A stretch of DNA of 64,000 nt. It comes from Flavobacterium sp. 1 (GTDB lineage: Bacteria > Bacteroidota > Bacteroidia > Flavobacteriales > Flavobacteriaceae). The notes under the pieces were generated by a model. It worked only from the letters and a program-made list of their open reading frames with translations, searched no databases and was not told the DNA's origin. Both the position numbers and the translations under genes were made by a program. The stretch spans positions 2,108,001 to 2,172,000 of the forward strand of contig NZ_PGER01000001.1 of the NCBI RefSeq assembly GCF_002797935.1, in the 5' to 3' direction. Shown here piece after piece: positions 1 to 64,000 of the stretch (within the stretch, counting starts at the first letter, position 1; every line of letters starts with the position of its first letter).

Positions 1-47
1 GCAAAAGTGGCACATAATCCTAAAAAAAGTAAACTTAGATATTTCAT
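1..47 (-). CDS. 5' end of an exported protein, cut by the window edge
   Basis: An ATG at 47 on the minus strand opens a frame that reads MKYLSLLFLGLCATF and runs off the window. This is a typical signal-peptide start: two residues, then a long hydrophobic stretch with a cysteine. It has no clear lipobox. The gene lies 152 bp downstream of the exported TIM-barrel gene, on the same strand, with a palindromic repeat between them, so it is probably a further secreted member of the cluster. Nothing can be said about its function from 15 codons. Confidence 0.5.
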   Translation of the reverse strand, partial: MKYLSLLFLGLCATF

Positions 48-139
48 TGTTTCATTATTTTTGACTACAAATTGCACACCAGAGCGACAGCGAACTGACG
101 AAGTAAATTAGCACAAATTATAATCTTGATTTTTTTTTT

Positions 140-191
140 GCCACAGATTAAAAAGATTTCCACAGATTTGATAATCCTTTTAATCTGTGGC
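140..191. repeat. Palindromic intergenic repeat (GCCACAGATT type)
   Basis: GCCACAGATTAAAAAG at 140-155 pairs with CCTTTTAATCTGTGGC at 176-191, with one mismatch. The same arm sequence recurs at 1111-1269, so this is one copy of a dispersed intergenic family. It follows the stop codon of the TIM-barrel gene and could act as a 3' end stem-loop. Confidence 0.75.
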
Positions 192-199
192 TAAATGAT

Positions 200-1093
200 T
201 TAATTCTGAAAAATTTTCTTCAAGTACGCTACATTGGCTCCATAATTCGCTTTTACATTATGTACTTGCGTTACATCACGGGAACGTTCTACGATTAACC
301 AGCCTTTCCACTTCATTTCGTCCAGCACTTTTTTGATTTTTGGCATATCGACATTTTTATCGTTTTCCAGCCAAACGTTATCTGTTGTCGAAGCGTGAAT
401 TTGAGCCAGATGTTTTTTACCTAAAATCTTCAATTCGGTGGCAATGTCTCTTCCGTTATCTACGGCATTAGCAAAATTGAAAGAACTTTTGATGTGTTTA
501 CAGCCAATTTCTTCCAATAGTTTTTTCTCTTCGGTAGCGTTCAATGAAGTTTCAATAGCGATGACACCTCCTATTTTTCCAACTTGTTTTCCTGCCCATT
601 TTAATCTTTCGATAATTATCGGACGTAATTCGGGATTTTTATTCAAATCGCTTTCGGTACCCAAAGGTAAATAAGCGACTTTTACTTTCATATTTTTCAT
701 TGTTGCCACACAATCGTTAATCATAAAGGTAATTGAATCTCTTTTGGCAAAGGATTGTGCATAAAATCCGGACATTGCGATGGAACTGATTCCGACACCT
801 GTTTCTTTCGACTTATCCAGAAACTTTTGTCTTTCGATCGGGTCGCCTAATTTACTGTCGAATGTTGGTCTTTTTCCCAAACCACCCATATCCAGTTCAA
901 TTCCGTCTGCTTTTATTTCGCTTGCTAAAGCAAATGAGCCGAGTTTTTGTCTTTTTAGAATCATCCAATCGCAAACCGCCACTTTGTAACGTTGTTTTTT
1001 TGATGATTGAGCGGAAACTTCGCTATTGAATGTTCCTGCAAGAACAAGAAGAATTGCAATAATTAAGTTCTTTCGAATAGTAACTAATTTCAT
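200..1093 (-). CDS. Exported sugar phosphate isomerase/epimerase-like TIM-barrel protein
   Basis: This 297-residue protein starts with a signal peptide (about residues 1-28, ending VSAQ). The mature part resembles the xylose-isomerase-like TIM-barrel superfamily (AP endonuclease 2 family). Family features are repeated beta-alpha units, a GIELDMGG segment near residue 65, an acidic IAIETS strand near residue 178, and the late WLIVERS strand. Cytosolic relatives isomerise or epimerise keto-sugars at a metal site. Bacteroidota often carry exported versions next to polysaccharide loci, and their substrates are unknown. It lies downstream of the sialidase-like gene on the same strand, separated by a large palindromic repeat. 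The fold is fairly sure; the substrate cannot be read. Confidence 0.7.
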   Translation of the reverse strand: MKLVTIRKNLIIAILLVLAGTFNSEVSAQSSKKQRYKVAVCDWMILKRQKLGSFALASEIKADGIELDMGGLGKRPTFDSKLGDPIERQKFLDKSKETGVGISSIAMSGFYAQSFAKRDSITFMINDCVATMKNMKVKVAYLPLGTESDLNKNPELRPIIIERLKWAGKQVGKIGGVIAIETSLNATEEKKLLEEIGCKHIKSSFNFANAVDNGRDIATELKILGKKHLAQIHASTTDNVWLENDKNVDMPKIKKVLDEMKWKGWLIVERSRDVTQVHNVKANYGANVAYLKKIFQN

Positions 1094-1110
1094 ATTTATT
1101 AAGTTTTTTT

Positions 1111-1269
1111 GCCACAGATTAAAAAGATTAAAAGATTTTCACAGATTAAAAATCTGCTGAATCTGCAAAATCTGCGTGCTAATTCTTTTTCACGCAGATT
1201 TTGCAGATTTACGCAGATTAAAAAATTAAACCATTTAAAAAAATCCTTTTAATCTTTTTAATCTGTGGC
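1111..1269. repeat. Nested double palindrome between two genes
   Basis: The outer arms begin GCCACAGATTAAAAAG at 1111 and end with its complement at 1269, about 27 bp each. Inside them AATCTGCAAAATCTGCGTG at 1160-1178 pairs perfectly with 1191-1209 around a 12-nt loop. Two dispersed repeat families, the GCCACAGATT and CACGCAGATT types, are therefore nested. The element fills nearly the whole spacer between the TIM-barrel and sialidase-like genes. Confidence 0.85.
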
Positions 1270-1285
1270 GAAACATTTTTTCAAT

Positions 1286-2431
1286 CTATTCCTCTTCTGC
1301 TTTAACAGCTTTTACTTCCTTACCTTCATTCCCTGGCCAGATTCCGTTTTTGATTGGAATAGCGACCAATTTACTTGGATCTATTTTTACGTATTTCAGT
1401 TTTTCTCTTCTCCAAGTGTAAACGATATGCACCATTCCGTCTGAACTCTGAATTATAGATGGATACGAATATTGACTGATTTTAGAATCTTCCAAAACCA
1501 ATACCGCTTTCCAATTGATTCCATCATCAGAAATAGAAAGATTTAAAGGTGTTCTTGGTCCTTTAGCCTCTTTTCCAGGAGGCAAAACATGATTATAAAC
1601 CAATAAATGTTTCCCGTTTTTAAGCGTTACGGCATCGGTTCCGGAGTTGTTATTTGGTAAACCAATTAGTTCTATCTTCGACCAAATTTTTCCGTTATCT
1701 TTAGAAAATGTGCTGAAAATGGCTCTGTTTCTGGTTCTCCCAATCGCTTGAATACTTCCGTCTTTATGAAAAAGAATACTTGGCTGAATGGCATTTATTT
1801 TTTGTTTTCCTCTGGACAAAGTATCTCCCATAACCCAGGTTTTACCAAAATCCGGAGTCGATTCCATACGCAAACGCCAGCCATCACCTTCGATACTTGA
1901 GGGGCATAAAAGCGTTCCATTACTCAATAAAACCGGTTTGTTTTTAATTGGTCCTAAAAATCCTTCCGGCATTTTTTTAGCTTCCGACCAAGTTTTTCCG
2001 CCATCAGAAGAAGTTCTGATTACGCCCCACCACTCGGATGGTTTTGGTCCGATTTTGTAAAACAACATCAAATCTCCATCTGGAATTTGGTACAAAACAG
2101 GATTCCAAGTTGGTAATCTTGGCCCGTCTTTCATAATACCATCAGCTACTTGAATACCTTCAGTCCACTTGTCGCTTCCTTTTGGTTTTCTGCTAACCCA
2201 AATACAAACATCAGGATTTCTTTCGGCAGTTCCGCCAAACCATGATGCTACTAAATCTCCGTTGGTTGCTTCCACAATTGTTACAGCGTGGCACGATGAA
2301 TATGGCGCTTTGTCGTATATGAATTCGTCTACCAAAATTCCTTCTTTCCAAGTCTTTTTCTCCAAAGCAGATTTACAGCTTCCTAAAAGCAGCAATCCAA
2401 AAAAGACGATAGTTATATCTTTGAGTTTCAT
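1286..2431 (-). CDS. Sialidase-like BNR/Asp-box propeller lipoprotein
   Basis: The protein has 381 residues and a lipoprotein signal with lipobox LLGSC (Cys19), so it is probably anchored in the outer or inner membrane. Four Asp-box motifs are visible at about residues 141-148 (SSDGGKTW), 191-199, 242-250 and 300-307, as expected for a sialidase-type beta-propeller (BNR_2/GH33-like). The FRIP/YRIP arginine motif of classical sialidases was not found. Plants lack sialic acid, but RG-II carries the chemically similar sugars Kdo and Dha, so one of these is a reasonable substrate guess in this locus. That is inference. A copy of the proposed regulon operator lies 110 bp upstream of the start, which suggests its own promoter. 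Confidence 0.7.
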   Translation of the reverse strand: MKLKDITIVFFGLLLLGSCKSALEKKTWKEGILVDEFIYDKAPYSSCHAVTIVEATNGDLVASWFGGTAERNPDVCIWVSRKPKGSDKWTEGIQVADGIMKDGPRLPTWNPVLYQIPDGDLMLFYKIGPKPSEWWGVIRTSSDGGKTWSEAKKMPEGFLGPIKNKPVLLSNGTLLCPSSIEGDGWRLRMESTPDFGKTWVMGDTLSRGKQKINAIQPSILFHKDGSIQAIGRTRNRAIFSTFSKDNGKIWSKIELIGLPNNNSGTDAVTLKNGKHLLVYNHVLPPGKEAKGPRTPLNLSISDDGINWKAVLVLEDSKISQYSYPSIIQSSDGMVHIVYTWRREKLKYVKIDPSKLVAIPIKNGIWPGNEGKEVKAVKAEEE

Positions 2432-2540
2432 TATTTATTCTTTAAAACATTTATAAGATTTATTTTCAACGTATTATACAAATATCAGCATGCAAAAAAT
2501 TATTAAGTGTAAAAATGACACTAAAAAATTAAAGACGTAT

Positions 2541-2560
2541 CCTGTACAGTGCTGAAATAT
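2541..2560 (-). promoter_or_regulatory. Candidate regulon operator upstream of the sialidase-like gene
   Basis: On the coding strand the site reads TTCAGCACTGTACAGG. It differs at two positions from the element before susC-class promoters in this window (TTCAGCATAGTACAGG). It abuts the GH78 stop codon and sits about 110 bp upstream of the sialidase-like ATG. No good TAnnTTTG octamer lies at the 23-bp spacing seen at the other copies; CATTTTTA is there instead. This is the weakest of the four sites. Confidence 0.5.
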
Positions 2561-5320
2561 CTATTGAAACTTTAAATTCAAAGTATAAGAACCCGATTCT
2601 AAAGTCAGGACTATGTTATTGTTTTCGGTTTTATAAGAAGATGAAAATTGAGTCAGTTTTTGCTTGTTTACCATTACTGATGAAGCATTCGTTGTTGGCA
2701 AATACACTACAGCCGATGAGTTGGCCGGAATGGTAATTTTCCATTCTAAAGTGTTTTTGTTTTTCTTCCAGTCGCTTTTAATCAGTCCGTAAATCGATTC
2801 GTAAGAGGCATTTACATACGTCAATCCGGCATTGAAATCCGGTTTCATAATGATTTGCTTGAATCCCGGAGTTTCAGGATTGCTCTTGATTCCTGCCATA
2901 TTTTCGTAATACCAGATCAGTAAATCACCCAAAAGCATCACGTGATTTTGCGAATTCATTGTTGGGTCTGCGGTGTTTCCGTTCCATAATTCCCAAATGG
3001 TAGTGGCTCCGTTTTCGACCATATAACCCCAGCTTGGATAGGTTTTGTTGGAAGCCAGTTTATATGCCAAATCCCCTCTTCCGAAGTTCGTCAGCGTTCG
3101 CATCAAAAATTGTGTTCCAATAACGCCTGTGCTGATATGACCTTGTTTAGTCACTTCAACTTCGTGAACCATATTTTGGAAAACTTTGTCTATCAAATTT
3201 TCAGGAACCAGACCGAAAGCCAAAGGCAATACGTTAGCCGTTACTGTATTATTGGCGTAGTAGTTTTTTTCCGTATTTAAAAATTTGGTATTGAATGCTT
3301 TTTTGATTCTTGTTGTCAAATCATCATAATGAGCAATATCGGCATCGGCACTGGCAATTTTGGCAAACTTTTTCATAATGCCCAAAAGCTGATAATAAAA
3401 TGCACTTGATAACAATTGTCCATCCGTTAAACGGGCAGGATCTTTGGAACGAATCAACTCTAATGATTCCGGCGGAACACACCAATCACCATATTTGTCT
3501 TTATCCATTAAATCATCTTTCAGATAATTTTCTTCCATATACACCATCCATTTTTTCATAGACGGGTATTGTTTTTTGATCACTTCTGCATCGCCAAATT
3601 GTTGGTACAGCATATCGCCCACTGTGATATACGTTCCCGGCCAGGTCACATTATCACCGTAATAACGCCAAAATGCCGGCGCCACATCTGGTAATCCTCC
3701 GTCCTGTGTTTGCGAATATTTAATATCATCGAGCCATTTGGCATACAAAGTCTGGTTATCGAATAAAAAACTTTCGCCATAAGCACCCGTTGTTCTATCG
3801 CCCAACCAAGGCTGACGCTCATTTCGCTGTGGACAGTCGATTGGCATTCCTTTGTAATTTCCGCTGATGCCCCACCAGGCATTTTTAAAAATCTGGTTCA
3901 TCGTAGCATCCGAAGATTCGAAAGTTCCAGTCGTTTTGATATCGTCATACACCACTTTTCCAACGAAATTATCCAAAGTTGGTTTAATCGGAAAACCTGA
4001 AATCTCTACAAATCGAAAACCGTGGAATATAAAACGAGGTTCCCAGATTTCTTCGCCTTCGCCTTTCAAAGTATAAACATCAGTCGTTTTCGCATCACGC
4101 AAATTGGCAATGTACAGCGAACCATTAGCCTGCAAAGATTCGGCAAATTTCATTGTGATTTGGTCACCGCTTTTCCCTTTCACTTTCAGTTGCAACCAGC
4201 CCACCATATTCTGACCCATATCCAAAATATAAGTTCCTTTGGCAGTAGCTTTTATCGAAATCGGTTTTACCTCGCCCATTATTTTCATATTCGGCGTCAT
4301 CTGCGCTTCATAAAAACCGCCTGGTTCCTGAACGTATCTAGCATTTACCCAGTTTTTATTGTCAAAATTGGTCGTAGCCCAGCCTTTCATTTCCTTTCGG
4401 GCATCGTATTCTTCGCCGTCGTATTCGTTGTTGGATAAAATCGGTCCGTCAGTGGTTAATTTCCAGGTATCGTCTGTCCGGATGATGTCTTTGGTTCCAT
4501 CGGTATATTCGACAAACAATTGCAAAGCCATTTTCGGAAAACCAAAAGATTTGATTTTATACGGTTTGTAATCCTGACGCATCGCAAAAAATCGTCCATT
4601 CCCTAAAATCGTTCCCAGCATATTTTTACCTTCTTTCAATTGCGAAGTCACGTCAAAAACATTGTATTTTACGTTTTTGGTGTAATCCGTCGGAACGGGT
4701 GCCAAAACCTGATCGCCAATTTTATTTCCGTTGATGTACAACTCATACAAGCCCATTCCCATTATGTAAACTTTGGCGGATTTCACTTGTTTTTTGAGGT
4801 TGATTTCTTTTCGCAAATAGCGGGCTGACAATCTCGAATACTGGGAAACGCTGTCATCTTTCGACAATTTTTCATAGCCAATCCAGCGAGTCGATTTCCA
4901 GTCGGCATAAGTTAAAATCCCGATGCTGAAATGGGCAGTTGTAGCCGATTTGATTTCGCCTTTATTCGTAAAAACAGTTACTTTCCAAAACGCATTTTGT
5001 CGCTCGCCCAACTTTTTTCCGTTGTATATAATATTGACAGATTCGTCACTTGTTACTTTTCCGCTATCCCATAAATCAACTTTGTTCGCATTCAGATTTT
5101 CTAAAGTTGAAGCGACCATAATTTGATAAGCCGTTTGTTTTACATCGTTCACATCCGACTTTATCTGCCAGCTCAAACGTGGCTGAACCACATCAATTCC
5201 TTCCGGATTGTTCAGCATTTCGCATTGCAGATTGGTTACGCTGATTTTGTTTTGGGCTTCTGCCAAAGAAAAACAGAGCAATGCGATTAAGATGAATGTA
5301 TATAGAAATGATTTTTTCAT
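2561..5320 (-). CDS. GH78 alpha-L-rhamnosidase
   Basis: This is a full-length alpha-L-rhamnosidase of about 919 residues with a signal peptide (MKKSFLYTF start, cleavage near AEAQ). An ATG six codons upstream, at 5338, is possible but would put charged residues ahead of the signal. Domain order follows the family: an N-terminal Ig-like domain starting at LQCEMLNNPEGIDVVQPRLSW, beta-sandwich rhamnosidase domains, the (alpha/alpha)6 catalytic barrel, and a C-terminal beta-sandwich. The hallmark DCPQRNERQPWLGD lies near residue 493; its acidic residues belong to the family's catalytic centre. GH78 enzymes remove terminal L-rhamnose, which occurs in RG-I and in RG-II side chains. An HNH-type gene lies only 24 bp upstream. 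Confidence 0.93.
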   Translation of the reverse strand: MKKSFLYTFILIALLCFSLAEAQNKISVTNLQCEMLNNPEGIDVVQPRLSWQIKSDVNDVKQTAYQIMVASTLENLNANKVDLWDSGKVTSDESVNIIYNGKKLGERQNAFWKVTVFTNKGEIKSATTAHFSIGILTYADWKSTRWIGYEKLSKDDSVSQYSRLSARYLRKEINLKKQVKSAKVYIMGMGLYELYINGNKIGDQVLAPVPTDYTKNVKYNVFDVTSQLKEGKNMLGTILGNGRFFAMRQDYKPYKIKSFGFPKMALQLFVEYTDGTKDIIRTDDTWKLTTDGPILSNNEYDGEEYDARKEMKGWATTNFDNKNWVNARYVQEPGGFYEAQMTPNMKIMGEVKPISIKATAKGTYILDMGQNMVGWLQLKVKGKSGDQITMKFAESLQANGSLYIANLRDAKTTDVYTLKGEGEEIWEPRFIFHGFRFVEISGFPIKPTLDNFVGKVVYDDIKTTGTFESSDATMNQIFKNAWWGISGNYKGMPIDCPQRNERQPWLGDRTTGAYGESFLFDNQTLYAKWLDDIKYSQTQDGGLPDVAPAFWRYYGDNVTWPGTYITVGDMLYQQFGDAEVIKKQYPSMKKWMVYMEENYLKDDLMDKDKYGDWCVPPESLELIRSKDPARLTDGQLLSSAFYYQLLGIMKKFAKIASADADIAHYDDLTTRIKKAFNTKFLNTEKNYYANNTVTANVLPLAFGLVPENLIDKVFQNMVHEVEVTKQGHISTGVIGTQFLMRTLTNFGRGDLAYKLASNKTYPSWGYMVENGATTIWELWNGNTADPTMNSQNHVMLLGDLLIWYYENMAGIKSNPETPGFKQIIMKPDFNAGLTYVNASYESIYGLIKSDWKKNKNTLEWKITIPANSSAVVYLPTTNASSVMVNKQKLTQFSSSYKTENNNIVLTLESGSYTLNLKFQ

Positions 5321-5344
5321 AAGTTTTATTTTTGTCACGAAATT

Positions 5345-6043
5345 TTATCTCTTTTTTTGTCTAATTCTATCTAAAAACTCTTTTTTGGATGCAATTACAA
5401 TTGAGCATAAGTTTTTATGATATACAAAAACTCCAATAACACAAAGGGAATTTTCAACATCACCATTATCAATTACATATTCTGAATCTGTTGGATTCAT
5501 TGTTTTTATATTATACATAAAAATATCTTCATGACCAGAAATCAAAAATTCATCATTTTGAACAACATAATCATAAAATAATTTCCCAATACCCATTAAT
5601 TTTTCATTTTCTTCATCCCCTTCAGCAATTATTTCAACTTCAAAATCTTTTGGTAATGGTCTTTTATATTTTGCATAAAAGACACCCTTGAAATTTTTAA
5701 TATGTAGTTTTTTTAAATCATCATAACTAAAATTGACACTTAAAACTTTGCCGTCTGAAAAATGCAATCTATCAGCCCAATTTTTTTGACGCATAATAGA
5801 TTTAATCGATTTTCTAGTCAGTTCAATTTGATCATCGTTATGATTATTCATTACTCCAATTGCATCTCTTATTTCTTGATCAATTTGAGAGTATTGATTA
5901 TTACAGTCAAAACAGGCTGGAACAACTAATCTATTAACTTTATACTCATTTCCATAACCAACAAATAAATTTTGTGCTGGTATATGTTCCCTTGTTATAT
6001 TTTCTTCTGGAAATTCATTTCCACAGTTATAGCATAATTGCAT
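5345..6043 (-). CDS. HNH endonuclease-like protein inserted in the pectin locus
   Basis: The protein is 232 residues long with no signal peptide, unlike its neighbours, so it is probably cytosolic. The N-terminus has a CYNC pair (Cys4, Cys7), then REHIP (His20) and a second CFDCNN motif (Cys44, Cys47, Asn48). This is the pattern of an HNH/zinc-ribbon nuclease fold. The remainder, to residue 232, is not recognised. It lies between GH78 and an all-alpha glycosidase on the same strand and has no evident link to pectin. HNH proteins of this type occur in restriction or defence contexts and as orphan genes. The function is not established, and the spacing suggests cargo inserted into the locus. 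Confidence 0.6.
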   Translation of the reverse strand: MQLCYNCGNEFPEENITREHIPAQNLFVGYGNEYKVNRLVVPACFDCNNQYSQIDQEIRDAIGVMNNHNDDQIELTRKSIKSIMRQKNWADRLHFSDGKVLSVNFSYDDLKKLHIKNFKGVFYAKYKRPLPKDFEVEIIAEGDEENEKLMGIGKLFYDYVVQNDEFLISGHEDIFMYNIKTMNPTDSEYVIDNGDVENSLCVIGVFVYHKNLCSIVIASKKEFLDRIRQKKR

Positions 6044-6137
6044 ATTTACTTTTTTAATTAAGTTTTATCCAAATTTGGATCTGTAAATATGTGTAAAAAT
6101 TAAGTATACAAATTCTACAGATTAGCAAATTAAATTT

Positions 6138-7706
6138 CTACTCCGCCACTAATTTCTCCAATTTTTCTGAAACAGCAATTTCCTTTCCGTTCTTAAAAAT
6201 CCTGAAACCTTTTCCTTTATTGTATTTCTCCCCCGTCTTATCCCAAAGAATCGTAATGATATTCCCGTGGTACAACACATTATCCAAACAAAACCAATCC
6301 CATTTTTCCTGTGGAATCAACGGATTCACCTCTATTTTTTCATCTGCTCTTGGGCGTAACCCAACCAATCCTGTAATCATCAAATCGTTAAAAGTCGAAT
6401 GATTATAGTAACGGCTTCTTTCTTTGTCGCCCATCAGCCAATAACCGGTTGTTTCGTCCAGATATTCTCCTATATATGGCTTTCCTCGGTAATATTGCGA
6501 ATGCACATACAAATCCATTTGTTTGAAATAATCGGTTTTGGCAACGAAAGTTTGATTGTAATTATTCAAAACATTGGCCAAAGCCGTCAAAGTTTGTGAA
6601 CTCGCAAAAGGCCAAATCGCACCGTCCCATTCGCAGGTCCCGGTTCCGTGAGTTCTAAAACGCGGACTTCTGCGCTCCGCCGTTGTCAATCCAAAAGGTG
6701 CCGAAAACCCTTTTTCATCCTTAATCTGTTCCCATGCTTTTTCAAAACCTTTGTCTTTTTGTGGCAGATTAAAATACCAAGGAATAAATCCAATCGCTTC
6801 CCGAACCTGCGCCAGCGTATCTTTCTCGGTAAACGTTTCAAAGAATTCACTTTTCGGATTCCATAATTTCGTTTCCACTAATTTTTGAAGTGTATCTGCT
6901 TTTGCCAAAAAATAACTTTCCTGTTTCGCATCGCCTTTCATTTTTGCCATTTTTGCCAAAGCCTGTGCATTTCCATACATATAACTGTTAATCGTCGGAC
7001 GCGCATTTCTGAATTTCCTTGCCCCGCTCAACGATTCTTCCATTCCGTCTTTTACGTCAAACTGCCAAAACAAACCGTCTTTGCGTTTTCTGTCGCCTTC
7101 CCAAGCCGAATATTCAGCCACCAAATCCGGATACATATCCAGTAAAAACTTGTCATCTTTATTCACCAAATAACGGTTGTACAACGCATCGGCCGTCCAA
7201 CTGCTAAAAGTTCGCAACTTTTTCATCGGCTTGCCATCATTCCCCCGAAACCACAAATGAACATCCTGCTCCAAATACTGCGGATCGTGGACCCAGCGAA
7301 ACTCATTGATGTGATGCCCCAGCGCACAACTGATCAAATTGTATTTATCGGCATACGAACGATCGACTAAAAACTCGGTAATTCCGAAACCAAGTGGCGT
7401 TTTCTTGATGTGTTTTCGAGCCGTCCACCAGCGATAATAATAAATCTCCTCAAAATTCTGCTGTGGACATTCAAACAACGGAACATTCTTTTCCATCCAC
7501 GCCCACGCACTGTCATTCGGAATCGCAAATTTCAGATTCTCGTCCTCCATCGTGTTGAAATAATCCACATAATGCTTAAAATTATCCGCTTTCAAAACAA
7601 CAGAAGTTCCTTTTTTAGAATGCCCCGCACCCGATTTACAACCGCTGTTCAAAGCCGAAATCAGAATGACAATCGCCATTATTTTGTATTTAAATTGGTG
7701 TAACAT
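6138..7706 (-). CDS. (alpha/alpha)6-barrel glycosidase lipoprotein, trehalase/GH63-like clan
   Basis: This 522-residue protein has a lipoprotein signal (LNSGC, Cys23). The rest is rich in paired helices with the aromatic and acidic loops of six-hairpin glycosidases. Visible family-like segments are GHHINEFRWVHD, WEGDRKRKDGLFWQFDVKDGME, GTCEWDGAIWPFASSQT and GEYLDETTGYW. It resembles MGH1-like and GH63-like proteins. It may also correspond to the helical beta-L-arabinofuranosidase class (GH142) found in RG-II loci, but I cannot prove this. It lies between GH95 and the HNH gene, and all carbohydrate-active neighbours point to an RG-II side chain as substrate. Confidence 0.55.
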   Translation of the reverse strand: MLHQFKYKIMAIVILISALNSGCKSGAGHSKKGTSVVLKADNFKHYVDYFNTMEDENLKFAIPNDSAWAWMEKNVPLFECPQQNFEEIYYYRWWTARKHIKKTPLGFGITEFLVDRSYADKYNLISCALGHHINEFRWVHDPQYLEQDVHLWFRGNDGKPMKKLRTFSSWTADALYNRYLVNKDDKFLLDMYPDLVAEYSAWEGDRKRKDGLFWQFDVKDGMEESLSGARKFRNARPTINSYMYGNAQALAKMAKMKGDAKQESYFLAKADTLQKLVETKLWNPKSEFFETFTEKDTLAQVREAIGFIPWYFNLPQKDKGFEKAWEQIKDEKGFSAPFGLTTAERRSPRFRTHGTGTCEWDGAIWPFASSQTLTALANVLNNYNQTFVAKTDYFKQMDLYVHSQYYRGKPYIGEYLDETTGYWLMGDKERSRYYNHSTFNDLMITGLVGLRPRADEKIEVNPLIPQEKWDWFCLDNVLYHGNIITILWDKTGEKYNKGKGFRIFKNGKEIAVSEKLEKLVAE

Positions 7707-7728
7707 ATTCTATTTATTTTAATTTTTT

Positions 7729-7820
7729 GGGCGTGACCCTTCGTGAAAAACTTCGGGTCGTGCTGTACGTTCCCGCTTCCCGATGAAAAATCGGGAGAGC
7801 TCCACTGCCATCACTCACGC
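7729..7820 (+). repeat. Dispersed GGGCGTGACCC...CACTCACGC intergenic element
   Basis: The element opens with GGGCGTGACCC at 7729-7739 and closes with CACTCACGC near 7820. Inside is a hairpin, TCCCGAT at 7778-7784 pairing with ATCGGGA at 7790-7796. A second, inverted copy is at 11102-11216. The shared termini and G+C-rich core, unlike the A+T-rich surroundings, mark a mobile or REP-like intergenic element. It lies between the all-alpha glycosidase and GH95. Confidence 0.65.
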
Positions 7821-7840
7821 GGACACAATATTCGGTTTTA

Positions 7841-7873
7841 AGACCTGACAGGTTTTTGAAACCTGTCAGGTCT
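7841..7873. repeat. Perfect 15-bp inverted repeat (AGACCTGACAGGTTT type)
   Basis: AGACCTGACAGGTTT at 7841-7855 pairs perfectly with 7859-7873 around a 3-nt loop. It lies 12 bp beyond the GH95 stop codon. There is no T-run after it in the direction of transcription, so it is not a classical intrinsic terminator. A close relative occurs at 25003-25035 and a decayed one at 62198-62230. Confidence 0.85.
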
Positions 7874-7885
7874 AATCGCATTCAA

Positions 7886-10357
7886 TTAATTCGCCAAAAA
7901 ACTATAAGTCTGCCCCGCTTTCATTTCCACATCATATTCATTGTACTTTGGCAATTGTACTTTTGGCAATTTTGCTTCTTTAGAAATAATGGGTTTCTTT
8001 ACTTCCACATCATAAAACAACGGATTCGGGTTTTTACCTTTTGCTTTTTTTAGTGCAATTCCTTTATCTGCTTTTAATGTGTTTTCCAATTTCAATCGGC
8101 AGTTTCCTCCTAATTTTGAATACACTTTCAAAGTCGAAACTTTATTATTTTTCCAGGTCATATCAATTACAAACCCGCCTCGGGTTACCAAACCTTTGAT
8201 GCTTCCGTCTTTCCAGACCGTTGGTAAAGCAGGCAATAAATGAATCGCATCTTCCTGACTTTGCATCAGCATTTCGGCGATTCCTGCGGTACATCCAAAG
8301 TTACCGTCAATTTGAAACGGCTGGTGTGCATCAAGCATATTGGGATAGGTTCCGCCCCCTTTTCTTTGGTCAGCAGTTACCAAATGCAATTGATCCTGAA
8401 TCAATTTGTAGGCGTGATTTCCGTCTAACAATCTTGCCCATAAATTCACTTTCCAGCCCATTGACCAGCCAGTCGATTCGTCTGTTCTGTAAATCAGTGA
8501 TTGTTTGGCTCCTTCAAATAATTCAGGCGTTTTGATTGGCGAAATCTGGTTACTCGGAAACAAGCCGTACAAATGCGAAACGTGTCTGTGATTGTCTTTT
8601 GGATTGTCCCAATCGTCCTGCCATTCCTGCAACTGACTGTGTTTTCCGATTTTCATCGGAGGCATTTTTGCCAAAGCATCGCTTAATTTTTTAGTATAAT
8701 TTTCATCTGGAGACACAAGTTTTGAAGCTTTGATTACATTCGAAAACAAATCAAAAACCAACTGATTGTCCATCGTAGTTCCCGAAGCAATAGTCGATTT
8801 TCCGGTTCCGCCAGCGTGTGTATTTTCAGGAGAACTTGATGGCACCACAACCAAATATCCTGTATTTGGATCGGTAATCATAAAATCCAAAAAGAAATCT
8901 GCAGACCCTTTAATTATTGGATAAATTTCTTTTAAATAATTGAGATCGCCGGTGTACAAATAACATTCCCACAAATCCTGTGAAACCCACGCACCACCAG
9001 TCATCCACATTCCTGACGCAGCCGAATCTACCGGAGCGGTTACACGCCAAATATCGGTGTTGTGATGCAAAACCCAGCCGTTAGCATTGTACATTGTCTT
9101 TGCTGTTACTGCTCCCGTAACACTCAATTCTTTTGCCATTTGGATAAAAGGCTCGTGCATTTCGGTAAGGTTGGTTACTTCTGCAGGCCAATAATTCATT
9201 TCGGCATTAATGTTTGTAGTGTATTTAGAATCCCAAGGTGGAGTTACCATATCGTTCCAAATTCCCTGTAAATTTGCAGGCTGACCTCCAGGCTGTGAGC
9301 TTGAAATCAATAAATAACGCCCAAATTGAAAATACAGACTTGCCAATTGCGGATCGAATTCCTTTTTGAAATCACGAATTCTTTCGTTTGTTGGTTTTTT
9401 GACGGCATCGTTTGAACCTAAATCCAACGAAACTCTGTTGAAGAATTTTTGGTAATAAGCTACGTGTGCTTTTTTGATAGTTTCAAAATCTTTCGAAATA
9501 GCTTTCTCTAAATACGATTTGCTTTTGGCTACTTCGTCTTCGGTAATGTCCTGATAATTTTTAAAATTTGTCGCTATCGAAATGTAAAGCGTTACCTCAT
9601 CGGCTTTGTTGATGATTAGGATTCCGTTGCTTGCCGAAACTTCACCGCCTTTATTTTTGGCTTCGATTCGTCCCTGAAATTTTACTTTTCCTTTTACGTT
9701 CTCGAAATTAGTTCCAACTCCCGAAAGTATAATTTGATTCCCTTCAGTTGACGGAACGGTTTTGTCAATCGGGCTGTTCATAAAAACATTTGCCGTAATC
9801 TGTCCCGGCTGACTTGCCGACAATTTTACCACAATCACCTGATCTGAAAACGAAGTCAGTATTTCCCTTGTAAATTCTACTCCGTTTACGGTGTATTTTA
9901 CTTTTGCGGTAGCATTTTCGATATCCAGATCACGATAATAATTGGTATACTTTTGATGTCCGGGAAACGAAATATAAGCACTTCCAAAAGTCTGATACGG
10001 CATTCCGTCGTTGGTTTGGGACATAATATCTTGTGTTGCCAAAGCCTGCGCTTCATCGAATTTTCCTTCGAAAACGAGCTGTCTTACTTTTGGTAAAGCC
10101 TCGATTGATTTCGTATGCGCGTTGCTGTTTGGCGAACCTGCCCAAATGGTTTCTTCGTTCAATTGCAAACGCTCCACTGCGGGATCGCCAAAAACCATTG
10201 CGCCTAAACGACCGTTACCCAAAGGCAAAGCTTCGTTCCAGATGGTGGCGGGTTTGTCGTACCAGAGTTTTAGTTGGCTGTTGGTTTGCGCCGTTGTATT
10301 TTGTAAAACAAATAACGAAACTACTAGAAAAGCAATTATTTTATTTTTAAACTTCAT
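7886..10357 (-). CDS. GH95 alpha-L-fucosidase/alpha-L-galactosidase
   Basis: This 823-residue secreted enzyme has a signal peptide ending in TTAQ. The N-terminal GH95 signature is clear: LWYDKPATIWNEALPLGNG, then GDPAVERLQLNEETIWAG at about residues 28-75. The (alpha/alpha)6 catalytic region carries NAEMNYWPAEVTNL near residue 383, HRHVSHLYGLFPSNQI, and the DAHQPFQIDGNFG segment near 680, where the family's catalytic residues lie. GH95 enzymes invert alpha-1,2-L-fucosyl or alpha-L-galactosyl bonds. In RG-II, L-galactose caps side chain A, so an alpha-L-galactosidase role fits the context, but fucose cannot be excluded. The gene is flanked by two inverted copies of the GGGCGTGACCC element. Confidence 0.92.
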   Translation of the reverse strand: MKFKNKIIAFLVVSLFVLQNTTAQTNSQLKLWYDKPATIWNEALPLGNGRLGAMVFGDPAVERLQLNEETIWAGSPNSNAHTKSIEALPKVRQLVFEGKFDEAQALATQDIMSQTNDGMPYQTFGSAYISFPGHQKYTNYYRDLDIENATAKVKYTVNGVEFTREILTSFSDQVIVVKLSASQPGQITANVFMNSPIDKTVPSTEGNQIILSGVGTNFENVKGKVKFQGRIEAKNKGGEVSASNGILIINKADEVTLYISIATNFKNYQDITEDEVAKSKSYLEKAISKDFETIKKAHVAYYQKFFNRVSLDLGSNDAVKKPTNERIRDFKKEFDPQLASLYFQFGRYLLISSSQPGGQPANLQGIWNDMVTPPWDSKYTTNINAEMNYWPAEVTNLTEMHEPFIQMAKELSVTGAVTAKTMYNANGWVLHHNTDIWRVTAPVDSAASGMWMTGGAWVSQDLWECYLYTGDLNYLKEIYPIIKGSADFFLDFMITDPNTGYLVVVPSSSPENTHAGGTGKSTIASGTTMDNQLVFDLFSNVIKASKLVSPDENYTKKLSDALAKMPPMKIGKHSQLQEWQDDWDNPKDNHRHVSHLYGLFPSNQISPIKTPELFEGAKQSLIYRTDESTGWSMGWKVNLWARLLDGNHAYKLIQDQLHLVTADQRKGGGTYPNMLDAHQPFQIDGNFGCTAGIAEMLMQSQEDAIHLLPALPTVWKDGSIKGLVTRGGFVIDMTWKNNKVSTLKVYSKLGGNCRLKLENTLKADKGIALKKAKGKNPNPLFYDVEVKKPIISKEAKLPKVQLPKYNEYDVEMKAGQTYSFLAN

Positions 10358-10398
10358 ATTTGATCTGTTTTTTGGAGCAAACTCTCCAATTATTTTTT

Positions 10399-10994
10399 TT
10401 ACTCTTTAATTACACAATAACCAAGGCTACAAACTATTCCAAATGCATTGTCTTTTCTTATATGATAAAATTCAATATTTTCAAATTCATTTTTAAGATT
10501 TACTTCTCCAACTGAATTCAATTTTTGTAGTCAAACTTTTTTAACCCTGAATTTATTGAAGATGAATATTTGACAATTTTTTTTAAATTGTCTGGAATCA
10601 TTTCTTCAGGCTTAAAAATGAACATTATAGAATAAATTTCGGTGTTTTTATTTCCTATTTTTTTTGACTTTTGAATGTCATTTTTGATTGCAGTAGTATA
10701 TTCGTTTATAGTCGATGGTTTGTATAAATCAACATTATAACAGACTTTAAATTCAATAAGTAAAATAGGTTCCCCCGTTTGTTTATCTAATACTGCTAAA
10801 TCACATTTATTCCATTCACGAGTTACTAAAAATTCATCTTTTAATTCCTTGTACAAGTTGAAAGCTATTATATCTCTATATTGTAATTCACTTTTAGACG
10901 TTAATCCATAATATGCAATCATTTCTGATGAACTTCCGATTCCGATATTTTGAGTGATTATAGCTTGAATTTTTTTAATAAAATTTGTTGTCAT
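10399..10994 (-). pseudogene. PD-(D/E)XK nuclease-like gene with an apparent frameshift
   Basis: The open frame 10518-10994 codes for 158 residues without a signal peptide. It shows a PD-(D/E)XK-like core: WNKCDLAVLD (Asp65) followed by EPILLIEFKV (Glu81, Lys83). This is common in restriction and type I R-subunit N-terminal domains. The frame ends FDYKN-stop at 10518. Adding one base to the A-run there (10522-10526 on the plus strand) would read on as KLNSVGEVNLKNEFENIEF and so on to a stop at 10399-10401, giving about 198 residues. That extension looks like protein, so I read this as a one-base deletion or a sequencing error. It is unrelated to pectin and may be foreign cargo. Confidence 0.55.
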
Positions 10995-11101
10995 TTTATA
11001 GTTTTAGTTTTTTGAATTCTCTGGTCTGCTTTAAAATTACTACTAACTCTATTACTTATCTTTTTAAGTCAAAAGACAAATTACTTAAAAGTTACGAGAG
11101 T

Positions 11102-11216
11102 GCGTGAGGGATAGAAGCAAGCTACCGAAGTAGCGCGGATAGCCCGACCCGATTTGAAAAAGGGGGCGACTAAGCGGTTTCGAGAGTTGCCCCCTTTCCC
11201 AAATTGGGTCACGCCC
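11102..11216 (-). repeat. Inverted copy of the GGGCGTGACCC intergenic element
   Basis: On the minus strand this begins GGGCGTGACCC (11216-11206) and ends near ATCCCTCACGC (11112-11102). An inner pair is made of GGGGGCGAC and a GTTGCCCCC arm at about 11162-11195. It is an inverted relative of 7729-7820, and the two bracket GH95 and the broken nuclease gene. It stops 5 bp short of the esterase stop codon. Confidence 0.65.
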
Positions 11217-11221
11217 AACTA

Positions 11222-12649
11222 TTACTTCTTAACTTCATATACTTTCAGATTTTTTTCTCCGAACATTTCATATAATTTGTTGATGTCTTTGAGTGCATTT
11301 TTAGGCAAATTTTCGGCTTTGTTGCCAAAAACATATAATTTTTCGTAAGGCTCAATCACACAAGTCGATTCGTCGATTTCGCCTTTTTCGTTCTTTACTT
11401 TGTTTAGATCCAAGCCTAAATATTTCGCCATAAACGGGTACAACGCCATACGTTTTGAAACGCCGAAATCGTGGCCTTCCTTGGCAAAATGAGCGTTTTC
11501 TACGCCATTTTTTTTGCCGTAGAGTTCGTAAGTTCTTTGGATGAAAGGGAATTCCAATTCGGGAACTGCGAGCGTCCAGTCTTTTCCGTCGGACACAATC
11601 AACTGTGGTTTTGGCGCCATCATTGCGGAGATTTCGGCATTGTTGGTTCCGTTGCCACAAAGGTGGATTCCGCGACCGCTCTCGCAAGGACAACCGCCCG
11701 AAAAATGCGAGGAAACCATCACCACGGGAGCAGAAACTGTGATTCGGTCATCTAAAGCCGACAGAAACATCGTGTGCGAACCTCCGCCAGAACCGCCTGT
11801 AACGCCCACTCGCGAAACATCGGCATTTTTTATGGTGGCCAGATAATCCAGTAAACGGATTCCGCTCAAGACCTGAACGGTTGAGGCGATGCTGTTTCGG
11901 TGTGTTTCTTCTGGAAATTGCAATAGGGATTCGCCCCAGGCAAACAGATCGTAACTCACTACAATCGCTCCCATTTTGGCCATTATGGCGCAACGGTATT
12001 GCTCGTCTTTTCTGTATCTTCCGTCGCCAAAATGTCCGTCGGGAGTTAAGATAATCGCTGATTTTTTGTTTAAAGGATACGGTTTGTAAATCGATCCCGT
12101 TGTGTAAACGCCTGGCAGAATTTCCAATGCGATATTCTCGACGCTGTAATCTTTGTAGATTCGTTTTGGGGTTAAGATTGGTTTTGATTTAGGCATTGGC
12201 GGTGCTTTGTCTAAACCAAAAGACGTGATCATACAGGCTTTTATTTCTTTCTTGCGTTTTTCCCAGTCGGAAACATTGGAATATAAAGTGGTCAAATAAT
12301 CCAAACGCTCTTTTCCTTTATCGACTGAAACTTTATGGCTTTCGTATTTTCGGATTTGGTATTTTCCGTCCGGCTGTTTGAAATACGTCAATTCAAAAGG
12401 AACCAAAATATTAGCCAGAGAAACTTCCAGATTGCCTTGTTCGATTCGCCAATCAGCGTAATCGAGTTCTTTTCCTTTCAATAAACCTCTGTCGTCAATT
12501 ACGGTGATTTTGAAAATGGTTTCGATATTTTTTATTGTTTCCGTAACCGGTTTTCTGAAATTTGTATCAGAAGTGCATTGCGCATTTCCAAGCGTCAATC
12601 CAAAGATTGAAACCAGTAAAGTAAAAGTTATGTTTTTTAAATTTTTCAT
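11222..12649 (-). CDS. Secreted alpha/beta-hydrolase carbohydrate esterase (CE19-like candidate)
   Basis: The protein has 475 residues with a signal peptide (cleavage near GNAQ). A helical N-terminal part, residues 30-160, precedes an alpha/beta-hydrolase domain. The nucleophile elbow is GVTGGSGGGS with Ser287. His393 in AKEGHDF is the likely triad histidine, and Asp354 or Asp357 in SDGKDWT the acid. A loop at 318-334 holds four cysteines (GGCPCESG, HLCG), probably a disulfide-stabilised insert. The family is that of acetylxylan-esterase-like and pectin methylesterase-like proteins. In gut Bacteroides a member of CE19 removes methyl esters from the RG-II backbone. That role is my best guess; a deacetylase is the alternative. 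It lies downstream of GH78 in the susC-led run. Confidence 0.7.
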   Translation of the reverse strand: MKNLKNITFTLLVSIFGLTLGNAQCTSDTNFRKPVTETIKNIETIFKITVIDDRGLLKGKELDYADWRIEQGNLEVSLANILVPFELTYFKQPDGKYQIRKYESHKVSVDKGKERLDYLTTLYSNVSDWEKRKKEIKACMITSFGLDKAPPMPKSKPILTPKRIYKDYSVENIALEILPGVYTTGSIYKPYPLNKKSAIILTPDGHFGDGRYRKDEQYRCAIMAKMGAIVVSYDLFAWGESLLQFPEETHRNSIASTVQVLSGIRLLDYLATIKNADVSRVGVTGGSGGGSHTMFLSALDDRITVSAPVVMVSSHFSGGCPCESGRGIHLCGNGTNNAEISAMMAPKPQLIVSDGKDWTLAVPELEFPFIQRTYELYGKKNGVENAHFAKEGHDFGVSKRMALYPFMAKYLGLDLNKVKNEKGEIDESTCVIEPYEKLYVFGNKAENLPKNALKDINKLYEMFGEKNLKVYEVKK

Positions 12650-12670
12650 TTTAGTATTGTTGAGATTTGC

Positions 12671-12789
12671 ACGCGGATGACACGGATTTACTTCGTAAAA
12701 ACGCGGATAAAAACGGATTTTTTAAAATTTTTAATATAAAATCCGTGACAATCTGCGTCTTCGCTTTAGCGAATCTGTGTCATCCGCGT
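12671..12789. repeat. Palindromic intergenic repeat (ACGCGGATGACAC type)
   Basis: ACGCGGATGACAC at 12671-12683 pairs perfectly with GTGTCATCCGCGT at 12777-12789. Between them are further imperfect arms containing CGGATT and its complement. The element fills the spacer between the esterase and GH78 genes. It belongs to the same repeat world as 37205 and 52115-52321. Confidence 0.75.
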
Positions 12790-12804
12790 TCCATTTTTAT
12801 CGTT

Positions 12805-15549
12805 CTATATTTTGCATTCAATTGTATATTTTCCTGAACCTAATTTCAAATCTTTAGTCGCTTTTCCGTTGACTTTTATTTCTGAATTATTGGCGATTGG
12901 CAATTTTATGGTCGCTGATGTATTTACTGGAATCTCTACTTTCAGAATTAGTTTTCCGTCTTTTTTCTCCCAGGCCGAAGCGATATTTCCGTAAATGGAT
13001 TTGTAGGTTGCTTTTACAAAAGTCATATCGCCTACGATTTCCGGCTGAATAAAGAAATGCTTGAAACCCGGATTTTGATCGTCGGGAACGATTCCGGCCA
13101 GGCTTTGGTAGAACCATTCTTCGATTTGTCCCATCATAAAATGATTCCACGAATTGCCTTTGCGCGGATCCCATTGCTCGGTTAGAGTCGTCAGTCCAAA
13201 TTTAATCTGAAAACCATAACCCGGCGCATCATAATGATTGTTCATTTTGTACATCGTTTCGTTTTCGCCGTTTCGCGCCAAAGCCTGAAATAAGTAGCGG
13301 TTTCCAACATCGCCAGTTGTTAATCGGTCGCCTTTTGCTTTGATGTCAGCCAATAAATTCTGCATCACCGCCTGTTTGTATTGCGGTTCTACGATATCCA
13401 TAAAAACGGGAACGGCATTGCTGAACTGACTGCTGGTTCCGTATTGTTTGGTTTTGGGATTGAAAAATTCCTTATTGAAAGCGTTTTTGATATCTGAAGT
13501 CAGCTTTTCGTACTTCGCAATATCTTCTGTTTTGTTCAATAATTTAGAAGCTTTTGCCAGCAAACTTGCTCCGTAAAAATAATGAGAAGTTGCCGAAAGT
13601 GCAATCGGGCTGTTTTTGGAATAACCTGCCGAATGCGTTCCGTAATCGTACCAATCGCCCAATCCGTGGGAAACGATATTATTAGTGGCTTTCGTTCCTA
13701 AATAATCCACATATCTTTTCATTACGGGATAATATTTTTCGATTAACGAAGCATCGCCGTAATATTCGTAATACATCCAAGGCAGAATTACGCCTGTCAC
13801 GCCCCATTCCGGTGAATCGGTGAAATCGCCTCCAAAAACTACATATTCGGGAACTATGGTTGGAATCAGACCGTTGTCACGCTGTGAATCCGAGATGTTT
13901 TGCATTGTCGCCGGAATAAAACTTTCCAGATTGTAATTGAATAATAAACCTGGCCCGTTTAAGTGAATTTCTTCTAACCAGCCTAATTTTTCACGTTGCG
14001 GACAATCCGTAAAAACACTTTGAAAATTACTTTTGATGGCGTTATTAATCAGCAAATGTGTCTTGTTGAAAATATCATTCGAAGATTCAAAAGTTCCTGC
14101 TTCTCCTGCTGAATTGTAAATGAAATTTGATTTTAAATCTACTAATGTTGGCAGATTTTCGTTCTTGGTTTCTTTATAATTAATGTTCTCAATCTGCACA
14201 TATTGAAAGCCATAATAACTGAATTTCGGTTGCCATTCTTCTACGCCTTCGCCTTTTAAAATATAGTCGTAATAATAGGGTTTTCCGGTTTTTCCCTGTC
14301 CGACCGTTCCGTCTTCATTCAGGCTCTCGCCTACCCAAACACGAACGGTTTGTCCTTTTTTTCCTTTGACTTTTATGGTGGTAAATCCCGAAAGATTTTG
14401 TTTCATATTGAAAACAAAAAAGTTAGGTTTCAGTTCTTTTACTGTTGCAACTTCATATTGCTTTTGAATTGTAATTGGTGTTGTAGCCTGTGGTCTTAAA
14501 ACCCCTTTTGGTGCTTCCTGAACGATTATTTTTTTCCAATTGTTATCATTGAATCCGGTTTCGTTCCAGCCTTTTTGCTCTAAATTGGCGTTGTAATCTT
14601 CTCCGCCAAAAATACTGTTGTAGGTAATCGGGCTTTTGCTGTATTTCCAACTTTCATCTGATTTTATAATGTGTTCCGAACCGTCTTTATAAATCACTTT
14701 CATTTTGAAAAATAAAGTCGGAGGGCCAAAACTCACATAGAATTTCGAGTAACGCTCGGCAAGCGTGTTGTACATTCCGTTTCCTAATAAAACGCCAATT
14801 ACGTTTTCACCGTTTTTAAGTTCATTAGCCGATAATTCGTAGGTATTGTAATTAACGGTTTTGTCGTAATCTGTCCACAAAGGGGCAAACTCGCTGTTAC
14901 CGATTTTATTTCCGTTAATGGTTAATTCATAATGTCCCAAACCGGAAATATACACTATGGCTTCTTTGATTTCTTTAGTCGTAGTAAAAGGTTTTCGAAG
15001 CATAATACTTCTACGCGACAACGAATCGGAAGCATTGATTAATGACGCTTTTTTCTCTTTGTTGAAAGTGGCGGTGTGGTAATTTCTGCCTTCTGGTAAA
15101 TGACTGTCGGCTTTGGTAATCGCGCCAATCCAGATTGGATTCAATGCTGAAGGGGCGATTCTGAAACAAGCTGTTTTACTCCAATTGGAAGTTTTGTCTT
15201 TTTGGTTCCAGACTTTTACTTTCCAGAAATATTTGGACTCGTTTTTTAATGAAATTCCGCTGTAACTGATTTGAAGATTTTTATTGGAAACTACTTTTCC
15301 GCTGTTCCAGACATCTCCTTCATTTTTCTTTAATCTTTCTTCTGTTGAAGCAACTAAAATCTCATAGGCAGATTGTGTAACATTCTGTTCTTTTGAAACC
15401 AACTGCCAGCTTAATCTTGGTTGGTTTTCAATTACTGCCAATGGGTTTTCTGTCATTTCGCATCTTAAATGCACAGCAGAAATTTGTCCATTTGAAATGA
15501 ACGAAATCAGAAGACAAAAGACGAATAATATGTTTTTAAAATTCTTCAT
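12805..15549 (-). CDS. GH78 alpha-L-rhamnosidase, second copy
   Basis: This is a 914-residue secreted rhamnosidase with a signal peptide ending in SNGQ. It has the complete GH78 layout: the N-terminal VHLRCEMTENPLAVIENQPRLSW domain, two beta-sandwiches with the GLGHYELTINGNKIG binding-domain segment, the (alpha/alpha)6 barrel and a C-terminal sandwich ending near residue 914. The hallmark is TDCPQREKLGWLEE near residue 512, which differs from the first GH78 (NERQPWLGD). The two are therefore diverged paralogues and may cut different rhamnose linkages. RG-II contains rhamnose in several settings, so this is expected. It lies downstream of the 624-residue propeller gene on the same strand. Confidence 0.93.
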   Translation of the reverse strand: MKNFKNILFVFCLLISFISNGQISAVHLRCEMTENPLAVIENQPRLSWQLVSKEQNVTQSAYEILVASTEERLKKNEGDVWNSGKVVSNKNLQISYSGISLKNESKYFWKVKVWNQKDKTSNWSKTACFRIAPSALNPIWIGAITKADSHLPEGRNYHTATFNKEKKASLINASDSLSRRSIMLRKPFTTTKEIKEAIVYISGLGHYELTINGNKIGNSEFAPLWTDYDKTVNYNTYELSANELKNGENVIGVLLGNGMYNTLAERYSKFYVSFGPPTLFFKMKVIYKDGSEHIIKSDESWKYSKSPITYNSIFGGEDYNANLEQKGWNETGFNDNNWKKIIVQEAPKGVLRPQATTPITIQKQYEVATVKELKPNFFVFNMKQNLSGFTTIKVKGKKGQTVRVWVGESLNEDGTVGQGKTGKPYYYDYILKGEGVEEWQPKFSYYGFQYVQIENINYKETKNENLPTLVDLKSNFIYNSAGEAGTFESSNDIFNKTHLLINNAIKSNFQSVFTDCPQREKLGWLEEIHLNGPGLLFNYNLESFIPATMQNISDSQRDNGLIPTIVPEYVVFGGDFTDSPEWGVTGVILPWMYYEYYGDASLIEKYYPVMKRYVDYLGTKATNNIVSHGLGDWYDYGTHSAGYSKNSPIALSATSHYFYGASLLAKASKLLNKTEDIAKYEKLTSDIKNAFNKEFFNPKTKQYGTSSQFSNAVPVFMDIVEPQYKQAVMQNLLADIKAKGDRLTTGDVGNRYLFQALARNGENETMYKMNNHYDAPGYGFQIKFGLTTLTEQWDPRKGNSWNHFMMGQIEEWFYQSLAGIVPDDQNPGFKHFFIQPEIVGDMTFVKATYKSIYGNIASAWEKKDGKLILKVEIPVNTSATIKLPIANNSEIKVNGKATKDLKLGSGKYTIECKI

Positions 15550-15620
15550 ATTTTATTTTTTGCACGCAGATTCAGCAGATTGGGCAGATTTATTTTTTTA
15601 ATTTTTTAAATATTTCAATC

Positions 15621-17495
15621 TTATAATTTCTTTGTCACCAATGATTTAATATTAAAAACTGCTTCGGGAATTAATTTTCCTGTATCAGGTAAATCAGTGA
15701 AATCCGGTGTATCTGGTTCTGTGTCGGCATTTGGTGTGTAACGCTGATCGCCTGTGCGGAACATAATGCGCGAAATTCCATCAACCGGAGCATAGAATAT
15801 TTTGTTGGTTTCTTTTACGTCATTCACTTTTACGGTGTAAGAACGGGAAGTTACATCCAATTTAACCGTTATTGTATATTCTTTTCCTGCTTCGTATTTG
15901 CCAATTCCTCCGTGACGGGCTCCGTGTTTTACTTTTATTTCTCCATCCGAATCGAAAACGATGCGAATCGCAGGCAATCCTTGTTTGTTTTGGAATTCTA
16001 CCTGCAATAATCCGTGATTATTTTGTTCGGGTTTTACGGTGAAAGTGGCTTCCATTTTTTGTGCAAACGGAATCACACGCTCGGCACGGGAATAATCAAA
16101 AAAGTCCTGATCTCTTAAGGTCAGCCATTTTTTACCGTCTGTTTTCTTTTCTATTTTGGTGGATGCCCAGGACAAATCGTAGGTGTTCCATAATTTTAAT
16201 TCTTCTCCGTTTGGCAAATCATTGAATACATCATTTGCGTTTTCTTTGACTTCACTGGTAACAGGAACGGGTACAGAAGCTACCCAAATATCTTCTTTGT
16301 TTACGCTGTAACTTACCCACAGTTTTCCGTCTGGCGGAGTTCCGTTTCCTTCAAGGATTCCGCGAACGTATTGTGGTCCTGCAGATTTGTAGTTTCCTCC
16401 GTATCGCATCGGGCTTACTTCACCGTGAACCAATAATAAATCTTTGTAATTTAATCCGTCATCACTGGTTGAAATCGCCAATGGCCAACGGTATTCTGAT
16501 GGATTATAAACGGTTGCATAACGATTATCGGAGGTTTTTTGACCCCAAATTTTGGCATTGCTGTTTACAAATCCCGGTGCTCTTAAAGGCGTGTATTCCC
16601 AGGTTTTTCCATTGTCTTTACTTAAGGATGTCAAAGCAAATTTCCATAAACCTATTACGTTTCCGTTTGGTAAATGGTAATAATTGAAGGCTTTGTATTG
16701 TTTTTTTAACGGAATCAAAGCATCATCTCTGTCGGCTTCTTCGACCCATTGTTGCATCAATAAAGGTTTTGACAGCAACTCGTCGCAGGCTTTGATAAAT
16801 TTTTTGTCTTTGCTTTTGGTGTAAAACGGAAAGGTCGTTGGCAACGGGTTTCCGGTTTTGTTGTATCGGATAAAATAAATTGGACCATACGTTCCGTCTT
16901 TGTAGATTTCACGAACCACACGACCAATTCCTTTTCCGTCATTCGGATCGTCTTTTTTGTCTAAGGCAACTCCGTAATAACCGGTTGCCAGTAATCTGTT
17001 GTCGGATGAAACATAAAAGCCCATTCGCTGGTGCATAATCGCATCGATGTTTTTGGCAACGCCTTCTACTCCTTCTTTTTTAAAGCCATTGGGAACGTGG
17101 TAAATTGGAAAAAGTACAGCTGGTTTTGTCCAAGTTACACCATCTTTGGAAGTCATCATAAAAGTCTGGCTCGGCGGAATGTGTTCTCCGGACGGGTCGC
17201 TTAAATAATGCAGGTAAAAAGTATTGTTCCAATATGCCATCATTGATTGGTGGTTGTACGTCCAGCCAAAACCGTCTGCTTTTTCAGGATGTTCACGGCT
17301 GGCGCGCATAATTTGTGTGGCGTGAACTCCAACTGCAGGACTTAATTGTCCGTGATGGTAATCGACATTGGAAAGGGTTTTACCTGTATATCGTATCGTG
17401 TCTTGTTGGGCTTGCACCGAATTAACTGCGACACAGCTCAACAAAATGGCTGTTGCTGTTACGATATTGGTTTTTATGTTTTTAAATGCAATCAT
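15621..17495 (-). CDS. Secreted propeller protein with Asp-box-like repeats and a C-terminal beta-sandwich
   Basis: I place the start at 17495 (MIAFKNIKTNIVTATAILL...VQAQ), which gives a clean signal peptide and 624 residues. An ATG at 17567 would add 24 residues and overlap the upstream gene. The body has propeller strands with Asp-box-like turns (TSKDGVTW, LSKDNGKTW, STSDDGLNY) and a conserved-looking HHGQLSPAVGVHATQIMRASREHP start. The last 150 residues look like a concanavalin-like sandwich (EIKVKHGARHGGIGKYEAG). It resembles sialidase-like glycosidases. In this locus it could be the Dha-hydrolase class (GH143), but that is a guess. It lies between GH43 and GH78. Confidence 0.55.
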   Translation of the reverse strand: MIAFKNIKTNIVTATAILLSCVAVNSVQAQQDTIRYTGKTLSNVDYHHGQLSPAVGVHATQIMRASREHPEKADGFGWTYNHQSMMAYWNNTFYLHYLSDPSGEHIPPSQTFMMTSKDGVTWTKPAVLFPIYHVPNGFKKEGVEGVAKNIDAIMHQRMGFYVSSDNRLLATGYYGVALDKKDDPNDGKGIGRVVREIYKDGTYGPIYFIRYNKTGNPLPTTFPFYTKSKDKKFIKACDELLSKPLLMQQWVEEADRDDALIPLKKQYKAFNYYHLPNGNVIGLWKFALTSLSKDNGKTWEYTPLRAPGFVNSNAKIWGQKTSDNRYATVYNPSEYRWPLAISTSDDGLNYKDLLLVHGEVSPMRYGGNYKSAGPQYVRGILEGNGTPPDGKLWVSYSVNKEDIWVASVPVPVTSEVKENANDVFNDLPNGEELKLWNTYDLSWASTKIEKKTDGKKWLTLRDQDFFDYSRAERVIPFAQKMEATFTVKPEQNNHGLLQVEFQNKQGLPAIRIVFDSDGEIKVKHGARHGGIGKYEAGKEYTITVKLDVTSRSYTVKVNDVKETNKIFYAPVDGISRIMFRTGDQRYTPNADTEPDTPDFTDLPDTGKLIPEAVFNIKSLVTKKL

Positions 17496-17553
17496 TTTTA
17501 TTTTATTTATGTCAACAACCTCAAGGTTCATAACCCTGAGGTTGATAAATCCA

Positions 17554-18471
17554 TTATTTCTTTTCAATTAATCCTTTTAGAATGTCTTCTGAAATTGTTG
17601 TTATTGTTCCGTGTTTGTGTCCTTCAGGAAGGCTGATTTTGGATGACACATCTTCAAAATTAACAAAATCGGAAGTGCTTAAGGCTTTGTAATTTTTGGA
17701 GCCATAATTGTCATAATACAGCAACCAGTTTTTACCGACTTTAACAACTGTTGGTCCTTCTGATAAATATTCTGTTAAGGGTTTTGATCTTTTTTCAAAT
17801 GGTCCTACAGGTGATTTTCCGAAAGCTACTTCTATGTTTCGCATTGGTCTGGTGTTGTCTTTCAGCACCAAAACATAATCCTTTTTGCCTTTTTTTACAA
17901 TCACGCAGTCGATGACGCTGAAACCTGGGTCGTAATATAATTTCGTATCCGAAAAGGTTTTGAAATCTTTGGTGGTTACGTAATACATTCGGTGGTTGTT
18001 TTTCTCGTCTTCTACTCCTTTTTCGAATCGGAATGGGATTGTGGATGCCCAGATAATAATGTATTCTTTTTTGACATCATCATAAAAAATTTCGGGTGCC
18101 CACACGTTTACTACTTCGGGTTCGTGTTTCATAACGGGAATGTATTCCTGTTTTGACCAATGAATCAGGTCTTTGGAACTAGCGTAGCCGAAACCATTTC
18201 CGCCTTTCCAGTCGGTTGTCCATACCATATGATAGGTTCCGTCTGCTCCTTTTGTGATGGATGGATCACGCATTATTTTACTGGCTCCGATTTCGGGTTT
18301 TAGGAATGATCCTTCAAGGCCTTTCCAGTTATAGCCGTCTTCACTGTAAGCCAAATACAAACCTTCGGTAGCGGGTTCCCTGAAAGAGGTGAAAAGGAAA
18401 ATTTCCTTTTTTTTCTGGGAATAGCTTACCGCGAAAAGTGAAAGCGTTAGTATGATGAATATTTTTTTCAT
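17554..18471 (-). CDS. GH43-type five-bladed propeller glycosidase
   Basis: This is a compact 305-residue secreted protein (signal peptide ending SYSQ). The three acidic residues of a GH43 active site can be placed: Asp69 in MRDPSI (base), Asp188 in VIDCVIV (pKa modulator) and Glu238 in SEGPTVV (acid). The WAPEIFYDD strand near residue 124 and the YASSKDLIHW turn also fit. GH43 enzymes act on alpha-L-arabinofuranosides, beta-xylosides or galactosides. Arabinofuranose occurs in RG-I and RG-II, which fits here. The family is likely; the exact substrate is not readable. It is followed, 58 bp later, by the 624-residue propeller gene. Confidence 0.75.
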   Translation of the reverse strand: MKKIFIILTLSLFAVSYSQKKKEIFLFTSFREPATEGLYLAYSEDGYNWKGLEGSFLKPEIGASKIMRDPSITKGADGTYHMVWTTDWKGGNGFGYASSKDLIHWSKQEYIPVMKHEPEVVNVWAPEIFYDDVKKEYIIIWASTIPFRFEKGVEDEKNNHRMYYVTTKDFKTFSDTKLYYDPGFSVIDCVIVKKGKKDYVLVLKDNTRPMRNIEVAFGKSPVGPFEKRSKPLTEYLSEGPTVVKVGKNWLLYYDNYGSKNYKALSTSDFVNFEDVSSKISLPEGHKHGTITTISEDILKGLIEKK

Positions 18472-18608
18472 TGTTATGTTTTTATCCTTACCAAAGATTT
18501 CATTGTTAAGTTATCTGCAAATCTCGGCGTGAAAAAACTAGCACGCAGATTCGGCAGATTTTCGCAGATTTTTTTTATTGTTTGTTAAAAATCCTAATGT
18601 TACTCTTT

Positions 18609-18676
18609 AGCCCCGATTGCAGTGGAAATCCTTTTATGCCGGTGTTCGGCACAAAAGATTGTAGCAGAAAGCGGGA
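18609..18676. repeat. Dispersed AGCCCCGAT...GCGGGA intergenic element
   Basis: The spacer between GH28 and GH43 (18472-18724) holds a semi-palindromic block from AGCCCCGATTGCAG to GCAGAAAGCGGGA. It contains a central hairpin, ATGCCGG and CCGGTG flanking TTCGGCAC. Upstream, at about 18541-18569, lies a short GCACGCAGATTCGGCAGATT stretch of the CACGCAGATT family. Only one copy of the AGCCCCGAT block is present in this window; from general knowledge such blocks recur in Bacteroidota genomes. Confidence 0.5.
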
Positions 18677-18724
18677 CGATGTTTCCTAAAATGCCCAATG
18701 TTTCTGCTCCTGAAAATAATTAAG

Positions 18725-20299
18725 TTATTCTGTAATTGCTTTTTTATCCAGGTCTTTTCCTTTTTTTACAACTGTAGTCACATTGTTGAATACATTGTTT
18801 TTAAGGAAAATATTTTTGGTGTCTTTTCCATTGGCTTCGATGAAAATATCGGTGGCGTTGAACGGAAAATTGTTGTTGATCATAATGTTCGAAACGTTAT
18901 CGATTTTGATAACCGGAACTCCCTTGATTGGTGTTGATGAACCTACATTATCCAGAATCAGGTTTTTGGAATCACTGATTTTGAAAGAAGAACCCACGGT
19001 TGCGTTGACTTTTACATCGTGAAATTCTACATCGGTCGCCGTGTTTATGGTGAAACCTTCCTTGCCATCCATATTGATGTTGGAGAACGTGATGTTCTGA
19101 ATTGGCATTTCAACAATTCCGCGAACGAACCCGGCTTTGTTGACGTTTCCGCCCGTAACATTGCTGATGTGGATGTTTCTGAAAATCGGCGTGCGCTCGG
19201 TAACAGGCTCTACTGGATTGTCTTTGTCGTAGAAAAGATCCAGAATAATGGCTTCTTCCTTGATGTTTTTCATTACGATGTTGTCGACGCGAATGTCCTC
19301 GACAACTCCGCCTCGACCACGAGCCGATTTGATACGGATTCCTCTGTCGGTTCCGTCGAAAACACAGTTGGATATGGTGATTTTTTTGATTCCGCCCGAC
19401 ATTTCGCTTCCGATAACGACACCTCCGTGACCGCTTAACATTGTACAGTTGGTGATAGTAACATTTTCGGTTGCTTTTCCGTATTTACGCCCGTCTGCAT
19501 CGCGACCCGATTTGATGGTGATACAGTCGTCGCCCACGCTGATGTGGCAGTTTGAAATGTGAACGTTGGTGCAGGACGAAGGGTTGATTCCGTCTGTATT
19601 TGGGGAATGCGGATTATTAATTGTAATTCCTGTTACGGTTACATTGTCGCAAAATTCAGGATTTATCGTCCAGAAAGGGGAATTTTTGAAGGTTACGCCT
19701 TCGATTAAAATGTTTTTGCAATTATAGGCCTGGAAAAAAGAAGGTCTGAAAAAGTGTTTGTCAATTGTTCTTTTGTAATAAGGCTCGTAAACGATTCCTT
19801 TGTTTTGCTCGGTCCACATTTTTTGGTATTTGGTTTCCGGAATTGGACCTTTTGCGGTTTCGATTCGGTAGACTTCATTCCACCACGCTTTTCCTTGTCC
19901 GTCGATTACGCCTCTTCCTTTGATAGTGATGTTTTCGACATCTTTGGCATAAAATAATGGCGAAAATGACTGCATCACGATGCCTTCGTAACGCATTTCT
20001 ACGTACGGAAGGTAGTCATCGAAGTTCTCTGAAAATTTCAAAAGTGCTCCGGAATCTAAATGGATGGAGATGTTGCTTTTTAGTTTTAAAGCTCCGGTTA
20101 AATATTCTCCAGCTGGAAAAAAAATGGTTCCACCTCCGTTTTTAGATGCTTTTTCGATGGCGTTTTGAATAGCTTCGGTGCATTTTATGCCTTTATTGTT
20201 TCCTCCTTCGTTGAGGATGTTTAGCCAGCCATCGTTTGCGAAAGCGGTGTTTAATCCGGTGATGAAGAAGAGTACTATTATGATGTTTTTGATTTTCAT
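18725..20299 (-). CDS. GH28 polygalacturonase
   Basis: The protein has 524 residues with a signal peptide (cleavage near TAFA). It has the right-handed beta-helix and every GH28 hallmark: NTDG at 234-237 (Asp236), GDD at 256-258, GHG at 290-292 (His291) and RIK at 322-324. These form the catalytic aspartates, the conserved histidine and the subsite +1 cations. GH28 hydrolyses alpha-1,4-galacturonan or RG backbone linkages by inversion. Here it would cut galacturonate chains freed by the PL1 and PL9 lyases, or the RG-II backbone itself. It is 44 bp upstream of nothing else but follows GH140 in transcription order. Confidence 0.95.
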   Translation of the reverse strand: MKIKNIIIVLFFITGLNTAFANDGWLNILNEGGNNKGIKCTEAIQNAIEKASKNGGGTIFFPAGEYLTGALKLKSNISIHLDSGALLKFSENFDDYLPYVEMRYEGIVMQSFSPLFYAKDVENITIKGRGVIDGQGKAWWNEVYRIETAKGPIPETKYQKMWTEQNKGIVYEPYYKRTIDKHFFRPSFFQAYNCKNILIEGVTFKNSPFWTINPEFCDNVTVTGITINNPHSPNTDGINPSSCTNVHISNCHISVGDDCITIKSGRDADGRKYGKATENVTITNCTMLSGHGGVVIGSEMSGGIKKITISNCVFDGTDRGIRIKSARGRGGVVEDIRVDNIVMKNIKEEAIILDLFYDKDNPVEPVTERTPIFRNIHISNVTGGNVNKAGFVRGIVEMPIQNITFSNINMDGKEGFTINTATDVEFHDVKVNATVGSSFKISDSKNLILDNVGSSTPIKGVPVIKIDNVSNIMINNNFPFNATDIFIEANGKDTKNIFLKNNVFNNVTTVVKKGKDLDKKAITE

Positions 20300-20343
20300 A
20301 TTGATATTTTTTTAGCACGCAGATTCGGCTGATTTTTGCAGAT

Positions 20344-21741
20344 TTATTTGTTGGAACTTAAAATTAATACCCAATCGTTTCCGTCTTCTTTTTTGCCGGA
20401 AGGCTGGAATTCTTTAGTTCCTTTGTTATCAAAAATTCCAATCTTTGTTTTTTCACCATTTCTTGGATTGTACCAGATTGCGTTTACTTTATCTCCTGAA
20501 ATTTTCCCCATATTGACAGTGATTTTTCTGCCTGTATAGGTGTAAATCAAAGCATAATCATTTCCTCTTGTTGCCACCTGATAATCGTATTTTTTGCCTT
20601 GATTGACCACTAAGGACTGATCCGGAACTCTTTCTAAATATGGAAATTCCAGCATCAGATTTTTGATGTGTACCATTTGTCCAGCTCCTGGTGCATTGAT
20701 GGCGTCATTCCACAATTCTTTGTTTCCGTAAGCCGGACTGTCGCCTTTTCTGAACATTTGCATCACGGCATTATGTCCGTAAGTGTAACCTGCTCCGCCT
20801 GCAAAAACGGACCAGTATCCGTAACGACGTACGTCAGCGGCTGTCCATTTTGGCTGTAACGTATCGTGCAGACCGTGTGGAATTCCTTCGTAAGATGGCT
20901 CTCCGTCCAGTGTTGGTTTGGTTGGTTTTAAATCCCAGTCTCTTTGAACGAATTTGAAATTGTCTTCTTTAAATGAATTTTTCAGAGTGTCCTGATCGTA
21001 TCTTCTGTGACCGGACTGGAACATATTGAAATCCAGCCAGCTTGCATTATGAAAATTCTCTGATGAATCGGTTCTTCCGAATGGGTGAAAAGTCACTAAC
21101 TGATCTGGGTTACTCGTTTTTAAAATACTTCCGAGTGCGTTCCAAATGTCCTGAAATTTATCTCCGTAGGTATCGCCACCGTTCAGCCAGATTATATTGG
21201 TTCTTTTTTTATATCTGTCGGCTAAAAACTTGGCATATTTTTCAACATCCGCTTTCGTTACTTTGCTTTTAACACTACTAATATTAGTTCCCCAAACCGG
21301 AACCATGGCTAAATAGATTCCGTTTTTTTGTGCTACTTCCAAAGTGTAATCTACGTGATCCCAGTAATCGTATTCGGGAGCATTGTTTGGATCGTTGCCC
21401 GGTGACGTAATTTGATCCGCCACATTATCATTCATTAATGCCTGATCGCCATAAGCATTTACAGCATTCACATTATGCAGTACCATTACCTGAACTACAT
21501 TGAATCCTTTTGCTTTTCGGTCTTCCAAATATTTAACAACGCCTTCTCTGTCTAATTTTCCGAATGTTAGCCAGCCAGTATCACCTAGCCAGAAAAATGG
21601 TTTCCCGTCTTCGGTAACAAAATAGTGCTGGTTTGGGGAAACTTTAAGTTTTGGCAAATTTTTGGATTGAGAAAATCCGCTTTGTGCTGTCAACATAAAG
21701 GGTATGCAAAGGGCGAATAGGTATTTAATTTTCAGGTTCAT
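20344..21741 (-). CDS. GH140-type apiosidase (DUF4038 TIM barrel)
   Basis: This is a 465-residue secreted TIM-barrel enzyme with signal peptide (ending SGFSQ). The N-terminal HYFVTEDGKPFFWLGDTGW segment is the typical DUF4038 opening. WLNGGD (Asp190) and LDGEPSYEG (Glu281) sit where the family's catalytic acid/base and nucleophile are expected. A C-terminal sandwich domain begins near residue 375. GH140 apiosidases release D-apiose from RG-II side chains, and this is the most specific pointer to RG-II in the window. DUF4038 also includes other activities, so the exact assignment rests on context and these motifs. The neighbours are the DUF6298-like giant upstream and GH28 downstream. Confidence 0.82.
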   Translation of the reverse strand: MNLKIKYLFALCIPFMLTAQSGFSQSKNLPKLKVSPNQHYFVTEDGKPFFWLGDTGWLTFGKLDREGVVKYLEDRKAKGFNVVQVMVLHNVNAVNAYGDQALMNDNVADQITSPGNDPNNAPEYDYWDHVDYTLEVAQKNGIYLAMVPVWGTNISSVKSKVTKADVEKYAKFLADRYKKRTNIIWLNGGDTYGDKFQDIWNALGSILKTSNPDQLVTFHPFGRTDSSENFHNASWLDFNMFQSGHRRYDQDTLKNSFKEDNFKFVQRDWDLKPTKPTLDGEPSYEGIPHGLHDTLQPKWTAADVRRYGYWSVFAGGAGYTYGHNAVMQMFRKGDSPAYGNKELWNDAINAPGAGQMVHIKNLMLEFPYLERVPDQSLVVNQGKKYDYQVATRGNDYALIYTYTGRKITVNMGKISGDKVNAIWYNPRNGEKTKIGIFDNKGTKEFQPSGKKEDGNDWVLILSSNK

Positions 21742-21812
21742 TATATTTATTTTTGCACGCAGATCCAGCAGATTTGCGCAGATTTATTTTGCTTATTGTT
21801 TATTATCAGTCG

Positions 21813-24800
21813 CTAATTTTTCTTCACTACGAATAGTACTTTTTCTTTGATTTCATCTTGTGGAATTACGACTTGTTTTCCTCCGCTGATATTTGCTTTT
21901 TTGGTGATAGTTCCATTGGAAGCATTGATTGTGCAAACTTCGAAAGTTCCTTTATGATTGGATAAATCGATAGAAACATCCTGATCGTTTTTCAGATAAA
22001 AAAGATAGGCCTTGCCTTTATTTTCTAATCTCCAAAGGGTGTCTGAAAAAGTAGTTCCTTCTGCAAACTTCATACCAGCAAGGGCAGAATGAAAGGCAGA
22101 AAGTTCAATTTTTGGAACATTTGCCAATGAAGCTCCTCCCATTAATGCCGGCCATCCAAATCGTGGTGCTCCCATTGTGGAATATAAGACTGCTTTTTCC
22201 GGATATTTTTCACGGTATTCGCGAACTGCACGATACACCTGATCGTCGGTTTCTTTTCCGGTTTTGATTTTACGGGCGTGCTGGCGTGGTGCAAGATTTT
22301 TTCCGCCTTCAGGTGCATACAGCGTTCCATCTTCTTTGTAGTACCAATATCTGATGTCAATTACATCAACGGTTTTTGCTCTTGCTTCGTCATTTAAGAT
22401 TGCATCCTGAACATCTTTTGTGGCACTTAAAGCGATTTTGGATTCGTTTTGATTTGTCTTTTCGTAATTGGCAATCACATCAATCCAAAATTGCATGAAA
22501 CTTAACGGACCTGTATATTCGGCACTTGTGAGCTGTAATACGTTGGCATTATCTTTAAAATTTTCCAGATTTTTTTCGATGAATGCTACGTGCAGTTTTC
22601 GAATGTCTGGATTTTTTACATCATAAAATTGCTCGGCAAGGAAAATCCTTTTATCGCCTGCGTAAGGCGGTGGTTCCGGCAATCCTGTCGTGTTTATATT
22701 ATTCGCTGGACGCCACGGAGAACTTGCCCAATGTGCTCCGGCTTCTAAAATATTATGCTGAAAATAGGCTTCGTTTAGTAATATCTTATTTTTTTGTCCG
22801 GCTAATTCTGCAAAGGTTTTCAATCGCTTCCAATACCAGGCATTATATTTGGTCAAATCGTATTTACTCAAATGATCCCAGGCAATTCCCTGTCCGCTTC
22901 TGTCAAAAGGCTGTTCGTAAAAAGGTGCCCAGACATCGGCATCGATTCTTCGAATGCGTTCGTGATCGGCCATTCTTTGTTCGTACCACAATCCATAATT
23001 ATGGTCTATCGCCGATTTATTGTTTTCTACTAAATAATTTACGGTTTCTTCCAGATTATCGGTATAACCAACTCCGTAATGTCCCGGAACAAATCGGGTA
23101 ATGTGCGGTCTTGATTTTGCAATTTCAGATTCACGCAAACTGCCTCTCCACCAAGGTACATCAACAACTTCTCCGGTAATTACTCCTTTTGAAGTGGTTA
23201 GTAATCCGTTGGTTATTGTAATTTTATCAGTATTGGTATTCGTAACTGCATCTAGTTTTGCTTCTTCAATGCGTTTCGCTTTGGCATAATCAATCGCAAT
23301 TGGATTTCGAGTTGACGATTTGCTAATAAACTCTTTTAAAGTTTCATTTAATTTATAAGCTTCGGCTGTTAAAGCTGTCGCTTGTTCTATCGTCGGGCTT
23401 GAAGAAGGCTCCGAACCTAAGTCCATTATTTGAGCGTCCATTGGTAATTTGCCCAGACGTTGTTCCAATAAAGCATAAAATAAACTTCTTGGGCTGATGT
23501 GATTGTTCACGTCTTTCCAATGTCCGTTTCCTGCCCATTGTGCCCAAACTCCAAACGCCCAGTTGTTGGCTGTTGGGGGACTGTAATTTTCAATTTTAGA
23601 TGCCGATGTTTCCCAGATGACACTATTGGCCACGTTCCAGCCTAATCCTCTTCCGTCCTGTTCTTTGTTTTTAAAACTGATGGCATTTCCATCAATTAAA
23701 GAAACGTCAAAGAGAATTCCGGTTGCCCAGCTTCCAACAGATCCGCTGAAACTGTACGACTGATGTGATTCGCATTGCAAAAAGACATTTGGTCCTGCAG
23801 TGGCGTAACCTCCGACCACAAAATCATTGTACCCGAATTCAGAATAACATCTTTGAAATAAAGTCTGCTGTCCTTCAGTATAAAATGTATTTCTTCTAAA
23901 AGATGCGATTTCAGAAATCGGGTTTAAAGCCAGACAATCTTCGACAGTAATTCTTTTGGCGGTTTTTAGAATAGAAACCGCACCGCCTGCAAACTGTTCA
24001 AAATTGACTTGTCGTACCCAAATGTCTTCTGCATTTTCGATAGAAATTCCAGTCCATCGGTGCTGTTCGTCTTTTGGATTTGTGGTATCATAATCAGATT
24101 TTAATGTCAGGTTTTCAACACCTGAATTATTAATTCGGCCTGACCAAACATAACTTACTACAGTTGATTTTGATAATTCTTCGTCTAAAGCGTTTGTTAA
24201 AGGAGCATCAATCGTAATTTTATTTCCCTGAACATTTGTAATTTCCCTATCGGCACGAATAACGAAATCATCAGCTTTCCAGCCAATCCATCCACTTTCT
24301 CCACCAAAATCATTCATGGACAAAAGATCAATCCAGTTTTTTGTAATAGGTGTATTGATTACAATATGGTCTCCTTTTTTGAGATTAGTTCCGTTTTTCA
24401 CAGTTAAAATTGTTGCTCCTAATGGTGTATAATTAGTCTCTAATTGAAAGGTTTCCTTAAAAATCTGATTATTGATTCCTCTTATGTTGACAATTGCTTT
24501 TCTGTTGATTGAAGTTCCTAAAAGTGTAGTTCCACCATTACTGGAGCCACTGCCTCTTATTACAATTCCGCTTTCTGAAATATTGATCTCACCCGAAACT
24601 TTGAAGATTCCTTTGTCTAAAAGCACCGTTCCTTTAAAACCATTTTTATCAGCTTTTAATTTGGCAACATAATCTATAGCAGATTGAATTGTTTTTGTGG
24701 CATCTCCATCAACATGCGGTACAAAAACTTTAATGGCTACGTCATCAGCAATTGCAACGGATGATACACGATAACCAGCATACGAAAAATCAGGAATCTG

Positions 24801-24968
24801 ATTTCCTTTTGCATCAATTGTCAGCTCTAGTTTTCCATCTTTAGATTTTGTAATATCTGGAAATGTGTTTTGTGCCTTACTGATATTGGCACTAAAGAAA
24901 ACAACAAAACAGGATAAAACGAGTAAATCCTGTTTTGTTACTATTTTTTTGAGTTGAATAAAATTCAC
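21813..24968 (-). CDS. Giant secreted beta-helix protein with a DUF6298-like C-terminal half
   Basis: This 1051-residue protein has a signal peptide (cleavage near ISKAQ). The first half is a pectate-lyase-3-like right-handed beta-helix, recognisable from the DATKTIQSAIDYV opening near residue 88 and the repeated GISIENAEDIWVRQVNF and ITVEDCLAL turns. The second half, from about residue 600, contains long acidic-aromatic stretches (YGLWYEQRMADHERIRRIDADVW in part, KYDLTKYNAWYWKRL) and looks like a separate catalytic-type domain, possibly a TIM barrel, of the kind called DUF6298. No activity is known to me. It is directly upstream of the apiosidase and downstream of a PL1 gene in the susC-led run, so it is a strong candidate for an undescribed pectin enzyme. 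Confidence 0.6.
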   Translation of the reverse strand: MNFIQLKKIVTKQDLLVLSCFVVFFSANISKAQNTFPDITKSKDGKLELTIDAKGNQIPDFSYAGYRVSSVAIADDVAIKVFVPHVDGDATKTIQSAIDYVAKLKADKNGFKGTVLLDKGIFKVSGEINISESGIVIRGSGSSNGGTTLLGTSINRKAIVNIRGINNQIFKETFQLETNYTPLGATILTVKNGTNLKKGDHIVINTPITKNWIDLLSMNDFGGESGWIGWKADDFVIRADREITNVQGNKITIDAPLTNALDEELSKSTVVSYVWSGRINNSGVENLTLKSDYDTTNPKDEQHRWTGISIENAEDIWVRQVNFEQFAGGAVSILKTAKRITVEDCLALNPISEIASFRRNTFYTEGQQTLFQRCYSEFGYNDFVVGGYATAGPNVFLQCESHQSYSFSGSVGSWATGILFDVSLIDGNAISFKNKEQDGRGLGWNVANSVIWETSASKIENYSPPTANNWAFGVWAQWAGNGHWKDVNNHISPRSLFYALLEQRLGKLPMDAQIMDLGSEPSSSPTIEQATALTAEAYKLNETLKEFISKSSTRNPIAIDYAKAKRIEEAKLDAVTNTNTDKITITNGLLTTSKGVITGEVVDVPWWRGSLRESEIAKSRPHITRFVPGHYGVGYTDNLEETVNYLVENNKSAIDHNYGLWYEQRMADHERIRRIDADVWAPFYEQPFDRSGQGIAWDHLSKYDLTKYNAWYWKRLKTFAELAGQKNKILLNEAYFQHNILEAGAHWASSPWRPANNINTTGLPEPPPYAGDKRIFLAEQFYDVKNPDIRKLHVAFIEKNLENFKDNANVLQLTSAEYTGPLSFMQFWIDVIANYEKTNQNESKIALSATKDVQDAILNDEARAKTVDVIDIRYWYYKEDGTLYAPEGGKNLAPRQHARKIKTGKETDDQVYRAVREYREKYPEKAVLYSTMGAPRFGWPALMGGASLANVPKIELSAFHSALAGMKFAEGTTFSDTLWRLENKGKAYLFYLKNDQDVSIDLSNHKGTFEVCTINASNGTITKKANISGGKQVVIPQDEIKEKVLFVVKKN

Positions 24969-25002
24969 TTTAAAATATTATTTGGTAAGTTATTCTTGTA
25001 TT

Positions 25003-25035
25003 AGACCTAACAGGTTTTTGAAACCTGTTAGGTCT
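25003..25035. repeat. Perfect 15-bp inverted repeat (AGACCTAACAGGTTT type)
   Basis: AGACCTAACAGGTTT at 25003-25017 pairs perfectly with 25021-25035 around a TTG loop. It lies between the PL1 stop and the giant beta-helix start. No T-run follows it, so read-through is likely. It differs from 7841-7873 by a matched change in both arms (GA to AA, with the complement changed too), which is a compensatory pair. Confidence 0.85.
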
Positions 25036-25047
25036 TCGTTGAAATAA

Positions 25048-26754
25048 TTATTGCAATAATCCTTTTAACTGAGCCAAAGTATCGATATTATTTTTCGTTT
25101 TCGTCCAATCTGTCTTGCTGTTCGGGTCGATACCGTTAAAATATTTCTCAATATTGGTATAACCATCGCCATTTAAATCTTTATTGGCATCGGAAGCATC
25201 ATTTGGATTTAAACCATACTTTTTCTCCCAGACATCTGGAATTCCGTCATTATCTGAATCTTTATAGGTTTTTCCTTTGTATTCCGGATAACCGCCCACT
25301 TGATCCGGATGCGTGATGATACCTTTTTTATAAGAATCGACGGGTAATCTTCTTTTGATATACTCTTTACCTATTGTATTTTCTAGACCGTCTTTTACCT
25401 CAATTTTTCCGGTGCGAACCTGTTTAATGATTCGTTCATCGACTGCATCACGTTTTGGCAAGGTTGCTCCTGCATTATTCAATACAAATTCATAGGCTTC
25501 TTCTGCCTTCATTATAGGAAACTTAGGCATTGAAAAAGGTTTAGGCTGTTTAATCAGCTCTAAATAATCCTTTGTTTCTTCTGCCAATTGGTCTTCTAAT
25601 TGTACTCCGCCATTCCAGTTATCTGCTGTAACTTCTGGAGAACCTACGATAAAATTCCCCGAAACATAAGCTCTCCCATAAGTTTTAGGTTTCATGTAAC
25701 CCGATTCTGGTTTCAGGATTCTGTAACGAATTGGCTGATCTGTTGGTGTTATTGGTCCCGGTTTAAAATAATTATTGATTATATTAAACAACGAACGGTA
25801 ATCTCCTCCGTCTAAAGAGCGGTTCCACCAATTAAAAATCACATTATTTACAAAATTAAAATCGCCGTACATACCTATAGAAGCATTTCTGGAAATATTA
25901 TCAGCCCATAAATTACGCATAAAGGTACTATTTAATCCGCCAATTGTACTTCCGAAAGCGTGATTGTATGTATCTAATCCTTCGGATGAAATAGTATTTT
26001 GAATGGTAATATTACAAGCGGGAAGCTTTTCTAATTTCGACTTATCATTGACCTGAAACTGATGTCTATACAATGAGATATTTTCATCTAATCCCCAGCT
26101 TATTGAGCAGTGATCAACAATTATATTCCCGATTGGATTTCCGCCAAGAGCATCGTCTCTTCGGGCAACATCGGTTGCTCCTCTGCGAAAACGCATGTGT
26201 CTGATGATTACGTCATGTGTATCGATTTCCAAGGTTTCGCCTGCAATGCAAATTCCGTCACCGGGAGCAGTTTGTCCTGCAATGGTAACATAAGGAGCAC
26301 GCATACTAATACGGTTTTTCAAATGAATAATTCCCGAAACGTTAAATACTATTGTTCTCGCACCAACTGCTTCGCAGGCTTCACGGAAAGTTCCTTTTCC
26401 GCTGTCTTCCAAACTAGTCACTACAAATAGTTGCCCGCCACGGCCACCTTGCGTAAATGCTCCGCCTCCTTCTGCTCCAGGAAAAGCTGGAATATCTGCC
26501 TGAACAAAATCTTTTGGATAGGAAGCCCAAGGCAAATAAGGTTTTCCGTGCTTTGCTTCTTCCTTAAGAATGTTGGCATTATTTTTCCAGATTTCGCCCA
26601 AACGCTTTTCTTCTCTTGCTAAAATGGTATCGGTTTTAGCCTGAACTTCTTTCGGAATTTCCGGATATTGGGCAAATACTGATGAAAAAGACAGACAGAA
26701 AGCAACTGCCAAAAACGTCTTATTCGTAATGTTATTTTGGAAAATAGTAAACAT
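25048..26754 (-). CDS. PL1 pectate lyase with calcium-binding C-terminal repeats
   Basis: This 568-residue protein has a signal peptide (ending VFAQ). The PL1 beta-helix begins at AFPGAEGGGAFTQGGRGG near residue 92. It carries the IAGQTAPGDG turn and the family's DHCSISWGLDE region near residue 216. The C-terminus has thrombospondin-type-3-like calcium loops (DSDNDGIPDVWEKKYGLNP, DLNGDGYTNIEKY). PL1 lyases cleave de-esterified homogalacturonan by calcium-dependent beta-elimination. It is very similar to the other PL1 at 27567-29276, with the DUF3826 gene between them, so a local duplication is likely. It would expose RG-II by trimming the backbone beside it. Confidence 0.92.
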   Translation of the reverse strand: MFTIFQNNITNKTFLAVAFCLSFSSVFAQYPEIPKEVQAKTDTILAREEKRLGEIWKNNANILKEEAKHGKPYLPWASYPKDFVQADIPAFPGAEGGGAFTQGGRGGQLFVVTSLEDSGKGTFREACEAVGARTIVFNVSGIIHLKNRISMRAPYVTIAGQTAPGDGICIAGETLEIDTHDVIIRHMRFRRGATDVARRDDALGGNPIGNIIVDHCSISWGLDENISLYRHQFQVNDKSKLEKLPACNITIQNTISSEGLDTYNHAFGSTIGGLNSTFMRNLWADNISRNASIGMYGDFNFVNNVIFNWWNRSLDGGDYRSLFNIINNYFKPGPITPTDQPIRYRILKPESGYMKPKTYGRAYVSGNFIVGSPEVTADNWNGGVQLEDQLAEETKDYLELIKQPKPFSMPKFPIMKAEEAYEFVLNNAGATLPKRDAVDERIIKQVRTGKIEVKDGLENTIGKEYIKRRLPVDSYKKGIITHPDQVGGYPEYKGKTYKDSDNDGIPDVWEKKYGLNPNDASDANKDLNGDGYTNIEKYFNGIDPNSKTDWTKTKNNIDTLAQLKGLLQ

Positions 26755-26817
26755 TTGGAATTCTTATTAAAAGTTAATTTAGTGATTAGCTTATGTTTAA
26801 GAGCTAATCACCAATAA

Positions 26818-27489
26818 TTATTTGGCTGATTTAGCCTTTTCACGTTCTTCGATACGTTTATGCCAGTCTGCACTTTCTTTATTTAAATCGTACCCTTGTT
26901 TCGATAAATAGTTGTTGATTCTTCCTTTGTATTTACCAAACCAACCGTGTTTTTCTTTGGATGAACCTCCGTCCATAGCGTGTTCTCTGGCTTCAACCAA
27001 AGCATCATAAATGTATTTTTTTTGTGCTTCTGTCAAATTTGGCAACATATCGTTATAACCTGCAACGGTAATAGGAAGTACGCCGTAGGTCATTCCGTCT
27101 TTTACTTCCGTAATTTTAGCTTCATTTAACTGAGTTCCTAATTTTTTCAAATAGGCTTTGTGCAATTTGTCAATTGATTTATCGGCATCAGCTTTCAGTT
27201 TATCAATTGATACGTTTTGTTTTTCTTTAGATAAAGTGGTGTCGTCTTTCACTTTTTTGATTTCAGCGTCCCTACTGTCCTGAATTTTACTCAAATCACG
27301 AAATTGCTGTGCAATAATATTGGTTACAGCAGTTTCTTTTTCTTTGTTTCCCAAAGCTAACTTCTCGACAATTTTTGCTGCTCGTTCATTGGTCACTTTG
27401 ATATATTCCGGATCTGCATATTGCTGTGCGCTTAACTTGCAAAAGGCAAAAAGCAAAAACAACAGACTTAATTTCTTTATTGACATCAT
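26818..27489 (-). CDS. DUF3826-type secreted helical protein
   Basis: The product has 223 residues with a signal peptide (cleavage near LSAQ). The mature part is highly charged and helical: YIKVTNERAAKIVEKL, then lysine- and aspartate-rich heptad-like stretches (residues 70-130), a GMTYGVLP turn, and a C-terminal DGGSSKEKHGWFGKYKGRI segment. This fits the DUF3826 family, small proteins found in pectin and other polysaccharide loci with no known enzyme activity. It lies between two PL1 lyases, 64 bp after one and 78 bp before the other, in the susC-led operon. A role as an accessory binder or lyase chaperone is only a guess. Confidence 0.72.
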   Translation of the reverse strand: MMSIKKLSLLFLLFAFCKLSAQQYADPEYIKVTNERAAKIVEKLALGNKEKETAVTNIIAQQFRDLSKIQDSRDAEIKKVKDDTTLSKEKQNVSIDKLKADADKSIDKLHKAYLKKLGTQLNEAKITEVKDGMTYGVLPITVAGYNDMLPNLTEAQKKYIYDALVEAREHAMDGGSSKEKHGWFGKYKGRINNYLSKQGYDLNKESADWHKRIEEREKAKSAK

Positions 27490-27566
27490 TTTTTAATATT
27501 TATTATTTGAAAACATTCTCATTTCGTATTTGAATAGGAAACAAGAATATTTTCAAAAATTATTTC

Positions 27567-29276
27567 TTAATTTAAATCTAATAAAGGTCTAACTAATGTC
27601 TCTTTATTATTGGCTAAATCTTTCCAATCTACTTTTATTGCAGGATTTACACCATTGATGTAGTCTTCAATATTAGAATATCCATCTCCGTTTAAATCTC
27701 CTTTTGCATCAGATGGATCTTTTGGATTCAGACCGTATTTTTTCTCCCATGCATCCGGTAAACCGTCTTTATCGGTATCTACATAAGGTTTCCCTTTGTA
27801 TTCCGGATATCCGCCAACCTGTGAAATATCTGTTATAATTCCTTGTTTATAAGAGTCCATCGGTAAACGACGGTGCTCAAACTGATAAAATTCTTTTTTC
27901 TCTAATCCTTTTGCATATTCTGGAACCCCTGTTTTTACTGTTCTTACAATTCTTTCATCCACTTTATCTCTGATTGGCAAAGTGGCACCTACATTTTTCA
28001 AAACAAAATCATAAGATTCCTGGGCAGTCATAATTTTGCTAAACCAAGGCATTGGAAATGGTCTGTCGCTTTTCATTTTATCAAAATAGGTTTTAGCTTC
28101 ATCATAAGTCATCAACTCGCCTTTTTTATTTTCGATTTGAATTCCGCCATCCCAGTTATCATTGGTTACTTTCTCGTTATTATTAACGACGTTTCCATTT
28201 ACATACGCTCTACCAAAAACCATATAAGACAGTTTGCTTCTTCCTGATTCCGGTTTTAAGATTCTGTAGCTGATTGGCTCTGCCAAATTAGTTACCGGAC
28301 CTGGTTTGTAAAAGTTATTGATGATATTGTAATTGGCTGTGTAATCACCACCATCAGTCGATCTGTTATACCAATTATATACTACATTGTTCACAAAGTT
28401 AAAAATACCATTCCAACCGATAGATGGGTTTCTGCCCGCATTACTGGCCCACATATTTCTCATGAAAGAACAATTTTCTCCACCTAAAGTACTTCCGAAA
28501 GCATGGTTGTAGGTATCCAAAGCTTCTCCGAATAAACTGTTTTGAATGGTAATGTTTACAGTAGGTTTCTTTTCGTCTGGATAACCGGCACCTGGGCTGT
28601 ACATGTGTCTATACATAGACATATTTTCATCAAGTCCCCAAGTGGCTGACACGTGATCGATCATAATATTTCCAACTGGATTTCCTCCAATAGAATCATC
28701 CCTGCGGCCTACAAAAGTTTCTCCTCTGCGGAAACGCATGTGCCTGATAACAACATCGTGAGTATTTATCCAAACTGATTCTCCCGCCACACAAATACCG
28801 TCACCTGGAGCAGTTTGTCCTGCGATAGTGATATACGGTGCGCGAATGATTAACGGAGTTTTGATTCTAATAATTCCCGAAACGTTGAAAACAATAATTC
28901 TGGCTCCTCCTTGTTCGCAGGCTTCACGCAAAGTTCCTGGACCTCGGTCTTCTAGACTTGTGACAGTGTAAACATTTCCGCCACGGCCACCAAAAGTATA
29001 CATTCCTCCACCTTCAGCTCCAGGGAAAACAGGTATAGATGCCTGTGGTAAATCGTTTGGTCTGGATGCCCACGGAATATAAGGTTTACCTTGTTTGGCT
29101 TCTTCTTCTATAATTACAAGCGCTTTTTCCCATGCTTCATCCGAAAGTCTATCTGCTTCATCTATAAAAGCTTTCGATTGAGCTTGCATTTCAGCGCTTA
29201 TTTTTGGGTACTGAGCAAAACATTGGATACTTCCTAAAAACAAAAGGAAAATAGCCGATAAAGTGAAATTTTTCAT
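27567..29276 (-). CDS. PL1 pectate lyase, paralogue next to SusD
   Basis: I chose the start at 29276 (MKNFTLSAIFLLF...CFAQ) because it gives a clean signal peptide; an ATG at 29309 would add 11 residues. The protein, about 569 residues, has the PL1 beta-helix from VFPGAEGGGMYTFGGRGG near residue 92. It shows IAGQTAPGDGICVAGE, DHVSATWGLDE and C-terminal calcium loops like the downstream paralogue. Differences in length and loops suggest the pair diverged after duplication. It is the first enzyme gene after susD, so it is probably exposed on the cell surface or in the periplasm and acts early on pectin. Confidence 0.92.
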   Translation of the reverse strand: MKNFTLSAIFLLFLGSIQCFAQYPKISAEMQAQSKAFIDEADRLSDEAWEKALVIIEEEAKQGKPYIPWASRPNDLPQASIPVFPGAEGGGMYTFGGRGGNVYTVTSLEDRGPGTLREACEQGGARIIVFNVSGIIRIKTPLIIRAPYITIAGQTAPGDGICVAGESVWINTHDVVIRHMRFRRGETFVGRRDDSIGGNPVGNIMIDHVSATWGLDENMSMYRHMYSPGAGYPDEKKPTVNITIQNSLFGEALDTYNHAFGSTLGGENCSFMRNMWASNAGRNPSIGWNGIFNFVNNVVYNWYNRSTDGGDYTANYNIINNFYKPGPVTNLAEPISYRILKPESGRSKLSYMVFGRAYVNGNVVNNNEKVTNDNWDGGIQIENKKGELMTYDEAKTYFDKMKSDRPFPMPWFSKIMTAQESYDFVLKNVGATLPIRDKVDERIVRTVKTGVPEYAKGLEKKEFYQFEHRRLPMDSYKQGIITDISQVGGYPEYKGKPYVDTDKDGLPDAWEKKYGLNPKDPSDAKGDLNGDGYSNIEDYINGVNPAIKVDWKDLANNKETLVRPLLDLN

Positions 29277-29367
29277 ACTAATTTTAATTTTGGCAATCTT
29301 TTTAAACAAATCACCTGTATCTTATGAATACAGGTGACAGTTTTTATAGTTTTAAATACTTATAGAA

Positions 29368-31359
29368 TTATTCTTGATAATTAAAAGTCCCAGCACCACC
29401 AATATTACTATTCCATCCTAAAGTTTGCACTAACCATGGGTTTACGGTTAAAACATCTGTTTTAAGCCCATTTATGTAATAATTTGGATTAAATTTAATT
29501 TTAACAGCAGTTCCACCAACATTATCCATAGGTGTAAGTAAATTTGTACGGATGAAATTAGTGTTATAAAATGTCGCCAAAGTTGCCAATTGAGCTTGGA
29601 AAGTAGCTGTTGCTGCATCAGGATCGACAACTATACTTGCGCGAAGTGTTGCTAAAGGATCGGCAGCTGAAGTAGTAGCAGTTTTGTACTGTAAATAATT
29701 TCCTGTACGCTGTGTCCCATTGATAGGTGTTAAACCTAATTTACTAACAGTACCACCAGTAATTCCAGGTAATGATGCATCATCATAAAGCATCCAGCGC
29801 TGAACATCCCAAAAACGTTTACCTTCATAAGCCAACTCAACTCTGCGTTCGTATAAACAAGCTTCGATAGCGGCATATTTATCTGCCAATGTGCCTATTC
29901 CATAATTATTTGCAGAAGGAATACCCACACGGTTTCTAATTTTTCCTAAATAGGCTAAAGTATTACTCGTTTGCCCTAATGCTGCATAACATTCAGCAAT
30001 ATTCAATAACAATTCAGCATAACGGTATTCAAAAATATCAGTTGGTGAATACGTATAATTGGTTGCATTAGAAGCTGTTTGATTGCTCATTTTTCGAACA
30101 AATGCAGGACTTGTTGATGTCGTATTAAGATCACTGAAATATGCTTTACCAGCACTATCTAACCAACGGTAAGACCAAACAACAGGTCTGTAAGTAGCAG
30201 TAGCACTTTCTTTATATGCCCAAGTCATACCCGAAAAAGCAAATGTTCTGTAAAATCTCGGGTCACGATTCATAAAGAAAGTAAAATCGTTATATCCATT
30301 GGCTGCAGTGGGTCTTGAACCATTTGCCAATGGGAACAAATCAATCATCTCCTTAGGGACATTAACACCACCTGTTCCACCTTGACTCGGCAAACGCATC
30401 GATTTCTCCCAGTTATTATTTATGTTGAAGTTTATGTCAAGATTTGTATTACTTAAAAGCTGCACCGTGATTGCTTCTTTACACTTAACGTTATCAATCA
30501 AAAACATGTTATCCCAGTCTTTTATTGTTGTTCCATACAATCCGTAACCATCTTGCGTTAATTGCGCTTCTGCTGCCAGTCCAGCATCTAAAGCCGCTTG
30601 CCAACGTTCATTAGAACCATCCCAATTTTTATTAAACAAAGGACTTGCAAAAGTTAATAATACTCGAGATTTTTGAGCCAAAGCCGCACCTCTCGTAAAA
30701 CGTCCATAAGCACCAGGCCAATCTCCTGGCAACAAACTTGCGGCCAAATCTAAATCTTTAACTATTTGAGCTACTACCTCAGAAACTTTTGCTCTTGGAA
30801 GTTTAATCGACGGATCGTCTGCTGATGCTGTTTGAGAAGCCGTTACAATAGGAACACCACCATAAGTACGCATCAAATCAAAATATTGTATGGCACGCAT
30901 ATAATACATTTGTCCTTTTGCCCGATCACGGAATGTTTTATCCAAAGCAGCTCCTTTTACATCAATATCCTCCAATAAATTATTGCATTCTCTAATCCTT
31001 GTATAAGGATTATTATTAATACTGGTACTTATTTTGACACCATAATAACCACTAGCAAGATCTGAAGTATTAATGGTTTTGCTCGGATTAGTAAAATCCT
31101 GAACCCCTCCTAGCTCTTCAGTCAGTTTGGTATTGGCATCTGTATAAATTCCAACTACACTTGATGTTGGTGATTTATAAGATGCAAAAAACTCAAAGTA
31201 CTGATTATCAACATACGCTTGTACGCGCTCTTGACTTTGATAGAATGAATCATCATACTGACCGATAGGCTGAACATCTTCTAGAAAATTATCGTTACAG
31301 GAAGCTCCTAAAACAAGCAACAATCCTAAAGCTATATATATATTAAATTTTGTTTTCAT
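29368..31359 (-). CDS. SusD/RagB-family surface glycan-binding lipoprotein
   Basis: The start at 31359 (MKTKFNIYIALG) gives a lipoprotein signal with lipobox GASC (Cys21). The protein, about 663 residues, has the SusD order: an N-terminal SusD-like domain with RIRECNNLLEDI and GQMYYMRAIQYFDLMRTYGGVP tetratricopeptide-like helices, and a late RagB/SusD segment with ACLYERRVELAYEGKRFWDVQRW. SusD proteins bind the glycan at the cell surface and act as a lid on the SusC channel. It is 10 bp downstream of susC, so the pair is co-transcribed. No second pair is present in this 64-kb window, so this pair probably imports oligomers from the whole enzyme set. Confidence 0.95.
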   Translation of the reverse strand: MKTKFNIYIALGLLLVLGASCNDNFLEDVQPIGQYDDSFYQSQERVQAYVDNQYFEFFASYKSPTSSVVGIYTDANTKLTEELGGVQDFTNPSKTINTSDLASGYYGVKISTSINNNPYTRIRECNNLLEDIDVKGAALDKTFRDRAKGQMYYMRAIQYFDLMRTYGGVPIVTASQTASADDPSIKLPRAKVSEVVAQIVKDLDLAASLLPGDWPGAYGRFTRGAALAQKSRVLLTFASPLFNKNWDGSNERWQAALDAGLAAEAQLTQDGYGLYGTTIKDWDNMFLIDNVKCKEAITVQLLSNTNLDINFNINNNWEKSMRLPSQGGTGGVNVPKEMIDLFPLANGSRPTAANGYNDFTFFMNRDPRFYRTFAFSGMTWAYKESATATYRPVVWSYRWLDSAGKAYFSDLNTTSTSPAFVRKMSNQTASNATNYTYSPTDIFEYRYAELLLNIAECYAALGQTSNTLAYLGKIRNRVGIPSANNYGIGTLADKYAAIEACLYERRVELAYEGKRFWDVQRWMLYDDASLPGITGGTVSKLGLTPINGTQRTGNYLQYKTATTSAADPLATLRASIVVDPDAATATFQAQLATLATFYNTNFIRTNLLTPMDNVGGTAVKIKFNPNYYINGLKTDVLTVNPWLVQTLGWNSNIGGAGTFNYQE

Positions 31360-31378
31360 AATTGCCATCGAATTTAAA

Positions 31379-34300
31379 TTAGAATGATATGTTAAAATTA
31401 ATCGACCATGTTCTAAGAGTAGGATACCCTACACCAGAGTCGTCGTACATATTACGATAATGACCTGGATAAGGATTGTAAAGATCCCAAAGATTATTAC
31501 CGGTTACACCTAAAGATATATTTTGTATTTTGGTATTCACAAAAACTTGCTTTGGAATATCATACGTTAGAGTTAAATTTCTGACAACACAACGAAAAGT
31601 ATCAAGTTGCCAAAAATCAGAAGTGCTTGTTGCACCAGCGGCCGCCAAATTTGGGTATTTTCCGTTTGGATTATCAGTTCCGTACATATCATTCCAAAAA
31701 GGTTCGCGTGCCCACATATTACTGGCACTACTAGTTGACTGACTTACTAAATCTACAAAAGTAGCTCCACCCCAAGAAGTTGCAATTTGGGTTTTTAAAG
31801 AAAATCCACTGTATTTGATCCCCAAGTTAGTATTAATTGTATATGTTCTGCTACTTTTAGCCAATTTAGTATAGTCATTTTTATCAATAATCTGACCATC
31901 TGGTCCTGTCAAAGTTCCGTCATTTTGAAGCGTCCCAGCAACGTCTTGAAAAGCCATAGACCCTTTTTGAATTTTAGTAGGATCACCGTTACCTAAATAA
32001 CTTGGAACACCACCTACTGCTGTAGCATTGTCAGTCAAGTACTTCCAATAGTTAGCAATATCAGCATCTGTACGCAAAATACCGTCACCTGTAGAAGTTC
32101 CTTTCCATGTTTTGAATCCCCATACCGGATTAAATCCGCTTGAATATCCTTCTCTACTAGCGTTATTAGACGGAAGAAGGTTTCCTTGATTTGGATATTT
32201 CACTATTTTGTTATCTCCATAACCAAAATTTACGCCCACATCATAACTTAAATTACCTTTTACTTTATCGCTCCAAGAAATGCTAAGCTCAGAACCCCAA
32301 GCATTAACGGTAGCATAATTTTCTTCTGCAAATCCTCCACCAACAGAAACTGGCACACCAATTGCGCTACTCAGGTCAGTGATCATGTCTTTTGAAATGT
32401 CATAATAGAAATCTGCATTAAACTGCAATCTGTTTTCTAAAAAAGCCATATCAATACCAAAATTATTCTTTAATGTGCTATCCCATGCTGTCTCTCTGTT
32501 TGGAACTATTTTAGGAGTCACTGAAGACCCTAATTGACCACCGCCAGATCCAAATGTATAACCTTTATTAGGAGTAAGATCATAAAATTGAATCCATTTC
32601 CAAGGTGGAAGATTATCTTTTCCGGTTTTACCAATTGAATAACGCAATTTAAAGAAATTCACAGCTGACACATTATTTGCAAACCAATCTTCTTTAGAAA
32701 CTACCCAACCCAATTGAAGTGACGGAAAAGTTCCCCAATAATGTTCTGGAGCGAACTTCGTGGATGCATCACTACGTATAAGAAATTGTGCCAAATACTT
32801 TGATTGATAGCTATAATTTAAAGTTCCAAAATACGACATCGTTGCATTATTTCCTTTAAATGCGGTAGAATTACCTGTATCAACTGTTCCTGCAGTACGC
32901 CAATCACCTTGGTAATCTTTAGGAGTGTTAAAATAAGCTAAACGAGTGGTGGCATAGTTAGACTCAGATCTTTCAGCTCCAAACATCGCACTAACTTGAT
33001 GCCTTCCGAAAGTTCTATCATAATTGGCAAAAAAGTCCATCTGAGTGCTTTTAGAAAAACTTGTATTATAATACACTCTTGAATTTCTAATATTAGTTTC
33101 TATGACATAGTCAATAATACCACCTACCTCTGGGTTTTTAATAGTTGCACTTGGATATGCTGCACTTGCAAGGTGGTTATCCTGCAACTGATAATTTGTG
33201 ATTCTTGCCAAGTCATAAGGGAGTTGGATTTGCTCTGCATTACTGGAATTTTGAGTTCTTGCAAAGGTTCCCTTAAAAGACAATCCTTTAATACCGGCTA
33301 CTTTGTAATTCAACGAAGTAGTAAAATTATAAGAAGCATCATCAGTTGTTTGATGTGACCCATTGTTCATATTGGCAAAATAATTCCATCCGGCTATATT
33401 ATTATTTGCATTAGCTGATCCAAAATTTTTATTAGTATTAGGAAATGGCGACATGTAATATTCTTTACCATCAACTGTTGTTTGCCATGGAACAAATTTT
33501 GGCATATGAACTAGGAAGTCGTAATCAGCCTGTTCTCCTGCACCAGTATCATAACCGCCAACACTTCCTGATGCTTTAGTAAACGCCTTATCAACAAATC
33601 CTGAATTTCCTGACATAGAAGCAGAAAAATCTAAATTATTTGCAATTTTAGCGGTAATCCCTGTACGATAATTCCATTTCTCATATTTTTGATAACCAAG
33701 ATTCGCATCTTGGGTAAATCTAGTTGCACCTGCAAAATAGGTAATATTATCAGTACCCCCGCTTATATTAAGCGTATGCTTTTGTTGTATTGCAGGTTTC
33801 CAAGCCTTTTCTAACCAATCATAATCCAACCCTTTCATTTCTTCCAATTCCTTTGCAGAAAACAACACTTTTGGATCAATCACATTACCTGGAACTAATG
33901 CTCCAGTTAAAAATCTATTATTAAAAACTCCAAATTCATAAGCACTCATTGTTTTCGTATGACTAATAGCATCATTAACCGCAAACTGACTGCTGTAACT
34001 AAACTTAGCTTTACCAGATTTTCCTTTCTTAGTTCTTATAACTACCGCCCCTTGTGATGCACGGGAACCATAAATAGCGGCAGACGCATCTTTCAAAATA
34101 GTCATACTCTCAATTTCGGAAGGATCCAATCTGTTAAAAGTTTCCATCGTAGCCAAACCTGTGGCAGCATCAACTTGCACCATATCATCAATCACGATTA
34201 ACGGTACTCCTGAATTTGCATCCTTTCCAAAACCAAAAGATTGACGGATTGAGATGGTACCGGCATCTCCAGGACGTCCAGATCCACTTGTAACAGAAAG

Positions 34301-34762
34301 TCCAGCAACCTGTCCTCTCAATGCATCAGATAAGTTAGTTACTGGTAAATTCTCAAGATCCGCGGCCTTTATTGTTGCAATAGCTCCAGTAAGATCTTTC
34401 TTTTTCTGGCTACCATAACCTACAACAACAACACTCTCTAATTGATTAGTGTCATCTTGTAATTTTGTATTTAAAACAGTACGTCCTGACAAAGGTATTT
34501 CCATTTTTCTCATTCCTATGAAAGAGAAAACCAATGTTGCATCACTCTTTACATTAATCTGATATTTACCGATAAAATCAGTAGTAACAGTATTTTTTGA
34601 TGATTTTTCAGTTACGTTTACACCTGATAAAGGCATTCCTGCATTATCAGTAACAGTACCTGTGACTTTAATTTGACTGACAGCAGTTTGAGCATAAGTA
34701 ATCATACTCATCAGTACAAATAAAATAACACTACATCTTCTCACTACTAGTGTTTGTTTCAT
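31379..34762 (-). CDS. SusC/RagA-family TonB-dependent outer-membrane transporter
   Basis: This is an 1127-residue transporter with a signal peptide (cleavage near AVSQ, about residue 30). The domain order is a carboxypeptidase-regulatory-like domain at about 31-105 (VTGTVTDNAGMPLSGVNV), a TonB box region (VVVVGYGSQKKKDLTGA) near 111-127, a plug domain to about 235, and a 22-strand barrel to the C-terminus ending in FNISF. It imports pectin oligosaccharides together with SusD. The upstream region contains the strongest promoter in the window, with TTCAGC-like operator and TAAATTTG at -7, so this gene heads the second large operon of the locus. Confidence 0.95.
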   Translation of the reverse strand: MKQTLVVRRCSVILFVLMSMITYAQTAVSQIKVTGTVTDNAGMPLSGVNVTEKSSKNTVTTDFIGKYQINVKSDATLVFSFIGMRKMEIPLSGRTVLNTKLQDDTNQLESVVVVGYGSQKKKDLTGAIATIKAADLENLPVTNLSDALRGQVAGLSVTSGSGRPGDAGTISIRQSFGFGKDANSGVPLIVIDDMVQVDAATGLATMETFNRLDPSEIESMTILKDASAAIYGSRASQGAVVIRTKKGKSGKAKFSYSSQFAVNDAISHTKTMSAYEFGVFNNRFLTGALVPGNVIDPKVLFSAKELEEMKGLDYDWLEKAWKPAIQQKHTLNISGGTDNITYFAGATRFTQDANLGYQKYEKWNYRTGITAKIANNLDFSASMSGNSGFVDKAFTKASGSVGGYDTGAGEQADYDFLVHMPKFVPWQTTVDGKEYYMSPFPNTNKNFGSANANNNIAGWNYFANMNNGSHQTTDDASYNFTTSLNYKVAGIKGLSFKGTFARTQNSSNAEQIQLPYDLARITNYQLQDNHLASAAYPSATIKNPEVGGIIDYVIETNIRNSRVYYNTSFSKSTQMDFFANYDRTFGRHQVSAMFGAERSESNYATTRLAYFNTPKDYQGDWRTAGTVDTGNSTAFKGNNATMSYFGTLNYSYQSKYLAQFLIRSDASTKFAPEHYWGTFPSLQLGWVVSKEDWFANNVSAVNFFKLRYSIGKTGKDNLPPWKWIQFYDLTPNKGYTFGSGGGQLGSSVTPKIVPNRETAWDSTLKNNFGIDMAFLENRLQFNADFYYDISKDMITDLSSAIGVPVSVGGGFAEENYATVNAWGSELSISWSDKVKGNLSYDVGVNFGYGDNKIVKYPNQGNLLPSNNASREGYSSGFNPVWGFKTWKGTSTGDGILRTDADIANYWKYLTDNATAVGGVPSYLGNGDPTKIQKGSMAFQDVAGTLQNDGTLTGPDGQIIDKNDYTKLAKSSRTYTINTNLGIKYSGFSLKTQIATSWGGATFVDLVSQSTSSASNMWAREPFWNDMYGTDNPNGKYPNLAAAGATSTSDFWQLDTFRCVVRNLTLTYDIPKQVFVNTKIQNISLGVTGNNLWDLYNPYPGHYRNMYDDSGVGYPTLRTWSINFNISF

Positions 34763-34866
34763 AAAATTTGTTTTAGTTAATTATTAATTTGTTAGGTTAG
34801 GTTAATAAAATAAATGCTATATCGTTTTCATTATTTAAATGTAAAAACAACATTTATTACATGTCC

Positions 34867-34917
34867 CAAATTTATAATGATACATATACTCACGCATCCT
34901 GTACTATGCTGTATTTA
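34867..34917 (-). promoter_or_regulatory. susC promoter: regulon operator 23 bp upstream of a -7 element
   Basis: On the coding strand the operator reads TACAGCATAGTACAGG (34913-34898), and 23 bp downstream of it stands TAAATTTG (34874-34867), matching the Bacteroidota -7 consensus TAnnTTTG. The -33 TTTG is absent, as expected for an activator-dependent promoter, with the operator taking its place. The same operator and spacing occur at 56214-56254 and 58175-58225. The ATG of susC is 105 bp downstream of the -7 element. The 34763-34866 leader is A+T-rich and holds no gene. Confidence 0.75.
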
Positions 34918-34993
34918 TTCAATTATTAAAAAAAAAATGAAATAAAAACAGTTATCATAAAATTAAGTGATTTTTTTTCAATATTAACAATAC

Positions 34994-35034
34994 AAATAAA
35001 AAAAGCACTAATTATTCTTAAATAATTAGTGCTT
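34994..35034 (-). terminator. Intrinsic terminator of the GH127 operon
   Basis: AAGCACTAATTATT at 35021-35034 (as complement) pairs perfectly with 35003-35016 around a 4-nt loop. In the direction of the minus-strand transcript it is followed by a run of seven T (34998-35004 overlapping the stem foot). It lies 117 bp downstream of the GH127 stop codon, and 86 bp upstream of the susC operator. It therefore separates the two large operons. Confidence 0.85.
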
Positions 35035-35150
35035 CCAATATTTATTGTTACCAAGTATGCATTAATAATATCTGAAATAATTATTTTTCTCGTAAAAAAA
35101 TTAAAAGATATTCTTAATCTAAACTTTAAATTATCAAGGACAAGAAAGAA

Positions 35151-37178
35151 TTAGTGCGACAACCAAACAGACATTTCACCCTTACCGTGATTTCCCCACG
35201 CAAAATAAGGAATTAATTTTATAGTATATTCCTTATTATCTTTTGTGGAAATAGGCTTGTATAATTTTTTATCCCAGGAATTATCGGGAGTTATTGATGA
35301 ACTGGCTGTTATGCCCAACAATTGTCTGTTGTTTATTTTGATAAAATCAGTTGTGAACTTAGAATTTAAATCTAAAACAACATCATTCACTTTCACATTC
35401 GCAGGAAGCTCATTCGATTCTAAGCAATACACAATTGGTCCTCTTTTTACAGCAACCTGATTTTTGACTTCTTCTACTAATGGATTGGCTTGCATTAATT
35501 CAACCGGCATTGGAATATTTAATTCAATAACATCTCCTTTTTTCCACTTTTGTGCTATTTTTTGGTACGTACCTGAAACAATGGCATCACTAATATTTTT
35601 ACCATTGATTGCAATTGTTGTCTCCTGACTCCAACCCGGAATTCTCAGGAAAAAAGCGTAATTATCTTTTGGTGCTTTTAGAATTTTCAGCGTAATTTTT
35701 CCATCCCAAGGATAATTGGTTTGTTGCTCAATTTCAATTTTATCTCCCCCTAAAGTCACTGAATTCAAACTATTACTTCCATATAAATTCACATACAGTC
35801 CTTCTTTTGAAAAATTATAAGCATAATTACTCACCTCAGCAATTGTTCTGGTCACATTTGGCGCACAACAATTGGATAAAGCGATATAACCTTCACGCTC
35901 TTTGCTCCATCTTTGTTTGAAAGGCAAGTCTTTGGAAACATTCAGCGGATTGTTATAAAAGAATTCCTTCCCTCCCAGGCTGATCCCTGACAAAACACTG
36001 TTATACAATGCCAATTCCACAATATCAGCATATTTGGCATCTGCAGTGATTTGAAGCATTCTCCAATTCCACAAAACATTTCCGATATTGGCACAAGTTT
36101 CGGTATGCGCTGTAGCATTTGGCAATTGAAAAGGTCTTCCATAAGCCTGATGAATTTTTTGCACATCGGCAGGATTATAAGAAGTTCCGTCTGGCGAAAC
36201 TCCGTCATACAAAGAACCGCAAGCGCCAGTAATGTACATTTTTCGATAGGTCACATCATTCCAAATCGATTCCAAGTTGTCTAATAATTTCTTCTCTCCC
36301 GTTTCGGCATACAAATCGGCAACTCCTGCATACAAATAATTGGCTCTTACCGCGTGACCCATTGCCGTAGTTTGTTTTCTGAACGGAATTCGATCCTGAT
36401 TGTCGTCTGTTCCGTCATTGGTTGTTCCTCTAATATCAATTAAATTATTCGCCAATTCAAGATATTTTGGATTTTTAGTAGTGCGGTACATTTCGACAAT
36501 TCCCATATAATGAGAAGGACAAATCGCATTTCGCGCTAATTCAGGCGATGCTTTTTTATAGAAATCGTATAGAAAATCAGCTACACCTTTCGCAATATCC
36601 AGAAAATTTGTTTTTCCGGTCGCACGATAATGAATGCAGGCTGCCGTCATCAAATGCCCCATATTGTATTTCTCGAAACCCAATTGTTTTTTCACTTCTT
36701 CAGGACCCAAAGTTCCCCAGCGTTCATCAATCAAAACTGGTGTGTGCAAATAACCATCCTTGCGTTGTGCTTTGGCAAAAAGCGCAATGGCTTTATCCAT
36801 CTCGGCATCCAACTTCTCGTCTTTTGTTACCGCATAAGTCGCCGCCATTCCTTCAAAAATTTTGTAAAAATCTCCATCGTGGAATGAAGGTCCTTTAAAA
36901 GTTCCTTTACTTTCACCCGCAGCAATTTCAAAGTTTTTATAAGCGTGGGAAATCGAATCGTTATGATACAAATCCCACATATAGGGAAGTGTCTTTTTGG
37001 TTTCTACATCAAATTGTTCTTTCCAAAATCCATTTGTCCATTTCACATCTTGTAAATTGACACTTTGCAATTTGGAATAAGGGCTTTCAGAATTGGCAAC
37101 CAAACCTTTATTTTGAGCCACAAAAGCTGTCGAAAAAAGTATCGCCGATAATAGAATAATGTTCTTTTTCATTTTCAA
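35151..37178 (-). CDS. GH127 beta-L-arabinofuranosidase-family enzyme
   Basis: The protein has 675 residues with a signal peptide (ending AFVAQ). The (alpha/alpha)6 barrel of family DUF1680/GH127 is clear. The Glu-Cys3 zinc site is complete: HTETCANIG (Glu360, Cys362) and NCCAPN (Cys437, Cys438), where the first Cys of the pair is the nucleophile in characterised members. GH127 enzymes release beta-L-arabinofuranose. In RG-II loci a member also releases aceric acid, so either role is possible here. It is the last gene of the first operon, 117 bp before its terminator. A CACGCAGATT repeat separates it from PL1 upstream. Confidence 0.92.
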   Translation of the reverse strand: MKMKKNIILLSAILFSTAFVAQNKGLVANSESPYSKLQSVNLQDVKWTNGFWKEQFDVETKKTLPYMWDLYHNDSISHAYKNFEIAAGESKGTFKGPSFHDGDFYKIFEGMAATYAVTKDEKLDAEMDKAIALFAKAQRKDGYLHTPVLIDERWGTLGPEEVKKQLGFEKYNMGHLMTAACIHYRATGKTNFLDIAKGVADFLYDFYKKASPELARNAICPSHYMGIVEMYRTTKNPKYLELANNLIDIRGTTNDGTDDNQDRIPFRKQTTAMGHAVRANYLYAGVADLYAETGEKKLLDNLESIWNDVTYRKMYITGACGSLYDGVSPDGTSYNPADVQKIHQAYGRPFQLPNATAHTETCANIGNVLWNWRMLQITADAKYADIVELALYNSVLSGISLGGKEFFYNNPLNVSKDLPFKQRWSKEREGYIALSNCCAPNVTRTIAEVSNYAYNFSKEGLYVNLYGSNSLNSVTLGGDKIEIEQQTNYPWDGKITLKILKAPKDNYAFFLRIPGWSQETTIAINGKNISDAIVSGTYQKIAQKWKKGDVIELNIPMPVELMQANPLVEEVKNQVAVKRGPIVYCLESNELPANVKVNDVVLDLNSKFTTDFIKINNRQLLGITASSSITPDNSWDKKLYKPISTKDNKEYTIKLIPYFAWGNHGKGEMSVWLSH

Positions 37179-37202
37179 ATTTTATTTAATTCAAATTGCT
37201 TA

Positions 37203-37313
37203 ATGGAACGCGGATTACACAGATTGCTATCGCAAGACGCAGAAAAAAAACGGATTTATTTTTCTGTTATCTAGTTTTTCACGCAGATTTAAACAGATTG
37301 GAGCAGATTATAT
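37203..37313. repeat. Intergenic repeat remnants of the ACGCGGATTA and CACGCAGATT types
   Basis: The spacer between GH127 and PL1 contains GGAACGCGGATTACACAG at about 37205 and CACGCAGATTTAAACAG at about 37279, with partial complementary stretches. It matches the families at 12671-12789 and 52115-52321. It has no good palindrome and looks decayed. Confidence 0.5.
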
Positions 37314-37324
37314 TTATTGCTTCT

Positions 37325-39778
37325 TTATTTTACAAAGAAATTAATTGTACGGCTCATCGAATCTCCATCGGTATCTTTAACAGTAATAGCAAAAGAACCG
37401 AATCCTTTTCCGCTTGTCGTAAATTGAATTTCTTTTCCTTTTAAAACTACTTTACCATTTTTAACTTCCGAAAAAGTATAGACTGGCTTTTTCTCATATC
37501 CTTTGAAAAAATCTGCAACAGTAAAACTTGTTTTTTCACCAGAACTCACAAAATAATGTGGTTTTGACAACCAATCTAAATATTCGTCCAATTGGGTAAA
37601 TCCGTCTTTATCGGTATCTGAATTCGCATCCGAAAAATCTCCGGCTTTCGAATTTTCATTCAAGCCATTTGCTTTTTCCCACCAATTTGGTAATCCGTCA
37701 TGATCCGTATCCCAATCTGCAGGACGAGTTTCAGTAGCGAAATTTGGCCATCCACCAGCATCTGCTTCATTATCAATCATGCCGCCTAAACCGCTTTTGC
37801 TTCCTTTATAGGTAAAAGTTCCTTTAAGGGTTTCATCAACAATTCTGTTATCATGTTTATCAAAAAATGGCTGATTCGCTCCCACATCCGAAAGTACATT
37901 TTTATAAGCGCCCTTTGCTGTTTGCGTATTTACAAAAGACTCGAAAAATGGTTTTGGCAAAAACACATCATAATCCACAATTGCCTTATTGGATAGTGTA
38001 AACTTTCTTCCTTTATCCTGATTTTTTTCATCAAAATAACCAGGCATCACATTTCCATCAAAATAATATTGCTGTTTCCCTTTTCCAACACCTTCAATTT
38101 GGGCATTTAGTGCCACAAATATTTTGGCAGAAACACCTGGTTTATAATAATTATTTACAAAATTCACTTCACTCGCTCCTCCATCTGTAGCGCGATGTCC
38201 CCAATTGTACACCACATTATTACGAATGTCCAATCGTCCTCCGTAATAGCCATCACCATTCAAACCACCGCCAATACTCCAATTTCTACCTTCATTGTGT
38301 GCCAATAAATTATGGTGAAAACTTCCGATATCGCCACCAATCGTAGCCGCATAACCGTGCATTTTTCCAGCTGGATATTTGTCGTGACCCGCAATATTTA
38401 AGGCTTCCGAAATTAAAGTTCGTTGTAACGTAATATTATGCGCACCACGAGAACTAAACGATTCGTCGATTGTCCAACTGATCGAACAATGATCAATAAT
38501 ACTAACGTTAGCACCCGTCAGTCCCATTCCGTCAAAAGTCGTTCCACCCCCGATTCTAACTTTTAGAAATCTCACAACTCCGTCATTACCTGTCAATCCA
38601 AGAGGTGCTCTACTAATTGTGATTCCTTCACCCGGAGCCGTTTGACCTGCAATGGTGATATATGGTTGGTTCGCCACTAATCGTGAAACCAGTTTTATAT
38701 TTCCAGACACATTAAAAACAATAGTTCTCGGTCCGATTTCCTGATTGATTGCATCACGCAAACTTCCCGGTCCGTCATCATTTAAATTGGTTACTTCAAC
38801 CACTTTTCCTCCACGACCACCTAAAGCAAAACGTCCATATCCCTCCGCTCCCGGAAAAGCCAATTGTGCGGGTTTGAATGACCACACATCCCCTAAAGTT
38901 ACATCGCCTCTGCTATCCACTTCATCCACACGCCAGTAATAGGTTGAACCGCTGTATAAATCGGTATGCGGAAATTGAGTTGCAGTTAGTTTCCCTTTAA
39001 ATTCTTTCGAAGATTCATTCGCATTGGCAACCGCATTGGCATCTTCTCCAAAATACAATTGATGAGCCACAGCCTTTTTGGAAGCATCCCATTCTAAAAC
39101 TATTTTTTTATCTAAAGCCACAATGTGCTCGTTCCTATTTTCCGGTTTTGGAGTGCGTGCCTGATTCATTAAATTTGGTGTATCAATTTCAAAACCATTG
39201 ATTACAATCTGCTTTACAATATCAGGATTAACAGTTGGGTCTATTTCAAAACGAATAATTAAATCTTTACCTTTTTCTGAATTAAAAGTAATATAGGCCA
39301 TCGTCGCATCGATTTTCGCATTGGCTCTCTGACTTGCATTTACCGTCTCTTCTAATTTTCCGTTCACATAAATTTTGATTGGAGAAAAAGTCTTTCCTGT
39401 AATCACATCAAAGGCATTATGAAAAGTCAAAAGCGTATGTTTTCCCTCTTTTAATCCACTGATTTTTAATTCCAAATTTTCAGCTGTGACCAAACCGTCG
39501 CTTCCTAATCTGTTGTAATGAGGCGCGTTCATTCCGACTTTATACCATTTTGAAGTAAAGTTTCCTTTCAGTTTGAAGGTTACATTGTTAAATGATTTCT
39601 CCGCTTCTTTTTGATCGTTAACCACCCAGGATTCGTAACTGGGATCGTGTACTTCTTCCAGTCTTCTTTGAAAAAAGTCAAAATCGACTTTTACAATTTG
39701 TTTGTCGGTATTCTGCGCTTGTCCATTTGCTGTCAAAAGCATTGCCAAAGCAAAAGAACCTACTAATTTCTTTATCAT
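37325..39778 (-). CDS. PL1 pectate lyase with N-terminal binding modules
   Basis: This 817-residue secreted protein (signal ending GQAQ) has three parts. Residues 22-200 form a beta-sandwich of a carbohydrate-binding type (FDVITGKTFSPIKIYVNGKLEETV). Residues 210-300 look like a fibronectin-III-like module (EWDASKKAVAHQLYFGEDA, YYWRVDEVDSRGDV). The PL1 beta-helix then runs from AFPGAEGYGRFALGGRGG, with IAGQTAPGEG and DHCSISWTIDES. A C-terminal region carries the DTDHDGLPNWWEKANGLN calcium loop and a final beta-rich domain. This is a longer architecture than the two other PL1 genes, so it probably acts on a different pectin region, for example at the cell surface. It is in the first operon between DUF5703 and GH127. 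Confidence 0.9.
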   Translation of the reverse strand: MIKKLVGSFALAMLLTANGQAQNTDKQIVKVDFDFFQRRLEEVHDPSYESWVVNDQKEAEKSFNNVTFKLKGNFTSKWYKVGMNAPHYNRLGSDGLVTAENLELKISGLKEGKHTLLTFHNAFDVITGKTFSPIKIYVNGKLEETVNASQRANAKIDATMAYITFNSEKGKDLIIRFEIDPTVNPDIVKQIVINGFEIDTPNLMNQARTPKPENRNEHIVALDKKIVLEWDASKKAVAHQLYFGEDANAVANANESSKEFKGKLTATQFPHTDLYSGSTYYWRVDEVDSRGDVTLGDVWSFKPAQLAFPGAEGYGRFALGGRGGKVVEVTNLNDDGPGSLRDAINQEIGPRTIVFNVSGNIKLVSRLVANQPYITIAGQTAPGEGITISRAPLGLTGNDGVVRFLKVRIGGGTTFDGMGLTGANVSIIDHCSISWTIDESFSSRGAHNITLQRTLISEALNIAGHDKYPAGKMHGYAATIGGDIGSFHHNLLAHNEGRNWSIGGGLNGDGYYGGRLDIRNNVVYNWGHRATDGGASEVNFVNNYYKPGVSAKIFVALNAQIEGVGKGKQQYYFDGNVMPGYFDEKNQDKGRKFTLSNKAIVDYDVFLPKPFFESFVNTQTAKGAYKNVLSDVGANQPFFDKHDNRIVDETLKGTFTYKGSKSGLGGMIDNEADAGGWPNFATETRPADWDTDHDGLPNWWEKANGLNENSKAGDFSDANSDTDKDGFTQLDEYLDWLSKPHYFVSSGEKTSFTVADFFKGYEKKPVYTFSEVKNGKVVLKGKEIQFTTSGKGFGSFAITVKDTDGDSMSRTINFFVK

Positions 39779-39784
39779 TTTCTT

Positions 39785-42112
39785 TTAATTTAATTTCATT
39801 TTTTCTTCTGTCGATTTATTTAACAGATTGATTATATCTTTTTTCCTTTCTTCAGGAATTACTTTTAAAACTTTCAATTCGCCGTTTACAAGTTCAGCCT
39901 CAACGGTGGTATTTTTTGTCGCGTACAATTTGAAATGAACATTCCAGTCTTTTGGCCAAGCCGGAAAAAGATAGATTTTCCCGTTCGCTTCCTGCAAAAG
40001 CATTTCCTGCATTCCAATCATTCCTGAACCTCCCCAATTATGGTCGGGAACCCAATCATAACCCGGACCCCAAAAGGCTGGGAATCTTCTATCGGAATTC
40101 ACCATTTTCAACAAATTGTATTTTTTTGCTTCTTCGGTTAATCCCAAACGGGCCGAAAAAATATTGTCCTGTTTCCAGCCAATATGGCTTCTAAATTTAA
40201 TCGCATCTGTATCGTATTTCCAGGTATTCAAAGCCGTTTCTAAATCTGGTTTTCCTACGCCGTAAATTCCCCACGGATAAACGGAATACAATTGTGGTAC
40301 TTCGGAATTATTGATTCGCTCCCAAGATTTCGCCGGAAGCAAAACTTTATGATTTTCAATTTGACCAAAATTTAGAGGTGGAATTCGTTTTTGAAAAGCT
40401 TTCAAATATTCCACTTCTTCTTTGGATAATTGTGTTGAAGAAAGATTTAAAAGCTGTTCTGTGATAACCTGCAAAGCAGAAATAGTACTATTAGAATTAT
40501 TAGCCATTTTATACGTTTCCGCACCCGAGCCTGGAAATAAAATTAATTTTCCATTTCCGTCCAATGTTTTTCTACCTCTTTGTTTCGCTAAATATTGATA
40601 ATGTTCATCAAAAAATCGAAGACAACTGATGATAAAAGAATTGTATTTCTGAATGTCTTCGCCTGCAAATTCTTTCTGTTGCAACATCATTTGGCAAAAC
40701 TCAAAAACGGTATCCCATTCGTATTCCAGCCAGGCGTTGTATTCCATTCCCGGATCATAATCAGCTGGACGTTTCCATTCGTATTCGGCTGGATTGGGTA
40801 ATCCGAAATTTTCCAGTTGTTCTGTAAACGATGCTCCACCGTGTTTCCAATAGACCTGCGAACGCAATTCTGCATTTTTTTGAAGGCTCAAATAATAATC
40901 CAATTGCGATTTCATCATATCAAAATCACCGCTTTTTACCATCGGAAAATAAACCAGTCTTTGATTTTGAGCAGTCATTGTTCCACCTCCCCAATTCCTG
41001 AAATCAGGAGTAAAATTCAAATCCGGATTAGTAAAAACAGGATCAACTGTAAACAATCCGCCGTTGAATTTGGTTGGATATTTTCCGTATGCATTACAGC
41101 CTAGCATATAACGGAACAATTGATAATTCTGCCCAATTTGATAAACAGAATCTTTGGCTGTCGAATTGCTTTTTTGGGTATAAATAAAACTGCGGTTCCA
41201 GAAATTATTCCACCATTTTATCGTATTTTTTTCTGCTTGTTTTGATTTGATTTTATAGTCTGAAATTTGATTTTTCAAACCTTTTTTCCAAGTATTTATA
41301 TCAGATTGATTCGTGTGTAAATGAATTTCCAGAGATTGTTTTTTGGAAGGTTTTATACTCGAAAGACTGAATCCTTTAAAATCTGTATTTTGATATGTCC
41401 CTGAATAAGTTCCGTCAGGTTTCAAATTATCGCCAGTCATAAATCCCCCAAAAGTTAGATTCGCCAACGGATTCAGCATTTGATCTTTAACCGATTCCAT
41501 TCTTTGCTGTTTTACCGCAACATCAAAAACGGTTTGTTGTCTGTTTCTATGATAAAATTGAATACCATTATTTTCAAATGAAATTGAATCTTTGAATGTT
41601 ACGATTTCTCCTTGTGGCGCCCATTTATACGAATTAGCATTATTTGCTTTTCCTTTGGAATCACGGTTTTTATGACGCCAGCTTTCATAAGAAGCCGTCA
41701 TTTTCACAGGCGTTTTACTTTCCAAATCCAAATGAATTACGGGTTTAAAAACATCTACCCAAAGTTTGATTTTAGTATCCTTCTGCCCAATCGAAATATA
41801 ACCGTCTTTCAAAACCAATTCTTGTTTAAAACCTTCGTTATCCTTAAATGGATTTGGTGTTAACGTAACTTTTAGACGACCTAATTTCAATAAAGTATTA
41901 TGCTCATCAAAAGTGCCAGATCGGGAAAAATAAAAGTACAAATCGCCTTTTTCTACCCAGACATTCAAACCAATATCGCCACCTCCCAAAGGCATAGATT
42001 CTGATGAATTGTTACTTTGCGTATTCCAGATTTGATTGTAATTTTCGAGCACGGGAATTTGCGCTTTAACTAAAAGCGTGAAAAAGAAAAATATGTAAAT
42101 TGTATATTTCAA
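39785..42112 (-). CDS. DUF5703/GH95-like (alpha/alpha)6 glycosidase of unknown activity
   Basis: This 775-residue secreted protein (signal ending LVKAQ) begins like GH95: a beta-sandwich with ESMPLGGGDIGLNVWVEKGD near residue 38. It continues with a helical barrel containing YMLGCNAYGKYPTKFNGGLFTVDP near 335, ENFGLPNPAEYEWKRPADYDPGMEYNAWLEYEWDTVFE near 430 in part, and a GYDWVPDHNWGGSGMIGMQEMLL end. This fits the DUF5703 group. Its reaction is not known to me. It is 6 bp from the PL1 start, so the two are probably translated together. In context it should attack a side-chain linkage that the assigned enzymes leave. Confidence 0.6.
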   Translation of the reverse strand: MKYTIYIFFFFTLLVKAQIPVLENYNQIWNTQSNNSSESMPLGGGDIGLNVWVEKGDLYFYFSRSGTFDEHNTLLKLGRLKVTLTPNPFKDNEGFKQELVLKDGYISIGQKDTKIKLWVDVFKPVIHLDLESKTPVKMTASYESWRHKNRDSKGKANNANSYKWAPQGEIVTFKDSISFENNGIQFYHRNRQQTVFDVAVKQQRMESVKDQMLNPLANLTFGGFMTGDNLKPDGTYSGTYQNTDFKGFSLSSIKPSKKQSLEIHLHTNQSDINTWKKGLKNQISDYKIKSKQAEKNTIKWWNNFWNRSFIYTQKSNSTAKDSVYQIGQNYQLFRYMLGCNAYGKYPTKFNGGLFTVDPVFTNPDLNFTPDFRNWGGGTMTAQNQRLVYFPMVKSGDFDMMKSQLDYYLSLQKNAELRSQVYWKHGGASFTEQLENFGLPNPAEYEWKRPADYDPGMEYNAWLEYEWDTVFEFCQMMLQQKEFAGEDIQKYNSFIISCLRFFDEHYQYLAKQRGRKTLDGNGKLILFPGSGAETYKMANNSNSTISALQVITEQLLNLSSTQLSKEEVEYLKAFQKRIPPLNFGQIENHKVLLPAKSWERINNSEVPQLYSVYPWGIYGVGKPDLETALNTWKYDTDAIKFRSHIGWKQDNIFSARLGLTEEAKKYNLLKMVNSDRRFPAFWGPGYDWVPDHNWGGSGMIGMQEMLLQEANGKIYLFPAWPKDWNVHFKLYATKNTTVEAELVNGELKVLKVIPEERKKDIINLLNKSTEEKMKLN

Positions 42113-42145
42113 ACTTATTATTTTTTTATTTTATTGTTCTAACTA

Positions 42146-42245
42146 TGTCATTTCGACGTAAGGAGAAATCACACTAGTAATTCGACAAAGATTGGCGCTT
42201 TTAGGAACGGAGTTTCGTGTGTGATTTCTCCTTACGTCGAAATGA
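42146..42245. repeat. REP-like long inverted repeat (TGTCATTTCGACG type)
   Basis: TGTCATTTCGACGTAAGGAG and nine more bases at 42146-42174 pair perfectly with 42217-42245, leaving a 42-bp loop. A related element is at 50808-50912. Its arms are far more G+C-rich than the surroundings. The family resembles REP-type palindromes mobilised by Y1 transposases, none of which is in the window. It lies between SGNH esterase and DUF5703. Confidence 0.85.
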
Positions 42246-42290
42246 CAAAAAACTTATATAATCTTATATCACTTATATGGTTTAAAAAAA

Positions 42291-43723
42291 CTACCATTCA
42301 TCCGTCCTAAAAGACGAAATTGGCAAACCACCACCACTAAACAATTCTGCCTTTACAAAATCTTTAAACAAATAACGAATCGCTACTGGTTTGGCAACTT
42401 TATCAGAAGTCAAAACCACCGATTTTCTACGAACAACCGTTTTTGCTGGATAGAAAATCTTATCTTCTCCCGCCAATTCAAAACCGGTAACTTCTTTGTC
42501 ATACGAGGTTATTCCGTTTTCAACATTATCAAAAGAAACGGTTACTGAACCATCTTTTATTTCCATCGATTTGTATTTTGGACTTTCAAATTCGAAGCCT
42601 TCAATCCCGTAGGTTTTTGCCAAAGCCTGAAAAGCCAGTCGGTTTCCGCCTTTTTCTTTGTCCATTGGGTGAATATTATTTTCTTCGCCGACGTCCATCA
42701 AAACCGCCATTCCTGAATTCGGAATTTCCTTCGAAGCTTTCAATTGTGCTTCTCTCAAATAAGCCGAATTATATTTCTCCAGATTGTCTTTTGGATGAAA
42801 TTGCGCATAATTAAACGGAGCAATTTGCGCATAGTAAAAAGGAAAATCCCCTTGCTTCCACAAGCCTCTCCAACTGCTGACCATTTTTTTCATCAAAGCC
42901 GTATATTCAGAAGCTCTTTCATAATTCGACTCGCCTTGGTACCAGATACAGCCTTTGATTCCGTAACCAATCACAGGTGAAAGCATTCCGTTAAACAAAG
43001 TCGTTGGTACACGATTGGAGTCTTTTACCAATTCTTCTTTTGTTGTTGGAATTTTGGCACTTGCAAAATCTTTCAGCATTTCCTGATTCATCCAGGCTTC
43101 CATACTTGAGCCTCCGTATGAAACATGAATTAATCCCACCGGAACATCTAAAACTTCCTGTAAAAGCGATCCGAAATACCAAGCTGTCGCACTAAAATTA
43201 GTCGTAGATTTTGGAGAGGCCGTTTCCCATTTTCCTTCGAAATCATCTTTAGGTTCTAAAACTGTCGCTCTTGGAATTGTAATTAAACGGATCTTATTAT
43301 TGGTGGATCTGACAATGATTTCGTTGCCGTTTTTTACTGGCTGACCCTGAAAACCTTTCAAAGGCATTTCCATATTCGACTGACCAGAACACAGCCAAAC
43401 TTCGCCAATCAAAACGTTTTTTATCGCAATAGTTTCCTTTCCCTGATTGACTTCAATCATAAACGGACCCCCTGCAACCGGAGTCTGCAATTCCACTCTC
43501 CATTTCCCCTGACTGTCGGATTTGGTTTTGTAGATTTTAGAATTCCACGATGTTTTTACACTCACGTTTTCATTCTTATCCGCCCAGCCCCACATCGGTG
43601 CGTTCGACTTTTGCTGTAGCATCATATTATCCGAAAAGAGTGCCGGTAATTTGATTTTTGCATTGATTTGGAAACTTCCCATCAAACATAAAATCACAAC
43701 AATACATTTTTTTTATTTCTCAT
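42291..43723 (-). CDS. SGNH sialate-O-acetylesterase-like enzyme, with a start-codon-side frameshift
   Basis: The readable frame, 42291-43697, gives 468 residues starting at a GTG inside the signal peptide (MILCLMGSFQINA). An upstream ATG at 43723 reads MRNKK and enters a run of eight A (plus strand T at 43707-43714). One added A would join it in frame as MRNKKKCIVVILCLMGSFQINA, an ideal signal peptide. So a base is missing, or the run slips. The body has LCSGQSNMEMP (Ser107), IWYQGESNYERA and a late NNIHPMDKEKGG (His, near residue 341), which form the SGNH triad region. The family removes acetyl groups from sugars; RG-II and RG-I are both acetylated. Confidence 0.75.
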
Positions 43724-43742
43724 TTTTTTTATTTTAATCTAT

Positions 43743-43940
43743 ATTTCAACGGATTAAAATCCGTTGAAATAATATGAATTGTTCCTACTATTCATCGGGT
43801 TAAAACCCGACGCTACAATATGAATCGTTCCTACGGAACTCTGACATTATGTACTAGAGCCATCGGCTCGAAACATTTTGTAAGGCTGGACTTTAGTCCA
43901 GTTTATAAAGCTAAACACGATAAAAAAGAGCCGTAGGCTC
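43743..43940. repeat. Cluster of short palindromes between esterase and GH106
   Basis: At least five tight palindromes occur in 200 bp. ATTTCAACGGATT at 43743-43755 pairs with 43758-43770. TCGGGTT/AACCCGA stands at 43795-43810. GAGCC/GGCTC stands at 43857-43869 and again at 43928-43940. CTGGAC/GTCCAG stands near 43886-43901. Each has almost no loop. No gene is visible. This looks like several different repeat families accumulated in one spacer. Confidence 0.75.
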
Positions 43941-43954
43941 GGTACATATTATAT

Positions 43955-46900
43955 CTATTTCTCTTTTACAATCGTAACCGGCCCCAATAATCCTGCTTTC
44001 AGCAATGGCTCTCCTTCCAATCTAAAAGAAGCTGTTGTCCACGTTAACCTTTCTTCTTTTGGTAATTTTTCATCGCCAATTAATCGGTTTGCCCAGGTAT
44101 TTGTAACTTTAATTTCTATAGTGTTTTTCCCTTTTTTTAAAGCTTCTGAAATGTCTGCTTTGTATGGAAATGTCCAGATTGTTCCGCAGTTGATTCCATT
44201 TACGGTTACTTCGGCAATATTGGCAATTGTACCTAAGTCGAGCCAAATTTTATCGTTGGTTTTTCCTTTCCAGATAAGGTCTTTTTTATAAACTACCGCA
44301 CCTGAATAATATTTAATCTGATCATTTGTTGAAGTACTCCAATCAAAAAGCTTGTTGATTTTTATAACTTCTTTCGGGCCTTTATATTCAGAATCAAATT
44401 GCAACTCCCAGTTTTCATCTAAAGTCTGAACCGTTTCAAATTCTGAATTATTCTGTGTTCCTTTAACAGAAACCATTTCGGTTTTATCTTTAAAAATCAC
44501 AAAACCTGATTCATTTTCAGCTAATGAAATTGTAGCAATCGTTCTTCCGTTTTCGATTTTCCAGTTATTTAAAACAATAGTTTTATCCGTTACAGGATTG
44601 TACCATTCAGGAATTTTTCCAGTAATTCTAAACGATACTTCAACTTGTCTTTTTTGTTCTTTTTGATTAGAAATAAAATAGATATCCTCTGTTTCAGATT
44701 TTCGGTGAGTCCAGGCAATTGTTTCCGAATCGGTTCTGTTTAATTTTGGAAAATAAACATCTTGTTCGATTCCAATGGAGGTAAAATCATTTCCTACATA
44801 CGGAAGTTTAATTATAGTTCCTTTTCCTATTTTCCACAACGACGCATTCAATTTATTGTTCCAAATTTCATCAATTACATTTTGCCATTTTTTTTGATCG
44901 GTTTCTGATTGCATTCCGGGTTGTAAATCTGGTTTTTCATCAACAAAAACAGTTGCTCCTTCTTTTACCAATTCCAATATTTTTTCGGCTACAGCCAAAG
45001 ACATCATTTTATTCGGCGCCATTTTATGACTTCCCGGAAATAGCAAAATTCCATATTCGATACTGTTGCTGAAAACTATCTTTCCGTTTTCAACTTTAGC
45101 ACTATTTAGTAAAACATCAGCGTTGAACGAATCGTATTGATAACCGTTCATTGCGTTTGTCCATTGTGACAAATCGGTTGAATTTTTAGAAGAAGTGACT
45201 TCTTTTGGAATTTTGATGCTTGGCTGACCTTCATTTTTCAATCGAATGGCTTCACTTTCCAGACGTTCTTTTCCAAAAATATTCGGAATAAACGGCACTA
45301 AACGATCCGGAAGCACTGAACGTGACGGTAAATCTTCACCAATAAAAACCGCCAAATCAATAACCGGTTTTCCTTTTTGCAATTGAAACTGTACTCGCTG
45401 GCAATAATCTACCCAGGCTTTTCCGGGTTTCCACCAAGTTTGGTCTTTTTGAAAATAAGAACCAACACCGTCTAAAGTCATTCCGGGTTTTCTGTCCGTC
45501 CACGGATTGTGTACAAAAACGTGGTAGAAAAATCGGTTGATTCCAAGAGCATAATTCCGGTCTGCTAAAGTTTTTAGATTTCCCGGATGTTCATCCCAAT
45601 CCATTTTCAATTCCGTAAAAGCTTCCGCCTGAATAATATCTTTTCCGTAAATATGTCCTCCCGAAATCGCATCGAGTATATCATTTGGTTTGTCGTGCGT
45701 TGGACTTTTCAGCCAAAATTCTCCACTCGGATAATCGATGTGTTTAAAATGTAAAAGTCCGTCGCTCATCATCGTTGGCGCCACATTTTCGGAGCTGAAT
45801 TTCACTCTTGCTTTTTTAGCTTCATCAGCCAGCGTGCCGAAAAAATTATCACAAACCAATTCTGCAATAGTTTTTCTTATATCATAAAGTGCTTTCTCCG
45901 AAGTTTCAATATCATTTAAAGGAATCCCAGCCATAACCGGCAAATAATCTAGAACATCATAGCCTCTGCGTTTTTTAAATTCCTCCTGAAAAACGGGTGA
46001 CCAGTTTTGGCTCCCACATTCCCAGCTATCGATATGCAAGATTTTAACGACTTTGGATGCCAGTTCAGGCCCTGCAGTTCTCAACATTTCGCCAAACCAA
46101 TGATCCAGTTGAAAACGGACTGCTTCGGCATTAAACTTATCCACCTCCAATCCTCTTCCTGCACCTGCAGTAGCATTTTCGTGACCAGTTGACGTATGTC
46201 CAAAACGAATAATTCTCCAATTTCCTTTTGAAGGAGCTTTCCAATTCAGAATACCTTTTTCGTCAACAAACTTGGAAACATTAATCATTTTTGACTGGTC
46301 AACACAATCAGTTTTTCCGATTTGTTCAGTCGAAGTTTGCGGGCTCAAACGCCAAATAGCTCCTGATTTTCCCTGGTAATTATCTATCAAAGGCTCGTTT
46401 GACAAATAGATTTTAGCAACTTTCAATCCCTGATTCCATTTGGCAGGATCTAAATCTTCTGCTCCTGGTTCACTACCTTCGGGATCATAAACGAATCTGA
46501 AATATTTGGCTTTTGTCGGAACGATGCTGTGTGTGTAAAATGCATCAACGTCCTGCCAACCGTGACGAGGCGTTGTCAATCGACCAAGACTTTTAAAGTT
46601 TACGCCGTCATCACTCACTTCAATTAGTAAACGATGCGCCTGATAATTATTTCCTTTGGTTTCTATTTGAATGGATTTGCACAAAAACGGCTGATCAAAT
46701 TCGTATTGAACCCATCCTTTTTCTTTCAATCTAAATTGATCTTCTTTTTTTGAATCACTCAAAAATGAAGCATCAAAATCGACAAGTGTAGAAGTGATTT
46801 TTGGACGATTTTGATTGGATGTGATGTAACTTTCCTTAATGGGAATGGCAAACACAGCAATATCTTTATAATAATCTTTGTAATGATTTGGCACTGGTAA

Positions 46901-47362
46901 TTGCAGATTTTTGAAGTTATTCCCACTTACAGTAACATCTGCCCAAACCACTTTTTGCATCGACATTTCGGGTGTAATCCAGGGTCCTCCCGCAACGGCA
47001 AAACCATCGGCAGGATGAAATGCGATTTTTACACCCAATCGGTCTGCTTCGGTTAAGGCAAAATGTACCAAATCCCAAAATTCTTTGCTCAACTGCAAAA
47101 CCGGTGGATCCATCAATGGCGGATTTGCCGGACCTTTAATCGTCATTAAATAAGCACCTCCAATTCCGGCTTGTTTCATCGCTTCCAAATCGGCTGTTAT
47201 GCCAGGTTTTGAATACGCGCTTTGCATCCAATACCAATACACCCAAGGTCTTGAGGTTTCGATTGTAGGCTGAAACAAAGTATTTTCTTTTTTATGGACT
47301 TCCTGTGCGGAAACGTATCCCACAAAAAGTAATATAAAAAAGAACTGTGTTTTTTGAAACAT
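43955..47362 (-). CDS. GH106 alpha-L-rhamnosidase
   Basis: The protein has 1135 residues with a signal peptide ending in VSAQ. The GH106 opening is plain: RPWVYWYWMQSAYSKPG at about residue 38, then ITADLEAMKQAGIGGAYL and the GVKIAFHPADGFAVAGGPW strand. A large multi-domain body follows, with the long barrel insert LHIDSWECGSQNWSPVFQEE near 450. The C-terminal GH2-like sugar-binding domain (VTNTWANRLIGDEKLPKEER) ends the protein. GH106 inverts alpha-L-rhamnosyl bonds, including an RG-II chain in gut Bacteroides. It is in the first operon, between GH2 and the SGNH esterase. Confidence 0.92.
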   Translation of the reverse strand: MFQKTQFFFILLFVGYVSAQEVHKKENTLFQPTIETSRPWVYWYWMQSAYSKPGITADLEAMKQAGIGGAYLMTIKGPANPPLMDPPVLQLSKEFWDLVHFALTEADRLGVKIAFHPADGFAVAGGPWITPEMSMQKVVWADVTVSGNNFKNLQLPVPNHYKDYYKDIAVFAIPIKESYITSNQNRPKITSTLVDFDASFLSDSKKEDQFRLKEKGWVQYEFDQPFLCKSIQIETKGNNYQAHRLLIEVSDDGVNFKSLGRLTTPRHGWQDVDAFYTHSIVPTKAKYFRFVYDPEGSEPGAEDLDPAKWNQGLKVAKIYLSNEPLIDNYQGKSGAIWRLSPQTSTEQIGKTDCVDQSKMINVSKFVDEKGILNWKAPSKGNWRIIRFGHTSTGHENATAGAGRGLEVDKFNAEAVRFQLDHWFGEMLRTAGPELASKVVKILHIDSWECGSQNWSPVFQEEFKKRRGYDVLDYLPVMAGIPLNDIETSEKALYDIRKTIAELVCDNFFGTLADEAKKARVKFSSENVAPTMMSDGLLHFKHIDYPSGEFWLKSPTHDKPNDILDAISGGHIYGKDIIQAEAFTELKMDWDEHPGNLKTLADRNYALGINRFFYHVFVHNPWTDRKPGMTLDGVGSYFQKDQTWWKPGKAWVDYCQRVQFQLQKGKPVIDLAVFIGEDLPSRSVLPDRLVPFIPNIFGKERLESEAIRLKNEGQPSIKIPKEVTSSKNSTDLSQWTNAMNGYQYDSFNADVLLNSAKVENGKIVFSNSIEYGILLFPGSHKMAPNKMMSLAVAEKILELVKEGATVFVDEKPDLQPGMQSETDQKKWQNVIDEIWNNKLNASLWKIGKGTIIKLPYVGNDFTSIGIEQDVYFPKLNRTDSETIAWTHRKSETEDIYFISNQKEQKRQVEVSFRITGKIPEWYNPVTDKTIVLNNWKIENGRTIATISLAENESGFVIFKDKTEMVSVKGTQNNSEFETVQTLDENWELQFDSEYKGPKEVIKINKLFDWSTSTNDQIKYYSGAVVYKKDLIWKGKTNDKIWLDLGTIANIAEVTVNGINCGTIWTFPYKADISEALKKGKNTIEIKVTNTWANRLIGDEKLPKEERLTWTTASFRLEGEPLLKAGLLGPVTIVKEK

Positions 47363-47392
47363 TACTTATTAAACTTTTGTAAAATCTCCAGG

Positions 47393-47440
47393 ATCTGCCA
47401 AATCTGCGTGCTATAATTTTTTCACGCAGATTTGGCAGAT
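47393..47440. repeat. Palindromic CACGCAGATT repeat
   Basis: ATCTGCCAAATCTGCGTG at 47393-47410 pairs perfectly with CACGCAGATTTGGCAGAT at 47423-47440, with a 12-nt loop. The 12-nt loop is the same length as at 1160-1209. It is downstream of GH2 and upstream of the GH106 start. Confidence 0.85.
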
Positions 47441-47463
47441 TTAGCAGATTATTTTGATTTTTA

Positions 47464-50912
<3,449 letters not shown>

Positions 50913-50969
50913 CTGTGTCTTATTTATTTTGTGGTTATCAAACCTATCAGGTCTAAAACGCACTATATC

Positions 50970-52091
50970 TTAATTCTTTTTAACCTTCTCCGGCGGAGCC
51001 ACAAAATTCGTTTCGCTTTTACCTAAATCTTTCGAAGTTGCTACTGCAATTCCTCTTTGTTCTGCTTTGTTTACCGCACAATAAAAGTGATATACGACTC
51101 CGTTGTGTTTTACGACAAATGATTTATGTGCAAATAAATCGTCGTAAGGCTCTGATGATTTAATTAAATCTTCGCCTTTCCAGTCGGTCCAGTTTTGCAA
51201 ATCATTCGAAACGGCAAAACGGTTAAAAGCGCCCGGTTTCCAAAACGCGCCGAAGTAAAACATCACCCAGGTATCATTGATTCTCTGAATAAAAGCATCA
51301 CCTGTAATTCCTTTATGGTTGTTTAATACCGGATTTTTTCCGAAACGTTTCCAGGTTTTCATATCGTCAGAAACTGCCATTCCAATTCGTTCTGCACCTT
51401 TTTGTGGTTTCAAACTATCACCTCTTGCGTTGTAGTACATAACAAAATTATGTCCAGTCAATTTATCTTTATCACGAATTACACTGTTTTTGTACATCGT
51501 GCTGTTGTCCCACCAGCTTACATCTTTGTCTTTTGGCGTTAAAACCGGGTTTTCCAGTCTTTGAAACTCATGAGGTTTTGTCGGTGATTCTTTCGTATAA
51601 GCCATTCCGATTGACAACACTCCCGCTTCGTATCCTTTACTGTCTCCGCCAAAATAACTCATCCAGTATTTGTCATCGTATTTTTCCCATTCGTAACTTC
51701 CGCCCCAGGTTGGGTCTTGTAGTGAAATATATCCCGCTTTTTGGTTCACATCCCAGTGTTTTTCATTTTCCGAAAAGGACATTACTTTTCCTAAGTGTTT
51801 CCAATGCAATAAATCATCGCTTTCGGCCAGCCAGGTTTCGTAACCTCTTCCGTCATAAATCAAATAGGTCATAAACCATTTTCCGTCTTTTCTGAAAACA
51901 CTCGGGCAGTCCATTTTATAGGAGTTGTCCGTTGGCACCATCACCAATCCGTATTTGTAAGGCGTTTTGATTTCGTTGTAAATCTCCTGCATTACGGCTT
52001 CGTTAATTTCTCTTTTCTTGAATTTGGTGGCACAACTTGCGATTAACAAAGCTGTGATTCCAATTACGAGATATTGTATTCTATTTTTCAT
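50970..52091 (-). CDS. GH43-like five-bladed propeller lipoprotein
   Basis: I place the start at 52091 (MKNRIQYLVIG), seven codons in from an upstream ATG, because it gives a lipobox LIASC (Cys20). The protein has about 373 residues. Blade features are KMDCPSVFRKDGKWFMTYL near residue 54, ISLQDPTWGGSYEWE, and GIAVATSKDLGKS at the end. It is of the GH43/GH117/GH130 propeller type. It sits beside GH2; in gut Bacteroides a GH2 and a GH137 beta-L-arabinofuranosidase propeller are fused, and this pair could be the split form. That is a low-confidence idea. It is in the first operon. Confidence 0.62.
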   Translation of the reverse strand: MKNRIQYLVIGITALLIASCATKFKKREINEAVMQEIYNEIKTPYKYGLVMVPTDNSYKMDCPSVFRKDGKWFMTYLIYDGRGYETWLAESDDLLHWKHLGKVMSFSENEKHWDVNQKAGYISLQDPTWGGSYEWEKYDDKYWMSYFGGDSKGYEAGVLSIGMAYTKESPTKPHEFQRLENPVLTPKDKDVSWWDNSTMYKNSVIRDKDKLTGHNFVMYYNARGDSLKPQKGAERIGMAVSDDMKTWKRFGKNPVLNNHKGITGDAFIQRINDTWVMFYFGAFWKPGAFNRFAVSNDLQNWTDWKGEDLIKSSEPYDDLFAHKSFVVKHNGVVYHFYCAVNKAEQRGIAVATSKDLGKSETNFVAPPEKVKKN

Positions 52092-52114
52092 TTCAAATTT
52101 AATTTGCTTCAATG

Positions 52115-52321
52115 GAACGCGGATTAAACTGATTTTCGTGGATTTTCGCGGATTTTTTTCTTTAATCTATCAACATAAAATCTGCTAAATCTGCGTGCTA
52201 ATTTTTTCTATTTTTTTTCACGCAGATTTAAAAGGATTTTTGCAGATTTTTATTATTTTGAATTATTAAAATCCGTTTTAATCCGCGTCTTTACGAAGTA
52301 AATCCGTGTAATCCGCGTTCA
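52115..52321. repeat. Nested intergenic palindrome (ACGCGGATTA and CACGCAGATT types)
   Basis: GAACGCGGATTA at 52115-52126 pairs perfectly with TAATCCGCGTTC at 52310-52321. Inside, AAATCTGCGTG at 52187-52197 pairs with CACGCAGATTT at 52219-52229. It fills the whole spacer between two propeller genes, and repeats the nested design of 1111-1269 with different outer arms. Confidence 0.85.
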
Positions 52322-52327
52322 ATCTTT

Positions 52328-54007
52328 TTATTTCAATTCTTTCAATCGGGATTCCATTACCTCTTTGTTCAATTTCACTTTTACCATTCCTGTTGGGTGA
52401 AATCTTTTTTTCAGATCGATGGCGTTGTACACGATGGTATAAACGTCATTTTCTTCCGGAATTAAACAGAGTGGCGTTCGCATAATATCCCACCATTTAT
52501 CAACTTTGGTTTCTATGGGCAGATAGTGTGCTTCTCCCCAATTGATTCCGTCTTTCGAAAGTGAATATCCAATCATATTTGGTAAATGATGTCCCCAGCC
52601 TTCAGGACCTCCATCAAAAATAGCGATGTACAAACCGTTTGGCAACTGACTCACAATCGGATTCTCAACAAATTGCGGATGGATTGTTTTTATCGGTTCC
52701 AAACCTTTGTTTAAGCGTTTCCACGGACCTTCGAGACTATTTGATTCTGCCAATGCCACAAACCAGCCTTTCCCTGATTTCCTCGGATAATCTGCCCAGG
52801 AAGCAAATGGATAGGCTCCGCTGTAAAATCCGAAATATTTATCTCCAACTTTATACGGAAAAAAAGAAGCTACTCCCTGACGTCCTTCCCAAGGCTGAGA
52901 ATCCAAACCCGGTTCCATAATGATGCCCATATCTTTGTACGGTCCGCCAATTCCATTGATACCTTCGACAATGGATTCACAACGCCAGATTCTTCCGAAA
53001 GAGTGATTCGGTTCTATTTCTTTGTGAACGGTGTAGGCTAAATAATAGCCGTACCATTTGTTTGCTTTTTCATTAAAAACCGGCATATACGACCAAATTG
53101 CCGAACGTCGGTCGTTCATCGGATTATCGTCTTCGGTAACGGCATAAACACCGCTGGCCTGATAAATCGTTGATTCTCTTTTCCAGTGAATGGCATCTTT
53201 ACTCGTCCAATGTCCGATTTTAGTTTTGACACGATCGTAATAATAGTCGACTCCTTTTTCACCTGCTCTTTCGGTTGGAAACATATGATAAGTATCGTCT
53301 ACTTTCACTACTCTTCCACCTTCAAAACCTCCCTGAATATCTTCGGTTCCGGGCATTCCTTCGTCAATCACGGCTTTGTTTTCTCCGCCTATGATTTCGA
53401 AAAGCGGTTTCTCATCTGAGAATCCTTCAACTATATATGTTGGATTCCATAGTTTTCCGTCCGGGAGTTCTGCATTTTTGAATTCCAGTTTTTGAGAAGC
53501 TTTTACCACTCCTAAAATGGCGAATAATCCTTTTCCCGGATTAATGGTTTGTGTTCCATTTGGATACGCAATCGCATAAACATTTACTGGCGCTAAACCG
53601 GTAACCGTAACTCCGTTTTTAAGAATCAGAGTGCCGTTTTCTATTGCATTTGATTGGAGGTATTCTTTGTTATTAGCTTCCTGAAATACGCCAATTAAAA
53701 CCTGAACCGGTTCTTTGAATTTTAGTTTTAAAGGTGCATTTGTTCCGTTTTTATATGTTGATAAAGGAAGTTCAACTCCTGTTAATCCTTGCAATTCGGG
53801 AACAAGTCGAACAATATTGTGTTTGCTCCCCGAAAATACGTGAGCATATTGAGTTGTTTTGAATGTTTTGTAATTCGAATTTACAACTTCAAAAGAAGCT
53901 GATTGCCAAGCCGAATTTTTTACGGCATCCATTTTTTGGCCTTGACCCGAAAACTGAAAGACCAAAATCAACAATAAACCTAATATGTATTTATTTTTTT
54001 GTATCAT
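52328..54007 (-). CDS. Secreted two-domain propeller glycosidase-like protein
   Basis: This 559-residue protein has a signal peptide (ending SGQGQ). Residues 25-175 form a beta-sandwich-like N-terminal domain (FKTTQYAHVFSGSKHNIVRL). A five-bladed propeller follows from about residue 215, with GGFEGGRVVKVDDTYHMFPTE, GHWTSKDAIHWKRES, RRSAIWSYMPVFNEKANKWYG, and a late DKWWDIMRTPL strand. It is GH43-like in fold, but I cannot assign the family. Its start overlaps the stop of the upstream GH78-type gene by 17 bp, so the two are translationally coupled. Together with the 373-residue propeller next door it is one of several unassigned propellers. Confidence 0.55.
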   Translation of the reverse strand: MIQKNKYILGLLLILVFQFSGQGQKMDAVKNSAWQSASFEVVNSNYKTFKTTQYAHVFSGSKHNIVRLVPELQGLTGVELPLSTYKNGTNAPLKLKFKEPVQVLIGVFQEANNKEYLQSNAIENGTLILKNGVTVTGLAPVNVYAIAYPNGTQTINPGKGLFAILGVVKASQKLEFKNAELPDGKLWNPTYIVEGFSDEKPLFEIIGGENKAVIDEGMPGTEDIQGGFEGGRVVKVDDTYHMFPTERAGEKGVDYYYDRVKTKIGHWTSKDAIHWKRESTIYQASGVYAVTEDDNPMNDRRSAIWSYMPVFNEKANKWYGYYLAYTVHKEIEPNHSFGRIWRCESIVEGINGIGGPYKDMGIIMEPGLDSQPWEGRQGVASFFPYKVGDKYFGFYSGAYPFASWADYPRKSGKGWFVALAESNSLEGPWKRLNKGLEPIKTIHPQFVENPIVSQLPNGLYIAIFDGGPEGWGHHLPNMIGYSLSKDGINWGEAHYLPIETKVDKWWDIMRTPLCLIPEENDVYTIVYNAIDLKKRFHPTGMVKVKLNKEVMESRLKELK

Positions 54008-56195
54008 TTTTTAAAGCTTTATAGCTGATTTGATAATCCACATTCGGTTGGACCGTCAATTGGTATTTATTTTTGGCCAATTCCGTAATCGTTCCCGAAT
54101 TGGTTTTAGGCTTACTTTGACTTTCGAAAACCAATTTCCCTTCGCCTTCGGATGCTTTTACTTTAATTTCTTTGGTACTGCAATATACGCTTACTTCTCC
54201 TTTTGGCGTTGGCACTTTTCCTTCCATCCATTCCAAACCACCAAGATTTGGTTTGATTTCATATTCGGAATAACCCGGTTTCAAAGGTTTTACTCCTAAA
54301 TAATATTTTCCCAACAAATAAATCGGGCTCGCACCCCAAGCGTGACAAAGACTTTTCCCAAATTCTCTTCCGTACATCGCCAAATGTTCTGCTCCTTTTT
54401 TATTCGGATTGTATTCTTCCCAAAATGTTGTAGCACCCAAATTCAGCATTCCGCCCCAATAGTCTTTCATTTGTTTCAACACATAACCCTGTTCACCCAT
54501 CGCACACAAGGATTCCAACTCGTAGAAACGCATATAAGGCGTGGTGATTTTTTGAATTTTATCATTCAACAACACCGAAGATTTAACCTGTTGTTTTTGT
54601 GCTTCGCTAAAATAATCAAAGAAAATGGCAAACATATTGGCATAACGTGTTACGTTTTCGGTTTGTTTTCCATCGACAAAACTGTGTACCAAAGCTCCTT
54701 TTTCGGGATTCCAATATTTGTCGAAAATCTTGGTTTTCATTTGAGCACCCAAATCTTTGTATTTAACCGAACCCGCATCGTCACCCGCAATTTTGGCACA
54801 AGTCGTCATCGCTTCAAGGCTTCGAGCCAATAATAATTGTTCGAAACTTACTTCGCCTTTTTTGCTCAAACCATCTGCCCAATCGATAAAAATCCAATCG
54901 CCCGACATTCCCTGCATCATTCCGTTTTCATTTCTTCGCGATAGGCAATATTCCATCAAGGATTGCATTCTTGGATAAAATTGTTTGATAAAAGTGGTGT
55001 CGCCCGTGTATTGGTAATAGTCGTAAATCCCCAAGAACCAATAAAAAGTATAATCCATAATGGTATTGATGTGCGCCGTAACCGGGTCTTTTCCTCTCAA
55101 AGCCAATAAGGTTCTTTCGACAGTCGGCGAATCATTCGTCAAATAATAATTCATCAAATAACTTTGGTACGCATCACCCGACCAAACCCAACGGTCTCTT
55201 TTGATTCCGTCGATAAAAAACTCTCTCGTATTCAGATGAAACGTGTATTTCGCCACATCATAAATTTCATTGATTTGATTGTCCGAACATCGGAAACCGC
55301 CTTGGTCTTTGACATCGGCATATTCGTATAACATATTTACGGAACCAATAGTCACTCCCGAAGAAGGTACAATCTGCACATAACGGAACGCTTTGGAAAG
55401 TGCCATCGTTTGGTCCTTTGGCGAAGCATTATCCACTTCGATGTAATCCAAAGTCATACAATTGTCTTTGGAAAGTGCTTCTTCTTTGGACTCTCCGTAA
55501 TAAATATTTACCGTTCCTTTGCCTTGCAATGCATTCAATTTGATGAAACCAAAAGTCTCTTTGCCAAAATCATACAAACTCCCATCATCTGATTTCACGA
55601 CACTTACCGCATCCATTTTTTTGACTGGCAAGGCAAATTTGGACGGTGAATTATTGGCATCGTTCAAATTCCAAGAACCTGCCAACAGCCAAGTCGTTCC
55701 TGATTGGTCTGAGGTTTTACCTGTTTCGTCAATCCATTCCTTATCTTCAAATGTAACTAGCCAAGTATTGTCCGATTTAACGGTTTTTCCATTAATGAAA
55801 ATCGCAGGAACCGAAACCTGATTATAGACTTTTAAACTCAATTTGTGCTTTCCGGCAGGCATTGTAAATTTCTTTGGAAAACCAAATAAAGCCTGACCGT
55901 CAATTTTAATATTATAAGTTCCTTCGACCGCAATGGCTACTTCTTCTGGACTTGTCAAATTAAAATCTTTATGAAAATCAATCAAATTATAAAAGGTGTC
56001 CATTTTCCAAAAAACAGGAAAAAAGGAACCTCTATCAGTTCGACGGTTTTGCATTTGATTCGCCAAATTGATTTCGAAATCACCGGGATACCAAATCCAA
56101 GTCGCAGGCTTATTTTCCTGAGCATTCATAAAAGAAGAAGAAAACAAAACAATAAAAACAACTAATTTTTTAAAATTCAGAAAACGATTTCGCAT
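53991..56195 (-). CDS. GH78-type alpha-L-rhamnosidase, third copy
   Basis: I place the start at 56195 (MRNRFLNFKKLVVFIVLF...NAQ); an ATG at 56213 lies directly next to the promoter octamer. The protein, about 734 residues, is shorter than the other two. It begins with ATWIWYPGDFEINLANQ, a rhamnosidase N-terminal domain, then a sandwich, and an (alpha/alpha)6 barrel with FIDGIKRDRWVWSGD near residue 330. This is the equivalent of the DCPQRNE hallmark but belongs to the subgroup with a changed sequence. The C-terminal sandwich ends in DYQISYKALK. It heads the first operon and is preceded by the regulon operator. The promoter and first codons were copied to 58065-58235. Confidence 0.85.
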   Translation of the reverse strand: MRNRFLNFKKLVVFIVLFSSSFMNAQENKPATWIWYPGDFEINLANQMQNRRTDRGSFFPVFWKMDTFYNLIDFHKDFNLTSPEEVAIAVEGTYNIKIDGQALFGFPKKFTMPAGKHKLSLKVYNQVSVPAIFINGKTVKSDNTWLVTFEDKEWIDETGKTSDQSGTTWLLAGSWNLNDANNSPSKFALPVKKMDAVSVVKSDDGSLYDFGKETFGFIKLNALQGKGTVNIYYGESKEEALSKDNCMTLDYIEVDNASPKDQTMALSKAFRYVQIVPSSGVTIGSVNMLYEYADVKDQGGFRCSDNQINEIYDVAKYTFHLNTREFFIDGIKRDRWVWSGDAYQSYLMNYYLTNDSPTVERTLLALRGKDPVTAHINTIMDYTFYWFLGIYDYYQYTGDTTFIKQFYPRMQSLMEYCLSRRNENGMMQGMSGDWIFIDWADGLSKKGEVSFEQLLLARSLEAMTTCAKIAGDDAGSVKYKDLGAQMKTKIFDKYWNPEKGALVHSFVDGKQTENVTRYANMFAIFFDYFSEAQKQQVKSSVLLNDKIQKITTPYMRFYELESLCAMGEQGYVLKQMKDYWGGMLNLGATTFWEEYNPNKKGAEHLAMYGREFGKSLCHAWGASPIYLLGKYYLGVKPLKPGYSEYEIKPNLGGLEWMEGKVPTPKGEVSVYCSTKEIKVKASEGEGKLVFESQSKPKTNSGTITELAKNKYQLTVQPNVDYQISYKALKNDTKK

Positions 56196-56213
56196 AAAAA
56201 TATATTTTGGCAA

Positions 56214-56274
56214 TAAAGATAAGTGTTGTTTTTACATTTTACATCCTGTACTATCCTGTACTATGCTGAAATAA
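56214..56274 (-). promoter_or_regulatory. Promoter of the GH78-led operon, with a duplicated half operator
   Basis: The coding strand carries TTCAGCATAGTACAGG (56270-56255), then a second ATAGTACAGG (56254-56245). The -7-like TATCTTTA (56221-56214) stands 23 bp after the second copy and 33 bp after the full one. The extra 10 bp is one DNA helical turn. The copy at 58175-58225 lacks it. The ATG at 56195 would leave a leader of only about 15 nt. Confidence 0.72.
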
Positions 56275-56303
56275 AAAAATGCTCCCGATTTTGGGAGCAT
56301 TTT
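56273..56303 (-). terminator. Intrinsic terminator of the PL9 gene
   Basis: AAAATGCTCCC at 56276-56286 pairs with GGGAGCATTTT at 56293-56303 around a 6-nt loop. In the minus-strand direction seven T follow. It lies 67 bp beyond the PL9 stop codon and touches the operator of the next operon, so it insulates that promoter from PL9 transcripts. A half copy of the stem is present at 58228-58235. Confidence 0.82.
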
Positions 56304-56369
56304 GAGTTTTATTAATAGCTATGAATTCACAAATTGTTTTTAAAAATCATTTTGTTCCTAATATTATCT

Positions 56370-57884
56370 CTAAACTTTAATAATATGTTTAATAATTTTA
56401 TTTGTAGAATTTGTTACAGTAAGGATATATTCTCCTGATGGAAGATTTTCTAAATTTAACAGGAGTGTTTGTTCATTTGCAGTTTTAGCAGTAATTAATT
56501 TACCTGACAAATCAAATAATTGAATTACAGCTCCTTTTGCCATTTCATTATCTAATTCTATTGTAAGGATATTTTTTACCGGATTCGGATAGTAATTTAA
56601 TATACTACCAGAGTTCAAATCTTCTATAGTATCCGAAGATATCTCAGTATTTATTTTTTTACTGGTTGTATAGTTACTTTCTGAATAACCTAAATCAGGA
56701 TTACTGCCAGAATAAGAAAGACCTACATTAGTTCCTTTGTCTATCAAATCGCTTCCCTGAACCAATTTAAAAGGCAAATTACCCGGAAGGTCACCATTTG
56801 ACTGTCTTTCGCCAATAGCAAGTGAAGTATTGGTACTTGTAAAATCGGAGAAATTTACAGTGACACTTAAATTCCACGAATTGTTTTGCTCCGTGGCGTT
56901 TGATATGGATATGGTTCCGGATAATGAAATATTATTTTTGAAAATATGTTTTTTTCCGGATTGTACCGGATTACCAAAGCCAAAATTTATATTATTCCCA
57001 TATCCTGTACAATTGTATACCGTTATGCTTCCGGTATTGTTATTCTGATCGAATCCTTTTTTTGGGTGACCTATAGCAACACATCTGGTCAGTACATTGT
57101 CTGCCGGAACTGAATTTCCTCCCACTTTAAAACCATTTCCGTTTCCTGTAAATCCTCCATAATTCCATACATCTACTCCATTTCTGATAGCCCAGCAATT
57201 TTCAAAAGTTACCTTTTGTGTACTATCGAAGCAATCGTATCCGTCATCTGAATTTTCCCATGCACGGCAGTTGATGAATTTATTTCCGGGACCTTGTGTT
57301 TGTTTTGGGCCAAAACCATCAGCCATACTTCCCTTTTTTTTAGGATCATAATTCCTGTAAGCATCGCAGTTCTTTACCGTTGTATTAGAACCTCCTTTGT
57401 TAATTTCTAAACCAGTATTACGATTGTTATAAAAAGCACAATTTTCAAAAGTAGTATTGGCGCCTGTTACATAAGCTCCTTGATATCCGGCTCTTGTAAT
57501 GGCAATTCCTTTAAAACTCCAGTAAGAACCTGTAATACTAAAACCGAATGAATCTTGTACCCATTCCTGATCCGGAAACGAAAAATCTATTATGGCCTTT
57601 CCGTTATCTACACATTCCACCTTAATAGGACTTGCGGAAGTTCCTGATTTTGTGAATGAAATAGTGTTTTTAGCACCGGCACTATACGCAATTGTATAGG
57701 TTCCGGCTTGTAATAAAATGACATCTCCGGCAACTGCTTTGCCAACAGCGGTTTTAAAATTCATTGCGTTAGAGAAACTTGAACCTGAATTGGAAGCATT
57801 TCCAGTTGGTGTCACGTAATAGGTCGCTGCTGAAACTGATCCCGAAACTAAAAGTGACAGCATAAAAATGTAGATTTTTTTCAT
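56370..57884 (-). CDS. PL9 pectate lyase with type IX secretion signal
   Basis: The start at 57884 (MKKIYIFMLSLLVSG) gives a good signal peptide; an ATG at 57908 would add 8 residues. The protein, about 504 residues, is a right-handed beta-helix. Asp189, Asp213, Asp214, Asp217 and Lys253 have the same spacing (24, 1, 3 and 36) as the calcium ligands and catalytic lysine recalled for Dickeya Pel9A. This supports PL9 strongly. The last 75 residues are a type A sorting domain (NYYPNPVKN, GKLIT, GEYILTV, IIKHIIKV), so it is exported by the T9SS and probably anchored or released at the surface. It cuts polygalacturonate by beta-elimination. It lies between two copies of the GH78 promoter. Confidence 0.92.
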   Translation of the reverse strand: MKKIYIFMLSLLVSGSVSAATYYVTPTGNASNSGSSFSNAMNFKTAVGKAVAGDVILLQAGTYTIAYSAGAKNTISFTKSGTSASPIKVECVDNGKAIIDFSFPDQEWVQDSFGFSITGSYWSFKGIAITRAGYQGAYVTGANTTFENCAFYNNRNTGLEINKGGSNTTVKNCDAYRNYDPKKKGSMADGFGPKQTQGPGNKFINCRAWENSDDGYDCFDSTQKVTFENCWAIRNGVDVWNYGGFTGNGNGFKVGGNSVPADNVLTRCVAIGHPKKGFDQNNNTGSITVYNCTGYGNNINFGFGNPVQSGKKHIFKNNISLSGTISISNATEQNNSWNLSVTVNFSDFTSTNTSLAIGERQSNGDLPGNLPFKLVQGSDLIDKGTNVGLSYSGSNPDLGYSESNYTTSKKINTEISSDTIEDLNSGSILNYYPNPVKNILTIELDNEMAKGAVIQLFDLSGKLITAKTANEQTLLLNLENLPSGEYILTVTNSTNKIIKHIIKV

Positions 57885-57946
57885 AAGTTGTGTTTTTTTG
57901 AGTGACACAAGATACCTATGGTTTTTTATAAAAATATTGAATTAAT

Positions 57947-58174
57947 TCAATGGTTTTTGTAAAAAATGATTTTGATTGGAAAATTATGAAAACAATAAGA
58001 ATAGGATTTTAGCGATAAATTTGAATTGTTTGTGGGTACGAGTTTGAAGTTCGCACGAGCTAGAGCAGGCTTATTTTCCTGAGTAAATAGAAATGAAGAA
58101 GAAAATAAAATTATAAAAACAAATAATTTTTTAAAATTTAAAAATCGATTTCGCATAAAAATATATTTCAGCAA
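57947..58174 (-). pseudogene. Duplicated 5' fragment of the GH78-type gene
   Basis: The frame starts MLKYIFMRNRFLNFKKLFVF, nearly identical to the beginning of the gene at 53991-56195 (MPKYIFMRNRFLNFKKLVVF), up to ENKPA. It then diverges into unrelated sequence (LARANFKLVPTNNSN). The DNA homology extends from 58065 to 58235 and matches 56104-56284 without gaps, except for one 10-bp tandem repeat there. It is therefore a truncated copy, not a working enzyme. It might still be translated as a short leader. Confidence 0.8.
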
Positions 58175-58225
58175 TAAAGATAAGTGTTGTTTTTACTTTT
58201 TACGCCCTGTACTATGCTGAAATGA
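58175..58225 (-). promoter_or_regulatory. Second copy of the GH78 promoter, now upstream of PL9
   Basis: The operator TTCAGCATAGTACAGG (58221-58206) stands exactly 23 bp upstream of TATCTTTA (58182-58175), as at 56245. It is followed by the truncated GH78 fragment and then, about 290 bp on, the PL9 start codon. I infer that it drives PL9. No separate promoter was recognised between the fragment and PL9. Confidence 0.7.
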
Positions 58226-58235
58226 AAAAATGCTC

Positions 58236-58621
58236 ACAGAATTTATTTTTAAGTTGACATTTTAATACAAATAAAACAATGTAAAAATTATATTTCTTAA
58301 GCAAAAAATCTGACACTTATATATTTAATAAATACAACCATAAAATATAAAAAAATTATCTTTGATTTTTTAAAATACACTTACATCCGATTATATAATC
58401 TTTTTATAAATACCTGCCAAAGGAATATTGACACTTTGTTTTAATTAAGTTAGGAAATTTAAAAAATTTATGTCAAATAACTTAGTTTATTTATAGAAAG
58501 GCTTTTGTAAATAGTCCGGCGTAATAAGATAAAAAAGGGATTGAAAATTAAGATAACCTTTTAATAATACAACATTGCAGCAATGCTTGTAAAAATTTAT
58601 ACTGGAAATAATTAAAATTAC
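58236..58621. other. A+T-rich spacer between divergent units
   Basis: This spacer separates the PL9 promoter from the plus-strand surface-protein gene. It is very A+T-rich and contains no gene. TATCTTTG at 58357-58364 on the plus strand matches the TAnnTTTG -7 consensus, but it is 258 bp from the start codon and has no TTTG at the -33 spacing. No recognisable operator copy is present on the plus strand. Confidence 0.4.
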
Positions 58622-61600
58622 ATGAATTATAAAAATACATTTAAAATAAAATTACTCAGTTTTTTTCTATTTTATTTAAACATAATTACATCTCAAAATT
58701 TTGAAAAAGTATTATATACTGAAAATTTAAAAGGTGGCTATAATGGTTTTTCAACATTTGTTGATTATAATAAAGATGGTTTATTAGACATTTTTGTAAC
58801 AGGAGTTGATTTTGGCAGTAATGGAGATTTCAGTCATGCTATTTTTTATAAAAACAATGGAGATAAAACATTTACAGAAAGCGCAATAAAAAATATTCCC
58901 AGAGCAATTTACGGCGATTGTTCGTGGGGTGATTTTGACAATAATGGGACTTTAGATTTGATTTATTCCGGTACAACTAGTGGTTTTGCAGAATATAACA
59001 TAACAAAGATTTACAAAAATATTAATAACGGTTGTGAATTTGTAGAAATTCCTACTTCAATCCCTGCAATATTCAATGGCACCGTTGAATGGGTTGATGT
59101 AAATAATGATGGTTTATTAGATGTTTTTTATCAAGGCCTAAATAAGAAAGAAGAATATGATTCTGGAGTTTTTAAAAACAATGGAAATGAAACATTTACA
59201 AAAATTGAAAATACAAGTTTCTATATTATTAATGGAGCTAGAGCAAATTTTCAACACAATAGGGCTCAATGGGCAGATTTTGATGGAGATGGTTTAAAAG
59301 ACATTATTACTGCTTCTTCAACAAAAACCGAACGGGAATTTGCTATATATAAAAATTTAGGGAATTTTAAATTTGAAAAAATAAACTTTACTCTTCCTCA
59401 ATTGAGCTATGTTAGTATGGATGTAGGGGATATAAATAATGATGGGCTAATAGATTTCGTTTTTACTGGAAGTTCAAAATTTGATTTGATGAGTGGAGAT
59501 CCAGGAACTAAACTCTATTTTTATGTCAATAAAGGAAATATGAATTTTAACAATTCATTTACCATGAATAATGATGGTGCCTTTTTATCAAAAATAAGAC
59601 TAGGAGATTTTGATAATGATGGTTTTTTAGATCTCATTAACTATGGTACAGGTCTTTCTTGGAGAAATACAAAATTTTATTTAAATAATAAAAGCGGTCA
59701 GTTCTCTGAAATAAACAAATCATTCCCAGATTGTTACTTCGGTGGAGTAGATTTTGGAGATTATGATAATGACAAAGATTTAGATATACTTTATTATGGC
59801 AGAATCGAAAATCCAAGAGATGATGAAGTTACTTATGTTTATGAGAATAAAACTTTAAACATTGAACTTCCAACTGAGATTCTTTTCGATAAAGGATGTG
59901 ACTGTAATTTACAAGGAGATTTTTCGTTAAACAATTCAGTGGATAATGTAAAATGGGACTTTAACGATCCTGCTACTGGAACATCAAATGAGTCTGTTTC
60001 ACTCAGACCAAAACACACTTTTTCAAAAAGAGGAACATATATAATTTCTGCAACATATACGAAAGGAGCAAAAACTGAAACTCTTAATAAAACCATTTCT
60101 ATATTTGGCTTACCCGAAGTAACTCAACCCGCAGATGTTTCAACTTGTAATGTGAATGAGGAATTTAATTTTCATACTATTAAAGACAATGAAATACTTA
60201 AAAATTTATCACCTTTAGATTATGAAATAAACTATTACTTATCACAAACCGATGCTGATAACAACACAAATAAATTATCAGATGTATACAAAATTCAAAA
60301 GGTAAAGGAAACTATTTATGTCAGAATCCAAAACAAAGAAAAATCAAATTGCTATGTAGTTAAAAAATTTGAAATAAATGTTTTGGCTTCCCCAATAGCA
60401 AATGCTATTGATGATATTTATGTTTGTGATTCTGACAATGATGGATTTTCATTATTTAATCTTAACAATGTTGAAAATATAATTATTGGAAATCAAATAA
60501 ACGTTAAAATTGATTACTATGACAGCAAAAACAATCTACTGACAACTCCATTATCCAATAATTACAAAAACACAATTAAAGACAAAGATTATATTATCGC
60601 TAAAATTACAAATACAGCTACCAATTGTTTTATTGAAACAAAAATAAATTTAATTGCTAGCCCTTTGCCAATTGCCAATAATTTAGATGTTTTAGTTGGT
60701 TGTGATGATAACAATGATGGGATTTCAGAATATTTTGACACTTCCTTAGTAGAAAAAAATGTTTTAGCTGGTCAAATGGATATGAAAGTCTCTTATTATG
60801 ACAACCTAGGAAATGAAATAATATACCCTTTGGCTAATCCATTTACAAATACAACAATTGGAAGCCAAAATATAATTATACGAGTAACAAATCTTAAAAC
60901 TAATTGTTCATCTGAAACAATACTAGTACTTAAAACATCTTCAAAGCCAATAATTAGCAAACCAAAAACCATATTTGCATGTGAGGAAGAAAAAGGATTT
61001 GGAAATTTTAACACCGAAACAATCGAATCTCAGCTAATAGGAAATCAATCTGGTTTGAAAGTTTTATATAAAGATGTAAATGGAGTTATATTACCCAGCC
61101 CTTTGCCAAAATATTTCAAAAATACTATCGCTGACCACCAAACTATTTTTGTCAGAGTTGAAAACAGTCTAAATCCTTTATGTTTCTCAGAAACAAGTTT
61201 TGATTTGACAGTCAATAAATTGCCAGTAGTAAATTTGCAAAATAAGTATGTTATATGTGGTTTAGATTCTCATTTATTTATTTCTGTTGATTCCAATTTT
61301 GATTCATATCAATGGAAATTTGAAGATGGAACAATTATTTCAACTTCTAATGAAGCTAAGCTTATTAAGGACGGTAATTATAACTTGAGAATTTCAAAAA
61401 GTGAAAATGGAATAATGTGTGAAAATAATTTCCCTTTTAGTTTAATAAGATCAAAATTACCCACCATAGAAAATGTAGTTTATGATGAATTTGGGAGTAA
61501 TAGTGTTGAAATAAAAGCATCGGGAGATGGTGTTTTTGAATATTCTATTGATAGCATTAATTATCAGGACAGTAATATTTTTAATAATATTTCAGGGGGA

Positions 61601-61924
61601 GATTATGTTGCACATGTAAAAGATAAAGGAGGCTGTGGTGAAGATAATGAGGAAATAACATTGCTTAACTATCCAAAATTTGTAACTCCAAATGATGATG
61701 GTTATAATGATTATTGGCAAATTAAAGGAATCGATAAATATCCAAAAGCTAAGATTTATATTTATGACAGATATGGAAAGTTACTTAAGCAATTAGATCC
61801 TAAAGAAATAGGATGGGATGGAAAATATAATCAGCAAAATTTAATTTCTGATGATTATTGGTTCACTGTAAATTTAGGAAATCAAAACAGAGTTTTTAAA
61901 GGACACTTTTCATTAAAAAGATAG
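58622..61924 (+). CDS. FG-GAP repeat surface protein with type IX (type B) sorting domain
   Basis: This is an 1100-residue exported protein and the only plus-strand gene. Residues 1-25 are a signal peptide. FG-GAP/VCBS repeats fill about 35-420, with DYNKDGLLDIFVTG, DFDNNGTLDLIYSG, DVNNDGLLDVFYQG and DFDNDGFLDLINYG, which form a calcium-binding propeller. A PKD-like domain follows at about 425-505. Then come about four units of 90-100 residues, with a cysteine-led DSDNDGFSLFNL start and an IDYYDS strand. The C-terminus (KFVTPNDDGYNDYWQIKG to the end) is the gliding-associated CHU_C/type B sorting domain. The role is adhesion or matrix binding, not proven. A signal for pectin binding was not found. 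Confidence 0.75.
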   Translation: MNYKNTFKIKLLSFFLFYLNIITSQNFEKVLYTENLKGGYNGFSTFVDYNKDGLLDIFVTGVDFGSNGDFSHAIFYKNNGDKTFTESAIKNIPRAIYGDCSWGDFDNNGTLDLIYSGTTSGFAEYNITKIYKNINNGCEFVEIPTSIPAIFNGTVEWVDVNNDGLLDVFYQGLNKKEEYDSGVFKNNGNETFTKIENTSFYIINGARANFQHNRAQWADFDGDGLKDIITASSTKTEREFAIYKNLGNFKFEKINFTLPQLSYVSMDVGDINNDGLIDFVFTGSSKFDLMSGDPGTKLYFYVNKGNMNFNNSFTMNNDGAFLSKIRLGDFDNDGFLDLINYGTGLSWRNTKFYLNNKSGQFSEINKSFPDCYFGGVDFGDYDNDKDLDILYYGRIENPRDDEVTYVYENKTLNIELPTEILFDKGCDCNLQGDFSLNNSVDNVKWDFNDPATGTSNESVSLRPKHTFSKRGTYIISATYTKGAKTETLNKTISIFGLPEVTQPADVSTCNVNEEFNFHTIKDNEILKNLSPLDYEINYYLSQTDADNNTNKLSDVYKIQKVKETIYVRIQNKEKSNCYVVKKFEINVLASPIANAIDDIYVCDSDNDGFSLFNLNNVENIIIGNQINVKIDYYDSKNNLLTTPLSNNYKNTIKDKDYIIAKITNTATNCFIETKINLIASPLPIANNLDVLVGCDDNNDGISEYFDTSLVEKNVLAGQMDMKVSYYDNLGNEIIYPLANPFTNTTIGSQNIIIRVTNLKTNCSSETILVLKTSSKPIISKPKTIFACEEEKGFGNFNTETIESQLIGNQSGLKVLYKDVNGVILPSPLPKYFKNTIADHQTIFVRVENSLNPLCFSETSFDLTVNKLPVVNLQNKYVICGLDSHLFISVDSNFDSYQWKFEDGTIISTSNEAKLIKDGNYNLRISKSENGIMCENNFPFSLIRSKLPTIENVVYDEFGSNSVEIKASGDGVFEYSIDSINYQDSNIFNNISGGDYVAHVKDKGGCGEDNEEITLLNYPKFVTPNDDGYNDYWQIKGIDKYPKAKIYIYDRYGKLLKQLDPKEIGWDGKYNQQNLISDDYWFTVNLGNQNRVFKGHFSLKR

Positions 61925-62237
61925 GAATCAATTATTTCATGGAATTCCTACTTAATGCTAATTTCTAATTTAACATTGTGAAATATTAGTTTCTAAAATC
62001 AATAAAAATCATTTAACATAAGATTAATTCCAATTAAAAATAAAATACAAACTCAAAATAATCATCCCCAATAAAGCGAATAAATCTTCACACGCTTACT
62101 GGTTTTTGGAACATTATATGGTTTTAAAAGATTTTTTAATCTGTGTTAATCCTTTAATTTGTGGACAAATAATTTTAGTTTATTTGGGTTTAAAAAGAGA
62201 CCTAACAAATTTTAAAAACCTGTTAGGTCTGATTATT
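61925..62237. repeat. Spacer with decayed repeats between convergent genes
   Basis: No gene is visible in these 313 bp. A decayed GCCACAGATT-type remnant is near 62130-62170 (TTTTTTAATCTGTGTTAATC). AGACCTAACA at 62198-62207 pairs with TGTTAGGTCT at 62221-62230, a degraded member of the 25003 family. It separates the FG-GAP gene and the mutarotase-fusion gene, whose 3' ends face each other. No T-tailed terminator was found. Confidence 0.6.
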
Positions 62238-64000
62238 TCAGTTTATTCTTTTCAAAAATATCCAGGTTTCATTTGGTTTTACACCTTCAATTCCTGTTTG
62301 ATATTTTTTCATTAAGGTGTTCCAATCGTCTACGCGTGGATTATTTTCGGTAGTTTTTGGATTCAGCTTATCTAAGCTTTCGCCTTTTGGAATACTGATA
62401 ACCAACATCAATTGTCTTCCGTTTTTGAAAACCTGCAGTTGCTGAAAATCGGCATTACAGAAACCTTTTGCAATTTCCGGCCACTTTTCAAATTGAGTGG
62501 TGTGATAATCAATATATTCTTTTTGCATTTTCTCATCTTGCACTAAATTTGCAGTCAGAACAATATTCTCCCATTCGGATGCTACTTTTACCTCTTTACA
62601 TCTTTGGAAATTCTGGAAATTATAAATTGGATTTTCGTAGATTTTAATTTCCAATGCAGGAAATGCTAAAGCCAACTTCTTTTTCGTCCTTTCCGGCTGA
62701 TTCATCAATCCGTAAATCACCAGATGATTTTCCCATTGGTACAATTCTTCGCCTACAATTCGGAAACCTTTTATGGTCGATTTGATTTTTTCGATATCCA
62801 AATCTTTTCCGATTAATTCTATCGTAACCGATTTTGGCATTTCCTGCAGTCCCCAAGCTTCATCAATGACAACTTCTTTGGTTAAATCGCTGTATGGTTT
62901 TCTGATTCCTGCATTTTCCTTGATTTTTGGATCAACAAAAGCATAATTGTCCTGCCAAACATTCCCCGCAGGACCATTATTGTTTTTCAATATTTTCTGA
63001 ATCGGAATCCAGTTATTTTTGATTGTAAAATGCTGACTTCCTTCATCGGTATACAAATACAGCCACAAAAACGGATCGTGTGCATACGGACTATTATAAA
63101 CCTTATCAATATAGTTCTCTTCTATTCTGCTGTCCGGCTGTGATGAAAGCGTATAAATTCCTGCTACATCGTGTAAATGTTTGGCATAATGATGAATTTT
63201 ATTCGCCAAAATTTTGTTGTTTCGCATTACGTTTTCGGTGGGTGTCCAACCCCAACCCATTGAAATTCCGCTGTAAGCCACATCCGAAATTTCGTTGTGT
63301 TCAATCGTCAGATTCTTTATAAAACCGGCAGCAATTCCTAGACAACCCCAATCTTCGTTTGCAACATTCGTAATCAAATTATCAGCAATCAATTCATCGG
63401 AACAAACTATTCTTTCGTCTTTTACAGTATAAGGCAAATGCGCCTCGAAGGATTCTTCTGAGAAAACGCCCAGATTGATTCCGTTTCCGCCAATGTCTTT
63501 AAATAAATTCCCTTTAACAGTATTATGATTAGTTCCTCTATGCAAATCCAAACCTGTGGAAGACAAATGCTCAAAACTACAGGATTCGAATTGGGTATTG
63601 TTCGCATAATTTACCTCAACAGCTGCTCTCGGTCTGCCTACCCATCCCTGATTTTCTAAATTCGCCTGATTAGAAGTTCCTGGAGTTTTTAATTTATAAG
63701 CATCCAGCAAATACATTCCCGCCTGCAACGGAACGTGACCTTGCTGCGAAGGACGAAGCCAATTGCTGTACTGAAACGAAATTCCTTTGAAATTAAAATG
63801 ATGTACGGGAGTATCCAAAGTTCCTTCCATTTTTACTAAATTTTCCAAAACCGGAACGGTAACTTTTGCCGAAGTTAAATCTTCCCCCGCTCTTGGAATG
63901 TAATAGATTTTACCTTTTTTTCTGTCCAAATACCATTCTCCGGGTTCGTTCAGCATTGAAATACCATTATTTAAATAGAAAGCTGAATTACCGTTGTTTT
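62238..64000 (-). CDS. GH141-like beta-helix protein fused to an L-rhamnose mutarotase-like domain (5' end outside window)
   Basis: The frame is open to 64000, reading NNGNSAFYLNNGISMLNEPGEWYLD before the first visible ATG at 63956, so the protein is incomplete at its N-terminus. The visible 586 residues begin with EPGEWYLDRKKGKIYYIPR, then a right-handed beta-helix of the GH141 style (FENCSFEHL-like turns, HNTVKGNLFKDIGGNGINLG, SGISMGWGWTP). From about 117 residues before the end (62591 to 62241) the sequence resembles RhaM: VLTANLVQDEKMQKEYIDYH, EKWPEIAKGF, DDWNTLMKKYQTG, ETWIFLKRI. GH141 members release L-fucose from RG-II. The mutarotase would change the anomer of a released deoxysugar. 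A second such half may lie just before it. Confidence 0.72.
   Translation of the reverse strand, partial: NNGNSAFYLNNGISMLNEPGEWYLDRKKGKIYYIPRAGEDLTSAKVTVPVLENLVKMEGTLDTPVHHFNFKGISFQYSNWLRPSQQGHVPLQAGMYLLDAYKLKTPGTSNQANLENQGWVGRPRAAVEVNYANNTQFESCSFEHLSSTGLDLHRGTNHNTVKGNLFKDIGGNGINLGVFSEESFEAHLPYTVKDERIVCSDELIADNLITNVANEDWGCLGIAAGFIKNLTIEHNEISDVAYSGISMGWGWTPTENVMRNNKILANKIHHYAKHLHDVAGIYTLSSQPDSRIEENYIDKVYNSPYAHDPFLWLYLYTDEGSQHFTIKNNWIPIQKILKNNNGPAGNVWQDNYAFVDPKIKENAGIRKPYSDLTKEVVIDEAWGLQEMPKSVTIELIGKDLDIEKIKSTIKGFRIVGEELYQWENHLVIYGLMNQPERTKKKLALAFPALEIKIYENPIYNFQNFQRCKEVKVASEWENIVLTANLVQDEKMQKEYIDYHTTQFEKWPEIAKGFCNADFQQLQVFKNGRQLMLVISIPKGESLDKLNPKTTENNPRVDDWNTLMKKYQTGIEGVKPNETWIFLKRIN

Follow-up and report, generated by a model that had tools for sequence, protein, structure and literature searches.

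Multiple lines of evidence, from the architecture of the sites to their recurrence in related genomes, confirm that a shared operator exists in the pectin locus of the window (the entire stretch of 64,000 nucleotides of Flavobacterium sp. 1 analysed here). We consider it probable that the 16-mers of this locus are operators of a single GntR-type, rhamnose-linked activator with a LacI/periplasmic-binding-type sensor. This explanation is based on the sites themselves, their fixed spacing from a promoter element, their conservation, their joint occurrence with the gene for the regulator, and a fold prediction for the sensor domain.

All four 16-mers described in the sequence-only reading of the locus were recovered, on the minus strand: TTCAGCATAGTACAGG occurs without mismatch at 56255-56270 and 58206-58221, with one mismatch at 34898-34913, and with two at 2541-2556. 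A fifth copy, with two mismatches, lies at 56245-56260 (-) and shares 6 bp with the copy at 56255-56270. With up to three mismatches, the window thus contains five matches compared to 0.28 expected, and none of 100 shuffles yielded five or more. The repeat unit is 10 bp long and forms a direct repeat (CAGSAYNNNNCAGGRY) that is followed 23 bp downstream by a TAnnTTTR-like -7 box. Among nine sites, units 1 and 2 agree on average at 6.9 of 10 positions and palindromic fractions are at best 0.38-0.62, i.e., the operator is not palindromic. The GH78-led operon is preceded by three such units, TTCAGCATAG.TACAGGATAG.TACAGGATGT (56241-56270, -), behind which the first gene encodes a GH78-like alpha-L-rhamnosidase (53991-56213, -; ATG near 56195). 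The operator TTCAGCATAG.TACAGGGCGT (58202-58221, -) lies upstream of the gene for a PL9-like beta-helix protein with a T9SS tail (56370-57908, -), TACAGCATAG.TACAGGATGC (34894-34913, -) precedes a unit led by a gene for a susC-like TonB receptor (31379-34762, -), and TTCAGCACTG.TACAGGATAC (2537-2556, -) stands before a BNR_2 sialidase-like gene (1286-2431, -). The PL9 operator is part of a segment (58065-58244, -) that duplicates the promoter of the GH78 gene and the beginning of its signal peptide (56104-56292), with an alignment score of 229 against 44 for the best of 200 shuffles; hence the identical 16-mers at 58206 and 56255 represent one event rather than independent evidence.

With respect to promoter geometry, it had been claimed that three of the four sites lie exactly 23 bp from a TAnnTTT(G/A) octamer. 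This is the case for the sites at 34898 (TAAATTTG, 34867-34874, -) and 58206 (TATCTTTA, 58175-58182, -), whereas in the GH78 operon it applies to the lower copy at 56245 (TATCTTTA, 56214-56221, -) and not to the quoted copy at 56255, for which the distance is 33 bp. At the 2541 site, the octamer 23 bp away, CATTTTTA (2510-2517, -), is one base off the consensus, and its counterpart in most relatives is TATTTTTA. An octamer scoring 4.5-6 of 6 is found at 23 bp in all 25 promoters compared except for the upper 56255 copy, and is retained there even where the operator sequence has diverged; in four of the eight promoters from this genome the gap-23 octamer deviates from TAnnTTTR by one base, and a different position outscores it by 0.5. 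When the same eight promoters were read by eye, none had TTG at -33 to -31, where the -33 element is expected (the TTG of oiaX is 2 bp off). The operator is located just upstream of -33, in agreement with the activator-like placement proposed earlier, and the rigid operator-octamer spacing together with the missing -33 element suggests that the sites activate rather than repress transcription.

Furthermore, the operator is not confined to the pectin locus. A slightly degenerate 16-mer with up to two mismatches has 24 matches in the whole genome, compared to 10 for the reversed pattern, and the four matches without mismatch are all inside the window. The composite of operator and -7 box has 13 perfect matches, of which 12 precede polysaccharide, rhamnose or apiose-type genes and the 13th precedes a gene for a secreted multi-domain protein. 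On the question, raised in the sequence-only reading, of whether copies occur at unrelated intergenic sites, 12 of the 13 thus head sugar-related gene rows, which supports the proposed regulon of carbohydrate genes and extends it beyond the pectin locus. One perfect match precedes rhaT, which is followed by rhaEW and rhaI/rhaB-like genes. Five of the eight one-mismatch composite matches (1821220, 1938355, 3276334, 3484055, and 4956627) look like chance occurrences, with three located in open frames, one 322 bp from a gene, and one before a small membrane-protein-like gene. Similarly, a match inside an HTCS-like coding frame (1066529) was read as a coding coincidence, and the assignment of the gene at 4938756 as a PL1 pectate lyase was dropped since no match to that Pfam family was obtained for the product. 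Another regulator could be responsible for a second tier of sites, of the CAGGAYRC type.

The regulator had been placed outside the window, and a candidate is indeed found there: divergent from rhaT, a gene at genome positions 4833349-4834386 (-) encodes a GntR-type protein. Its winged helix-turn-helix (PF00392) spans residues 15-78 with a score of 47.2 bits, where the cut-off is 27, and its C-terminal region has the predicted fold of a periplasmic-binding/LacI-type sugar domain. Other GntR paralogues of the genome (1466083, 3842946, 2197391, and 1971892) are less likely regulators: no good site was detected in about 19 kb around each, where the best PWM score is 10.5, compared to 26-34 for the training sites. 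Likewise, no operator was detected in the 19 kb from 4738000 that include a 385-aa AraC-type frame at 4738807.

The link between operator and GntR gene extends to relatives. When loci were picked by the GntR-type protein alone, 75 of 80 contained the operator, a Flavobacterium johnsoniae strain (L203) among them, and the reversed-pattern control gave none. Within the genus, the strict motif is present in 27 of 29 genomes that have a close relative of the regulator and in one of 92 that lack it, although the compared species are related, so that the p-value of this co-occurrence overstates their independence. The operator was found in 27 of the 30 RhaT loci of the genus that were read, and in 23 of these 27 the GntR gene is divergent from rhaT. 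In the three operator-less loci (L088-L090) a GntR gene, 57-69% identical, lies elsewhere nearby. In two of these GntR clusters (G117 and the second copy in G066), tandem sites of a looser kind occur at gap 23, and in G025 a 17-kb stretch around the 69% identical GntR contains no site at 16 of 20. Thus, position and co-occurrence link the operator to the GntR gene beside rhaT and point to this protein as the likely regulator, rather than to a hybrid two-component or AraC-type protein as had been suggested; the 10-bp period, compared to about 21 bp in the published Bacteroides motifs of such proteins, speaks against these as well.

Individual sites are conserved too, with those at 2541, 34898, and 56255 recurring before the corresponding genes in other species. 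The 2541-type site precedes an 80-91% identical gene in 11 other genomes, and the counterpart of the GH78 operator, TACAGGATAGTACAGGGTAT, precedes a 64% identical gene in genome G102. In G092, a related locus has a susC in the equivalent position, preceded by a counterpart of the susC operator, TACAGGACAGTACAGGATAG; identities in this locus are only 34% for susC, 71% for DUF3826, and 59% for DUF6298. From a set of 78 matches, 28 new family loci (L138-L165) were read. Nine of these are inside coding frames, all with octamer scores of at most 3.5, and 19 were counted as intergenic, 17 with scores of at least 4 and two (L141 and L154) with a score of 2; the intergenic count includes L146 and L150, whose sole overlap with the target gene is at an alternative start, and L164, which has no clear downstream gene. 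In other genera, single sites were observed before an ECF sigma-factor gene and before a xylulokinase-like gene that has no GntR neighbor within 19 kb.

In the mechanism that we favor, binding by the GntR protein, the identity of its effector, and activation over repression are the steps that we infer. The protein would occupy two or three 10-bp half-sites (CAGSAY/CAGGRY), arranged head to tail and ending at about -36. Its effector would be L-rhamnose or a rhamnose breakdown intermediate, and the protein would activate promoters of the sigma-A type in which a TAnnTTTG-like -7 box is not accompanied by a -33 TTG. A single sugar signal could then induce the window's RG-II/RG-type pectin locus and at least one other susCD cluster, along with rhamnose catabolism and an apiose-type acid-sugar operon, so that pectin digestion and use of its sugars may be switched on together. 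A broader proposition seems to us evenly poised between right and wrong: that in Flavobacteriaceae a GntR/LacI-type sugar sensor, bound in head-to-tail fashion to tandem 10-bp half-sites that end at -36, acts as a promoter-locked activator and as a master switch coupling extracellular RG-I/RG-II depolymerization to the catabolism of rhamnose and apiose in the cytoplasm, a logic that would replace the AraC/HTCS one of Bacteroides.

Repression is the usual mode of GntR proteins, AraR included, which counts against activation. Conceivably, although we regard this as unlikely, the same protein acts on the same sites as a repressor or dual regulator, with the operator blocking RNA polymerase contact around -35 until the sugar releases it; the operator adjoins -33, and the prevalent divergence from rhaT resembles many auto-repressed pairs. 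A repressor, however, does not need the exact spacing seen in the 25 promoters, and the lack of TTG at the expected position in all eight promoters of this genome also argues against it. The direct repeats weigh against the favored reading too, given that GntR proteins are mostly described on palindromes (PMC4494728), as do the off-consensus octamers in four promoters, the operator-less RhaT loci, the second tier of sites, and the single sites in other genera.

Less probable still is an AraC-type or hybrid two-component activator, with the GntR gene a mere neighbor. In its favor, 48 HTH_18 matches occur in the genome, of which 12 fall in open frames of more than 900 aa, and the two HTHs of an AraC monomer could read two units 10 bp apart. 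Nevertheless, 75 of 80 loci have the operator alongside the GntR gene, and no AraC or HTCS family match was obtained among the 31 scanned window proteins; moreover, the published Bacteroides HTCS and AraC rhamnose motifs have a period of about 21 bp (PMC3878776 and PMC3870299). That the repeat is an upstream element of a specialized sigma factor appears very improbable: the fixed distance to the -7 box and the ECF sigma-factor gene behind one other-genus site fit this explanation, but the -7 box resembles the ordinary sigma-A type TAnnTTTG (PMC9723704), and two or three tandem units linked to one GntR gene are a poor match for a -35 hexamer. Functionless chance or repeat-family sequence, which could be invoked because two of the four copies belong to one duplicated segment, is the most remote of these explanations, contradicted by the specific placement, the conservation in many genomes, and reversed-pattern counts near zero.

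The activator reading matters because, judging from the literature consulted, the regulation of pectin loci has been charted more fully in Bacteroides than in Flavobacteriaceae. It puts forward candidates for both the regulator and the inducer, together with an operator and a list of targets, for direct testing in Flavobacterium johnsoniae, and with this system one can ask whether activation of transcription from a fixed position is within the reach of a GntR-type protein. Furthermore, the composite motif could help to assign orphan loci to rhamnose-containing polymers.

Neither this operator nor a rhamnose regulator of the GntR type in Flavobacteriaceae was found described in the searched literature, which excluded subscription papers and is therefore weak evidence of absence. 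Several known systems offer parallels. AraR of Bacillus subtilis, which controls the use of a plant-wall sugar (arabinose), combines a GntR winged helix with a LacI-type sugar-binding domain, as does the rhaT-adjacent protein; in contrast, AraR is named a repressor and its operators are palindromic, whereas here we find tandem direct repeats, promoter-locked spacing, and another regulon. NanR, FarR, and NagQ likewise place a GntR winged helix on direct repeats, but the portion of PMC4494728 that describes them draws no link to rhamnose or PUL control. The DeoR-family RhaR repressors share the rhamnose regulon and a pair of imperfect direct repeats with a period of 10-11 bp but belong to another protein family, and the Rhizobium member tested is called a repressor (PMC3870299). 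The Bacteroides RhaR (AraC family) and rhamnogalacturonan HTCS regulons come from the same phylum and have in common with the present system the control of rhamnose catabolism or of rhamnogalacturonan PULs and direct-repeat motifs; they differ in the AraC-type protein (RhaR) and in a periodicity of about 21 bp (PMC3870299 and PMC3878776), compared to a GntR-type protein and a period of 10 bp here.

The 16-mer TTCAGCATAGTACAGG, which the sequence-only reading had placed at four positions of the window, was recovered at all four by a pattern search, namely before the BNR sialidase-like gene (2541), susC (34898) and the GH78 operon (56255), and on the PL9 side (58206), in each case on the (-) strand. 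A fifth copy overlaps that at 56255 with a shift of 10 bp, and 0 of 100 shuffles reached five matches. The operator has the form of a 10-bp tandem direct repeat: three units, TTCAGCATAG.TACAGGATAG.TACAGGATGT, can be read at 56270-56241 (-), and two at each of the remaining places (2541, 34898 and 58206). In nine operator sites compared within this genome, units 1 and 2 share on average 6.9 of their 10 positions, and the best palindromic fraction is 0.38–0.62.

Segments 56104-56292 and 58065-58244 align over ~180 bp (alignment score 229, against at most 44 in 200 shuffles), and therefore the two exact 16-mers are identical by descent from one event. The PL9-side copy contains the GH78 promoter and the start of the GH78 signal peptide, and the short broken reading frame with this signal peptide upstream of PL9 (57947-58156 (-)) is a relic of the duplicated segment; it seems that PL9 acquired the duplicated promoter. 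Between PL9 and the GH78 operator, a GC-rich hairpin and the T run behind it (56273-56303 (-)) are the likely terminator of the PL9 unit.

With the gap counted from the 3′ end of TACAGG and the octamer scored out of 6, the proposed 23-bp distance to a TAnnTTT(G/A) octamer holds perfectly at 34898, 56245 and 58206, as it does before the susC of locus L007, whereas at 2541 the octamer is one base off, as it is before rhaT, a GH43 gene and oiaX; at these last four promoters, an alternative position scores half a point more than the 23-bp gap. The mean score at this gap over the eight promoters, of which 56245 and 58206 represent one duplication, is 5.12, a value equalled at any gap by 0 of 5000 shuffles, and 17 promoters from other genomes score 4.5 to 6.

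Beyond the window (2108001-2172000 of the single 5.35-Mb contig), 16-mer matches lead to rhaT, with rhaEW, rhaI- and rhaB-like genes and genes for lactate-utilisation-type proteins behind it (L025), to a second susCD locus that includes a rhaM mutarotase (L026), to the GH43 gene (L027) and to an OiaX/OiaK operon (L028:9605-12884). In the latter, an OiaX-like RuBisCO-like protein, an OiaK-like kinase (both named by their best NCBIfam models, with scores below the strict cut-offs of those models) and a racemase-family gene fit apiose-type acid-sugar breakdown, and the operon likely serves the breakdown of apiose, a sugar of rhamnogalacturonan II. A composite pattern of repeat, 23-bp gap and octamer yielded 13 perfect matches and eight with one mismatch in this genome, against three at up to one mismatch for the reversed pattern. 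All 13 end at most ~115 bp before the next frame: susC, GH78 and the PL9-side leader in the window (PL9 itself lies ~270 bp beyond its match), and elsewhere oiaX, GH2, GH43, GH106, rhaT, three susC-type TonB receptors, a fasciclin lipoprotein that opens a susC-susD row and, at 4938756, a secreted protein of 1205 aa that has lectin-like and fn3 domains and whose assignment to the PL1 pectate lyases, suggested by its N-terminus, was not confirmed by Pfam. Three of the eight one-mismatch matches are plausible (the 2541 site, 4774381, and 4771400, which precedes a SASA esterase), and the other five look like chance. In a second tier of tandem sites, the units are CAGGAYRC-like or looser in other ways (L026:4312, L026:4133, L026:15399, L028:14687 and L251:4820); these sites have a good octamer precisely 23 bp away and may belong to the same regulator or to another, such as a paralogue. 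About 0.9 kb from the GH43 operator at 2209631, a frame for an AraC-type HTH, interrupted by a single in-frame TGA (2210506-2210745 (+)), looks like a decayed regulator.

Pfam families in the window comprise three GH78, GH106, GH95, apiosidase, BT_1020-like, GH127, GH2, GH28 and PL9-like enzymes, besides a TonB receptor and SusD, a set of enzymes that we take to match that of Bacteroides rhamnogalacturonan II loci. The DUF6298 and DUF5703 proteins of the regulated locus (21813-24968 and 39785-42112 (-)) are candidates for new pectin enzymes. At the right edge, a single frame (62238-63956 (-)) encodes both a beta-helix/GH141-like part and, at the C-terminus, an L-rhamnose mutarotase (rhaM) domain, and an HNH_5 endonuclease-like ORF (5345-6043 (-)), unlike its neighbours, lies between GH78 and other enzymes of the locus. 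As anticipated for a regulator encoded outside the window, a scan of 31 window proteins found no transcription regulator. The candidate combines a GntR winged helix with a LacI-type sugar domain and is encoded at 4833349-4834386 (-), divergently from rhaT.

In an independent check, the best 80 of 488 loci in named genomes were picked on the GntR protein alone; in 75 of these 80, the 1.2 kb upstream of the GntR gene contain a strict operator, with TTATTTTA at the 23-bp gap in 73 of the 75, and the reversed pattern has no match in 1.13 Mb. Of the five remaining loci, four show tandem sites of looser sequence, with an octamer 23 bp away (read without a control). Among 71 distinct aligned rhaT promoters, the mean top-base frequency is 0.96 in the operator and 0.99 in the octamer, and 0.61 in the 40 bases upstream.

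The strict motif occurs in 43 of 299 genomes of the family (78 matches, 9 of them in the same genus; five for the reversed pattern). The 28 new loci read comprise 19 intergenic sites, 17 of which have an octamer score of at least 4 at 23 bp, and nine within coding frames, all scoring at most 3.5. The intergenic sites precede PL11, two GH78, two rhaEW, GH88, sulfatase, TonB receptor, GH31, ThuA and other genes, including proteins without a telling family; both rhaEW loci adjoin a 70–74% identical GntR gene. A xylulokinase-like gene (L250:9745 in genome G384, with no GntR gene in the 19 kb read) and an ECF sigma-factor gene (L156 in G346), each behind operator and octamer, are at odds with a simple rhamnose regulon. 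With respect to the window sites, 2541 is matched in 11 other genomes by sites before genes 80–91% identical to the BNR gene; 34898 has a counterpart in G092, before the susC that occupies the equivalent position in a related locus (susC only 34% identical, as against 71% for DUF3826 and 59% for DUF6298); and 56255 has one in G102, before a 64% identical gene. No counterpart of 58206 was found among the loci read.

The sigma-A −7 box of F. psychrophilum, TAnnTTTG, covers −12 to −5 according to an excerpt of PMC9723704, and therefore the operator would be expected to end near −36. Read by eye, all eight promoters of this genome lack TTG at −33 to −31; in the oiaX promoter, TTG is displaced from there by 2 bp. 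We consider it most likely that the GntR protein binds two or three operator units in head-to-tail order along the same face of the DNA, where it would adjoin the expected place of sigma region 4, and that it would recruit RNA polymerase on sensing rhamnose or a rhamnose product. The main rival is a repressor acting from the same operator position; it is because the spacing is rigid and the −33 element is missing that we infer activation by the GntR protein.

Literature searches listed no paper that describes this operator. Rhamnose regulons are attributed to AraC, DeoR or LacI proteins in the portion of PMC3870299 consulted, and the corresponding main text contains neither 'gntr' nor 'flavobacteri'; in Gramella flava the rha genes cluster with pectin genes, in an account (PMC5306329) whose main text contains neither 'gntr' nor 'motif'. 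The motifs of Bacteroides HTCS regulators, as excerpted from PMC3878776, have a spacing of ~21 bp, in contrast to the 10-bp unit of the Flavobacterium operator. Precedents for direct-repeat binding, of the kind proposed here, are provided within the GntR family by NanR, FarR and NagQ (PMC4494728, in excerpt). GntR/LacI-type sugar regulators are known as such, and what appears unusual for the candidate regulator, judging from sequence, is the form of its predicted operator, its placement and its regulon.
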